64,000 bases of DNA, from NCBI GenBank assembly GCA_015039465.1, contig MU130348.1:238926-302925 (forward strand). The letters run 5' to 3'. The position numbers and the translations under genes were made by a program. The DNA comes from Phlegmacium glaucopus. Its lineage: Eukaryota > Basidiomycota > Agaricomycetes > Agaricales > Cortinariaceae. The notes under the pieces were generated by a model. That model searched no databases. It had not been told where the DNA came from and saw only the letters and a list, made by a program, of their open reading frames with translations. Positions 1 to 64,000 of the stretch are shown in pieces. The number at the start of each line of letters is the position of its first letter. Position 1 is the first letter of the stretch.

Positions 1-1440
1 CACAACATGCTCTGCATTCCGACTTCCAATGCTATCCTCGTCACTTCAGAAGCAAACGCTGACAACTGGTCCACCATGGAATTGACGGTTCCTACAAAGC
101 ATGATAGTTGGAATAGTCCATAATCCAGTCAAGAAGAAAAGAATACCTTTCAATGTTGACATTTCACCTTGGACGGATATCTCGATCTTCTGGGTCAAAT
201 CACCCCTAGCGACGGCGGTCGTGACAACTGTAATTGACCGTACTTGATCTGTAAGAGAGGAACACATTCGATTGCCCCTATCGAAAGAAAGGTTCTCATC
301 AAGAGCGTCATGCAAAATAGAAACGCATACGTTCCGAACCAAATTCAACCACACTCCTTTCATGTCTGGTAAATGTGCTTGACCTCTTAGTTTGCCTGGT
401 CTTCCGACTTCTAAAGTGACTCAAGTGACCTTCCACCACCAGCGCTCGTAATCTGAGAAAACAATCAGTACACATACAGAGAAAATATGACCGGAGCGAA
501 CCTAACAACATTTCATTCACAGTATTCTTGAGATCTAGCATTTCATCGTGAGCATCCACTTCAATTTGTTTACTGAGATCTCCCAGTGAAACTCCCTTGG
601 TCGCTTTCGCTATAGATGGTACAATAAAAATGTTAGTGGAGTATAAGTGTATAACAAGTACGTTGCGAACCTTGAGATGTTGGGTGGTTTGTTGCCAATT
701 TGCTGACTACTGTTATCAATTCTCGTCGTGTGCCTTCGACGTTGAGAACGAGAGCTTGTCCGCCAAGTTTTCTGTTCAGTGGGATAAGCCAGATGTCGCT
801 TGATCGATCGATGGGTACCTTCAGTTCTGACTTCTTCAGATACACGAGGCCCTTGAAAATTGTCCTTCTAGGAATGGTTTAGGACATGGATGAATGGAGC
901 CAATAACGAATATACCATGGTATTGATGACGTCCTTGAGTTGAACCATGACCACACCCTCAACGGGGACCGTAATCTTTTGAATAAGAACGCCTCGTGCA
1001 ACAGCGTTGCGGACGCGAGCGACATCTTGGACCTGAGCGTTTAGTCTGGACTGATATAAGCGTATGTGGGGAGCATGAGGGGGTCAGAGACTGATCCTTC
1101 CGCAGGTGGGACAACGAGGATGGGCTAAAGTTGGAGGAGCTGAATTGTGACCAGGACCGTTGGCGGTGGGAGTATGATTGACAGCTGCGGCAGCGTGAGC
1201 CTAATAAGCGTTCACATTTCCGTAAGGGCGAGAAGACATATTATTGGAAGGATCGATGGACGATTGCAGACCATCGAGTTCTTCACCGGTCATGTGATCG
1301 CCTGGGAATACCTCGTCAAATTGAGGTACTTGGTCCTTGATTCCACTACTAGTACTGAATCTCCGTCGTTGGTGCTGTCCAAAGATATCTGGCAAACTGG
1401 CCACCACGACCAACTTATGTTTTCAACCTCATTCGCCCCT
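1..1440 (-). pseudogene. Truncated group III hybrid histidine kinase fragment (H1), N-terminal exon plus HAMP repeats, cut by window edge
   Basis: Read on the minus strand from about 1413 downwards, the translation gives an N-terminal exon (SLPDIFGQHQ, DGLQSSIDPSN), then LNAQVQDVARV, GVVMVQLKDVINTM, LGGQALVLNVEGT and, near 360-46, [19 protein letters not shown] and [16 protein letters not shown]. These are the linked HAMP repeats of Nik1/Os-1 type osmosensing histidine kinases (family knowledge). Introns with GT-AG borders separate the blocks. A TAG stop replaces the Gln codon of the YQAH motif (plus-strand bases 1201-1203), and the frame changes between blocks. I therefore call it a pseudogene. 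The fragment runs off the left edge, so its 3' end is not seen. No HisKA, HATPase or receiver domain is present. Confidence 0.82.
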
Positions 1441-3020
1441 CAGATTAATCATACGTTTATTCAGACCTGGAGTTACAGGCGTGACCTTGGACGACTTGCA
1501 GAATAAACCGAAAAGGCAGAGGAAAGTCGGGTCTTACGGCGCATTGAGGTGAACGTGGGCTGCGAAGAGTAATAACGTAGCTTGCCAGTGACGCAGGTCC
1601 AAAGGTACTTAAGCTAATATCTCCTCCTGACCGCCCTCTATCATCTGACCGCTGAAAACGACCCTTTCCCGTACAAATAGGATATTACAAGTACTACGCG
1701 CCGGCTGGACTCTCCTACACACTCGGACCATTCTTCAGCTCATACCTGCAAGACGATTGTGCACTACATATACCCAGAAGATCGTAAACGAAAGGTTAGT
1801 TCAAGCGCACTTAGCACATATACAACAACTTACTACGTTCACATAGCAAGAACAGCCATATGAGCTTAGTAGATATTGCCTTCAATTCCCCTTCGAATAC
1901 TCAATTGAGTCAATACATTGTCTTCAGCATTCTCCCCTTATTCTTTTACGCTCCCCTATCGTATACCAAGTCATAAAAGGCCTTCTAAAGATGTTCGAGC
2001 TTAGGGAAGGGTAAGTCCAGCTCAAAGCAACAATCGATAACAACCTTTCATCGTCGTCTGCAGCATCTATTCAACAATGTTCATCTTCCCATATTGATGG
2101 GGTCGAGATGGTAGCGGTTGATCAGGTGTTAATCATCAGAAAAGTGATATTTCAAACATATCCTAGATTCGACGTTGTTCGAATCCATTGAATAGAGGTG
2201 ATCTGATGTCGAAAATAAAATAAACGAGTCAATAACTCACCTTTCATCTAGATCCAATGAAACAACCGTCTCGACGGTGTCATCATCTGTGTCACTATAT
2301 CAACAAGAGATTAGGCCTCTTTCATCGCATCCAAATCTTCCTCAACATGGAGTCGAAATGATGGTGTTAATCAGGTATTGATCGTCAGAAAAGTGATATT
2401 TAAAATTGACCATAGATTCGACGTTGTCCGAATCCATTGAATAGACATGAGCTGATGTCGAAAAATAAAAGAAAACAAGCCAATACCTCACCTTTTGTCT
2501 ACTAGATCCAATGAACCCAACCTTGTCGTCATCTGTGCTACTATATCAACAGGATTAGGCCTCCTTCATCACATCCAAATGTTCATCAAGTACAGTATGG
2601 GCGGTGCCCCTCCAACAGCGTCAACAAACGATTTAGGTTCCGTTCGTTGAATCTGTCGTTTTTATGATTCGAGTTGTAACTCGGTGTTCGAATTTAATAG
2701 AGGTGAGTTTATATCAAAAACTGGAAGCCAGTAGCTCACTTGCCGTCAGAGTATCTCATGGTATCACTATGATCATCTTTTTGGTGACAGGTTTCAATGA
2801 TGGAAGCTAGTCTGAGGCCAGGTTTACCTTGGAAACTCGGTTACCCAAAATAAGACAAGTTGCATAACCATCTTCTCCTCAAACTAGTTAGCATGTATAC
2901 ATGGCGATGCGATTCTACCTGATCAAAAATCGGATTATGATTATGACGGCGACAGTTTGTTAAGATCGTCATGGACCTTCAAGCTTTTATCTCAGTCACT
3001 GTATTAGATCTAGATGCTAG
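1441..3020. repeat. Unit spacer U1 with three tandem splice-box modules
   Basis: No intact gene is seen. The stretch recurs, with small changes, upstream of the other T genes. It starts with a decayed segment (1500-1600) whose minus strand resembles the better-kept frame at 63300-63420, and has a short conserved block near 1680-1800. It then holds two similar modules about 247 bp apart (roughly 2105-2340 and 2345-2590) and a diverged third (2620-2760). Each module carries an AGGTGAG-like arm and, about 40 nt on, a CTCACCT-like arm. On the minus strand the second arm reads as a GTGAG splice donor. The right end is the T1 promoter. Confidence 0.6.
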
Positions 3021-3025
3021 ACTCT

Positions 3026-3033
3026 TATATAAA
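3026..3033 (+). promoter_or_regulatory. TATA box of T1
   Basis: TATATAAA lies 53 nt before the T1 ATG. The same box stands 52-56 nt before the ATG of most other full-length T copies, so the promoter was amplified with the gene. Confidence 0.6.
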
Positions 3034-3078
3034 GCAAGGGTCAGAGATGCAATAGGTCATTGCAACAGACACGAAGTC

Positions 3079-4300
3079 ATGAAGCTAAGTGCTGACGGCT
3101 TTGTCAGTATTGGGTTATGTCTCCAAGGCTTTCTTCACGGTAAGATATTTTCTACAACTTTCACGGCACCTGCTAAAGAAGTATAATATTAACCTGTCCC
3201 AGGAGTATATTCTGGCATATTCGCCATATATTTACAAGACCACTGGACATCGAACAAAGGCACCAACAAGGGAAATGTCATTTTCTATGCTGTGTGTGCT
3301 CTATATATGCTCTCTGTTGTCAACGTTGTGGTTGATATAACAAGTTTCATTGTTTCGGTTAGTACCAATTTCATCGGTAACAATAACCATCTTTTTTTAC
3401 TCTTTCTGTTTTGCAGAATCCAACGGTATCCTTCCACATAGCTTTTATTCAAGGCATAGTATCAGGTTGCTGCGATTTCATAGCTCAATCTATCCTAGTA
3501 TGTATCGACTACTTATCCCCAACATTTATTTTATTCATGGAAATCTTAAAGATCTACCGTTGCTGGATTGTGTGGGGTTGCAATATCCGTGTCGTGATCC
3601 TTCCTTCAATCTTGGCATTTGCATTCTTAGGTCGGTCGACCTATCTTATTTGACTGGCCAATTTCAATTCATTGTCTCTAGCTATGTGGGTAGTGGATAT
3701 CGGCTTCATTCACACTGTCTCAGACAAACTTGTGGGACCTGACTGGGGGGAGTGGCTGGTTGTAGCAAGTCTCGCCATATCCATGACTGTGAATGCTCTG
3801 GTGACAGGCTTGATCGTGTGGAAGATCTTCAAAGTGTACCGTGAAGTTAAATCCGCGGAGTCAACTTTGCGCGTCACTGGCGGGAGCAAAATTCTGACTG
3901 TCATATTCGTGCTAATTGAATCTGGCATGATGTTGTTTGCAATCCAATTCGCTCGGCTCGTGTTGATCATTGTGTCAACGGACAATCTTGAAGCTTATGA
4001 TGTCATCCTTGGTATCCACCAAATGCTCAACGTGATTACAACATCAGTCATTGCTTCTCATTTTACTAATTACATGAGTCTGTCTAGGGCATAACACCTA
4101 CAATCATCTTTGTACGGCTATCAATGAGATTGTCATTCTACGACCAGGAGTCCATGATAGAATCTAGCGTTGGGAGTTTGCGCTTTGCGGATAACAATCC
4201 AAATGCAAATCCGGAAAGGGGAGATGTCGATATAGGGAATAGAGATGATGATATTGGCATTGGACTAAGCGACGATATCCAGATGGTAGATAGAACATAG
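3079..4300 (+). CDS. T1: orphan seven-transmembrane protein, six exons, intact (312 aa)
   Basis: Predicted exons are 3079-3139, 3203-3357, 3417-3497, 3552-3630, 3682-4031 and 4088-4300. All junctions are GT-AG and keep one frame to TAG. The start is MKLSADGF, the conserved MKL start of the family, 53 nt after a TATA box. Hydrophobic segments lie near residues 8-30, 46-70, 75-98, 109-130, 145-172, 193-218 and 225-252. The motif IYRCWIVWG follows TM3, and the tail ends SDDIQMVDRT. The role is unknown; the topology resembles a receptor. The TM4-TM5 loop (DIGFIHTVSDKLVGPDWGEW) differs clearly from the other copies, and the TM5-TM6 loop lacks three residues (DDQ). The acceptor of exon 4 is the least certain junction. 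Confidence 0.8.
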
Positions 4301-4940
4301 ATCATGTTGTGGCATAGGAAATACTCATCGTTGTCCAAAATGTCCATCATTAAACGCATCTTAATCAGGTCAACTTACTGTAGAGCCAGCGCGTGCTCTC
4401 CTGCTCTTGACTCAAGTACCGTCTTTCTTTCATTCTGAATAGATCCATGGAATAGGTACTATACCATTGTAATAAAATATGGAATCATTAACTCCTTGGA
4501 CCTGAGTCCTTGATTCCCACCACCGAATTTCCGTCGTTGGTCGCTGGTTACTGGGTACAGGCCCCTGCCCAACAATATCTTCTGGAACGTTGGCCACCAC
4601 CACCACCACCAACCTCATTCACAACTCAGATCGATCATAAATAATTCCCGCTGGCACTGGGTCGAGGGTTCACACAGAGGAGCAGGGAGCAGAGAGTGGG
4701 GGGACGACGATTCTGTGATAACATACCTCCGAATACTTATCCCAATCATCTCTTGCAGATTTATTAACAGTGGTGTATATTTAACTATCCAGTATTACAA
4801 TCTTGCCTTCAGTTCACTGTAACGAATGGGGACGAGACTAGTGATTCGCAACCAACCTATCGAGGACTGTGGGTAGTATGCTGGTCTAGGAGTCGAATTC
4901 GGATCTCGTCCCGCCAGCTGTACATCGAGGATATACTAAA
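4301..4940. repeat. Unit spacer D1 with a diverged kinase exon-1 relic
   Basis: This is the 3' flank of T1 and recurs after T3, T5 and T6. On the minus strand near 4520-4618 it encodes VVVVVANVPEDIVGQ, a diverged cognate of the kinase N-terminal exon (LVVVASLPDIFGQ in H1). The rest (4640-4940) is a conserved spacer (a GGAGCAGGGAGCAGAGAGTG block and a CCTATCGAGGACTG block) ending where H2 homology starts. No gene is seen. Confidence 0.55.
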
Positions 4941-7028
4941 ACGGCTATGGTTCGCCCTTGTAGCGTCAACTGAAAAAACAATATAAATCAGCAATTTAAA
5001 CAACAAACGAAGAAAAACATGCGTTGTGAGCCATCACTATCCATCAAACCCTTCCACGTCCCACCAATATTCGTGGTCCTGGCCTGACTACCCAACCGCC
5101 TTCCGTCCCGACGTCTCTACCCACGAGTGACTCGATCAGCGAAGACACTCAAAACTCTGTCATTCCATTAACCGTCTCTTTCCATTGCAAGATCTCTCCA
5201 CGGACATTGTCTTCAAATCACCACCAGCAACGGCTTTGGTCACTTCTGCGGTTGAACGCACTTGATTGGTCAAATTCATGGCCATGAGGTTGACCGTTAT
5301 CAGTAAGGACCTAGAACAAGTCATAAGAGCATATTATGAGGAAAAAGAGAACTGGAAATCACCAACTTTCCACGTTCCCTGAACGTCAGGTACAAACACC
5401 TGTCTACCCAAGACTCCCTTCTAACTTCCAAACTGACTTGAGTGACTTCGTTAGCCAATGTGCCCAACTGAGCGGCCATGGAGTTGACGGTCGTCTTCAA
5501 GTCAAGCATCTCTTCTTGAACGTCAACATTGATGAAGGCCACCTAAGGCAAGAGCTTTCGTAACCTCTGAGATGGATAGCACTTGATCGGCCAAATTTGA
5601 AGCCATTTTCTGTCGAAGATTGTCATCAAACGAGAATGAAAAGATGGAATGGAGCGACATACGCTGACGTTCCTGGTGAAATCAGCCCAGGTTCCCTGCA
5701 CACCTTTGACTTTTGCTTGACCTCTCAATATAACTGCGTCCCGACTTCCAAAACTACTCTCGTCACTTCAGAAGCAAATGCTGACAACTGGTCCAGCATG
5801 GAATTGACGGTTCCTACAAAGCTTGATAGTTGGAATAGTCCATAATCTAGTCGACAAGAAAAATACCTTTCAACGTTAACATTTCACCCCTCGACGGATA
5901 TATCGATCTTCTGGGTCAAATCACCCCTAGCGACAGCGGTCGTGACAACTGCAATTGACCGTACTTGATCTGTAAGAGAGGAAGGCATTCGGTTGATCCT
6001 ATCGAAAGAACGGTTTTCATCAAGAGCGTCATGCAAAAAAGAAACACATACGTTCCGAACCAAATTCAACCACACTCCTTCCACGTCCGGTACATGTGCT
6101 TGACCTCCTAGTTTGCCTTGACTTCCGACTTCTAAAGTGACTGGAGTGACTTCCGCCGCCAACGCTCGTAGTGACTCGAGTGACTTCCACCACCAGCGCT
6201 CATAATCTGAGAAAACAATCAGTACGCGTCCAGAGGAAATATGAGTACAGCGAACCTAAGCACCATTCCCTTGACAGTATTCTTGAGATCTAGAATTTCA
6301 CCGCGAGCATCCGTTGAGATCCCCAAGTGCGACTGCCTTGGTCACTTTCGCTATAGATCGTACCTAGTGAACAATAAAACGGTTAGTGGAGAGTATAGAT
6401 GTATAACGAGTAAATTGCGAACTTTGAGATGCTTTGCTGCCAATTTGTTGACCACCCCTGTCAATTCTCGCCATTTGCCCTCGACGTCAAGAACAAGAGC
6501 TTGTCTGCCAAGTGTTCTGTTCAGTGGGATTAGCCTGATGTCGTTTGATCGATCGATGCGTACCCTTCAGTTCTGACTTCTTCAGATACACGAGTCCTTT
6601 GAAAATTGTCCTTCTAAGAATGGTTTAGGACATGGATGAATGAAAACAATAATGAATACACCATGGTATTCATGACGTCCTTGAGTTGAACCATGACCAG
6701 ACCTTGAACGGGACCGTAATCTTTTGAATAAGAACGCCTCGTGCAACAGCGTTGCGGACGCGAGCGACATCTTGGACCTGAGCGTTTAGTAGTTTAAGTT
6801 CGAGTTGGACTGATATAAGCGTATGCGGGGAGCATGAGGGGGACTGATCCTTCCGCAGGTGGGACAATGAGGATGGGCTGTTGGAGGGGCTGAATTGTGA
6901 CCAGGACCGTTGGCGACGGGAGTATGATGGGCAGCTGCGGCAGCGTGAACCTGATAATCTTTCAAATTTCCGTAAGTGCGAGAGAATATATTTGAAGGAT
7001 CAAGGGACGATTGCAGACCGTCGAATTC
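4941..7028 (-). pseudogene. Truncated group III histidine kinase fragment H2 (HAMP array), fused to T2
   Basis: The minus strand encodes the N-terminal region (SSIDPS near 7000, PTAHPHCPT), LNAQVQDVARV, the HAMP segments [20 protein letters not shown] (about 5970-5910), EEMLDLKTTVNSMAAQLG (5520-5460), and a last exon ending LTLQGRTIAV at 4941, where homology stops. A 14-nt deletion near 6311 (also in H8 and H9) shifts the frame in the second HAMP repeat. A short duplication is seen near 6150-6200. Introns are kept, so this is a DNA-level copy. Its 5' end is joined directly to T2 exon 4 at about 7028. Kinase and receiver domains are absent. Confidence 0.82.
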
Positions 7029-7728
7029 GTCTTGGCATTTGTATTCTTAGGTGAGTCAACCTATCTTATTTGACTGGCCAATTTCAATTCATTGTCTCTA
7101 GCTATGTGGCTAGTGGGTATCAGCACAGAGTACATTGTATCAGACCAAATTGCGCAACTTGTCTGGGGGGCTTGGCTGGATATAGCAAGTTTCGCCGTGT
7201 CCATGACTGTGAATGCTCTAGTGACAGGCTTAATCGTGTGGAAGATCTTCAGTGTGTACTGTGAAGTTAAATCCGCGGAGTCGGATCACCAAACTTTGCG
7301 CGTCACTGGTGGACGCAAAATTCGGACTGTCATATTCGTGCTAATTGAATCTGGCATGATGTTGTTTTCAATCCAATTGGCTCGGCTTGTGCTTGCCATT
7401 GTGTTGACGGACACTGCCTTTGACGCTTATCAGATCATCGCTCCTGTCCACCAAATGCTCAATGTGATTACAACATTGGTCATTGCTTCTCATGTTACTA
7501 ATAACATGATCTTTCTAGGGCATAACACCTACAATCATCTTTGTGCGGCTATCAATGGGATTGTCGTTCTACGACAAGGAATCCATGATAGAATCTAGCG
7601 TCGGGAGTTTGCGCTTTGCGGATAACAATCCAAATCCAAATCCGGACACGGGGGATGTCGATATCGTGGATAGAGACGATGATATTCGCCTTCGACTAAG
7701 CGATGAAATCCAGATGGTAGATAGATGA
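7029..7728 (+). pseudogene. T2: 3' fragment of the 7TM gene (end of exon 4, exons 5 and 6)
   Basis: The fragment holds the last 22 nt of exon 4 (7029-7050), exon 5 (7102-7463) and exon 6 (7519-7728), with the usual GT-AG borders and an open frame through TM5, TM6 and TM7 to VDR and TGA. Exons 1-3, the promoter and the whole U spacer are missing. The left end abuts the H2 kinase fragment. The TM4-TM5 loop reads GISTEYIVSDQIAQLVWGAW. It cannot make the complete protein, but the remaining frame is undamaged, so the deletion may be recent. Confidence 0.82.
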
Positions 7729-8160
7729 TTAGATTTTGTAGATATGCTGTCGTCAAGCGTGGGAAGGACCCATCGTTGTCGAAAACGTCCATCATTAAAC
7801 GCATCTCGTGCTGTACTGTTCTTGACTCAAGTACTTTCTGTCTTTCATTCCGAGAAGACCCAATAAACATGAATCGAAAACGGAATCATCAAGTCCTTGG
7901 AATTGGTCCTTTGTGGCGGATGAGGGTGACAAAGGCTGCAAAGAAGCGCATCGCTGCCAGTGACACAGGTACCATCGTCAACATAGGCTTACCGCTCTCT
8001 ATTCATCTCACTGCTGAATGAACACTCAAACCATTCGTACTTATCCCTTGCACTCACACCTACATATACGCAGAAAGATCCAACACAAAAGGTTAGGTCA
8101 AATTCACATTAACGCGCGTACAGTAACTTGATGATAACTGGAAACCGGAACTAAGTCTTG
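7729..8160. repeat. 3' flank of T2, shared with the 3' flank of T9
   Basis: Nearly the same sequence is found at 54128-54500. It includes a GTCAAGCGTGGGA block found behind several T genes and a decayed piece of the U region around 7900-8100. An open frame at 7725-8021 is not conserved in the other flanks, and I do not take it as a gene. Confidence 0.5.
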
Positions 8161-9239
8161 AGTTCTGAGATTATTAAGGTAAACTATAGTCATGCGCTCC
8201 CCTATAGTGGAAACTATGCGCTTAGCAGCTTTAGCCAGGTATACTGTCTTGCTCTACCGCTTTATAGTTACCTACTACTCTTTCCCCGTAAGTCTCATGG
8301 TTATATGAGTGAACCGCACGGGTTTGGAAATAAACTTGGAGAGACGACGTGGTGAGTTCGAGAACGAGATGTGGATGAGCTGACTAAAAGATCTAGGTCT
8401 TACTGCCCGTGGTTGGCCGATCTCAGCAGGAGGTCTGTGCGAGAATAAGCGTCGGGAGTTGAGTGGTTCTGGCCCGAAAGGAGACAGAAAAGCCAAATAA
8501 GTCGTTCAACAGTTGGAAAGCACGAGTTAGAAAGGCCAATATACATCGCGTGTTAGCAGAACATCTATACTCGACTCCCCATCAGAATCACACCACACTA
8601 TTCTCGCAAATCGACCGCACATCATGAACATGGCAGATCAAACATACCCTCTCCCAGCAAAAGCCGTCATTCTACTATCTCTTGCCACTCAACTACTACT
8701 GCTCTTCTATAATCCAATTCATGGAAATCTGGAACCAGAGGTCGGTGAGAATAAGAAGCGTCGGGAAGAGATAAGCGTTATCCTGAACCGAAAGGACAGA
8801 GTCGTTCAACAGGTTTCAGCGCGGACGTTACTCAGGGTCAGGACTTATTCGGATACTAACTAGACTTCCCACTTACTCCTACTTTTTTATTCAACCGGTT
8901 AAATGGTCTCTTCTGGCTATAGTCTAATAGGTCCCTTAGTTTCTTGATCCACCCGAGACTTTCTAGAGAGACACGTCCCACTAAAGCGACTCTATTACAA
9001 CAATAGCTAACAACGAAATTCAACCTGACTGGCAAGGGATACAAGATTGTGGAAACCTTCCGGAAAATGCTGAGCCATATACTATTCCCGCATATTTTTC
9101 TTCTTCCATCCACCCTCTCTTCTACGACTTCTGCTACTTCACTCATAAACTTTCAACTCATACTTTATAAGAGTCCAGTATCATCCATGGCCACATTTTT
9201 GCACGGTTGTGTGTTCCACCCAGATGCTAATTTGTGTCA
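8161..9239. other. Unassigned stretch with a short internal duplication
   Basis: No recognisable gene. Bases 8150-8213 recur just before the second assembly gap (55545-55605). A block around 8430-8520 (GAGAATAAGCGTCGGGA, then GTCGTTCAACAG) is repeated in altered form at 8745-8815, so about 300 bp was tandemly duplicated. An open frame at 8624-8863 begins with a hydrophobic stretch (AVILLSLATQLLLLF) followed by a charged part. It overlaps the duplicated block and has no family I recognise. Confidence 0.4.
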
Positions 9240-9339
9240 NNNNNNNNNNNNNNNNNNNNNNNNNNNNNNNNNNNNNNNNNNNNNNNNNNNNNNNNNNNNN
9301 NNNNNNNNNNNNNNNNNNNNNNNNNNNNNNNNNNNNNNN
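9240..9339. other. Assembly gap (100 N)
   Basis: Exactly 100 N, the usual placeholder for a gap of unknown length. It lies beside duplicated sequence, so collapse or misjoining of repeat copies is possible here. Confidence 0.99.
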
Positions 9340-10965
9340 GAGGTAGAAGGTACTCTAGGTCGATAGGCGTAGGGAAGGCTGGCAGACAGGTTTTTTAATT
9401 GTTCCGGCGCGAAGGTTAGTTGGGGCCCGGACCTATTGCAATCTTGGATACCTTAGTTCCGGCTCAGCGCTACTACTTAAATTTTCCAGTAACCAGCGCA
9501 AAAACCGTTCACTAACCCGACGAACAACTACAATCCCCTCAATTCTACCGGCCGACACGTCTCACTATAGCTATCAGTTACTTACTTTCTAAATCATTGC
9601 TAACCTCACTGTACCTTATAGCAAAGTGAACGGACATGAGGGTATCCAGGTGTTGTTTTGGTCGTCATGGTAGCTTACATACGCAATAAGTTGGTCGTCA
9701 CGATGAGCTGGCGACCTGTCTGATAACCCCTCCAAACTCCCGCAACGTACGAGCCCACGGCCTCCGTAGAACCAATAAACCAACAACCAGCGTCAGCTTA
9801 ATTTACCTGTAACAACCTACCACTGGTCGCTGCCTCTAAACTACCATCCTAACTGCTAGCTCGAGTACCCGTTATCGGCGAAGTTGCTGAGACTATAATG
9901 AAATAATGTGATGTAGGTCGTGGAGAATGAGAACGTTTCTGCACACCAAATGTCCAGATACACAATCTACAGTCGGAATTGATTTCTCGGCCTGAAGTTA
10001 AAGGATCATAATTGAAATTTATCGCTTTCTGCCAATCTGATTTGCTTGGCAATATTAAACTCACCAATCTGGGCGAAACACTTCAAGTTCGAAATCAAAG
10101 ACCAGCCGACGTGTATACCAGTTTTCACGTTTCTAAGACTATGGTAGCCGCTAACGTATCTGCCGATGGCGACTAGCCGTGTCCCTCATGGGTATCCGAG
10201 TTGGGAACTCAGTTGACGTGTTACAATAACAGTACGGGAGTGATTGATCAAGCGTTTCATAAATGGTTGTACCTTGGTTAGTAAAGAAAACGTCTATTCT
10301 ACATCTTTCGACCTGAACTCACTTATCACCCACAATGGAAAATGTAAGTGACCACATCCACGTTCTTCAAAGTAACTTTTTACCCATCTGTTCGTCTCCA
10401 TTCTCCAGTTCTGCCTAAATTGAGATCCCTAAAACTTTTTATGGAGGGCTTGATCAAGAAAGAGAAGATGGCGCTTAATTCATCATGGTGAATACTCACT
10501 GCGGATATTAGCGCTTCAATTAGCAGTAACCTTAGTTGATAATAATACCGTGAACATACCTTGAATCTATAATCGATAAAGGTATCCATGCATTATTTCA
10601 CAATGTTTGTCCTCATACCCTTCGTCATCAAAATCAATCCTTATATCTACAGAGTAGTATAGGGCACAATGATTAGATCATAAATTATTCGATATGATCA
10701 CTATCACTGGGTCATCCTTCTTGGAGTCGGGAGCAGAGAGTGGGGAAGACAACGATCCTGTGATAATATACCTCCGAATACTTATCCCAGATCATCTCTT
10801 GCAAACTTCTTAACGGTGGTGTATATTTAATTATCCAGCCCTCGGTTCGGATGGGGACGAGATTAGTGCTTTATAACCAACCTATCGAGGACTGTGGGTA
10901 GCATCCTGGTCTAGAAGTAGAAACCGGATCTCGTGCCGCCAGCTGTACATAGAGTATATACTAAA
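9340..10965. repeat. Unassigned region duplicated at 56199-57289
   Basis: From about 9880 to 10965 the sequence is colinear with 56280-57289, with small indels. The part at 9930-10070 is also related to 19890-20020 and 48650-48790, where a CTGCACACCAAATGTCCAGATA block is shared, so this is a dispersed segment of unknown nature. Bases 9340-9880 have no match I noticed elsewhere in the window. I see no convincing gene. The right end (10730-10965) is the D-type flank that precedes most H fragments. Confidence 0.45.
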
Positions 10966-13020
10966 ACGGCTATGTGGTTCGCACTTGTAGCATCAACTGA
11001 AAAAAAGAATGTAAATCAGCTTTTTAACAACAAACGAAGAAAAACATACGTTGTTAGCCATCACGTTGATATTATCCGTCAAATCCTTCCACGTCCCACT
11101 AACATTCGTGACCCTGGCCTGACCACCCAACCGACCTTCCGTCCCGACTTCTCTAGCCACACGAGTGACTTCATCAGCGAAGACACTCAAACTCCCTGTC
11201 ATTCCATTGACTGTCTCTTTCAATTCCAAGATCTCCCCACGGACATCAACTTCAATCACCTTCGTCAAAGCACCACCAGCAACGGCTTTGGTCACTTCTG
11301 CGATTGAACGCACTTTATTGGTCAAATTCATAGCCATGAGATTGACATTATCAGTAAGGACCTGAAAAAATCATTCGCTCAAGATCAGGTTATTAGGAAA
11401 AAGAGAACCGGGAAATCACCAACTTTCCACATTCCCTGAACATCAGGTACAACCGCCTGTCCACCCAAGATACCTTCCGTTCCAACTTCCAAACTGACTC
11501 GAGCGACTTCGTTAGCCAATGTGCTCATCTGAGCGACCATGGAGTTGACGGTCATCTTCAAGTCTCCTCGAACATCAACATTGGCGAGCTCGGCAAGGTC
11601 ACCTAGGGCAACGGCTGTCGTAACTTCTTCTGAGATGGATCGCACTTGATCAGTCAAATTTTCTGTAAGATGGAATGAAGTGACATACGCTGACGTTCCT
11701 GGTCAAATCAGCCCAGGTTCCCTGCACACCTTCAACTCTTGCTTGACCTCTCAATATACCCTGCGTTCCGACTCCCAGTGCTACACTCGTCACTTGAGAA
11801 GAAAATGCTGACAACTGATCCACCATGGAATTGACGGTTCCTACAAAGCTTGATAGTTGGAATACGAGTCCATAATCCAGTCAAGAAGAAAAAATACCTT
11901 TCAATGTTCACATTTCACCCTCGACGGATACCCCTTCCACGTCCAGTACATGTGCTTGGCCTCCTAGTTTGCCTTGACTTCCGAGTTCTAAAGTGAATCG
12001 AGTGACTTCCGCCGCCGGCGCTCGTAATCTGACAAAACGATCAGTCCGCGTCCAGAGAAAATATGACCAGAGTGAATCTAACCAACATTGTGTTGACAGT
12101 ATTCTTGAGATCTAGAATTTCACCACGAGCATCCACTTCAAATTTTTTTCTCAGATCTCCCAGTGCGAATGCCTTGGTCACTTTCACTATAGATTGTACC
12201 TAGTGGACAATAAAATGGTTAGTGGAGGATATAGATGTATAACGAGTAAGTTGCGAACTAGGGATGTTGTATTTGCTGCCAATAGTTGACCACCACCATC
12301 AATTCTCACCACGTACCTTCAACGTTGAGAATGAGAGCTTGTCCGCCAAGTTTTCTGTTTAGCGCCATAAGACAGAGGTCGCTTGATTAATCGATACGTA
12401 CCCTTCAGTTCCGACTTCTTGGGATACACGAATGGCTTCCTTTGCAAATTGTCCTAATCTATCCATATAGAAAGGCCTTAGGACATGAATAAATGAAAAA
12501 CAATAATGAATATACCCTAGTATTGATGAGGTCCTTGAGTTGAACCGTGACCACCCTGAACGAGGACTGTAATTTTTTGACTGAAATCGCCTCGTGCAAC
12601 AGAACCGAGTGATGTCCTTTCCAGTGGACCTGAGCCTTTAGTAGTTTAAGGTCGAGTCTGGACTAATATCTGGGAGAGCATGAGGGGGTCAGAGACTGAT
12701 CTTTCATAGGTGGGACCATGGGCCTTTGGGGGAGCTGGACTGTGACCAGGACCATTGGCAATGGGAGTATGAATGGCAGCTACGCCAGCGTGAGCTTGAT
12801 AAAGGTCTCATGTTTCCCTAAGCGCGAGAGGATATAAGGATCGATTGACGATTGCAGACAGTTGCAGACCAGTCACTGATCATGTGATCGCCTGGCCCTT
12901 TCCGTTTCGGATAGACTCCGCAGTCAAACACTTGGTCCTTGATCCCACTACTAGTACTGAATCTCCGTCGTTGGTGCTGTCCAAATATATCTGGTAAACT
13001 GGTCACCACGACCAATTTAT
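10966..13020 (-). pseudogene. Truncated group III histidine kinase fragment H3
   Basis: The minus strand shows the N-terminal exon (SLPDIFGQHQRRRFSTSSGI near 13000-12950), then decayed linker and HAMP blocks, [18 protein letters not shown] (11650-11590), and a well-kept last repeat, [21 protein letters not shown] through [20 protein letters not shown] (11330-11080). About 220 bp including one HAMP exon is missing at about 11931, with the same junction as in H10. Frame changes in the N-terminal part rule out a full-length product. The last exon ends at the truncation point common to the other copies (RTIAV). No kinase domain. Confidence 0.82.
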
Positions 13021-14650
13021 CTTTTCAACCTCATTCGCCCCTCAGATTAATCATAGGTTTATTCAGGCCTGGGGTTGTAGGCGTGACCTTGGACGGCTTG
13101 CAGAATAAACCGAAAAGGCAGAGGAAAGTTGGGCCTTACGGCGACTGGAGGTGAACATGGGTGTGAACAATAAGAACGTAGGTTGCCAGTGACACGGGCC
13201 TAAAGGTACTTAGCCTAATATCTACTCCTCACCGCCCTCTATCATCTCACCGCTGAAAACGACCCTTTCCCATACAAAATAGGATATTACAAGTACTACA
13301 CGCCAGCTAAACTCTCCTACCACACTCAGACCATTCTTCAGCTCATACCTGCAAGACGATTGTGCGCTACAATATACCCAGAAGATCGAAAACAAAAGGT
13401 TAGTTCAAACGCACATTGGCATATATACTTACTGTGTTTAATCGCAGACTCATGTGTGTTTTTTTACACACAAAAAGACAGCCATAAGAGCTTAGTAGAT
13501 ATTGTCTTCAGATTTCTTCTTCGAATACTCAATTGAGTCAATACATTGTCTTCGGTATTTTCCCTTTATTCTTTTACGCTCCCTTATCGTATACCAAGTC
13601 ATCTAAAGATGTTCGAGCTTAGGGAAGGGTCAGTCCAGTTCAACGCAACAATCTATGACAACCTTACATCGTCGTCTGCAGCATCTACCTAATATTGTTC
13701 ATCTTCCCGTATTTATGGGGTCGAGATGGTAGCGTTGATCAGGTGTTAATCATCAGAAAAGTGATATTTCAAACGTATCCTAGATTCGACACTGTTCGAA
13801 TCCATTGAATAGAGGTGAGCTGATGTCGAAAATAAAAGAAAACGAGTCAATAACTCACCCTTTCGTCTACTAGATCCAATGAAACAACCGTGTCGACGGT
13901 GTCATCATCTGTGCCACTATATTAACAAGAGATTAAGCCTCTTTCATCACATACAAAGCTTCATCAAGATGGAGTCGAGATGATAGTGTTAATCAGGTGT
14001 TAATCGTCAGAAAAGCGATATTTAAAACCTACTGTGGATTTGATGTTGTCCGAATCCATTGAATAGAGGTGAGTTGGTGTCGAAAATAAAGAAAACGAGC
14101 CAATACCTCACCTTTCGTTTGCTAGATCCAATGAAAGAAATGTGTCGTCATCTGTGCTACTATATCAACAACGGGATTAGGCCTCCTTCATCACATCCAA
14201 AGGATCATCAAGTACAGTATGGGCGTTACTCCTCCAACAGCGTCAACGAACGGTTTAGGTTCTGTTCGTTGAATCTGTCATTTTTCTGATTCTAGTTGTA
14301 ACCGGGCGTTCGACTCTAGCAGAGGTGAGTTTATGTCGAAAACTGGAAGCCAGTAGCTCACTTGCCGTCAGAGTATCTCATGGTAATCGCTAAGATCATC
14401 TCTTTGGTGACAGGTTTCTATGGATGGAAGCCGGTCTGAGGCCAGGCTTACCTTGGAAAACTCGGTTACCCAAAATCAGGGAGGTAGCATCACTATTTTC
14501 TGCCTCAAGCTAGTTAGCATATATACATGGCGGATGCAATACACATTCCTACCTGATCAAAGATCAGATTATGATTATAACAGCGACAGTTTGTTAAGAT
14601 TGTCACAAACTTCAAGCTTTTATCTCAGTCACTGTATTTGGGTATTGATG
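13021..14650. repeat. Unit spacer U3
   Basis: Same layout as U1: the decayed block at 13080-13190, the conserved GACGATTGTGCGCTACA block near 13360-13380, and tandem modules at about 13730-13960, 13975-14200 and 14215-14380 with AGGTGAG and CTCACC arms. A stretch near 13440-13480 has TTTTTTACACAC repeats. No intact gene. Confidence 0.55.
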
Positions 14651-14659
14651 CTAGACGCT

Positions 14660-14665
14660 TATATA
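14660..14665 (+). promoter_or_regulatory. TATA-like box of T3
   Basis: TATATA followed by CA instead of AA, 52 nt before the T3 ATG, in the same position as the TATATAAA of the other copies. Confidence 0.5.
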
Positions 14666-14711
14666 CAGCAAGGGTCAGAGATGCAATAGGTCATTACAAC
14701 AGAACAAAGTC

Positions 14712-15951
14712 ATGAAGCTAAATATTGAAGACTTTGGCTTCATTGGAGCATTTCTCGAAGGCTTTCTGTACGGTAAGATATTTTTTCTACAACTTTCACG
14801 GCCTCTTCTAAAGAAGCATAATATTAACTGTCCCAGGGCTGTATTCTGGCATATTCGCCATGTATTTACAAGACCACAGGGCATCAGAAAAAGGCTGCAA
14901 CAAGACGAAAAACATCGTTTTCTATGCTCTGTGCAGTCTATATGCTCTATCTCTTGTTACCGTGGTGGTTGATATGACAAGTGTCATGTATAGAGTTAGT
15001 AATAATTCCATTGGTAACAATAACCATCTTTTTTCACGCTTTATATTGTACAGGGGAATCTAACGGCATTACTCCACCTTGGTTTTATTCAAGGCACAGT
15101 ATTTGGCTGCTGCGATTTTATAGCTCAATCTATACTAGTATGTATAAACTACTATGCCTATCATTTATTTTATTCATGCAAATCCTAAAGATCTACCGTT
15201 GCTGGATTATGTGGGGTTGCGATATCCGTGTCGTGATTGTTCCTTCAATCTTAACATTTGTATTCTTAGGTCAGTCAAGCTATCTTGTTTGACTGGCTAA
15301 TTTCAAATTATTGTCTCTAGCTATGTGGCTAGCGGCTAGCGGCTCGCAGTACGTTCTCTCAGACCAAATTATGGCACCTATGTGGGGGTTTTGGCTAGAT
15401 GTGGCAGGTCTCACCATTTCCATGACCGTGAATGCTCTGGTGACAGGCATAATCGTGTTGAGGATCTTCAATGTGTACCGTCAAGTCAAATCCACCTTGG
15501 GCGATCAAACCTTGGGCGTCACTGGCAGGAGCAAAATTCTGACTGTCATATTCGTGCTAATTGAATCTGGCATGGTATTATTTTCTATCCAATTGGCTCG
15601 GCTCGTGGTTACAGTTGATCACACGACGGACGCTGGTTTTGACGCTTATGATGTCCTCATTTTTATCCACCAAATGTTCAATGTGATTACAATATCACTC
15701 ATTGCTACTTCTTACCCCACTGATAATATGGGTCCGTCTAGGGAATAACACCCACAATCATCTTGGTGCGGGTCTCAATGGGATTATCTTTCTATCACAA
15801 GGAATCCATGATAGAATCGAGCGTCGGGAGTTTGCGCTTTGCGGATAACAATCCAAATCCAAATCCGGAAACGGGAGATATCAATATCATGGATAGGGAC
15901 GATGATATTGGCGTTAGACTAAGCGACGATATCCAGATGGTAGATAGATGA
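14712..15951 (+). CDS. T3: orphan seven-transmembrane protein, six exons, intact (317 aa)
   Basis: Exons are 14712-14772, 14837-14994, 15054-15137, 15191-15269, 15321-15682 and 15742-15951. Phases fit throughout and end in VDR and TGA. The start MKLNIEDFGFIG matches the family. This is the second subtype: exon 2 reads KTKNIVFYALCSLYALS where subtype 1 has KRNVIFYALCALYMLS, and exon 3 gains one residue from an extended acceptor. Seven hydrophobic segments and the IYRCWIMWGCDI motif are present. Loop TM4-TM5 is ASGSQYVLSDQIMAPMWGFW, and loop TM6-TM7 contains DHTTDAGFDAYDV. The function is unknown and a receptor role is inference. Confidence 0.8.
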
Positions 15952-16600
15952 TCATATAGAACATAGATCATGTTGTGATGTGGAAAATAGTCATCGTTGT
16001 TGAAAACGTTCATCATCAAACGCATCTCATTCTGCTCAACTTCCTGTAGAGCCAGCTCGTGCTGTCCTGTTCTCAAGTACTCTCTCTTTCATTCCGAATA
16101 GACCCATGGAATAGGTACTACCATGGTAACAAAATATGGAATCATTAACTCTTGGGACTCGGTCCTTGATTCCCACCACCGAATTCCCGTCGTTGGTCGC
16201 TGGTTACTGGTTACTGGCATCTGTCCAACAATATCCTCTGGAAAATTGGCCACCACCAACCAACCTCATTCACAACTCAGATTGATCATAAATAATCCCC
16301 GCTGGCACTGGGTTGCTCCAATGTAGGGTTCACACGGAGGAGCCAGGAGCAGAGAGTGGGGAGACAATGATTCTGTGATAAGATACCTCCGAGTACTTAT
16401 CCCAAATCATCTCTTGTAGACTTCTTAACAGTGGTGTATATTTAACTATCCAGTATTATAATCTTGCCTTCAGTTTACCGTAACGGATGGGGACGAGATT
16501 AATGATTAGCAACCAACCTATCGAGGACTGGGTAGTATCCTGGTCTAGGAGTCGAATTCGGATCTCGTATCGCCAGCTGTACATCGAGGATATACTAAAA
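15952..16600. repeat. Unit spacer D3 with kinase exon-1 relic
   Basis: Same arrangement as D1. On the minus strand near 16220-16270 the relic reads LVVANFPEDIVGQ. The remainder is the conserved spacer up to the H4 truncation point. No gene. Confidence 0.55.
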
Positions 16601-17664
16601 TGGCTATGGTTCGCCCTTGTAGCGTCGGCTGAAAAAATGATATAAATCAGCAATTTAAACAACAAACGAAGAAAAACATACATTGCTAACCATCATTATC
16701 CGTCAAACCCTTCCACGTCCCACCAGCATTCGTGGTCCGGGCCTGACTACCCAACCGACTTCTGTCTCGACTTCTCTAGCCACGAGTGACTCGATCAGCG
16801 AAGACACTTAAAACTCTGCCATTCCATTGACTATCTCTTTCGATCCCAAGATCTCTCCAGACATCAACTTCCATCTTCTTCGGCGAAATCACCACCAGTA
16901 ACAGCTTTGGTCACTTCTGCGATTGAACGCACTTGATTGGTCAAATTCATGGCCATGCGGTTGACATTATCGGTAAGGACCTGGAGGGATTCATCCGCTC
17001 AAGATCAGGTTATTAGGAAAAGAGAACTGGAAATTACCAACCTTCCACATTCCCTAGACGTCAGGCACCCACACCTGTCCACCCAAAATACCATCCGTTC
17101 CAGGTTCCAAATTGACTCGAGTGACTTTGTTAGCCAATGTGATCAGCTGAGCGGTCATGGAGTTGACAGCCGTCTTAAAGTCAAGCATATCTCCTTGAAC
17201 ATCGAGCTTGCCAAGGTCACCTAGGGCGACGGCTTTCGTAACTTCTGAGATGGATCGTACAAGTTCAAATTCGAAGCCATTTTCTGTTGAAGATCGTCAT
17301 AAAATGAGAATGAAAAGATGGAATGAAGCGACATACGCTGACGTTCCTGGTCGGGTTTCCTGCACACCTTTGACTCTTGCTCGACCTCCCAATATACATA
17401 CCTGCATCCCGACTCCCAATGCTACCCCCGTCACTTCAAAAGGAAATGCTGACAATTGGTCCACCATGGAATTGAGGGTTCCTACAAAGCGTGATAGTTG
17501 GAATAGAGTCCATAATCCAGTCAAAAAAAAAAAAAACCTTTCAGTGTTGACATTTCACCCTCGACGGATATCTCCATCTTCTGGGTCAAATCACCGACGG
17601 CGGTCGTGACAACACAGCAATTGACCGTACTTGATCCACAAGAGAGGAACACATTCGATTGACC
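16601..17664 (-). pseudogene. Truncated histidine kinase fragment H4 (3' HAMP repeats only)
   Basis: Only the downstream half of the usual fragment is present. On the minus strand it runs from RVNRMCSSL (about 17660), where it is fused to T4, through the repeat with QLSAFPFEVTGVALGVG (17460-17400) and the last repeats (17270-16700), to the common truncation point at 16601. Internal deletions are visible, for example after GVQGTW near 17355. No N-terminal exon, no kinase domain, several frame breaks. Confidence 0.8.
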
Positions 17665-18279
17665 CTACAGACCAAGTTGTGGAACCTAGCTGGGGGCCTT
17701 GGCTGAATGTGGCAAGTTTCGCCGTGTCCATGACTGTGAATGCTCTGGTGACAGGCTTGATCGTGTGGAAGATCTTCATTGTGTACCGTGACGTCAAGAG
17801 GGAGCAAAATTCGGACTGCAATATTTGTACTAATTGAATCGGGCATGATGTTGTTTGCAATCCAATTGGCTCAACTCGTGGTTCTCATTCTTCCAGAGAC
17901 GGACACTAGAGATGACGCTTGGTGTTGTTTTCGATCCAATTGTCTCCGCTCGTGGTTACCATTGTTCCACAAATGAAACATTTAGTATTATTATCCACCA
18001 AATGCTCAATGTGATTACAACATCAGTCATTGCTACTTCTTATTTTACTGATAACATGAGTTTTCCTAGGGTATAACACCTACAATCATCTTGGTGCGGC
18101 TCTCCATGGGATTGTCGTTCCACAACCAGGAGTCCATGATAGAATCTAGCGTCGGGAGTTTGCGCTTTGCGGATAACAATCCAAATCCAAATCTGGAAAT
18201 GGGAGATGTCGATATTGTGAATAGAGACGATGATATTGGTATTCAAATAAGTGACGATATCCAGATGGTAGATAGATGA
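17665..18279 (+). pseudogene. T4: rearranged 3' fragment of the 7TM gene
   Basis: Part of exon 5 (from about 17665 to 18010) and all of exon 6 (18070-18279). Exon 5 starts in the TM4-TM5 loop (DQVVEPSWGPWLNVASFAVS). It has lost about 40 nt of the TM5-TM6 loop, and shows a second degenerate copy of the TM6 end around 17930-17970 (TCCAATTGTCTCCGCTCGTG). Exon 6 has an open frame to TGA. The left end abuts H4. Confidence 0.8.
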
Positions 18280-20120
18280 TCACATAAAATAGCTATAACT
18301 AAATCTTGTAGATATCACACATGAACGCGTAGAAACTATGGTCAAGCGTGGGAAAGGCTTAGCCAGACGCAGATCAACGATGAGGGTCAAGACGTCACGC
18401 GTCAAGACGTCAACCAGTTGCAGCACCTCAGAACTCCCTCCACCCACTCACACTCACACTCGAGACCTCACGCCGACATTCACACTCATTCACACTCATT
18501 CTCGCCTTCTCACACTCGCTGTCCGCGTCTGGCAGTGGCATTGTTCTATACCAGATTGATCATCACGAGTTAAGGTAAGCCCATAAGTTATCATTCGCGC
18601 TCTCGAGGAATGATATATTTATTTTATTTTAGTAACACTGGTACCATATTTGCCTCCGTCGCATTTCCGCTTGCACCGACTGTACCGTCTCTCGCCAATG
18701 ATTCACTACATTCACATTCACTGGCTATGACTCGGAGTACCGCAACCATGACGATGCCACCTTGGATGCGGCAGGGTTTGTGACCATTGCAGCAGACGAC
18801 GAAGGAAAACAAGTAGGAGACGACAAAGGCGGGAGAGATCAATCACCCACTAAACGCCCATTGAACACACATTGACAAAACTAACTCGTTGTTTTCCCAC
18901 ACAACGAGTGGGCAACAAGTGGATTTAAGCCAGTTGGTGCCCGTCATTATCGATCTAGAACATCAACTGAGTAGGTATAGAGCAGGGTCTTCAGTGGTGC
19001 AGCGGAGAGGTTCAAATGAGGATTTGGGCACGCCGAGTGAATATATTGGTATTCTGAATGCGTCTGTCTCACTCATTATCCGTTGATATCTAGCCATCCC
19101 GTTCGGTTTCAGCTCTGTAATTTGGACCGATTCCGACGATTGATGATATCCCCTCCCGTCCTGATATCAAATGGAATCGTTAAAAGTGTTGGGTTCTGGG
19201 TGAAGGCCAGAGGTCAATAGTAAGTAAGCAATGCTTTGTTTCGCTTGGATTTCTCATCTCGGTTCAATCCTTAGTTACTTGCCTTTCATTTCGGGTGGAC
19301 GCCATATTATACTCTGCCATGGCAATGAAGCTATCAAATTTATCGAAGCGGTCATTGCCCATAATCTCGATCCTCAGTCCTACCATTAAATGCCCGTCGC
19401 TGGTCACCATCCAACAATGCCCATTTAATTTGGCTGCGACTAACAACCAACCAACCAACCCGAGCATCCAACACCATCAATGGTCCGCCCAGCGGTCAAG
19501 TGGAACTGCTGATTGACGACGCATACATTCGATGGTACTGCTGGCTTTGTTGTGGACCTATGAAAGTACGGGTAAGTGAAGATACAGTTCAAGTCACTCC
19601 TATCGTACTCGACCCTTCATTCACTCTCAATATTACCCCGGACTGTAGGCCGCCTTCCTTCCCTGACACCAACAAGCACTCCAATTACTCACCCGAAAAC
19701 GCGACAAATGACCTTTAAATTCATCATCGCGCTCGGCTTGATTCTACAGGTGCTAAAATTATTTAAGCATGGGGTTCATTGGAGGAGCGACCTTGGATAA
19801 ATTTTTGGACAGATGGTCGGAAGGGATACGGATAGCGGGATCTCGTGGAAGATGGAGGATAGAGGTGATGTGGGCCTACGTACGAAGAATGGGTGCGTTT
19901 CTGCACACCAAATGTCCAGATATATGATATCCAGTTGGAACTGATTTCTCAGCCCGAACTTGAACGATCTTAAAGGGAATTTATTACTTCCAGCCAATGT
20001 GAGTTGCTTGGCGATATTAAACTCATCAATCTATAGAAGAAACACTTCAAGACCAACAACTAGCCCACATGTATATCGGTTTTCACGTCTCGAAGACCAC
20101 AAACCCGCTAACTTATCTTT
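18280..20120. repeat. Segment C1 (unidentified gene fragments), duplicated at 47074-48930
   Basis: A unit-foreign segment present twice in the window. It holds a CA-rich stretch (18434-18530), an open plus-strand piece at about 18718-18872 (GYDSEYRNHDDATLDAAG, then AADDEGKQVGDDKGG), one at about 18900-19086 (LVPVIIDLEHQLSRYRAG), and NEAIKFIEAVIAHNLDP at about 19326-19376. From 19776 to 20010 lies a minus-strand frame with NKFPLRSFKFGLRN and LDIWCAETHPFF. Pieces recur near 35590-35800, 55330-55500 and, inverted, 63850-64000. I recognise no family. The exons may belong to one or two decayed genes. Confidence 0.5.
18434..18530 (+). repeat. CA-rich low-complexity stretch
   Basis: Repeats of CACTCACACT and CACACTCATT; the second copy is at about 47193-47290. 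It is too irregular and too internal to be a telomere. Confidence 0.7.
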
Positions 20121-21980
20121 CAGCGAAAACACTCAAACTCTCTGTCATTCCATTGACTATCTCTTCCAATTCCAAAATCTCTCCACGCCATCAACTTCAA
20201 TCTTCTTCTTCATCAAATCACCGACGCCTATCCACCTAAGATACCTTCCATTCCAACTTCCAAACTGACTCGAGTGACTTTGTTAGCCAATGCGCTCAGC
20301 TGAGCGACCATGAAGCTGACAGTCATCTTCAAGTCAAGCATCTCTTCGAACATCAACGTTGACGAACTTGTTAGGGCAATGGTTTTCGTAATTTCTGAGA
20401 TGGATCACACTTGATCGGTCAAATTCGAAGGCATTTTCTGTCGAAGATCATCATAAAATGAAAATGAAAAGATAGAATGAAGCGACATACATTGACGTTC
20501 CTTGCACACCTTCGACTCTTGCTTGACCTCCCAATATACCCTGCCTTCCGACTTCCAATGGTACCTTCCTCACTTCAGAAGCAAATGCTGACAACTGGAC
20601 CACTATGAAATTGGCGGTTCCTACAAAGCATGATAGTTGGAATAGTCCATGATCCAGCCAAGAAGAAAAGAATACCTTCCAATGTTGACATCTCACCCTT
20701 GACGAATATCTCGACCTTCTGGGTCAAATCGCCCCTAGCGACGGCGGTCGTAACAACTGCGATTGACCGTACTTGATCTGTAAGAGAGGAACACATTCGA
20801 TTGACCTATAGGAAGAAAGGTTTCCATCGAGACCGTGATGCAAAACACAAATTACATACGTTCCGCACCGAATTCAACCACATTTCCTTCCACGTCCGAT
20901 ACATGTACTTGGCCTCCTAGTTTGCTTTGACTTCCGAGTTCTAAAGTGACTCGAGCGACTTCCGCCGCCAGCGCTCGTAATCTGACAAAACGATCAGTCC
21001 GCGTCCAGAGAAAATACGACCATAGCGAACCTAACCACCATTCCATTGATAGTATTCTTGAGATCCAGAATTTCACCGCCAGCGTCCGCTTCAAATTGTT
21101 TAATGAGATCTCCCAGTGCGACTGTCTTGGTCACCTTTGCTATAGATCGTACCTAGTGAGCAATAAAACTGTTAGTGGAGAGTACAGATATATACAACGA
21201 GTAAGTTGCGAACTTGGGATGTTAAATCTGTTGCCAATTTGTTGACTACCGCTGTCAATTTTCGTCATGTGCCTTCAACGTCGAGAACAAGAGCTTGTCC
21301 GCTAAGTTTTCTGTTCAGCGCGGTAAGCAAGGATGTCCCTTGATCGATTGATACGTACCCTTCAGTTTCTGACTTCTTGAGATACACGAGTGACCTCCTT
21401 TGCAAATTGTCCTAATCTGTCCATATAGAAAGGCCTTAGGACAAGGATGAATTCAAAACAATAATGAATATACCATAGTATTGATGAGGTCCTTGAGTTG
21501 AACCGTGACCACACCGTGAACGAGGACCGTAATTCTTTGACTAAAATCGCCTCGTGCAACAGAACCGAGTGACATCCTTGCCAGTGGACCTGAGCCTTTA
21601 GTAGTTTAAGGTCGAGTCTGGACTGATAGTATCCGGGAGAGCATGAGGGGGCCAGAAACTGATCTTTCACAGGTGGGACCATGCGCTTTTGGGGGAGCTG
21701 GACTGTGACCAGGACCGTTGGCGATGGGAGTATGATTGGCAGCTACGCCAGCGTGAACTTGATAAGGTTTCATGTTTCCGTAAGCGCGAGAGGATATAAG
21801 GATCGATTGACGATTGCAGACAGTTGCAGACCAGTCACCGATCATGTGATCGCCTCAGTCAAATTTGAGCACTTGGTCCTTCATCCCACTACTAGTACTG
21901 AATCTCCGTCGTTGGTGCTGTCCAAATATATCTGGCAAACTGATCACCACGTCCAACTTATTTTTTCAACCTCATTCGTC
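20121..21980 (-). pseudogene. Truncated group III histidine kinase fragment H5
   Basis: The minus strand carries the N-terminal exon (DIFGQHQRR near 21940), the proline-rich linker, LLKAQV, LRALAAEVARVTLELG (20995-20940), [27 protein letters not shown] (20796-20715) and [17 protein letters not shown] (20590-20550). The final HAMP repeat is cut off: homology stops at 20121, where segment C1 starts, so this copy lost the common 3' end still seen in H9. Frameshifts occur around the LLKAQV block. Kinase domain absent. Confidence 0.82.
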
Positions 21981-23570
21981 CCTCAGATTAATCATAGGTT
22001 TATTCAGGCCTGGAATTCCTTGCAGTCATGACCTTGGACGATTTGCAGAATATACCGAAAATGCAGAGGAAAGTCGAGTCTTACGGCGAATGGAGGTGAA
22101 CGTGGGCTGCGAAGAATAAGAGCGTAGCTTGCCAGTGACGCAGCTCCAAAGGTACTTAAGCTAATATCTCCTCCTGACCGCCCTCTATCATCTCACCGCT
22201 GAAAACGACCCTTTCCCATACAAATAGGATATTACAAGTACTACGCGCCAGCTGGACTCTCCTACACACTCGGACCATTCTTCAGCTCATACCTGCCAGA
22301 CGATTGTGCACTACATATACCCAGAAGATCGTAAACGAAAGGTTAGTTCAAACGCACTTAGCACATATACAACAACTTACTACGTTCACATAGCAAGGAC
22401 AGCCATATGAGCTTAGTAGATATTGCCTTCAAATTTACCCTTCGAATACTCAATTGAGTCAATACATTGTCTTCAGCATTCTCCCCTTATTCTGTTACGC
22501 TCCCCTATCGTATACCAAGTCATAAAAGGCCTTCTAAAGATGTTCGAGCTTAGGGAAGGGTCAGTCCAGCTCAAAGCATCAATCGATAACAACCCTTCAT
22601 CGTCGTCTGCAGCATCTATTCAGCATTGTTCCTCTTCCCATATTGATTGGGTCGAGATGGTAGCGGTTGATTAGGTGTTAATCATCAGAAAAGTGATATT
22701 TCAAACGTATCCCAGATTCGACATTGTTCGAATCCGTTGAATGGAGGTGAGCTGATGTCGAAAAGAAAGGGAAACGAGTCAATAACTCACCTTTCGTCTA
22801 CTAGATCCAATGAAACAACCGTATCGACGGTGTCGTCATCTGTGCCACTATATCAATAACAGATTAGGCCTCTTCCATCGCATCCAAAGCTTCATCAAGA
22901 TGGAGTCGAGATGATAGTGTTAATCAGGTGTTAATCGTCAGAAAAGCGATATTTACAACTTACCGTAGATTCGACGTTGTCCGAATCCATTGAATAGAGG
23001 TGAGCTGATGTCGAAAATAAAAGAAAATGAGTCAATAGCTCACCTTTCGTCTACTAGATCCAATGAAACAACATTGTCGTCATCTGTGCTACTATATCAA
23101 CAACGGGATTAGGCCTCCTTCATCACATCCAAATGTTCATCAAGTACAGTATGGGCATTGCCCCTCCAACAGTGTCAACGAACGATTTATGTTCCGTTCG
23201 TTGAATCTGTCGTTTTTATGATTCGAGTTGTAACTCGGTGTTCTTATCTAACAGAGGTGAGTTTATGTCAAAAACAGAAAGTCAGTAGCTCACTTGCCCT
23301 CAGGATCTGGTGATCACTATGATCATCTTTTTGGTGACAGGTATCAATGATGGAAGCTAGTCTGAGGCCAGGTTTACCTTGGAAACTCGGTTACCCAAAA
23401 TAAGACAAGTTGCATAACCATCTTCTCCTCAAATTAGTTAGCATGTATACATGGCGATGCGATTCTACCTGATCAAAAATCGGATTATGATTATGACAGC
23501 GACAGTTTGTTAAGATCCATCATGAACTTCAAGCTTTTATCTCAGTCACTGTATTAGATCTAGATGCTAG
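21981..23570. repeat. Unit spacer U5
   Basis: Closely similar to U1. Modules lie at about 22660-22880, 22915-23130 and 23150-23300. Their arms (AGGTGAG at about 22745, 22997 and 23256; matching CTCACC about 40 nt later) are well kept. On the minus strand each module offers a GTGAG donor and a CAG or TAG acceptor around a 40-nt intron. No intact gene. Confidence 0.55.
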
Positions 23571-23575
23571 ACTGT

Positions 23576-23583
23576 TATATAAA
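23576..23583 (+). promoter_or_regulatory. TATA box of T5
   Basis: TATATAAA, 53 nt before the T5 ATG. Confidence 0.6.
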
Positions 23584-23628
23584 GGAAGGGTCAGAGATGC
23601 AATAAGTCATTAAAACAGACACGAAGTC

Positions 23629-24866
23629 ATGAAGCTAAGTCTTGAAGACTTTGCTATTATTGCGTTATGTCTCGAAGGCTTTCTTTACGGTAAGATATCT
23701 TCTACAGCTTTCACGGCACCTGCTAAAGAAGTATAATATTAACCTGTCCCAGGAGTGTATTCTGGCATATTCGCCATATATTTACAAGACCACTGGACAT
23801 CGAACAAAGGGACCGACAAGAGAAATGTCATTTTCTATGCTCTGTGTGCTCTATATATGCTCTCTGTTGTCGACGTTGTGGTTGATATAACAAATTTCAT
23901 GCTTTCAGTTAGTACCAATTTCATCGGTAACAATAACCATCTTTTTTACTCTTTCTGTTTTGCAGAATCCAACGGTATCCCTCCACATATATTTTATTCA
24001 AGTCGCAGTATCAGGTTGCTGCGATTTTATAGCCCAATCTATCCTAGTATGTATAAACTACTTATCCCCAACATTTATTTTATTCATGGAAATCATAAAG
24101 ATCTACCGTTGCTGGATTCTGTGGGGTTGCAATATCCGTGTCGTGATCATTCCTTCAATCTTGGCATTTGTATTCTTAGGTCGGTCAACCTATCTTATTT
24201 GACTGGCCAATTTCAATTCGTTGTCTCTAGCTATGTGGCTAGCGGGTATCGGCGCAGAGTACATTTTATCAGACCAAGTTTTGCGACTTGCCTGGGGGCC
24301 TTGGCTGGATGTAGCAAGTCTCGCCATGTCCATGAGTGTGAATGCTCTGGTGACAGGCTTGATCGTGTGGAAGATCTTCAAAGTGTACCGTGAAGTTAAA
24401 TCCGTGGAGTCGGATGACCAAACTTTGCGCGTCACTGGAGGGAGCAAAATTCTGACTGTCATATTCGCGCTAATTGAATCTGGCATGATGTTGTTTGCAA
24501 TCCAATTGGCTCGAGTCGTGGTTACCATTCTTCCAGAGACGGACACTGTCGATGAAGCTTATAATATCATCGTTTATATCTACCAAATGCTCAATGTGGT
24601 TCCAACATCAGTCATTGCTACTTCTTATTTACTAATAACATGGGTCTGTCTAGGGCATAACACCCACAATCATCTTTGTGCGGCTATCAATGGGATTGTC
24701 GTTCTACGACAAGGAGTCCATGATAGAATCTAGCGTCGGGAGTTTGCGCTTTGCGGATAACAATCCAAATCCAAATCCGGAAATAGGAGATGCCGATATC
24801 GTGAATAGAGACGATGATAGTGGCGTTCGAATAAGCGACGATATCCAGATGGTAGATAGAACATAG
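23629..24866 (+). CDS. T5: orphan seven-transmembrane protein, six exons, intact (317 aa)
   Basis: Exons are 23629-23689, 23753-23907, 23966-24046, 24101-24179, 24231-24595 and 24654-24866. The frame is open to TAG. Start MKLSLEDFAIIAL, subtype 1 exon 2 (KRNVIFYALCALYMLS), motif IYRCWILWGCNI, tail ending VDRT as in T1. The TM4-TM5 loop reads GIGAEYILSDQVLRLAWGPW and the TM6-TM7 loop has PETDTVDEAYN. The donor of the last intron is GTGGTT instead of the usual GTGATT, the only unusual splice signal. Membrane protein of unknown ligand or function. Confidence 0.8.
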
Positions 24867-25505
24867 ATCATGTGGCGTAGGAAATACTCATCGTTGTCCA
24901 AAATGTCCATCATCAAACGCATCTCATTCATTCTGGTTATTGACACTTACTGTAGAGCCAGCTCGTGCTGTCCTGTTCTTAACTCAAGTACCGTCTTTCT
25001 TTCATTCTGAATAGACCCATGGTAGATAGTATACCATGTTAATAACATATAGAATCATTAACTCCTTGGACTCGGTCCTTGATTCCCACCACCGTGCGTC
25101 GTTGGTGGCTAGTTACTGGTTACTGGTCCCTGCCCAACAATATCTTCTGGAACGTTGGCCACCACCAACAACAACCTCATTCACAACTCAGATCGATCGT
25201 AAATAATTCCCGCTGGCACCGGGTCGTTCCAATATAGGGTTCACACTGAGGCGCCGGGAGCAGAGGGGAGACAACGATTCTGTGATAACATACCTCCTAG
25301 TACTTATCTCATATCATCTCTCGCAGACTTCTTAGCAGCGGTGTATATTTAACTGTCCAGTATTATAATCCTGCATTCAGTTTACCATAACAGATGGGGA
25401 CGAGACTAGTGATCACAACCAACCTATCGAGGACTGGGTGGTATCCTAGTCTAGGAGTCGAATCCGGATCTCGTACCGCCAGCTGTACATAGAGGATGTA
25501 CTAAA
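24867..25505. repeat. Unit spacer D5 with kinase exon-1 relic
   Basis: As in D1: minus-strand relic LVVANVPEDIVGQG near 25130-25170, then the conserved spacer to the H6 truncation point. No gene. Confidence 0.55.
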
Positions 25506-27690
25506 ACGGCTATGAAAAAATAAGATAAATCAGCCTTTTAACAACAAGCGGAGAAAACATACATTGTTAGCCATCACGTTGACATTATCCGTCAAACCTT
25601 TCCACGTCCCACCAACATTCGTGGCCCTAGCCTGACCACCCAACCGACTTCCGTCCCGACGTCTCTAGCATCACGAGTGACTTCATCAGTGAAAACACTC
25701 AAACTCTCTGTCATTCCATTGACTATCTCTTTCAATTCCAAGATATTTCCACGTACATCAACCTCCAATCCTCATCAAATCACCACCAGCGATGGGCTTT
25801 GATCCCTTCTGCGATTGAACGCACTTGATTGGTCAAATTCATGGCCAGGAGGTTGACGTTATCAGTAAGGACCTAGAAAAAGTCATCCGTTCGAGATCAT
25901 ATTATGAGGAAAAAGAGAACCGGAAACCACCAACCTTCCACATTCCCTGAAAGTTAGGTAAAACCGCCTGTCCACCTAAGATACCTTCCCTTCTAACTTC
26001 CAAACTGACTTGAGTGACTTCGTTAGCCAATGTGCCCAACTGAGCGGCCATGGAGTTGACGGTCATCTTCAAATCAAGAATCTCTTGAACATCAACATTG
26101 ATGAAGGCCACCTAAGGCAAGAGCTTTCGTAACCTCTGAGATGGATACCACTTGATTGGCCAAATTCGAAGTCATTTTCTGTCGAAGATTGTCATAAAAT
26201 GAGAATGAAAGGATGGAATGAATTGACATACGCTGATGTTCCTGGTCAAATCAGCCCAGGTTCCTTGCACACCCTCCACTCTTGCTCGACCTCCCAATAT
26301 ACCCTGCGTCCCGACTTCCAAAGCTACCCTCGTCACTTCATAATCAAATGCTGACAACTGGGCCACCATGGAATTGACGGTTCCTACAAAGCTTGATAGT
26401 TGAAATAGTCCATAATCTAGTCGACAAGAAAAATACCTTTCAACGTTAACATTTCACCCCTCGACGGATATCTCGATCTCCTGGGTCAAATCACCCCTAG
26501 CGACGGCGGTCGTGACAACTGCAATTGACCGTACTTGATCTGTAAGAGAGGAAGACATTCGATTGACCCTATCGAAAGGACGGTTTTCATCAAGACTGTC
26601 ATGCAAAACACAAACACGTACGTTCCGGGCCAAATTCAACCACATGCCTTCCACGTCCGGTATATGAAAGTGACTTCAGTGACTTCCGCCGCCGACGCTC
26701 GTAATCTGACAAAACAATCAGTCCACGTCCAGAGAAAGTATGACCAGAGCGAGCTAACCACCATTCCATTGATAGTATTCTTGAGATCTAGAATTTCACC
26801 TGGAGCATCCACTTCAATTTGTTTGCTGAGATCTCCCAGTGCGACTGCCTTGGTCACATTCGCTATAGATCATACCTAGTGAGCAATAAAACCGTTAGTG
26901 GGGAGTAAAGATGTGTAACAAGTAAGTTGCGAACTTTGAGATGTTTTGCTTCCAATTTGTTGACTACCCCTGTCAATTCTCGCCATGTGCCCTCGACGTC
27001 GAGAACGAGAGCTTGTCCGCCAAGTTTTCTGTTCAGTGGGATAAGCCTGATGTCGCTTGATCGATCGATGCGTACCCTTCACTTCTGACTTCAGATACAC
27101 GAGTCCTTTGAAAATTGTCCTTCTAGGAATGGTTTAGGACATGGATGAATGAAAATATACCATGGTATTGATGACGTCCTTGAGTTGAACCATGATCACA
27201 CCCTGAACGGGGAGGGTAATTTTTTGAATAAGAACGCCTCGTGCAACAGGGTCGTGGACGCGAGCGACATTTTGGACCTGAGCGTTTAGTAGTTTAATTT
27301 TTGTTGGACTGATATAAGCGTATGCGGGGAGCATGAGGGGGACTGATCCTTCCATAGGTGGGACAATGAGGACGGGCTGTTGGAGGAGCTGAATTGTGAC
27401 CAGGACCGTTAGCGATGGGAGTATGATGGGCAGCTGCGGCAGCGTGAATCTGATAATCTTTCAAATTTCCGTAAGTGCGAGAGAATATATTGGAAGGATC
27501 AATGGACGATTGCAGACCCAGTGAGAGAAATTGTCATGTGATCGCCATGTGATCGCCTGGTTCCATTTCGAATATTGTACTTGGTCTTTGATCCCACTGC
27601 TAGTACTGAATCACTCCGTCATTGGTGCTGTCCAAAGATATCTGGCAAACTGGCCTCCACGACCAACTTATTTTCCCAACCTCATTCGCC
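25506..27690 (-). pseudogene. Truncated group III histidine kinase fragment H6
   Basis: The minus strand shows a decayed N-terminal exon near 27640-27570, LLNAQVQNVARV (27300-27250), the repeat with [20 protein letters not shown] (26860-26800), [28 protein letters not shown] (26560-26460), QLSAFDYEVTRVALEVG (26360-26310), and [17 protein letters not shown] (26080-26030). The final exon before the truncation point is shortened (about 25506-25520). A deletion near 26670 fuses two repeats. Frame changes between blocks make it a pseudogene. No kinase or receiver domain. Confidence 0.82.
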
Positions 27691-29045
27691 CCTCAGATTA
27701 ATCATAGGTTTATTCAGGCCTGGGATTCGTTGCAGACGTGACCTTGGACGACTTGCAGAATAAACCGAAAAGCGAAAAGGCAGAGGAAAGTCGGCTCTTC
27801 TGGCGAATGGAGGTGACGAGGGCTGTGAAGAACAAGAGCATGACTGAAGACCAGGGCCCAAAGGTACTTTACCTAATATCTCCTCTACACCGCCCTCTAT
27901 CATCTCACCGCTAAAACAACCCCTCTTTCCACATGTCAGCCAAACTCTCTTATCGCCCTCAGACCATTCTTACCCCTTCAACCCCCGCAAGACGATTGTG
28001 CACCATATATACGCAGAAAGGTCGAACACGAAAGGTTAGTCAAACGCAGATTAGCACGGATATAGCAGCTTACTGCATTTAATCAGAGACCCACTGCTTG
28101 TGTAGTTTTGGACCTAGTAGGACAGCCATACAAGCGTAGTATATCATATTCAACTTTCTTCTTCGAATACTCCATTCATCGTCTTCAGCATCTTCGCTTT
28201 ATTCCTTTTGCCCTCCCTTATCATATACCAAGCCGTAGAAGGCCTTCAAAAGATGTAGGGAATGATCAGTCCAGCTCAAGGCAACAGTCATTAACAACCT
28301 TATCTAGTCGTCTGCGGCACCTATTCAACATTGTTCATCTTCAACATGTTTATGAGGTCGAGATGGTAGCATTGATCAGGTGTTGATCATCAGAAAAGTG
28401 ATATTTCAAAGCTATCATAGATTCGACGTCTTTGAATAGAGGTGAGCTAATGAAGAAAAGAAAAGAAAATGAGTCAATAACTCACCTTTTTGTCTACTAG
28501 ATCCAATGAAACGACCGTGTCGTCATCTGTGCTACGATATCAACAACAGGATTAGGCCTCTTTCATAGACGATCGTATCCAAAGATTCATCCACTCCAAC
28601 AGCGTCAACGAACAATTTAGTTTCCGTTCGTTGAATTTGTCATTTTGTGATTCGAGTTGTAACTAGGTAACAGAGATGAGTTTATGAAAATAGGAAGCCA
28701 GTAGCGAACTTGTCGTCAGAGTAATATAGCTACGTCATGAATTGGATTGATATGATAATCACTATGATGAAAGGCAGTCAGAGGCCAGGAAGCCCAGGCT
28801 TACCTCGGAAAACTCGGTTACCTAAAATAAGTCAAGGTTGCATAACCATTTCTACCTCAAACTAGTCGCATGTAATAGATGGCGATGCGACACACATTTC
28901 TACCTGATCAAAAATCGGATTATGATTATGACAACGGACAGTTTATTAAGATCGTCACGAACGTCAAGCATTATCTCGGTCTTCGTTGTGGAAGCGGGTG
29001 TACAAAGAAAGACATACATGTGTATTTGATATTGATGCTATTAGA
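27691..29045. repeat. Unit spacer U6 (shortened modules)
   Basis: Related to U1 but more diverged, with two modules (about 28370-28560 and 28600-28720) instead of three. Arms are seen at about 28440 and 28484. The minus strand at 27750-27860 carries the decayed block also seen at 63300 (SSQPSSPPFARRADF frame). No intact gene. Confidence 0.5.
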
Positions 29046-29049
29046 CTAT

Positions 29050-29057
29050 TATATAAA
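29050..29057 (+). promoter_or_regulatory. TATA box of T6
   Basis: TATATAAA, 53 nt before the T6 ATG. Confidence 0.55.
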
Positions 29058-29102
29058 GCAAGGGTCAAAGATGTAATAGGTCATTAAAACAGACACGAAG
29101 TC

Positions 29103-30343
29103 ATGAAGCTAACTGTTGAAGAAGTTGACATTATTGGAGCATGTCTCGAAGGCTTTTTGTACGGTAAGATATTTGTTGTACAACTTTCACGGCCTCTGAT
29201 AAAGAAGTATATTAACCTGTCTCAGGACTCTATTCTGGCATATTTGCCATGTATCTACAAGACCACTGTCAGACATCGGAGAAAGGCACCGACAAGTTGC
29301 CGACAAGACGAAAAATATTGTTTTCTATGCTCTGTGTGCTTTATATGTTCTATCTCTTGTTACCGTTGTACTTGATACAACAGATTTCATATATGGGGTC
29401 AGTAACAATTCCATCAGTAACGATAACCATCTTTTTTTATGCTTTCAGTTATGCAGATTCAGGAGGATCTAACGGCATTCCTCGACATGTCTATTGCTCA
29501 AGGCACAGTATTTGGCTGCTGCGATTTCATCGCTCAAGCTATCCTTGTATGTATAAACTACTATGCCTATCATTTATTTTATTCATGCAAATCTTAAAGA
29601 TCTACCGTTGCTGGATTGTGTGGGGTTGCCATATCCGTGTTGTGATCCTTCCTTCAATCTTGGCATTTGTATTCTTAGGTCAGTCATGCCATCTTATTTG
29701 ACTGGCAAAATACGATTCATCGCCTCTAGCTACGTGGCTAGCGGGTACCGGTTCACAGTACATTTTCTCTGGGCAAAGCTTGGAAACTGGCTGGGGGTTT
29801 TGGCTGCTGTCAGCAAGTGTCGTAATGTCCATGACTGTGAATGCTCTGGTGACGGGCTTGATAATCTTCAAGATATCCAATGTGTACCGTGAAGTCAAAT
29901 CCGCCTCGGACGACCAAACCTTAGGCACCACTGCCAGGAGCAAAATTCGGACTGTCATGTTCGTGCTAATTGAATCTGGCATGATGTTGTTTCCGATCCA
30001 ATTGGCTCGGCTCGTGGTTGCCATTCTTCCAGCGACGGACACTGTCTTTGGTGTTTATGATGTCATCGTTTATATCCATCAAATGCTCAATGTGATTACA
30101 ACATCAGTCACTTCTATTTCTTATTTGACTAATCACTAGGGTATAACACCCACAATCATCCTGGTGCGGGTCTCAATGGGATTGTCGTTCTACGACAAGG
30201 AATCCATGATAGAATCCGAGTCTACTGTCGGGAGTTTGCGCTTTGCAAATCCAATACCGGAAACTGGAGATGTGGATATCGTGGATAGAGACGATGATAT
30301 TGGCGTTCAACAAAGTGACGATATCCAGATGCTAGATCGATGA
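29103..30343 (+). pseudogene. T6: seven-transmembrane gene with exon 2 frameshift
   Basis: Exons matching the family are 29103-29163, 29226-29397, 29457-29546, 29600-29678, 29730-30091 and 30140-30343. Exon 2 is 172 nt, where 158 would keep the frame. An 11-nt tandem duplication (CCGACAAG at 29289-29296 and again at 29300-29307) accounts for most of the excess and breaks the frame before TM2. Downstream exons are open and family-like: IYRCWIVWGCHI, loop GTGSQYIFSGQSLETGWGFW, tail ending LDR. I found no alternative acceptor that restores the phase. It could still be functional if the duplication is a sequencing error. Confidence 0.72.
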
Positions 30344-30700
30344 TTATACACCCAGCTAGAATTAGATCTTGTAGATACGCTGTGGTCAAGCGTGGGAAAG
30401 ACTGATCGTTGTCGGAAAACGTCCATCATTAAACGCATCTCATTCGGGTCAGCTTACTGGAGAGCTCGTGCTGTCCTATTCTTGACTCTCCGAATAGACC
30501 CCATAAACATTATACCATAGTAATCAAAAAAATGGAATCATCCAAGTCCTTGGAGTTGGTCTTTGATCTTTCCGTCGTTCGTCGCTGCTTACTGCTCACT
30601 GGGCACTATCCAACAATATCCTCTGGAAATTTGGCCACCACCACCAACAACCTCATTCACGACTCAGATTAATGATAAATTCTAAATCAAAATCATATCA
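30344..30700. repeat. Unit spacer D6 with kinase exon-1 relic
   Basis: 3' flank of T6. The minus strand near 30610-30660 reads LLVVVAKFPEDIVG and then a TAG. No H fragment follows; the spacer passes into U-type sequence, so the kinase part was lost from this unit. Confidence 0.5.
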
Positions 30701-32470
30701 TTGGGACTGCAGTTCGTTGTAGGCGCGACCGTGGACAAATTTCTGGATAGACCGAAAGAAGAAGCCGGGCCTTGTGGGGATGAAGGTCACGAGGGCTGCA
30801 AAGAAGTGCAAGGCTGCCAGTGATGCAGGTCCAAAGGTACTTAACCTAACGTCTCCTCGTCAACATAAACTCACCGCTCTCTATTCATCTCACTGCTGAA
30901 TCAACACTCAGACCATATTTACTTGTCCCTTCCACTCACACCTACAAGACGATGGTGCACTACATATGCGCAGAAAGATTGAATACAAAAGGTCAGCTCA
31001 AATTAATGTTAACGCGCATACAGTAACTTGCTGCGTTTAATCGTAGACCCACCGCATGTATGATGGCATGTTTTTACACCTGGTATGACCTTAGTATATT
31101 TCATACTCAAATTTCGTCTTCAAAGACTCACTTCATTGTCTTCAGCATGTTCTCTCCCATCCACTTTCTTCTTTTTACGCTCCATTATCATATACCGAGC
31201 CGTAAAAGGCCTTCAAAAGATGTTAGAGCGTAGGGAATGGCTAGTCCAACTCAACGCAACAATCAATAATAATCTTATCTCAGTGAAATCACCCTGCACA
31301 GAGGGATCTTTCGGAGTCCACCTAGTTCTCTGACTCCCCGGAACATCTGATATCAGTCTTCTCTGGCAAATTCATCAACGTATTATTTTCAGCCTCATCC
31401 ACCGCTCACATTAATCATAGGCTTATTCAGGCCTGGGATTCATTTCAGGCGCGACCTTGGACAATTTGCTGGAGAAACCAAAAATACAGAGGAAAGCCAG
31501 GTCTTATGGCGAATGGAGTAGGGCCGTGAAGAATAAGTGTGTAGCTAGAGGGCAAGGTCTAACGGTACTTAACCTCATCTCTCCTCGTCAACATAAACTC
31601 ACCGCCATGTATCTTCTCACTGCTGAAAACGACTCTCCCATACAAACCAGATGCTACACGGACTACACGCCAGCTAAACTCATATCACACTAAGACTTGT
31701 CTTCAGCTCATACCTACAAGACGATTGTGCGCTACATATACCCAGAAAGATCGAACACGAAAGGTTAGTTCAAACGCACATTAGCCCGTATACAGCAACT
31801 TACTACGTTCAATCGTAGACCCACCGCTTGTGATTTTGCACGCAATAGGACAGCCATATGAGCTTAGTAGATATCATTTTCAAATTATCATTCTTGAATA
31901 CTCAATTCATTGTATCCAGCATCTTCTCTTCCGTTCGCTTTATTATTATTTTCGCTCCACCAAGTCGTAAAATGCCTTCAAAAGATGTTTGAGCATAGGG
32001 AAAAGTCAGTCCACCTCAAAGCAACAATCGATAACAACCTTACCTCGTCGTCCGTAGCATATATTCAACGTTGTTCATCTTCCCATATTGATAGGGTCAA
32101 GTTGGTAGCTTTGGTCAGGTGATTGATCATCAGAAAGGCGATATTTCAAAGCTACCATAGATTCGACGTTGTTCAAAGTCATTGAATAGAGGTGAGCTGA
32201 CGTCGAAAAGAAAAGGTCAGTAACTCACCTTTCATCTACTAGATCCCGTGTTGCTACTATATCAACAACAGCCTCTTTCGTCACATCCAAAGGTTCATCA
32301 AGTACGGCACGGGCGCCACTTCTTCAACAGCGTCAACGAACGGTTTAGGTTCCGTCCACCGAATCTGTCGTTTTTGTGATTCGAGTTGTAACCGGGCGTT
32401 TGACTCTAACAGAGGTGAGCTTTCGTCAAAATTGGAAGCCAGTAGCTCACTTGCCGTCAGAGCATGTGAT
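30701..32470. repeat. Two U-type spacers in tandem
   Basis: The U block starts twice: 30720-31330 and 31430-32470. Each has the decayed block, the CTACATAT..CAGAAAGAT block (30960, 31735) and the AAAGGCCTTCAAAAGATGTT block (31205, 31972). The second continues into one module pair (32110-32470). On the minus strand near 32250-32330 a frame LDEPLDVTKEAVVDIVAT stays open here but carries an insertion with a stop in most other units. No complete gene. Confidence 0.5.
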
Positions 32471-32940
32471 AATTCGTCTTTACGCTATCATAAAAGACTT
32501 GGTTTTTACTCCAATTTAATATCGCTTTATCGACATTCAAGGCCAGACAGTGCGCTTTACCTACTCAATCTTGCTGAACGATTTCAAGCCCTCGAGGACT
32601 CCAAAGCTGCTTGATCTTGTCTACGCAAAGATTTCGAGCGAAAAATAGCCGTCAATCATGCTATGTCGGGTATCTATGATTTGACAGGCGGTGTGTTTCT
32701 TCCTGCCTTCCATCGTCCATTGAGGATGATGCCAAATAGAAGGTGATTCGGTTGGGTTTTGGTGAAGGAACAACCATTGACACGGGGTTTCGTCTTTATG
32801 AACATGATCTGCCGGTTGTTGGTTGTCACAACGTTCATGTCGAGGACTCTGCTTTTTAGCTCTTATGAATCCTGAATGGATCTTTTTTTGGAAAACCGCG
32901 CGGTGGGATTCCACACACTACATATGATATAATACTTGTC
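32471..32940. other. Insert not found elsewhere in the window
   Basis: About 470 bp with no copy elsewhere that I noticed, sitting inside a U-type spacer. On the plus strand 32480-32614 ends an open frame with SLYRHSRPDSALYLLNLAER and FQALEDSKAA, which looks like a helical protein segment. On the other strand 32621-32914 is open but rich in His and Gln and not convincing. I cannot assign a family. It may be a fragment of an unrelated gene or a mobile element. Confidence 0.4.
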
Positions 32941-33700
32941 CTTTCAAATTGTCTACTGGAGAGCCGCATCCTGCAGCCAAAGAAAGTACAATCCCTCCCT
33001 TATCATATACCAAGTCGTAAAAGGCCTTCAAAAGATGTTCGAGCGTAGGGAAAGGGCAGTCCAGCTCACAGAAACAATCGATAATAACCTTATCTCGTTG
33101 TCTGCAGCATCTATTCAGCACTGTTCATCTTCCCATATTTATTGGGTCGAGATGGTAGCGTTGATCAGGTGTTAATCATCAGAAAAGCGATATTTCCAAG
33201 CTATCATAGATTCGACGTTGTTCGAATTCATTGAATAGAGGTGAGCTGATGTCGAAAGGAAAAGGAAACGAGCCAATAACTCACCTTTCGTCTACTAATT
33301 CCAATGAAACAAACCGTGCCGGATTAGGCCTCTTTCATCAACAGTTGTAGTCAAAGGTTCATCAAATACGGCACTGGGTGTCACTCCTCCAACAGCGTCA
33401 GCGAACGATTTAGTTTTCGTTCGTTGAATATGTTGTTTTGTGAGTCGAGTTGCAACTAGGGCGTTCGAATCTAACAGAGGTGAGGTGAGTTAATGTCAAA
33501 AAAACAGGAAGCCAGTAGCTCACTTGCCGTCGGAGTAGCATCACCGTTTTCTGCCTCAAACTAGTTAGCATGTATATGGGGTGATGCGGTACACATTCCT
33601 ACCTGATCGAAATTCGGATCATGATTGACAGTGGCAGTTTGTCAAGAATCATCACGAACTTCAAGCTTTATCTCAGTCACTGTATTTGATGTAGATGCCA
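32941..33700. repeat. Unit spacer U7 (partial)
   Basis: From the AAAGGCCTTCAAAAGATGTT block (33018) through modules at about 33160-33380 and 33400-33530, with AGGTGAG and CTCACC arms, to the T7 promoter. A minus-strand frame at 32918-33121 (PTLEHLLKAFYDLVYDKGG) is open here but interrupted in related units, and may reflect the original coding frame of U. Confidence 0.5.
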
Positions 33701-33706
33701 GACTCG

Positions 33707-33714
33707 TATATAAA
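33707..33714 (+). promoter_or_regulatory. TATA box of T7
   Basis: TATATAAA, 53 nt before the T7 ATG. Confidence 0.55.
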
Positions 33715-33759
33715 AGAAGGGTCAGAAATGCAATAGGTCATTACAACAGACACGAAGTT

Positions 33760-35005
33760 ATGAAGCTAAGTCTTGATTCAGACGACTTTAACATTATTGG
33801 GTTATGTCTCGAAGGCTTTCTCTGCGGTAAGATATTTTTTGTACAACTTTCACGGCACTTCTAAATGAGTATAATATTAACCTGTCCCAGGACTCTATTC
33901 GGGCATATTTTCCATATATTTACAAGACCACTGGACATCGAACAAAGGCACCAACAAGAACAAAAATATCGTTTTCTATGCTCTGTGTGTGCTATACGTT
34001 CTATCCGTTGTCAATGTTGTGCTTGATATAACATTTTCCTCAATTTCAGTTAGTAACAATTTCATCGGTAACAATAACTATCTTTTTTTATACTTTCTCT
34101 TTTGCAGAATACAATGGGATCCCTCGACATAGCCCTTGTTCAAGGCACAATAGCTGGTTGCGCCGACTTCATAGCTCAATCTGTCTTAGTATGTATAATC
34201 TACTACGCCTATCATTTATTGTACTCATGCAAATCTTCAAGATCTACCGTTGCTGGATTGTGTGGGGCCGCAATATCTGTGTCGTGATCCTTCCTTCAAT
34301 CTCAGCAATTATATTCTTAGGTCAGTCAAGCTATCTTACTTGACTGACTAATTTTGAGTTATTGCCTCTAGTTACGTGGCTAGTGGCTAACAGCTCACAG
34401 TACATTCTCTCAGACCAAGTCGCGGATCCCGCCTGGGCGAATTGGCTGGGTGTGGGAAGTGTTGCCATGTCCATTACTGTGAATGCTCTGGTGACAGGCT
34501 TAATCATCTTCAAGCTCTTCAATGTGTACCGTGAAGTTAAATCCACCTCGGACAACCACACTTTGGGTGCCACTGGCGGGAGCAGGATCCGTACTGTCAT
34601 ATTCATGCTAATTGAATCTGGCATGATGTTGTTTTCAATCCAATTGGCTCTGTTCGTTGTTACCATTGTGTTGACGGATATGAACGATATAGTTTTTGAT
34701 ATCATTGTTGCTATCTACCAAATGTTCAATGTGATTACAATATCGGTCATTGCTACTTCTTTCTTTAACTGATAACATGATCTTTCTAGGGTATAACACC
34801 TACAATCATGGTGGTGCGGGTCTCAATGGGATTGTCGTTCCACGACAAGCAATCCATGATACAATCTACTAGTACTGCCGGGAGCTTGTGCCTTGCAGCT
34901 AACAATCCAAATCCAATTCCGGAAATGGGAGAGGTCGATATCGTGAACAGAGACAATGATATTGGCGTTCGACTAAGCGATGAAATCCAGATGGTAGATA
35001 GATGA
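33760..35005 (+). CDS. T7: orphan seven-transmembrane protein, six exons, intact (319 aa)
   Basis: Exons are 33760-33826, 33891-34048, 34108-34188, 34242-34320, 34372-34730 and 34790-35005. All phases fit, ending VDR and TGA. It is the most distinct subtype: the N-terminus has two extra residues (MKLSLDSDDFNIIG), exon 3 reads SLDIALVQGTIAGCADFIAQ, the loop TM4-TM5 is NSSQYILSDQVADPAWANW, and the TM5-TM6 loop is SDNHTLGATGGSRIR. The tail has two extra residues (STSTAGSLCLAANN). Exons 3-6 are almost the same as in T10. Role unknown; seven hydrophobic segments support a plasma-membrane or endomembrane receptor-like protein. Confidence 0.8.
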
Positions 35006-35673
35006 TCACATAGAACAGCTAGAACTAGGTCTTGTAGATATCGTACATTAGACCAACATTAGACTGTGGTCAAGCGTGGGAAGAGCTTCGCGTCTTTTAC
35101 AACGCCTGTCAACAGATCAACAACCCTCTTTGGCCACCACCAACAACCTCATTCACGACTGAGACTGATTATAAAGTCTAATTCATATTATTCGTCTGAG
35201 ATTCATTGTAGGCACGACCATTTTCTGGATAGACCGCAAAGATAGAGAAAACTGGTATGTCGGAAGAATGCGCCAAGGGCGTTGATTTCAAAAAGACGAG
35301 CCAGTAGCTAAATTCACTTATAGTTTACCAGGTCCATCCCCTCATTCTTCAACAACTGTGTCATTTATATCAACGATTGAATCGGACTTCAGTCGTCGAA
35401 TCCATTGCAAGAAACGAGTTAGTCCGCGTCTACATAGGTAGCACTCACCATAAAGAGGAAGGGTAGGAATGGGGAAATAGATTGCGGTAAATCTATATCC
35501 AAAAGTCATGACTTGAAGCCAGTTCGACGTCTTAGCTTTCATTCTTTAGTTCAAGAGCGCCATAGAGTGGCCCTTGAGGTCATCGGAGCAGATGACGAAG
35601 GACAACAAGTAGGAGACGATAAACACTGAACGCTCACTGGACACACATCGCCAACCTAACGCATTGTTTTCCC
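35006..35673. other. 3' flank of T7 with fragments of D and C segments
   Basis: Starts with the GTCAAGCGTGGGA flank block (35066). A block near 35125-35165 resembles the start of D (CCACCACCAACAACCTCATTC). Near 35590-35640 comes a short piece of segment C (GCAGATGACGAAGGACAACAAGTAGGAG). No gene is supported; a minus-strand frame at 35342-35542 has no repeat support. Confidence 0.45.
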
Positions 35674-36922
35674 ACACGACGAGTAGTGGACTCTAGCCAG
35701 TAGGTGCCCATCATTCTTGATCTAAAACATCGGTTCAGTGGGTCAGCGGCCAAGTAGCACTGCTGCTGGATTTGTTGTGGACTTATGAAAGTATGAGTAA
35801 GTCAAAGATAGTTCAAGTCACTACTAAACCCTTCATTTATTCACTACCGATATCACCCCGCACAGGTGGTGGATAGATAATCACTAGATATGCTGTGATC
35901 AAGGCGTGGGAAAAGAGTCCGAAGGACTCATCATTGTCGAAAACATCCATCATCTTACTCAGGTCCTGCTGCTGTATTTGTTACCTTACTAGCCAGCTCG
36001 TGTTTTCCTGCTCTTGATTCAAGTACCGACTGTCTTTGATTCCGAGTAGACCCATGGCATAAGCACTATATGGTAGTAATCAAATATGGAATCTTCAAGT
36101 CCTTGGGATCGGTCATTGATTTTTTCCCGTTACCTTACTGCTTACCGGCCACTCTCCAATGAATTGGCCACCGCCACCAACAACCTCATTCACGACTCAT
36201 ATCAATCACAAGTTTTATATCATATTATTGGGGTTCGTTGTAGGCGCTACCTTGGACAATATGCTGGGATAGACCGAAAAGATAGAGAAGCCCGGCCTTG
36301 TGGCGGATGAACGTGACGAGAGCTGCAAAAAAGTGGGTGGCTGCCAGTGAGACAGGTCCAAAGGTACTAAACGCAATATCTCCTCGTCAACGTAAACTCA
36401 CCGCCCTCTATTCATCTCACCGCTGAATCAGACCATTCTTACTTATCCCTTCAACCAACACCTGTAAGACGATGGTGCACTACATATACACAGAAAGATT
36501 GAACACAAAAGGTCAGGTCAAATTCACATTAACGCGCATACAGTAACTTACTGCGTTTAATCGTAGACCACCGCTTGTGTGTTAGCACATTTTTACACTA
36601 GCCGGACAGCCATACGACCTTAGTACGTTTCATACTCAAATTTAGTCTTCAAATACTCACTACATTCTCTTTAGCATCTTCTCTCCCACCCACGTTTTTC
36701 TTTTTACACTCCCTTATCGTATATAAAGTCGTAAATGGCCTTCAAAAGATGTTGGAGCATGGGGAAAGATCGACCCAACTAAAGTGACAATCGATAACAA
36801 CCTTATATCGTCATCTGCTCAGGATCGTTCGTCTTCCTTCGAATATTGATGAGGTCGAGATAGAAGTGTTGACCGGGTGTTAATCATCAGAAAAGCGACA
36901 TTTCAATTCTACCATAGGCCTG
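35674..36922. repeat. Inverted repeat, arm 1
   Basis: The reverse complement of this stretch is found at 62733-64000 with small indels. It contains C-type fragments (35690-35870), a D-type piece (35900-36200), and U-type sequence including the block whose minus strand encodes the frame HFFAALVTFIRHKA in the other arm. The arms are about 25.8 kb apart. Arm 2 has extra bases near 63885-63925. Confidence 0.85.
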
Positions 36923-37433
36923 TCGTTCGAATCTGTTGAATACATAGAGGTGAGTTAATGAAGATAAAAGGGTCACTAGCTCACTTTTCGTCTACTAGAT
37001 CCAATGCAACAACTGTGTCGTCATCTGGCTACTGTATATCAACAAACAAGGATTCGTTTTTTGAATCCGTCGTTTTTGTGATTTTATCTGTAACTGGGTG
37101 TTCGACTCTAACAGGGGTGATTTTACGTCAAAAGGCCAGTAACTCACTTGCCGTCTACCAAGACAAACTCTTCATCGTTCAACAACCGCTTCAGGGTTCA
37201 CACGGAGGAGCTGGGAGCAGAGAGTGGGGAGACAACGAGTCTGTGATAACATACCTCCAAGTATTTATCCCAATTCATCTCTTGCAGACCTTCTTAACAG
37301 TGGTGTACATTCAACGATCCAGTATTATGACTAGTGATTCACAACCAATCTATCGAGGAATGTGGATAGTATCCTGGTCTAAAAGTCGAATCCCGATCTC
37401 GTACCGCCAGTTGTACATAGAGTATATTCTAAA
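36923..37433. repeat. Compressed U and D remnants before H7
   Basis: One shortened splice-box module (36945-37160) is followed directly by the D-type spacer (GGAGCAGAGAGTGGGGAGACAA at 37212) that precedes most H fragments. No T gene remains between them. A frame open from 36958 to 37791 only reads through the spacer into antisense H7, and I do not accept it as a gene. Confidence 0.5.
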
Positions 37434-39520
37434 ACGGCTATGGTTCGCGCTTGTAGCGTCAACTGAAAAAAAAAAAAACAATGTAAATCAGCCTTTTAAC
37501 AACAGACGAAGAAAAACATACGTTGTTAGTCATCAGGTTGACATTATTCGTCAAATCCTTCCATGTCCCACTAACATTTGTGAACCTGGCCTGACCGCCC
37601 AGCTGACCTTCCGTCCCAACTGCTCTAGCCACACGGGTGACTTCGTCAGCGAAAACACTCAAACTCTCTGTCATTCCATTGACTATCCCTTCCAATTCCA
37701 AGATCTCTCCACGCCATCAACTTCAATCTTCTTCATCAAATCACCAACGCCTATCCACCTAAGATACCTTCCGTTCCAACTTCCAAACTGACTCGAGTGA
37801 TTTTGTTAGCCAATGCGCTCAGCCGAGCGACCATGGAGTTGACGGACATCTTCAAGTCAAGCATCTCTTCGAACATCAACGTTGACGAACTTGTCAAGGT
37901 CACCTACGGCAATGGTTTTCGTAATTTCTGAGATAAAAATTACACTTGATCGGTCAAATTCGAAGCCATCTTCTGTCGAAGATCATCATAATATAAAAAT
38001 GAAAAGATAGAATGAAGCAACATACGTTGACGTTCCTGGTCAAGTCAGCCAAGGTTCCTTGCACACTTTCGACTCTTGCCTGGCCTCCCAATATACCCTG
38101 CGTTCCGACTTCCAATGCTACCCTCGTCACTTCAGAAGCAAATGCTGACAAGTGGTCCACCATGGGATTGACGGTTCCTACAAAGCATGATAGCTGGAGT
38201 AGTCCATAATCCAGTCAAGAAAAAAATACCTTTCAATGTTGACATTTCACCTTGGACGGATATCTCGATCTTCTGGGTCAAATCACCCCTAGCGACGGCG
38301 GTTGTGAGAACTGCAATTGACCATACTTGATCTGTAAGGGAGGCACACATTCGATTGACCTATAAAAAGGAAGGTTTTCATCAAGACCGTCATGTAAAAA
38401 ACAAATTACATACGTTCCGCACCAAGTACAACCACACTCCCTTCCGCGTCCGATACATGCACTTGACCTCCCAGTTTGCCTTTACTTCCGACTCTTAAAG
38501 TGACTTGAACGACTCCCACCGCCAGCGCTCGTAATCTGACGAAACAATCAGTCCGCGTCGAGAGAAAATATGACCACACCGAACCTAATCATCATTCCAT
38601 TGAGAGTATTCTTGGGATCTAGAATTCCATCGCGAGCATCCACCTCAATTCGTTCACTGAGATATCCCAGTGCGACTGCCTTGGTCACTTTCGCTATAGA
38701 TCGTACCTAGTGAACAATAAAACGGTTAGTGGAGAGTATAGATGTATAACGAGCAAGTTGCGAACTTTGAGATGTTTTGCTGCTAATTGTTGACTGTTAA
38801 TTCTCGATCTGTGCCCTCGACGTCGATAACAAGAGCTTGTCTGCCAAGTGTTCTGTTCAGTTGGATAAGCCTGATGTCGCTTGACCGATCGATGCGTACC
38901 CTTCAGTTCCGACTCCAGATACACGAGTCCTTTGAAAATTATCCTTCTAGGAATGGTTTAGGACATAGATGAATGAAAATAATAACGAATATACCATGGT
39001 GTCGATGACGTCCTTGAGTTGAACTATGACCACACCTTGAACGGGACCGTAATCTTTTGAATAAGAACGCCTGGTGCAACAGCGTTGCGGACGCGAGCGA
39101 CATCTTGGACCTGAGCGTTTAGTAGTTTAAGTTCGAGTTGGACTGATATAAGCGTATGCGGGGAGCATGAGGGGAACTGATCCTTCCGCAGGTGGGACAA
39201 TGAGGATGGGCTGTTGGAGGAGCTGAATTGTGACCAGGACCGTTGGCGATGGGAGTATGGTGGGCAGCTGCGGCAGCGTGATCCTGATAATCTTTCAAAT
39301 TTCCGTAAGTGCGAGAGAATATATTGGAAGGATCAATGGACGATTGCAGACCGTCGAATTCGTTCAAGTTCTTCACTGGTCATGTGATCGCCTGGTTCCA
39401 TTTCGAATGTAGTTGGTCCTTGATCCCACTGCTAGTACTGAATCACTCTGTCATTGGTGCTGTCCAAAGATATCTGGCAAACTGGCCACACGACCAAATT
39501 ATTTTTTCAACCTCATCGCC
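37434..39520 (-). pseudogene. Truncated group III histidine kinase fragment H7
   Basis: The minus strand shows DGLQSSIDPSNIFSRTYGN (39355-39300), AHPHCPTCG, then after a frame change LNAQVQDVARV, HAMP blocks [20 protein letters not shown] (38345-38285), [21 protein letters not shown] sequence (38160-38095), and [20 protein letters not shown] (37695-37640) ending at the common truncation point 37434. A deletion near 37710-37740 fuses two repeats, as in H5 and H9. Kinase and receiver domains absent. Confidence 0.82.
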
Positions 39521-41147
39521 CCTCAGATTAATCATAGTAGGTTTATTCAGGCCGGGGTTGCAGGCGTGACCTTGGACGACTTGAAGAATAAACCGAAAAG
39601 GCAGAGGAAACGGTCGGGTCTTACGGTGAATGGAGGTGAACGTTGGCTGCGAATAATAAGAGCGTAGCTTGCCAGTGACGCAGGTCCAAAGGTACTTAGC
39701 CAAATATCTCCTCCTCACCGCCCCCTATCATCTCACTGCTGAAAACAACCCTCTCCCATACAAATAGGATGTTACAAGTACTACACGCCAGCTAAACCTC
39801 TCCTACCACACTCAGACTATTCTTCAGCTCATACCTGCAAGACGATTGTGCGCTACATATACCCAGAAGATCAAAAACAGAAAGGTTAGTTCAAACGCAC
39901 TTAGCACATATACAGCAACTTACTGCGTTTAATCACAGACCCACCGTGTGTGTGATTTTTTCACATAACAACGACAGCCATATGAGCTTATTAGATGAGC
40001 TTATTAGATATCGTCTTCAAATTTCTTCTTCGAATACTCAATTAAGTCAACACATTGTCTTCAGCATTCTCCTGTTACGGCTCCCCTATCGTATACCAGG
40101 TCATAAAAGGCCTTCTAAAGATGTTCAAGCTTAGGGAAGGGTCAGTCCAGCTCAAAACAACAATCGATAACAACCTTTCATCGTCGTCTGCAGCATCTAT
40201 TCAGCATTATTCATCGTCCCATATTGATGGGGTCGGTTGGTCAGATGTTAATGATCAGAAAAGTGATATTTCAAACGTATCCTAGATTCGACGTTGTTCA
40301 AATCCGTTGAACAGAGGTGAGCTGATGTCGAAAAGAAAGGGAAACGAGTCAATAACTCACCTTTCGTCTACTAGATCCAATGAAACAACCACTGGCATGT
40401 CGACGGTGTCGTCATCTATGCCACTGTATCAACAACAGATTAGGCCTCTTTCATCGCATCCAAAGCTTCATCAAGATGGAGTCGGGATGATAATGTTAAT
40501 CAGGTGTTGATTGTCAGAAAAGCGATATTTAAAACCTACCGTAGATTCGACGTTGTCTGAATCCAATGAATGGAGGTGAGTTGATGTCGAAAATAAAAGA
40601 AAACGAGCCAATAGCTCACCTTTCGTCTACTAGATCAATGGAACAACCTTGTCGTCGTCTGTGCTACTATATCAACAACAGGAATGGGCCTCCTTCATCA
40701 TCACATCCAAAGGTTCATCGAGTATGGTATCAGCGTTACTCCTCCAACAGCGTCAACGAGCGATTTCGCTTCCGTTCGTTGAATCTGTCATTTTTATGAT
40801 TCGAGTTGTAACTCCGTGTTCGAATCTAACAGAGGTGAGTTTATGTCAAAAACAGGAAGCCAGTAGGTCACTTGCCGTCAGAGTACCTCATGGTATTCAC
40901 TATGATCATCCTTTTGGTGACAGGTTTCAATGATGGAGGCTAGTCTGAGGCCAGGTTTACCTTGGAAAACTCAGTTACCCAAAATAAGAACCATCCCCTC
41001 CTTAAATTAGTTAGCATGTATACATGGCGATGCGATTCTACCTGATCAAAAATCGGATTATGATTATGATAGCGACAGTTTGTTAAGGTCGTCATGAGCT
41101 TCAAGCTTTGATCTCAGTCACTGTATTAGATCTAGATGCTAGACTCT
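39521..41147. repeat. Unit spacer U8
   Basis: Full-length U: decayed block 39560-39680, conserved block 39840-39890, modules at about 40240-40460, 40495-40700 and 40740-40880. Arms include AGGTGAGCT at 40315 and AGCTCACCT at 40613. TCACACA-rich bases occur near 39950. No intact gene. Confidence 0.55.
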
Positions 41148-41155
41148 TATATAAA
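41148..41155 (+). promoter_or_regulatory. TATA box of T8
   Basis: TATATAAA, 56 nt before the T8 ATG; three extra bases (ATC) lie between box and start. Confidence 0.6.
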
Positions 41156-41203
41156 GCAAGGGTCAGAGATGCAATAGGTCATCATTGCAACAGACACGAA
41201 GTC

Positions 41204-42441
41204 ATGAAGCTACGTGCTGACGACTTTGCCATTATTGGGTTCTGTCTCGAAGGCTTTCTTTACGGTAAGATATTTTCTACAACTTTCACGGCACCTGCTA
41301 AAGAAGTATAATATTAACCTATCCCAGGAGTATATTCTGGCATATTTGCCATATATTTACAAGACCACTGGACATCGAACAAAGGCACCGACAAGAGAAA
41401 TGTCATTTTCTATGCTCTGTGTGCTCTATATATGCTCTCTGTTGTCAACGTTGTGGTTGATATAACATCATTCGTGGTTTCAGTTAGTACCAATTTCATC
41501 GGTAACAATAATCATCTTTTTTACTCTTTCTGTTTTGCAGAATCCAACGGTATTCCTCCACATGGCTTTTATTGGAGGCATAGTATCAGGTTGCTGCGAT
41601 TTAATGGCCCAATCTATCCTAGTATGTATATACTACTTATCCCCAACATTTATTTTATTCATGGAAATCTTAAAGATCTACCGTTGCTGGATTGTGTGGG
41701 GTTGCCATATCCGTGTTGTGATCCTTCCTTCAATCTTGGCATTTGTATTCTTAGGTCAGTCATCCTATCTTATTTGACTGGCCAATTTCAATTCATTGTC
41801 TCTAGCTATGTGGCTAGCGGCTAGCGGCTCCGAGTACGTTGTATCACACCAAATTGTGGTCCCTGACTGGGGGGGTTGGCTTACTGTGGCAAGTCTTGCC
41901 ATGTCCATGACTGTGAATGCTCTGGCGACAGGATTAATCGTGTTGAGGATCTTCAAAGTGTACCGTGAAGTCAAATCCGCGGAGTCGGATGACCAAACTT
42001 TGCGCGTCACTGGCGGGAGCAAGATTCGGACTGTCATATTCGTGCTAATTGAATCTGGCATGATGTTGTTTGCAATCCAATTGGCTCGGCTCGTGGTTCA
42101 CATTCTTCCAGAGACGGACACTACCGATGACGCTTATGATATCATCCTTGGTATCCATGAGATGTTCAATGTGATTACAACATCAGTCACTGCTACTTCC
42201 TATTTTACTGATAACACGAGAGTCTGTCTAGGGTATAACGCCTACAATTATCTTTGTGCGGCTATCAATGGGATTGTCGTTCTACGACAAGGAATCCATG
42301 GTAGAATCTAGCGTCGGCAGTTTGCGGTTTGCGGATAACAATACAAATTCAGTACCGGAAACGGGAGATGTTGATATAGTGAATAGAGATGATGATATTG
42401 GCATTCAACTAAGTGACGATATCCAGATGGTAGATAGATGA
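41204..42441 (+). CDS. T8: orphan seven-transmembrane protein, six exons, intact (316 aa)
   Basis: Exons are 41204-41264, 41328-41482, 41541-41621, 41676-41754, 41806-42170 and 42232-42441. The joined frame is open to TGA. Start MKLRADDFAIIGF; motif IYRCWIVWGCHI at residues 100-111. Hydrophobic segments lie near 8-30, 46-70, 75-98, 109-131, 147-172, 196-222 and 230-256. The basic TM3-TM4 segment and the charged tail (NRDDDIGIQLSDDIQ) suggest an outside N-terminus and a cytoplasmic C-terminus. Loop TM4-TM5 is ASGSEYVVSHQIVVPDWGGW; loop TM6-TM7 has PETDTTDDAYD. Role unknown. Confidence 0.8.
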
Positions 42442-42569
42442 TTATATAGAACAGCTAGAACTAGATCTTGTAGATAGCAACCAACCTATCGAGGACTGTG
42501 GGTAGTATGCTGGTCTAGGAGTCAAATCCGGATGTCGTACCGCCAGGTGTACATAGAAGATATACTAAA
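42442..42569. repeat. Short spacer D8
   Basis: Only about 130 bp separate T8 from H8. The flank jumps from TTGTAGATAG directly to CAACCAACCTATCGAGGACTG, so most of D, including the exon-1 relic, was deleted. Confidence 0.6.
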
Positions 42570-44800
42570 ACGGCTATGGTTCGCCCTTGTAGCGTCACCT
42601 GAAAAAATAATACAAATCAGCATTTTAACAACAAACGAAGAAAAACATACGTTATTAGCCATCACGTTGACATTATCCGTCAAACCTTCCACATCCCACC
42701 AACATTCGTGGTCCTGACCTGACTACCCAACCGACTTCCGTCCCGACGTCTCTAGCCACGAGTGACTCGATCAGCGAAGACACTCAAAACTCTGCCATTC
42801 CATTAACTGTCTCTTTCAATGCCAAGATGTCTCCATGGACATTGTCTTCGTCAAATCACCACCAGCAACGGCTTTGGTCACTTCTGCGATTGAACGCACT
42901 TGATTGTTCAAATTCATGGCCATGAGGTTGACGTTATCAGTAAGGATCTGGAAGAGGTCATCCACTCAAGATCATATTATGAGGAAAAAGAGAACTGGAA
43001 ATTACCAACCTTCCACATTCCCTGACAGTTGGGTAAAACCGCCTGTCCACCCAAGATACCTTCCCTTCTAAGTTCCAAACTGACTCGAATGACCTCCAAT
43101 GTGCCCAACTGAGCGGCCATGGAGTTGACGGTCGTCTTCAAGTCAAGAATCTCTTCTTGGACATCAACATTGACGAAGGCCACCTAAGGCAAGAGCTTTC
43201 GTAACCTCTGAGATGGATAGCACTTGATCGGCCAAATTTGAAGCCATTTTCTGTCGAAGCTTGTCATAAAATGAGAATGGAATGGAGCGACATACGCTGA
43301 CGTTCCTGGTCAAATCAGGTTCCCTGCACGCCTTTGACTGTTGCTTGACCTCTCAATATACCTGCGTCCCGACTTCCAATGCTACCCTCGTCACTTCAAA
43401 CGCAAATGCTGTCAACTGGTCCATCATGGAATTGACGCCTCCTACAAAGCTTGATAGTTGGAATAGTCCATAATCTAGTGAACAAGAGAAATACCTTTTA
43501 ACGTTGACATTTCACCCCTCGACGGATATCTCGATCTTCTGGGTCAAATCACCCCTAGCGACGGCAGTCGTGACAACTGCAGTTGACCGTAGTTGATCTG
43601 TAGGAGAGAAAGACATTCGATTGACTTATAGGAAGAAAGGGTTTCATCGAGACCGTGATGCAAAACAGAAACACATACGTTCCGAACCAAATTCAACCAC
43701 ACCCCTTCCACGTCCAATACATGTGCTTGACCTCCTATTTTGCCTTGCCTTCCGACTTCTAAAGTGACTCAAGTGACCTTCCACCACCAGCGCTCATAAT
43801 CTGAGAAAACAATCAGTACACGTCCAGAGAAAATATGACCAGAGCGAACCTAACCACCATTCCTTTGACAGTATTCTTGAGATCTAGAATTTCACCACGA
43901 GCATCCATTGAGATCTCCCAGTGCGACTGCCTTGGTCACTTTCGCTATAGATCGTACCTAGTGAGCAATAAAACTGTTAGTGGAGAGTATAGGTGTATAA
44001 CGAGTAAGTTGCAAACTTGAGATGTTAAATTTGGTGCCAATTTGTTGACTACCGCTGTCAATTCTCGCCATGTTCCCTCGAAGGTCGAGAACGAGAGCTT
44101 GTTCGCCAAGGTTTCTGTTCAGTGTGGTAAGCCAGATGTCGCTTGGTCGATCGATGGGTACCCTCCAGTTTCAACTTCTTGAGATACACGAGCGACTTCC
44201 TTTGCAGATTATCCTAAATTGACCATTTAGAAATGGTTTAGGACATGGATACATGGAAGCAAGAATGAATATACCAAGTTGAACCATGACACCTGAACGG
44301 GGACCCTAATTTTTTTTGACTAAGATCGCCTCGTGCAATAGCATGGCAGACGCGAGCGACACCCTGGAACCTGACTGTTTAGTAGTTTAAGTTCGAGTCT
44401 AGACTGATAGAGGAGTATTCGCGGAGCATGAGGGGTCAGAGACTGATTTTCCACAGTGGGACAATGAGGATGGGCTGTTGGGGGAGCTGAATTGTGACCA
44501 GGACCGTTGGCGATGGGAGTATGATTAGCAGCTTCGGCAGCGTGAGCCTGATAATCTTCCAAATTTCCGTAAGCGCAAGAGAATATATTGGAAGGATTAT
44601 GTGTAATTTAGACCGGGTGGAAACCTTGCTTTCCAGCAAGGTAATGGACGACGTCGTCGATGAGCGAGATTGTCATGTGATCGCCTGAAATATTGAGGAC
44701 TTGGTCCTTGATCCCACCACTCAACCTCCGTCGTATCTGTCGTTAGTCACTGGATAGTCACTTTCCGAACATATCTCTGGCAAATTGGCCACCACAATCA
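42570..44800 (-). pseudogene. Truncated group III histidine kinase fragment H8
   Basis: The minus strand shows decayed N-terminal sequence near 44780-44700, AAEAANHTPIANGPGHNSAP (44545-44480), HAMP blocks around 43990-43850, 43570-43480 and 43420-43360, and EEILDLKTTVNSMAAQLG (43160-43110). It carries the 14-nt deletion (about 43905) shared with H2 and H9. Frame changes occur at the LNSQVPGCRS block. The last exon ends at the common truncation point. No kinase domain. Confidence 0.82.
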
Positions 44801-45726
44801 ACTTCCAGGTCTTATGGCGAATGGAGGTTACGATGGCTGCGAAGAGAAAGAGCTTGGCTGGAGACCAAGGTCCAAGGTACTTAACATAATATCTCCTCAT
44901 CACCCTCATCTCACCGCTGAAAATGATCCTCTCCCATACAAACCAGATGGTACAAGTAATACACGCCAGCTACACTCTCTAATCACATTCAGACCGTTCT
45001 TCAGCTCACACCTACAAGACGATTGTGCGCTACAAAGATCGAACACGAAAGGGTTAGTTCAAACGCATATTAGGATGTATACGGCAACATACTGCGTTAC
45101 TCTTAGACCCACCGCTTGTGTTATTTTGCATATAACAGGACAGCCATACGAGTTTGGTAGATATCTCCTTCAGATTCCTTGATCGAATACTCAAATCTCC
45201 ACTTTATTATTTTTACGTTCCCTTATCAGATACCAAGATCGTCAAAGGCCTTCAAAATGGATAACAACCATACACCGTCGTCTGAAGCATCTATTTGGCA
45301 TTGTTCATCTTCGCACATTGATGGCGTTGAGATGGGAGTATTGATCAGGCGTTAACAATAAGAAAAGCGATATTTCAAACCTATTCGACGTTGTTCGAAT
45401 CCATTGAATAGAGGTGAGCTGACGTTTAAAGGAAAACGACTCAATAACTCACCTGTCACCTAGTAGATATAATGAAATAACTCGTGTTGTCGTCTGGCTG
45501 CTATATCAACAACAGCCTCATTCATTGCATCCAAAGGTTCATCAAGTACGGCACGGGCGTCGCTCCTCCAACACCGTCAACGAAAAATTTGGTTTCCGTT
45601 CGTTGAATCTGTCGTTTTCGTGATTCGAGTTGTAACTGGGTGTTTGACTTTAACAGAGGTGAGTTTATGTTAGCAACTGGAAGCCAGTAGCTCACGTGCC
45701 GTCGGAGTAGTCTGGCTACCATCATG
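44801..45726. repeat. Unit spacer U8b, truncated before a T gene
   Basis: U-type sequence: decayed block 44810-44880, conserved block 44995-45060, modules 45340-45560 and 45560-45700. The right end joins H8b, so the T gene that should follow is missing. On the minus strand 45540-45500 a frame LDEPLDAMNEAVVDIAA is open, with no inserted stop, unlike most other U copies. Confidence 0.5.
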
Positions 45727-46842
45727 AATAATACCTTTCAATGTTGACATTTCCCCTTGGACGGATATCTCGATCTTCTGGGTCAAATCACCCCTAGCGA
45801 CGGCGGTTGTGACACCTGCAATTGACCGTACTTGATCTGTAAGGGAGGCACACATTCAATTGACCTATAGAAAGAAAGGTTTTCGTCAAGACCGTCCATG
45901 TAAAACACAAATTACATTCGTTCCGCACCAAATTCGACCACACTCCCTTCCACGTCCGATACATGCACTTGACCTCCTAGTTTGCCTTGAATTTCCGACT
46001 TCTAAAGTGACTTGAACGATTCCCATCGCCAGCGCTCGTAATCTGACAAAACAATCAGTCCGCGTCCAGAGAAAATATGACCACAGCAAACCTAATCATC
46101 ATTCCATTGAGAGTATTCTTGGGATCTAGAATTTCATCGCGACCATCCACTTCAATTTGTTTACTGAGATATCCCAGTGGCACTGCCTTGGTCACTTTCG
46201 CTATAGATCGTACCTAGTGAACAATAAAACGGTTAGTGGAGAGTATAGATGTATAACGAGTAAGTTGCGAACTTTGAGATGTTTTGCTGCCAATTGTTGA
46301 CTACCCCTGTCAATTCTCGACCTGTGCCCTCGACGTCGATAACAAGAGCTTGTCTGCCAAGTGTTCTGTTCAGTGGGATAAGCCTGATGTCGCTTGATCG
46401 ATCGATGCGTACCCTTCAATTCCGACTTCAGATACACGAGTCCTTTGAAAATTGTCCTTCTAGGAATGGTTTATGACATGGATGAATGAAAATAATAACG
46501 AATATACCATGGTATTCATGACGTCCTTGAGTTGAACCATGACCACACCCTGAACGGGGACCGTAATCTTTTGAATAAGAACGCCTCGTGCAACAGCGTT
46601 GGGAACGCGAGCGACATCTTGGACCTGAGCGTTTAGTAGTTTAAGTTTGAGTTGGACTGATATAAGCGTATGCGGGGAGCATGAGGGGAACTGATCCTTC
46701 CGCAGGTGGGACAATGAGGATGGGCTGTTGGAGGAGCTAAATTGTGACCAGGACCGTGAGCGATGGGATTATGATGGGCAGGTTGCGGCAGCGTGAGCCT
46801 AATAAGCTTTCACATTTCCGTAAGGGCGAGAGAACATATTAT
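45727..46842 (-). pseudogene. Truncated histidine kinase fragment H8b (N-terminal half)
   Basis: The minus strand runs from the N-terminal linker (near 46830) with a TAG at the YQAH motif (bases 46799-46801), through LLNAQVQDVARVPNAVARG (46640-46590), PVQGVVMVQLKDVMNTM, to [26 protein letters not shown] (45850-45775), stopping at EMSTLKG (45730). It is bounded on the right by a T exon-6 relic and on the left by U8b, so both ends are rearrangement points. No kinase domain. Confidence 0.82.
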
Positions 46843-47073
46843 CGATAACATGAGTCTTTCTAGGGCATAACACCCACAATCATCTTGGTGCGGGTCTCAA
46901 TGGGATTGTCGTTCCACGACTAGGAGCCCATGATAGAATCCAGCGTCGGGAGTTTGCGCTTTGCGACTAACAATCCAAATCCAGTCCCGGACATGGGAGA
47001 TGTCGATGTTGTGAATAGAGACGATGATATTGGTATTCGAATAAGTGATGATATCCAGATGGTAGATAGATGA
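46843..47073 (+). pseudogene. Relic of 7TM gene: exon 6 only
   Basis: Only the last intron end and exon 6 (46864-47073) remain. The frame reads GITPTIILVRVSMGLSF and then has a TAG at 46921-46923; the rest of the tail down to VDR and TGA is recognisable. The left end is fused to H8b. Confidence 0.85.
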
Positions 47074-49149
47074 TCACATAAATTAGCTATAACTAAATCT
47101 CGTGGATATGGCACATGAACGCGTAAGAAATATGGTCAAGCGTGGGAAAGACCTAGCCAGACGCTCTTACAGGATCATCAACCCAGAACTCCCTCCACCC
47201 ACTCACACTCACACTCCGAGACCTCATGCCGACATTCACACTCATTCACACTCATTCTCGCCTTCTCACACTCGCTGTCTGTGTCTGGCAGTGGCATTGT
47301 TCTATACCAGATTGATCATCACGAGTTAAGGTAAGCCCATAAGTTATCATTCGCGCTCTCGAGGAATGATATATTTATTTTATTTTAGTAACACTGGCAC
47401 CATATTTGCCTCCGTCGCATTTCCGCTTGCACCGACCATACCATCTCTCGCCAATGATTCGCTACATTCACATTCACTGGCTATGACTCGGAGTACCGCA
47501 ATCATGACGATGCCACCTTGGATGCGGCAGGATTCGTGACCATTGCAGCAGACGACGAAGGGAAACAAGTAGGAGACGATAAAGGCAGGAGAGATCAATC
47601 ACCCACTAAACGCCCATGGAACACACATGGACAAAACTAACTCGTTGTTTTCCCATACAACGAGTGGGCGACAAGTGGATTTAAGCCAGTTGCTGCCCGT
47701 CATTATCAATCTAGAACATCAACTGAGTAGGTATAGAGCAGGGGCTTCAGTGGTGCAGCGGAGGGGTTCAAATGAGGATTTGGGCACGCCGAGTGAATAT
47801 ATTGGTATTCTGAATGTGTCTTTCTCACTCATTATCCGTTGATATCTAGCCATCCCGTTCGGTTTCAGCTCTGTCATTTGGACCGATTCCGACGATTGAT
47901 GGTATCCCCTCCCGTCCTGAGATCAAATGGAATCATTAAAGTGTTGAGTTCTGGGTGAAGGCCAGACTCGGGGGTCAATAGTAAGTAAGCAATCCTTTGT
48001 TTCGCTTGGATTTCTCATCTCCGTTGAATCCTTAGTTATTTGCCTTTCATTTCGGGTGGACGCCATATCATGGCAATGAAGCTATCAAATTTATCGAAGC
48101 GGTCATTGCCCATAATCTCGATCCTCAGTCCTACCATTAAATGTCCGTCGCTGGTCACCATCCAACAATGCCCGTTTAATTTGGCTGCGACTAACAACCA
48201 ACCAACCAACATACTTTCTGAACTCGAGCATCCAACGCCATCAATAGTCCGCCCAGCGGTCAAGTAGAACTGCTGATTGACGACGCATACATTCGATGGT
48301 ACTGCTGGCTTTGTTGTGGACCTATGAAAGTACGGGTAAGTGAAGATATAGTTCAAGTCACTCCTATCGTATTCAACCCTTCATTCGCTATCAGTATTAC
48401 CCCGGATTGTAGGCCGCCTTCCTTCCCTGACACCAACAAGCACTCCAATTACTGACCCAAAAAAACGCGACAAATGACCTTTAAATTCATCATCGCGCTC
48501 GGCTTGATTCTATAGGTTCTGAAATTATCCAAACCAGGAGTTCATTGGAGGGGCGACCTTGGATAAATTTTGGACAGACGGTCGGAAGGGATACAGATAG
48601 CGGGATCTCATGGAGGATGGAGGATAGAGGTGATGTGGGCCTTCGTACGAAGAATGGGTTGCGGTTTCTGCACACCAAATGTCCAGATATATGATCTCCA
48701 GTTGGAACTGATTTCTCAGCCCGAACTTGAACGATCTTTTAGGGAATTTATTACTTCCAGCCAATGTGAGTTGCTTGGCGATATTAAACTCACCAATCTA
48801 TAGAAGAAACACTTCAAGTCCAACAACTAGCCCACATGTATACCGGTTTTCACGTCTCGAAGGCCACAAACCCGCTAACTTATCTTTCATACTGCTGATG
48901 GCGATTAGCCACGTACCCCAAAGAAAACACCACTGAAATATGATGGTGGGTACTTAACGTATTGGCTTCGATTATTGAATATATCCACAGAATATTTGTC
49001 GTCAGATCCTTCATCATCAAAGTTTATTTAACGATCCAGTATTATGACTAGTGATTCACAACCAATCTATCGAGGAATGTGGGTAGTATCCTGGTCTAAA
49101 AGTCGAATCCCGATCTCGTACCGCCAGTTGTACATAGAGTATATTTTAA
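47074..49149. repeat. Segment C2 (unidentified gene fragments), duplicate of C1
   Basis: 47074-48880 is colinear with 18280-20110. It holds the CA-rich stretch (47193-47290), the GYDSEYRNHDD piece (about 47480-47510), LLPVIINLEHQLSRYRAG (about 47685-47740), NEAIKFIEAVIAHNLDP (48075-48125), and CTPNVQIYDLQLELISQPEL (about 48670-48730). Then 48890-49149 is sequence absent from C1, ending in the D-type spacer before H9. I recognise no family and name no gene. Confidence 0.5.
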
Positions 49150-51240
49150 AACAGCTATGGTTCGCGCCTGTAGCGTCAACTGAAAAAAATAAAAATAAAT
49201 AAAACAATGTAAATCAGCCTTTTAACAACAGACGAAGAAAAACATACGTTGTTAGCCATCAGGTTGACATTATCTGTCAAATCCTTCCACGTCCCACTAA
49301 CATTTTTTGTGAACCTGGCCTGACCGCCCAGCCGACCTTCCGTCCCAACTTCTCTAGCCACACGAGTGACTTCACCAGCGAAAACACTCAAACTCTCTGT
49401 CATTCCATTGACTATCTCTTCCAATTCCAAGATCTATCCACGCCATCAACTTCAATCTTCTTCTTCATCAAATCACCGACGCCTATCCACCTAAGATACC
49501 TTTCATTCCAACTTCCAAACTGACTCGAGTGACATTGTTAGCCAATACGCTCAGCTGAGCAACCATGGAGTTGATAGTCATCTTCAAGTCAAGCATCTCC
49601 TCGAACATCAACATTGACGAACTTGTCAAGGTCACCTAGGGCAATGGTTTTCGGAATATCTGAGATGGATCGCACTTGATCGGTCAAATTCAAAGCCATC
49701 TTCTGTCGAAGATCATCATAATATACAAATGAAAAGATAGAATGAAGCAACATACGTTGACGTTCCTGGTCAAATCAGCCAAGGTTCCTTGCACACCTTC
49801 GACTCTTGCCTGGCCTCCCAATATACCCTGCCTTCCGACTTCCAATGCTACCCTCGTCACTTCAGAAGCAAATGCTGACAACTGGTCCACCATGGAATTG
49901 ACGGTTCCTACAAAGCATGATAGTTGGAATAGTCCATAATCCAGTCAAGAAGAAAAAAATACCTTCCAATGTTGACATCTCACCCTCGACGAATATCTCG
50001 ACCTTCTGGGTCAAATCGCCCCTAGCGACGGCGGTCGTAACAACTGCGATTGACCGTACTTGATCTTTAAGAGAGGAACACATTCGATTGACCTATAGGA
50101 AGAAAGGTTTCCATCGAGACCGTGATGCAAAACACAAATTACATACGTGCCGCACCGGATTCAACCACATTTCCTTCCACGTCCGATACATGTACTTGGC
50201 CTCCTAGTTTGCTTTGACTTCCGAGTTCTAAAGTGACTCGAGCGACTTCCGCCGCCAGCGCTCGTAATCTGACAAAACGATCAGTCCGCGTCCAGAGGAA
50301 ATACGACCATAGCGAACTTGTAGCGAACCTAACCACCATTCCATTGATAGTATTCTTGAGATCTAGAACTTCACCGCGAGCATCCATTGAGATCTCCAAG
50401 TGCGACTGCCTTGGTCACTTTCGCTATAGATCGTACCTAGTGAACAATAAAACGGTTAGTGGAGAGTATAGATGTATAACGAGTAAATTGCGAACTTTGA
50501 GATGTTTTGCTGCCAATGTGTTGACCACCCCTGTGAATTCTCGCCATTTGCCCTCGACGTCAAGAACAAGAGCTTGTCTGCCAAGTTTTCTGTTCAGTGG
50601 GATTAGCCTAATGTCGCTTGATCGATCGATGCGTACCCTTCAGTACTGACTTCTTCAGATACACGAGTCCTTTGAAAATGGTCCTTCTAGGAATGGTTTA
50701 GGACATGGATGAATCAAAACAATAACGAATATACCATGGTATTCATGACGTCCTTGAGTTGAACCATGACCACACCTTGAACGGGACCGTAATCTTTTGA
50801 ATGAGAACGCCTCATACAACAGCGTTGAGGACGCGAGCGACATCTTGGACCTGAGCATTTAGTAGTTTAAGTTCGAGTTGGACTGATATAAGCGTATGTG
50901 CGGAGCATGAGGGGGTCAGAGACTGATCCTTCCGCCGGTGGGACAACGAGGATGGGCTGAAGTTGGAGCAGCTGAATTGTGACCAGGACCGTTGGTGGTG
51001 GGAGTATAATTGACAGCTGCGGCAGCGTGAGCCTAATAAGCTTTCACATTTCCGTAAGGGCGAGAGAGCATATTATTGGAAGGATCGATGGACGATTGCA
51101 GACCATCGAATTCTTCACTGGTCATGTGATCGCCTGACTCGAGGTACTTGGTCCCTGATCCCACTACTAGTACTGAATCTCCGTCGTTGGTGCTGTCCAA
51201 AGATATCTGGCAAACTGGTCACCACGACCAACTTATTTTT
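49150..51240 (-). pseudogene. Truncated group III histidine kinase fragment H9
   Basis: One of the most complete copies. The minus strand gives the N-terminal exon (DIFGQHQRRRFSTSSGI, about 51210-51160), the linker with a TAG at YQAH (51033-51035), LLNAQVQDVARV-like sequence (in shifted frame), then HAMP repeats with [54 protein letters not shown] and [18 protein letters not shown], ending at the common truncation point. A 14-nt deletion near 50385 and a fusion deletion near 49440-49495 break the frame. All introns are still recognisable. No kinase domain. Confidence 0.83.
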
Positions 51241-52855
51241 TCGACCTCATTCGCCCCTCAGATTAATCATAGGTTTATTCAGACCGGCGTGACGATGACT
51301 TGCAGAATAAACCGAAAAGGCAGAGGAAAGTCGGGTCTTACGGCGAATGGAGGTGAACGTGGGCTGCGAAGAATAAGAGCGTAGCTTGCCAGTGACACAG
51401 GTGCAAAGGTACTAAATCTAATATCTCCTCACCGCCCTCTATCATCTCACCGCTGAAAACGACCCTCTCCCATACAAAAAGGATGTTACAAGTACTACAT
51501 GCCAGCTAAACTCTCCTACCACACTCAGACCATTCTTCAGCTCATACCTGCAAGACGATTGTGCGCTACATATACCCAGAAGATCGTAAACGAAAGGTTA
51601 GTTTAAACACACTTAGCACATATACAGCAACTTACTGCGTTTAATCGCAGACCCACCGTGTGTGTGTGATTTTTGCACATAACAAGACAGCCAAATGAGC
51701 TTAGTAGATATTGTCTTCATATTTCTTCTTCGAATACTCAATTACATTGTCTTCAGCATTTCCCTTTATTCTTTTACGCTCCCCTATCGTATACCAAGTC
51801 ATAAAAGGCCTTCTAAAGACGTTCGAGCTTAGGGAAGGGTCGGTCCAGCTCAAAGCAACAATCGATAACAACCTTTCATCGTCGTCTGCAGCATCTATTC
51901 AGCATTGTTCATCTTCCCGCATGTATGGGGTCGAGATGGTAGCGGTTGATCAGGTGTCAATCATCAGAAAAGTGATATTTCAAACGTATCCTAGATTCGA
52001 CGTTGTTCGAATCCATTGAATAGAGGTGAGCTGATGTCGAAACGAAAATAAAACGAGTCAATAACTCACCTTTCGTCTACTAGATCCAATGAAACGACCG
52101 TGTCAACGGCGTCATCATCTGTGCCACTATATCAACAAGAGATTAAGCCCCTTTCATCACATCCAAAGCTTCATCAAGATGGAGTCGAGATGATGGTGTT
52201 AATCAGGTGTTAATCGTCAGCAAAGCGATATTTAAAACCTACCATAGATTCGACGTTGTCCGAATCCATTGAATAGAGGTGAGTTGATGTCGAAAATAAA
52301 ATAAAACGAGCCAATAGCTCACCTTTCGTCTACTAGATCAATGGAACAACCTTGTCGTCGTCTGTGCTACTATATCAACAACAGGGTTAGGCCTCCATCA
52401 TCACATCCAAAGGTTCATCGAGTACGGTATCGGCGTTACTCCTCCAACAGCGTCAACGAGCGATTTCGCTTCCGTTCGCTGAATCTGTCGTTGTTATGAT
52501 TCGAGTTGTAACTAGGTGTTGAAATCTAACAGAGGTGAGTTTATGTCAAAAACAGGAAGCCAGTAGCTCACTTGCCGTCAGAGTATCTCATGGTATTCAC
52601 TATGATCATCTTTTTGGTGACAGGTTTCAATGACGGAAGCTGGTCTGAGGCCAGGTTTACCTTGGAAACTCGGTTACCCAAAATAAGACAAGTTGCATAA
52701 CCATCTTCTCCTCAAACTAGTTAGCATGTATACATGACAATGCGATTCAACCTGAGCAAAAATCAGATTATGATTATGACGGCGACAGTTTGTTAAGATC
52801 ATCATGAACTTCAAGCTTTTATCTCAGTCACTGTATTAGATCTAGGATACTAGAC
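51241..52855. repeat. Unit spacer U9
   Basis: Full U layout: decayed block 51300-51400, conserved block 51550-51600, TGTGTGTG bases at 51660, modules at about 51950-52160, 52200-52410 and 52430-52580 with AGGTGAG and CTCACC arms. No intact gene. Confidence 0.55.
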
Positions 52856-52857
52856 TC

Positions 52858-52864
52858 TTATAAG
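52858..52864 (+). promoter_or_regulatory. Damaged TATA box of T9
   Basis: Where other copies have CTTATATAAAGCAAGGG, T9 has CTTATAAGGG. About 7 bp were deleted through the TATA box, leaving TTATAAG 41-47 nt before the ATG. Confidence 0.5.
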
Positions 52865-52904
52865 GGTCAGAGATGCGATAGGTCATTGCAACAGACACGA
52901 AGTC

Positions 52905-54127
52905 ATGAAGCTAAGTGTTGACGAATTTTTCATTATTTCGTTTTATCTCGAAGGCTTTCTTTATGGTAAGATATTTTCTACAACTTTCACGGCACCTGCT
53001 AAAGTATTAACCTGTCCCAGGAGTATATTCAGGCATATTCGCCATATATTTACAAGACCACTGGACATTGAACAAAGGCGCCGACAAGAGAAATGTCATT
53101 TTCTATGCTCTGTGTGCTCTATATATGCTCTCTGTTGTCAACGTTGTGGTTGATGTAACAAATCACATTGTTTCAGTTAGTACCAATTTCATCGGTAACA
53201 ATAACCATCTTTTTTACTCTTTCTGTTTTGCAGAATCCAACGGTATCCCTCCACATAGCTTTTATTCAAGGCGTAGTATCAGGTTGCTGCGATTTCATAG
53301 CCCAATCTATCCTAGTATGTATAAACTACTTATCCCCAACATTTATTTTATTCATGGAAATCTTAAAGATCTACCGTTGCTGGATTGTGTGGGCCTGCAA
53401 TATCCATGTCGTGATCCTTCCTTCAATGTTGGCATTTGTATTCTTAGGTCAGTCAACTATCTTATTTGACTGGCCAATTTCAATTCGTTGTCTCTAGCTA
53501 TGTGGCTAGCGGCTAGCGGCTCCGCGTACATTCTCTCAGACCAAATTGTGGACCCTGACTGGGGGACTCGGCTTACTGAGGCAAGTCTCGCCATGTCCAT
53601 GACTGTGAATGCTCTAGTGACAGGCTTGATCGTGTGGAAGATCTTCAAAGTGTACCGTGAAGTCAAATCCGCGGAGTCGGATGACCAAACTTTGCGCGTC
53701 ACTGGCGGGAGCAAAATTCTGACTGTCATATTCGTGCTAATTGAATCTGGCATGATGTTGTTTGCAATCCAATTGGCTCGGCTCGTGCTTGGTGTTGTTC
53801 CAGAGACGGACACTGTCGATGACGCTTATGAGATCATCGTTGCTATCCACCAAATGCTCAATGTGATTACAACATCAGTCATTGCTTCTCATTTACTAAT
53901 TACATGAGTCTGTCTAGGGTATAACACCTACAATAATCCTGGTGCGGGTCTCAATGGGATTATCCTTCCAAGACAAGGAATCCATGATAGAATCGAGCGT
54001 CGGGAGTTTGCGCTTTGCGGATAACAATCCAAATCCAAATCCGGAAACGGGGGATGTCGATATCGTGGATAGAGACGATGATATTCGCCTTCGACTAAGC
54101 GATGAAATCCAGATGGTAGATAGATGA
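52905..54127 (+). CDS. T9: orphan seven-transmembrane protein, six exons, intact frame (316 aa)
   Basis: Exons are 52905-52965, 53021-53175, 53234-53314, 53369-53447, 53498-53862 and 53918-54127. The frame is open to TGA. Start MKLSVDEFFIISF, motif IYRCWIVWACNI (Gly to Ala at the last motif position), loop TM4-TM5 ASGSAYILSDQIVDPDWGTR where other copies have Trp for the final Arg, loop TM6-TM7 PETDTVDDAYE. Intron 1 is about 10 nt shorter than in the other copies. Exon 6 and its flank match T2 rather than the T1/T5/T8 group. The promoter has lost part of its TATA box, so expression is uncertain. Confidence 0.78.
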
Positions 54128-55605
54128 TTAGATTTTGTAGATATGCTGTCGTCAAGCGTGGGAAGGACCCATCGTTGTCGAAAACGTCCATCATTAAACG
54201 CATCTCGTGCTGTACTCAAGTACTTTCTGTCTTTCATTCCGAGAAGACCCAATAAACATGAATCGAAAACGGAATCATCAAGTCCTTGTAATTGGTCCTT
54301 TGTGGCGGATGAGGGTGACAAAGGCTGCAAAGAAGCGCATCGCTGCCAGTGACACAGGTACCATTGTCAACATAGGCTTACCGCTCTCTATTCATCTCAC
54401 TGCTGAATGAACACTCAAACCATTCGTACTTATCCCTTGCAATCACACCTACATATACGCAGAAAGATCCAACACAAAAGGTCAGGTCAAATTCACATTA
54501 ACGCGCGTACAGTAACTTACTGTGTTTAATCGTAGACCCACCTTGTGTGTTGGCACATTTTTACACCAGTACCTACTATGACCTGAGAATATTTCATACT
54601 CAACTTTCAAATACTCACTTCATCGTCTTCAGCATCTTCTCTCCCACCTACCTTCTTCTTTTTATACGCCCTTATCATATACCAAGTCGTAAAAGGCCTT
54701 CAAAAGGTGTTAGAACATAGGGAACGGTCAGTCCAACTCAAAGCAACAATCGATAACAACATTATCTCAGCGAAATCACCCTGCACAGAGAGATCTTTCA
54801 GAGCCCACCTAGTTCTTTGATTCCCTGGATAATCTGATATCGGTCTTCTCTGGTAAATTGGCCAACTTATTTTTTCAACCTCATTCACCCTTCAGATCAA
54901 TCATAGGTTTATTCAGGCCTGGGACTCATTGCAGGCGCGACTTGGGAGAACTTGCTGAGACAGGAAAGCCAGGTCCTATTGCGAATGGAGAAGGGCTGCG
55001 AAGAATAAGAGTGTGGCTGGAGACCAAGGTCTAAAGGTACTTAACCTAATATCTTCTCGTCATCATCAACTCACCGTTCTCTATCATCTTACTGCTGAAA
55101 ACGACCCTCTACCATACAAACTAGACGGAACAAGTACTACACGCCAGCTAAACGCTCTTATCACACCACACTAAGACTATTCTTCAGCTCATATCTACAA
55201 GATGATTGTGCGCTACATATAACCAGAAAGATTGAACACGAAAGGTTGACAACTTGCTGAATAAACCGAAAAGACAGAGGAAAGCCCGGTCTTGGTGAGT
55301 TGAGGGCTGCGAATAAGAGCGTGTCTGGAGGACGACTCTAGCCGGTTGGTGCCCGTCATTCTGGATCTAGAACATCAGTCGAGTAGGTGTAGAGCAAGGG
55401 CTTGAGTGGTGCAGCAGAGAGGTTCAAACAAAGGTTTGGGCACGCCAAGTGAGTATATTGGTACTCTGAATGCTCCTTTCTCATCATCCATTGATATTTA
55501 GCCATCTCGTTCTGTCATATGGACCGATTTCGACGATTCGCGTATCAAGTCTTGAGTTCTGAGATTATTAAGGTAAACTATAGTCATGCGCTCCCCTATA
55601 GTGGA
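54128..55605. repeat. 3' flank of T9: duplicated flank, U remnants and C fragments up to the gap
   Basis: 54128-54500 matches 7729-8110. 54500-54950 and 54950-55260 are two U-type pieces (AAAGGCCTTCAAAAGG at 54691, the CTACATATAACCAGAAAGATT block at 55215). 55260-55500 carries a short decayed U piece and a C-type piece (VPVILDLEHQSS-like frame at 55350). 55545-55605 equals 8150-8213. No intact gene. Confidence 0.5.
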
Positions 55606-56198
55606 NNNNNNNNNNNNNNNNNNNNNNNNNNNNNNNNNNNNNNNNNNNNNNNNNNNNNNNNNNNNNNNNNNNNNNNNNNNNNNNNNNNNNNNNNNNNNNN
55701 NNNNNNNNNNNNNNNNNNNNNNNNNNNNNNNNNNNNNNNNNNNNNNNNNNNNNNNNNNNNNNNNNNNNNNNNNNNNNNNNNNNNNNNNNNNNNNNNNNNN
55801 NNNNNNNNNNNNNNNNNNNNNNNNNNNNNNNNNNNNNNNNNNNNNNNNNNNNNNNNNNNNNNNNNNNNNNNNNNNNNNNNNNNNNNNNNNNNNNNNNNNN
55901 NNNNNNNNNNNNNNNNNNNNNNNNNNNNNNNNNNNNNNNNNNNNNNNNNNNNNNNNNNNNNNNNNNNNNNNNNNNNNNNNNNNNNNNNNNNNNNNNNNNN
56001 NNNNNNNNNNNNNNNNNNNNNNNNNNNNNNNNNNNNNNNNNNNNNNNNNNNNNNNNNNNNNNNNNNNNNNNNNNNNNNNNNNNNNNNNNNNNNNNNNNNN
56101 NNNNNNNNNNNNNNNNNNNNNNNNNNNNNNNNNNNNNNNNNNNNNNNNNNNNNNNNNNNNNNNNNNNNNNNNNNNNNNNNNNNNNNNNNNNNNNNNNN
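55606..56198. other. Assembly gap (593 N)
   Basis: 593 N, an estimated-size gap. Long open frames across it are artefacts of the N run. The left edge ends inside sequence duplicated at 8150-8213. Confidence 0.99.
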
Positions 56199-57289
56199 GG
56201 GTTGATTGGAAGCGCGGCCTTGTTAATTTTTTGGACAGACGATCGGAAGGGATGCGGATAGCTGGATCTCATGGAAGATGGAGGTGATGTAGTCGTGAAG
56301 AATGGGAGCGTTTCTGCACACCGAATGTCCAGATATACGATCTACAGGTTGGAACTTATTTCTCAGCCCGAACGTAAAGGATCGTAATTGGAATTTATCG
56401 CTTTGTACCAATCTGATTTGCTTGGCAATATTAAACTCACACAACCAGCCGACGTGTATACCGGTTTGCCCTTCCCTAAGACTATCTAGCCGCTAGCGTA
56501 TCTTTTGTACTGGCGATGGCTAGTCGTGTCCCCATGGGTATCCGAGTTGGGAACTCAGTCGACGTGTTACAATAACAGTACGGGAGTGATTGATCATAGA
56601 TGGTTGTACCTTGTTAGTACAGAAAACATGTATTCTACATCTTTCGACCTGGACTCACCTATCACCTACAATCGAAAAATCCACATTCTTTAAAGTAACA
56701 TTTTACCCATCTGTTCGTCCAGTTCTGCCTAAATTGAAACCCCTAAAACTCTTTATGGAAGGCTTGATCAAGAAAGAGAAGATGGCGCTTGATTGATCAT
56801 GGATATTAGCGCTTCAATTATCAGTGACCTTTGTTGATAATAATACCGTGAACATACCTTGAATCTATAATCGATAAAGGTATCCATGCATTACTTCAAA
56901 ATGTTTGTAGTCATACCCTTTGTCATCAAAAGCAATCCTTAGGCCTTAGGCCTTATATTTCAAGTATCTACAGAGTAGTTGATTAGATGATAAATTATTC
57001 GATATGATCACTATCACTGGGTCATCCTTCCTGGAGCCGGGAGCAGAGAGTGGGGAAGACAACGATCCTGTGATAATATACCTCCGAATACTTATCCCAG
57101 ACTCATCATCTCTTGCAAACTTCTTAACGGTGGTGTATATTTAATTATCCAGCCTTCGGTTCGGATGGGGACGAGATTAGTGCTTTATAACCAACCTATC
57201 GAGGACTGTGGGTAGCATCCTGGTCTAGAAGTCGAAACCGGATCTTGTGCCGCCAGCTGTACATAGAGTATATACTAAAACGGCTATGG
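56199..57289. repeat. Unassigned region duplicated at about 9880-10965
   Basis: 56199-56290 resembles the end of segment C1 (TTTTTGGACAGA..GGTCGGAAGGGAT at 19800). 56300-57289 is colinear with 9930-10965, including the TTTATGGA.GGCTTGATCAAGAAAGAGAAGATGG block and the D-type spacer before the H fragment. No gene is supported. Confidence 0.5.
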
Positions 57290-59345
57290 TTCGCACTTGT
57301 AGCATCAACTGAAAAAAAGAATGTAAATCAGCTTTTTAACAACAAACGAAGAAAAACATACGTTGTTAGCCATCACGTTGATATTATCCGTCAAATCCTT
57401 CCACCAACATTCGTGACTCTGGCCTGACCACCCAACCGACCTTCCGTCCCCACTCTCTAGCCACACGAGTGACTTCATCAGCGAAGACACTCAAACTCCC
57501 TGTCATTCCATTGACTGTCTCTTTCAATTCCAAGATCTCTCCACGGACATCAACTTCAATCACCTTCGTCAAAGCACCACCAGCAACGGCTTTGGTCACT
57601 TCTGCGATTGAACGCACTTTATTGGTCAAATTCATGGCCATGAGATTGACATTATCAGTAAGGACCTGAAAAAATCATTCGCTCAAGATCGGGTTATTAG
57701 GAAAAAAGAGAACCGGCAAATTACCAACTTTCTACATCCCCTGAACATCAGGTACAAACGCCTGTCCACCCAAGATACCTTCCCTTCCAACTTCCAAACT
57801 GACTCGAGTGACTTCGTTAGCCAATGTGCTCAGCTGAGCGACCATGGAGTTGACGGTCATCTTCAAGTCTCCTCGAACATCAACATTGGCGAGCTCGGCA
57901 AGGTCACCTAGGGCAATGGCTGTCGTAACTTCTTCTGAGATGGATCGCACTTGATCAGTCAAATTTTCTGTCGAAGATCATCATAAAATGAAAAGGAAAA
58001 AAAGATGGAATGAAGTGACATACGCTGACGTTCCTGGTCAAATCAGCCCAGGTTCCCTGCACACCTTCAACTCTTGCTTGACCTCTCAATATACCCTGCA
58101 TTCCGACTCCCAGTGCTACACTCGTCACTTCAGAAGAAAATGCTGACAACTGATCCACCATGGAATTGGGTTCCTACAAAGCTTGATAGTTGGAATACGA
58201 GTCCATAATCCAGTCAAGAAGAAAAAATACCTTTCAATGTTCACATTTCACCCTCGAAGGATACCGCTTCCACGTCCAGTACATGTGCTTGGTCTCCTAG
58301 TTTTCCTTGACTTCCGAGTTCTAAAGTGACTCGAGTGACTTCCGCCGCCAGCGCTCGTAATCTGACAAAACGATCAGTCCGCGTCCAGAGAAAATATGAC
58401 CAGAGCGAATCTAACCAACATTGTGTTGACACTATTCTTGAGATCTAGAATTTCACCGCAAGCATCCACTTCAATTTTTTTACTCAGATCTCCCAGTGCG
58501 AATGCCTTGGTCACTTGCACTATAGATCGTACCTAGTGGATAATAAAATGGTTAGTGGAGAATATAGATGTATAACGAGTAAGTTGCGAACTAGGGATGT
58601 TGTATTTGCTGCCAATAGTTGACTACCACCATCAATTCTCGCCATGTACCTTCGACGTTGAGAATGAGAGCTTGTCCACCAAGTTTTCTGTTTAGCGCGA
58701 TAAGACAGAGGTCGCTTGATTAATCGATACGTACCCTTCAGTTCCGACTTCTTGGGATACACGAGTGGCTTCTTCTTTGCAAATTGTCCTAATCTGTCCA
58801 TATAGAAATGCCTTAGGACAAGGATGAATTCAAAACAATAATGAATATACCATAGTATTGATGAGGTCCTTGAGTTGAACCGTGACCACACCCCGAATGA
58901 GGACCGTAATTTTTTGACTAGAATCGCCTCGTGCAACAGAACCGAGTGACATCCCTTGCCAGCAGATCTGAGCCTTTGTTAGTTTAAGGTCGAGTCTGGA
59001 CTGATACTATCCGGGAGAGTATGAGGGGGCCAGAAACTGATCTTTCACAGGTGGGACCATGGGCTTTTGGGGGAGCTGGACTGTGACCAGGACCGTTGGC
59101 GATGGGAGTATGAATGGCAGCTACGCCAGCGTGAGCTTGATAAAGGTTTCATGTTTCCGTAAGCGCGAGAGGATATAAGGATCGGATTGACGATTGAATC
59201 GACGATTGCAGACCAGTCACCGATCATGTGATCGCCTCAGTCAAATTTGAGCACTTGGTCCTTCATCCCACTACTAGTACTGAATCTCCGTCGTTGGTGC
59301 TGTCCAAATATAACTGGCAAACTGGTCACCACGTCCAATTTGTTT
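57290..59345 (-). pseudogene. Truncated group III histidine kinase fragment H10
   Basis: Nearly the same as H3. The minus strand has the N-terminal exon near 59320-59270, decayed linker blocks, [18 protein letters not shown] (57960-57900) and a well-kept last repeat, [21 protein letters not shown] to [15 protein letters not shown] (57635-57460). It shares with H3 the loss of one HAMP exon (junction about 58264) and adds its own small deletions near 57405 and 58169. The end is the common truncation point. No kinase domain. Confidence 0.82.
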
Positions 59346-60960
59346 TTTCAACCTCATTCGCCCCTCAGATTAATCATAGGTATATTCATGGCCTGGGGTT
59401 GCAGGCGTGACCTTGGACGATTTGCGGAATAAATCGAAAAGGAAAGTCGGGTCTTACGGTGAATGGAGGTGAACGTTGGCTGCGAAGAATAAGATCGTAG
59501 CTTGCCAGTGACGCAGGCCCAAAGGTACTTAACCTAATATCTACTCCTCACCGCCCTCTATCATCTCACCACTGAAAACGACCCTCTCCCATACAAATAG
59601 GATGTTACAAGTACTACACGCCAGCTAAACCTCTCCTACCACACTCAGACCGTTCTTCAGCTCATACCTGCAAGACGATTGTGCGCTACATATACCCAGA
59701 AGATCGTAAACGAAAGGTTAGTTCAAAAGCACATTAGCACATATACAGCAACTTACTGCGTTTAATCGTAGACCCACCGTGTGTGTGTGATTTTTTCACA
59801 TAACAGGGACAGCCATATGAGCTTAGTAGATATTGCCTTCAAATTTCTTCTTCGAATACTCAATTGAGTCAATACATTGTCTTCGGTATTTTCCCTTTAT
59901 TCCTTTACGCTCCCTTATCGTATACCAAGTCATCTAAAGATGTTCGAGCCTTAGGGAAGGGTCAGTCCAGTTCAAAGGAACAATCTATGACCGTCTGCAG
60001 CATCTATTCAACATTGTTCATCCTCCCGCACTTCAAGTTATGGGGTCGAGATGGTACCGGTTGATCAGGTGTCAATCATCAGAAAAGTGATATTTCAAAC
60101 GTATCCTAGATTCGACGTTGTTTGAATCCGTTGAATAGAGGTGAGCTGATGTCGAAACGAGAAAAAAAACGAGTCAATAACTCACCTTTCGTCTACTAGA
60201 TCCAATGAAACAACCGTGTCGACGGTGTCTTCATCTGTGCCACATATCAACAACAGACTAGGCCTCTTTCATCGCATCCAAAGCTTCATCAAGATGGAGT
60301 CGAGATGATAGTGTTAATCAGGTGTTAATCGTCAGGAAAGCGATATTCAAAACCTACCGTAGATTAGATGTTGTCCGAATCCATTGAATAGAGGTGAGCT
60401 GATGTCGAAAATAAAATAAAACGAGCCAATATCTCACCTTTCGTCTACTAGATCCAATGAAACAACCTTGTCGTCACCTGTGCTACTATATCAACAACGG
60501 GGTTAGGCCTCCTTCATCACATCCAACGGTTAATTAATGGGTGTTACCCCTCCAACAGCGTCAACGAACGATTTATGTTCCGTTCGTTGAATCTGTCGTT
60601 TTTATGATTCGAGTTGGTAACTAGGCGTTCGAATCTAACAGAGGTGGGTTTATGTCAAAAATTGGAAGCCAGTAGCTCACTTGCCGTCAGAGTATCTCAT
60701 GGTATCACTATGATCATCTTTTTGGTGACAGGTTTCAATGATGGAAGGTAGTCTGAGGCCAGGTTTACCTTGGAAAACTCGGTTACCCAAAATAAGACAA
60801 GTTGCATAACCATCTTCTCCTCAAACTAGTTAGCATGTATACATGGCGATGCAATTCTACCTGATCAAAAATCGGATTATGATTATGACAGCGACAGTTT
60901 GTTAAGATCATCACGAACTTCAAGCTTTTATCTCAGTCACTGTATTTTATATGATGCTAG
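59346..60960. repeat. Unit spacer U10
   Basis: Full U layout: decayed block 59400-59520, conserved block 59660-59720, GTGTGTGTG bases near 59780, modules at about 60065-60290, 60310-60520 and 60540-60690, with AGGTGAGCT near 60139 and CTCACC near 60181. No intact gene. Confidence 0.55.
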
Positions 60961-60965
60961 ACTCT

Positions 60966-60973
60966 TATATAAA
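60966..60973 (+). promoter_or_regulatory. TATA box of T10
   Basis: TATATAAA, 53 nt before the T10 ATG. Confidence 0.6.
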
Positions 60974-61018
60974 GCAAGGGTCAGAGATGCAATAAGTCAT
61001 TAAAACAGACACGAGGTC

Positions 61019-62637
61019 ATGAAGCTAAATCTTGGAGACTTTGCCATTATTGCGTTTTATCTCGAAGGCTTTCTCTATGGTAAGATATTTTTTCTACAAC
61101 TTTCACGGCACCTGCTAAAGAAGTATAATATTAACCTGTCCCAGGAGTATATTCTGGCATATTCGCCATATATTTACAAGACCACTGGACATCGAACAAA
61201 GGCACCGACAAGAGAAATGTCATTTTCTATGCTCTGTGTGCTCTATATATGCTCTCTGTTGTCAACAAGGGGTACGCAGCACTGGAGAAAAAGACATGAT
61301 GTTGTTTTTAGGTGCTAAATGGACTGGGAAATTGAAATCTGAAGTCGCTTTGTCGTCAAAGTTTCTGGTTGCCAAGTTATGGCCACTTTTGTACTTTGGA
61401 GGAGAAAATTTTGACCCCCAATTTTTTCAAATTTTCTGGACCTCTTTTGTCGTTCTGCACACTTTTCAAAAAAAAAAACCAGCCTTTTGGACCCCTCCCC
61501 TCCCCCAAAATTTCCTTATATGGTAAGTCAACAAGGACCCATGGGAAAAACTTCGGAGTTGAATTTTTCGATCTCCCAGCCATTTCTAAGCCCAAAAACA
61601 ACATAATGTCCTTAATCAATTTTTGCTTACCCCTTGGTTGTCAACGTTGTGGTTGATATAATGATTTCCATTGTTTCAGTTAGTACCAATTTCATCGGTA
61701 ACAATAACCATCTTTTTTTTTATACTTTCTCTTTTGCAGAATACAAGGGCATCCCTCGACATAGCCATTGTTCAAGGCACAATAGCTGGTTGCGCCGATT
61801 TCATAGCTCAATCTGTCTTAGTATGTATAATCTACTACGCCTATCATTTATTGTATTCATGCAAATCTCAAAGATCTACCGTTGCTGGATTGTGTGGGGC
61901 CGCAATATCTGTGTCGTGATCCTTCCTTCAATCTCAGCAATTGTATTCTTAGGTCAGTCAAGCTATCTTACTTGACTGACTAATTTTGAGTTATTGCCTC
62001 TAGTTACGTGGCTAGTGGCTAACAGCTCACAGTACATTCTCTCAGACCAAGTTGTGGATCCCGCCTGGGCGAATTGGCTGGGTGTGGGAAGTGTTGCCAT
62101 GTCCATTACTGTGAATGCTTTGGTGACAGGCTTAATCATCTTCAAGCTCTTCAATCTGTACCGTGAAGTTAAATCCACCTCGAACGACCACACTTTGGGT
62201 GCCACTGGCGGGAGCAGGATTCGTACTGTCATATTCATGCTCATTGAATCTGGCATGATGTTGTTTTCAATCCAATTGGCTCTGTTCGTTATTACCATTG
62301 TGTTGACCGACATTACCGATAAGGTTTTTGATATCATTGTTGCTATCTACCAAATGCTCAATGTGATTACAATATCGGTCATTGCTACTTCTTTCTTTAA
62401 CTGATAACATGATCTTTCTAGGGTATAACGCCTACAATCATGGTGGTGCGGGTCTCAATGGGATTGTCGTTCCACGACAAGCAATCCATGATACGATCTA
62501 CTAGTACTACCGGGAGCTTGCGCTTTGTGGCTAACAATCCAAATCCAATTCCGGAGATGGGAGATGTCGATATCGTGAACAGAGACGACAATATTGGCGT
62601 TCGACTAAGCGATGAAATCCAGATGGTAGATAGATGA
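61019..62637 (+). pseudogene. T10: seven-transmembrane gene disrupted by a MITE in exon 2
   Basis: Exons are 61019-61079, exon 2 in two parts (61145-61265 and 61645-61678), 61740-61820, 61874-61952, 62004-62362 and 62422-62637. The two exon 2 parts add up to 155 nt, exactly the length in T1, T5, T8 and T9, and every other exon is open. The only lesion seen is therefore the inserted element. Exons 1-2 are of the T1/T5/T8/T9 type (MKLNLGDFAIIAF), while exons 3-6 are of the T7 type (loop NSSQYILSDQVVDPAWANW). The gene is thus a chimera joined in or near intron 2. Some product could survive if the insert were spliced out, but no such signals are obvious. Confidence 0.85.
61266..61636. mobile_element. 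hAT-like MITE, 371 bp, with 8-bp target site duplication
   Basis: The insert starts CAAGGGGTA and ends TACCCCTTG, perfect 9-bp terminal inverted repeats. The similarity continues imperfectly for about 70-80 bp inwards (GACATGATGTTGTTTTTAGG against GACATTATGTTGTTTTTGGG on the other strand). The 8 bp GTTGTCAA occur on both sides (61258-61265 and 61637-61644) but once in the uninterrupted gene copies. Eight-base duplications and CA-G-rich ends are typical of the hAT superfamily (family knowledge). No transposase is encoded, so it is non-autonomous. I saw no second copy in the window. Confidence 0.88.
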
Positions 62638-62732
62638 TCACATAGAACACCTAGAACGACATCTTGTAGATATCGCACATTAGACTGTGGTCAAGCGTGG
62701 GAAGGACTTCACATCTTTTACAACGCTGTCAG
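62638..62732. repeat. 3' flank of T10
   Basis: Matches the T7 flank (GTCAAGCGTGGGAAG, CTTTTACAACGC) for about 90 bp, then stops abruptly at the start of the inverted arm. Confidence 0.6.
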
Positions 62733-64000
62733 CAGGCCTATGGTAGAATTGAAATGTCGCTTTTCTGATGATTAACACCCGGTCAACACTTCTATCTCGA
62801 CCTCATCAACATTTGAAGGAAGACGAACGATCCTGAGCAGATGACGATATAAGGTTGTTATCGATTGTCACTTTAGTTGGGTCGATCTTTCCCCATGCTC
62901 TAACATCTTTTGAAGGCCATTTACGACTTGATATATGATAAGGGAGTGTAAAAAGAAAACGGTGGGTGGGAGAGAAGATGCTAAAGAGAATGTAGTGAGT
63001 ATTTGAAGACTAAATTTGAGTATGAAACGTACTAAGGTCGTATGGCTGTCCGGCTAGGTGTAAAAATGTGCTAACACACAAGCAGTGGTCTACGATTAAA
63101 CGCAGTAAGTTACTGTATGCGCGTTAATGTGAATTTGACCTGACCTTTTGTGGTCAATCTTTCTGTGTATATGTAGTGCACCATCGTCTTATAGGTGTTG
63201 GTTGAAGGGATAAGTAAGAATGGTCTGAGTTTGATTCAGCGGTGAAATGAACAGAGGGTGGTGAGTTTACGTTGGCGAGGAGATATTGGGTTTAGTACCT
63301 TTGGACCTGCGTCACTGACAGCCACGCACTTCTTCGCAGCCCTCGTCACGTTCATCCGCCACAAGGCCTGGCTTCTCTATCCTTTTCGGTCTATCCAGCA
63401 TATTGTCCAAGGTAGCGCCTACCACGAACCCCAGTCCCAATAATATGATATAAAACTTGTGATTGATGAGTCGTGAATGAGGTTGTTGGTGGTGGTGGCC
63501 AGTTCGTTGGATAGCGGCTGGTAAGAGGTAAGCAGTGACGGGAAAAATCAACGACCGACCCCAAGGACTTGAAGATTCCATATTTCATTACTATAATATA
63601 GTGCTTATGCCATGGGTGTACTCGGAATGGAAGACAGACAGTACTTGAATCAATAACAGGAGAACACGAGTTGGCTCTCAGGAAGCTAACAAATACAGTA
63701 GACCTGAGTAAGATGTTTTCGACAATGACGAGTCTTTCGGACTCTTTTCCCACGCTTGATCAAGTGATTATCTATCCACCCCGCACATGGTGATATCGGT
63801 AGTGAATGAATGAAGGGTTTAGCATGATAGGAGTGACTTGAACCTTTGACTTACCCGTACTTTCATAAATCCACAACAAATCCAGCAGTACCATCGACCT
63901 GTATTCGTCACCAACCAGCAGTGCTACTTGGCCCACCGAACCGATGTTCTAGATCAATAATGATGGGAACCTACTGGCTAGAGTCCACTACTCGTGGTGT
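62733..64000. repeat. Inverted repeat, arm 2
   Basis: Reverse complement of 35674-36922, continuing to the window edge and perhaps beyond. Here U-type sequence is read in the opposite direction to the rest of the array. An open plus-strand frame near 63300-63420 (GPASLTATHFFAALVTFIRH) keeps what seems to be the original coding frame of the block that is frameshifted in most U spacers. Near 63850-63970 is a C-type piece whose minus strand reads GQVALLVGDEYRSMVLLDLL. I cannot name either. Confidence 0.8.

Follow-up and report, generated by a model that had tools for sequence, protein, structure and literature searches.

A tandem array from a lineage-expanded family of putative GPCR-like seven-transmembrane proteins in Phlegmacium glaucopus

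The gene array and its repeated unit

The window, meaning the whole 64-kb stretch of DNA analysed, occupies positions 238926-302925 of contig C120 (313,370 bp) in the P. glaucopus assembly (60.5 Mb, 259 contigs). Exon-by-exon blastn was used to locate copies of a seven-transmembrane (7TM) gene in it. Eight full-length copies and three 3' remnants were found, all on the plus strand and with E-values far below chance. A sequence-only reading had described the same eleven copies, and the gene models likewise bear out its six intact and two broken full-length genes, its nearly constant exon lengths and its products of 312-319 aa. The copies, with the flank and insertion discussed below, are as follows.

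2560..3078, plus strand: 5' flank of copy 1, co-amplified elsewhere in the genome
3079..4300, plus strand: copy 1, intact, six exons, 312 aa (blastn, gene model)
7030..7728, plus strand: copy 2, 3' remnant holding the last part of exon 4 and exons 5-6, fused with a kinase fragment
14712..15951, plus strand: copy 3, intact, 317 aa (blastn, gene model)
17668..18279, plus strand: copy 4, 3' remnant, exons 5-6, abutting a kinase fragment
23629..24866, plus strand: copy 5, intact, 317 aa (blastn, gene model)
29103..30350, plus strand: copy 6, full length, frameshift in exon 2, pseudogene
33760..35005, plus strand: copy 7, intact, 319 aa (blastn, gene model)
41204..42441, plus strand: copy 8, intact, 316 aa (blastn, gene model)
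46864..47073, plus strand: copy 9, remnant, exon 6 only, 23 bp past a kinase fragment
52905..54127, plus strand: copy 10, intact, 316 aa (blastn, gene model)
61019..62637, plus strand: copy 11, full length, exon 2 interrupted
61267..61636, no strand assigned: 370-bp MITE-like insertion in exon 2 of copy 11, with GTTGTCAAC at both flanks

The six intact copies are uninterrupted GT-AG six-exon frames, and exon lengths are 61-67/155-158/81-84/79/350-365/210-216 nt; the remaining 5 of the 11 copies are broken or partial. Intron 5 starts after the HQMLN codons and exon 6 opens with GITPT, as they do in many P. glaucopus gene models and in spliced environmental sequences. The translation of 7104-7463 joined to 7519-7728 in copy 2 is identical, letter for letter, to the annotated P. 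glaucopus protein P0046 (189 aa). The insertion that splits copy 11 is bounded by the 9-bp direct repeats GTTGTCAAC and has MITE-like ends (AAGGGGTA.../...TACCCCTTG). Inverted repeats of 90-98% identity lie at 36277-36922 and 62733-63385; because the spacer runs the opposite way after copy 11, the array may flip orientation there. Runs of N at 9240-9339 and 55606-56198 are assembly gaps or withheld stretches.

The repeated unit also holds a feature that the sequence-only reading had not described. Between the 7TM genes lie degenerate minus-strand pieces of a hybrid histidine kinase with HAMP repeats, which we take to be of group III (Nik1-type).

3..1278, minus strand: kinase fragment 1, cut by the window start (comparison to parent-like gene)
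4940..7024, minus strand: kinase fragment 2 (comparison to parent-like gene)
10965..12859, minus strand: kinase fragment 3, inversion junction 10964/10965, HAMP over the Pfam cut-off
16599..17664, minus strand: kinase fragment 4 (comparison to parent-like gene)
20120..21821, minus strand: kinase fragment 5 (comparison to parent-like gene)
25513..27539, minus strand: kinase fragment 6, HAMP match
37433..39357, minus strand: kinase fragment 7, inversion junction 37432/37433
42569..44597, minus strand: kinase fragment 8, inversion junction 42568/42569
45727..46840, minus strand: kinase fragment 9 (comparison to parent-like gene)
49150..51109, minus strand: kinase fragment 10 (comparison to parent-like gene)
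57279..59215, minus strand: kinase fragment 11, inversion junction 57278/57279, HAMP matches

A parent-like kinase gene lies within a 7TM array on contig C217 (about 50750-56000; about 3750-9000 of locus L045), starting about 0.9 kb downstream of a 7TM gene. Its successive exon pieces match HAMP, HisKA, ATPase and, weakly and in two exon pieces, receiver domains, and our impression from these unassembled pieces is that the gene is whole. Seven of the 11 window fragments share an end at parent position 6380 of L045, which in four units is joined directly to position 3442 in the opposite orientation; the other end falls at parent position 4152-4199 in 10 of the 11. These common ends and junctions point to a single inversion that founded the unit and was later amplified, and against repeated capture. 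A gap of 3 to 23 bp separates the kinase fragment from the 3' piece of the 7TM gene in each of the three remnants, a spacing expected from deletions by unequal recombination. Kinase pieces occur in at least 82 places genome-wide (40 of 65 candidates scored). The fragments can be ruled out as a second functional gene, as all eight examined (of 11) carry 17-27 indels, introns counted, whose lengths relative to the parent are not multiples of three. The 519-bp 5' flank has at least 43 genome matches (40 of 205 candidates scored), and the distance from its end to the IYRCWI.WG motif that follows is 466-488 bp in the first ten after the query, of which nine are outside the window.

Family size and relatives

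The sequence-only reading had proposed local amplification, which the tandem copies support, yet the copies in the window are a small fraction of those found across the genome. A 29-nt pattern for IYRCWI.WG matches 199 places in the genome at up to 2 mismatches (reversed control: 4), on at least 36 contigs among those listed, and an exon 6 pattern matches 137 at up to 3 mismatches (reversed control: 6). A protein search gives at least 261 exon-level matches (125 of 702 candidates scored); all three counts take in pseudogenes and remnants. Many copies, though not all (one lies near 683 kb of the 1,024-kb contig C105), are on short contigs or near contig ends. No run of four tandem TTAGGG units, by which copies might be placed relative to telomeres, occurs in the assembly. 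Of 27 sampled loci outside the window, 20 give uninterrupted models, an upper estimate because the lenient model builder also passed L019, a frameshifted window copy. The sample is not random, consisting of the best matches to copy 1 and one kinase-adjacent gene (L045). The window's own copies (L011, L019, L020 and L034) and two duplicates (L021 and L030) were dropped, as were 7 of the 27 loci outside the window, with models that lacked an ATG start or fell outside 295-345 aa. Copy 8 has no coding difference from L021 (C217:2695-3240 match), indicating either that it was duplicated very recently or that the assembly contains two haplotypes; a second near-identical pair is formed by L030 and L031 (Ks 0.005).

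The genes had been called orphans, and Pfam searches support this. Copy 1 matches only PepSY_TM (E 0.4, below that family's cut-off), with no STE2 match at E<=10, and 64 members show no STE2 match at E<=1. At that threshold the 64 members match 19 Pfam families, each in one to three members (best: DUF5325, 3 of 64, best E 0.00088); since none is widely shared, these matches are taken as chance. Eight further proteins (P0146, P0152, P0154, P0155, P0160 and P0161 of Gymnopilus and Mycena, the anonymous P0142, and P0073) match nothing better than E 2.9, and a profile search of PDB sequences returned no match at E<=10. PF02076 (STE3) is unmatched in copy 1 and the 64 members, while PF20152 (DUF6534) and DUF6533 (the SNB1 model, presumably PF20151) are unmatched in these and in the eight further proteins. 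No description of this family or its expansion appears among the open-access papers that the literature searches listed.

Several fungal 7TM families are comparable. DUF6534 proteins, for which PMC12842992 proposes a new class of GPCRs in Agaricomycotina, are likewise agaricomycete and GPCR-like by prediction, but PF20152 is not matched here in comparisons with the Pfam model; the P. glaucopus genome has 10 DUF6534 exon matches. SNB1 (Snowball, DUF6533) is also an agaricomycete 7TM protein, N-out by prediction and of unknown mechanism, but this family has no DUF6533 match; the sections of PMC10949477 drawn on here give few SNB1 copies per genome, mostly 1-3, with 4-5 in Psathyrellaceae. Pth11-like receptors (class XIV) are similarly large and lineage-expanded but, according to PMC13308352, are reported only from Pezizomycotina; the same paper quotes 105 GPCRs in total for F. 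graminearum. No Pfam match such as CFEM was found in our searches, yet only 4.1% of class 14 proteins have CFEM according to the excerpted figures of PMC12842992.

P. glaucopus is the only named species in the best 120 of 264 single-sequence matches and in the best 120 of 412 profile matches. With the divergent member P0073 as query (120 of 128 matches listed), relatives appear in Gymnopilus junonius (27%) and several Mycena species (26-33%), sharing IYRCWIVW, the TM6 ESG motif and the TM7 GI.PT. The family is therefore old within the agarics, and the similar agaricomycete proteins mentioned in the sequence-only reading are borne out. As far as these lists show, the expansion appears special to P. 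glaucopus and its close kin. Among the 61 jgi/lgn sequences listed, the exon 3/4 junction is joined in 55, exon 5/6 in 35, exon 1/2 in 19 and all three in 9, and none of six ena sequences has any; the strict text patterns used for scoring also miss variant residues. We read most of the jgi/lgn sequences as probable transcripts of relatives.

Predicted structure and divergence

The AlphaFold2 model of the annotated relative P0001 has seven TM helices, which upholds the seven-segment topology for which structure prediction had been proposed as a check. The models, the positive-inside charge and the fold matches all predict a GPCR arrangement with the N-terminus outside, and the P0001 model includes a helix 8 and an ECL2 hairpin in a GPCR-like layout. 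Structural matches (VIA) of two family members are topped by GPCRs, with Ste2 (class D, or class I among fungal GPCRs) leading and human TAS2R14 second. An invariant R103 and C104 stand at the end of TM3. The predicted fold is Ste2-like, although identity to Ste2 is only 9-11% and STE2 is unmatched in Pfam. To our knowledge, Ste2 does not form a large tandem family. According to PMC12842992 and PMC13308352, Ste2 receptors are reported only from Ascomycota.

Variation is concentrated on the predicted outer side. Entropy is 2.00 bits in the outer helix halves and 1.05 in the inner, with outer exceeding inner in 7 of 7 helices, so that no other of the 128 assignments is as extreme as the true one. 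In 24 genes, pN/pS is 1.06 in the outer half (bootstrap 0.88-1.29), 0.44 in the inner half (0.35-0.55) and 0.55 in the tail, with region boundaries in copy-10 numbering that may be off by one residue from the model's. Here too the true orientation ranks first among 128 for the size of the contrast, although TM6 contributes none and ICL1, an inner loop, is variable. Codon models give an omega of 1.51-1.74 (outer), 0.50-0.53 (inner) and 0.92-0.95 (whole gene), and fixing the outer half at 1 costs 14-17 log-likelihood units. For outer sites of the 15 closest genes, pN is 0.160 and pS 0.132, compared with an inner pN of 0.040, and exon divergence exceeds intron divergence in 105 of 105 pairs. We read the outer half as probably under diversifying and the inner half under purifying selection.

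In the four closest window units, introns diverge by 2-6%, 5' spacers by 5.5-11%, exons by 10-11% and kinase debris by 9.5-15%. Total exon divergence (0.100-0.112) is not the highest, which weakens the idea that exons simply outrun neutral DNA; only outer nonsynonymous divergence (0.165) exceeds all other classes, including spacers (0.055-0.113) and kinase debris (0.095-0.154). The introns of copies 1, 5, 8 and 10 are less divergent than the 5' spacers, which could reflect intron constraint or local gene conversion.

Proposed function and alternatives

We favour, with moderate confidence, the reading that the genes of the array encode GPCR-like surface receptors and belong to a family expanded in the Phlegmacium/Cortinarius lineage. 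Its computed support consists of the seven predicted helices, the Ste2-like predicted fold, the conserved cytoplasmic half and diversifying outer half, the tandem birth-and-death growth and the spliced, transcript-like sequences from relatives. The earlier suggestion of a chemosensory or recognition role is thus supported in part: the predicted fold and the outer diversification agree with it, while chemoreception of hosts or microbes specifically is given less weight than the receptor reading.

An unlikely but best-surviving alternative is that the protein is a 7TM transporter, channel or membrane enzyme without receptor signalling, its outer half differing according to substrate. Polar residues within the helix bundle are invariant or nearly so (D93, Q97, N164, T168, E210, S211 and Q219), GPCR models in Pfam are unmatched, and the SNB1 authors list transporter, channel or receptor for that other agaricomycete 7TM family (PMC10949477, in the part cited). 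Against this, microbial rhodopsins, some of them ion pumps, fall about 3 Z units below the GPCRs in the VIA matches, the predicted helix 8 and ECL2 hairpin are GPCR-like, and diversification of the extracellular side in so large a family would be more the habit of recognition proteins. A microbial rhodopsin was rejected: TM7 of P0001 has no lysine that could serve as the Schiff-base residue, and no lysine is among the conserved positions.

Somewhat less probable is self/non-self or mate recognition between mycelia in place of the sensing of host or environmental chemicals. A pheromone receptor, Ste2, tops the structural matches, and many members with diversifying outer faces would suit allorecognition. 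However, a search for CaaX pheromone genes found one CaaX-ending ORF in the window, overlapping a 7TM gene, and the reversed control also has one; the recognised STE3 receptors are found on other contigs (matches on C127, C144 and C240; about 7 clusters); and known mating loci carry few receptors, against about 140-200 loci here. With PF02076 unmatched and no CaaX ORF above control in the window, identity as STE3 pheromone receptors was rejected. The genome also has 46 G-alpha exon matches in about 18 clusters; fungi usually have few G-alpha genes, fewer than this.

Mostly neutral segmental amplification, with copies as by-products of a recombining repeat and few of them used, is improbable, for although damaged window copies, kinase debris carried along in the unit and the many locations on short contigs or near contig ends would fit it, purifying selection acts on the cytoplasmic half (pN/pS 0.27-0.44), most sampled loci outside the window (a best-match sample from a lenient builder) are uninterrupted, spliced environmental relatives exist, and drift does not put outer pN above both pS and spacer divergence.

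The mechanism proposed for a receptor family is as follows. With the N-terminus outside, the outer helix halves and extracellular loops would make up a pocket in which each paralogue binds an external ligand of its own. The shared cytoplasmic face (R103/C104, the cytoplasmic ends of TM5 and TM6, the TM7 GITPT and helix 8) would relay the signal, most simply to the genome's G-alpha proteins; the roughly 18 G-alpha and 7 STE3 clusters make G-protein coupling possible. The family probably grew by unequal recombination of a founder unit in which a 7TM gene and its 5' flank are accompanied by a truncated group III histidine-kinase piece in inverted orientation, the last being debris, and its members could together sense host roots, soil microbes or other mycelia as chemoreceptors.

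P. glaucopus (Cortinarius glaucopus) is an ectomycorrhizal mushroom. Little is known of how mushroom-forming fungi sense their hosts and neighbours, and according to PMC13308352 the majority of fungal GPCRs are orphans. As in the olfactory, V1R and T2R arrays of animals (tandem clusters, birth-and-death and pseudogenes, in the account excerpted from PMC11526382), this family shows tandem copies, pseudogenes and diversification of the predicted ligand-facing half; unlike them, its genes have five introns, it shows no sequence homology to them and its sensory role is putative. The variation on the outward side is reminiscent of animal smell receptors, and a constrained inner face with a diversifying outer one makes the family a concrete candidate for a fungal chemoreceptor repertoire, in which ligand specificity would be expected in ECL1, ECL2, ECL3 and the outer ends of TM2-TM5 and TM7. 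It is plausible, although we hold this more tentatively than the receptor reading itself, that an ectomycorrhizal mushroom has evolved its own smell-receptor-like repertoire of about 140-200 loci, made up of Pfam-less GPCRs with a predicted Ste2 fold, spread as a founder unit and positively selected on the ligand face, which may distinguish host roots, microbes or other mycelia.
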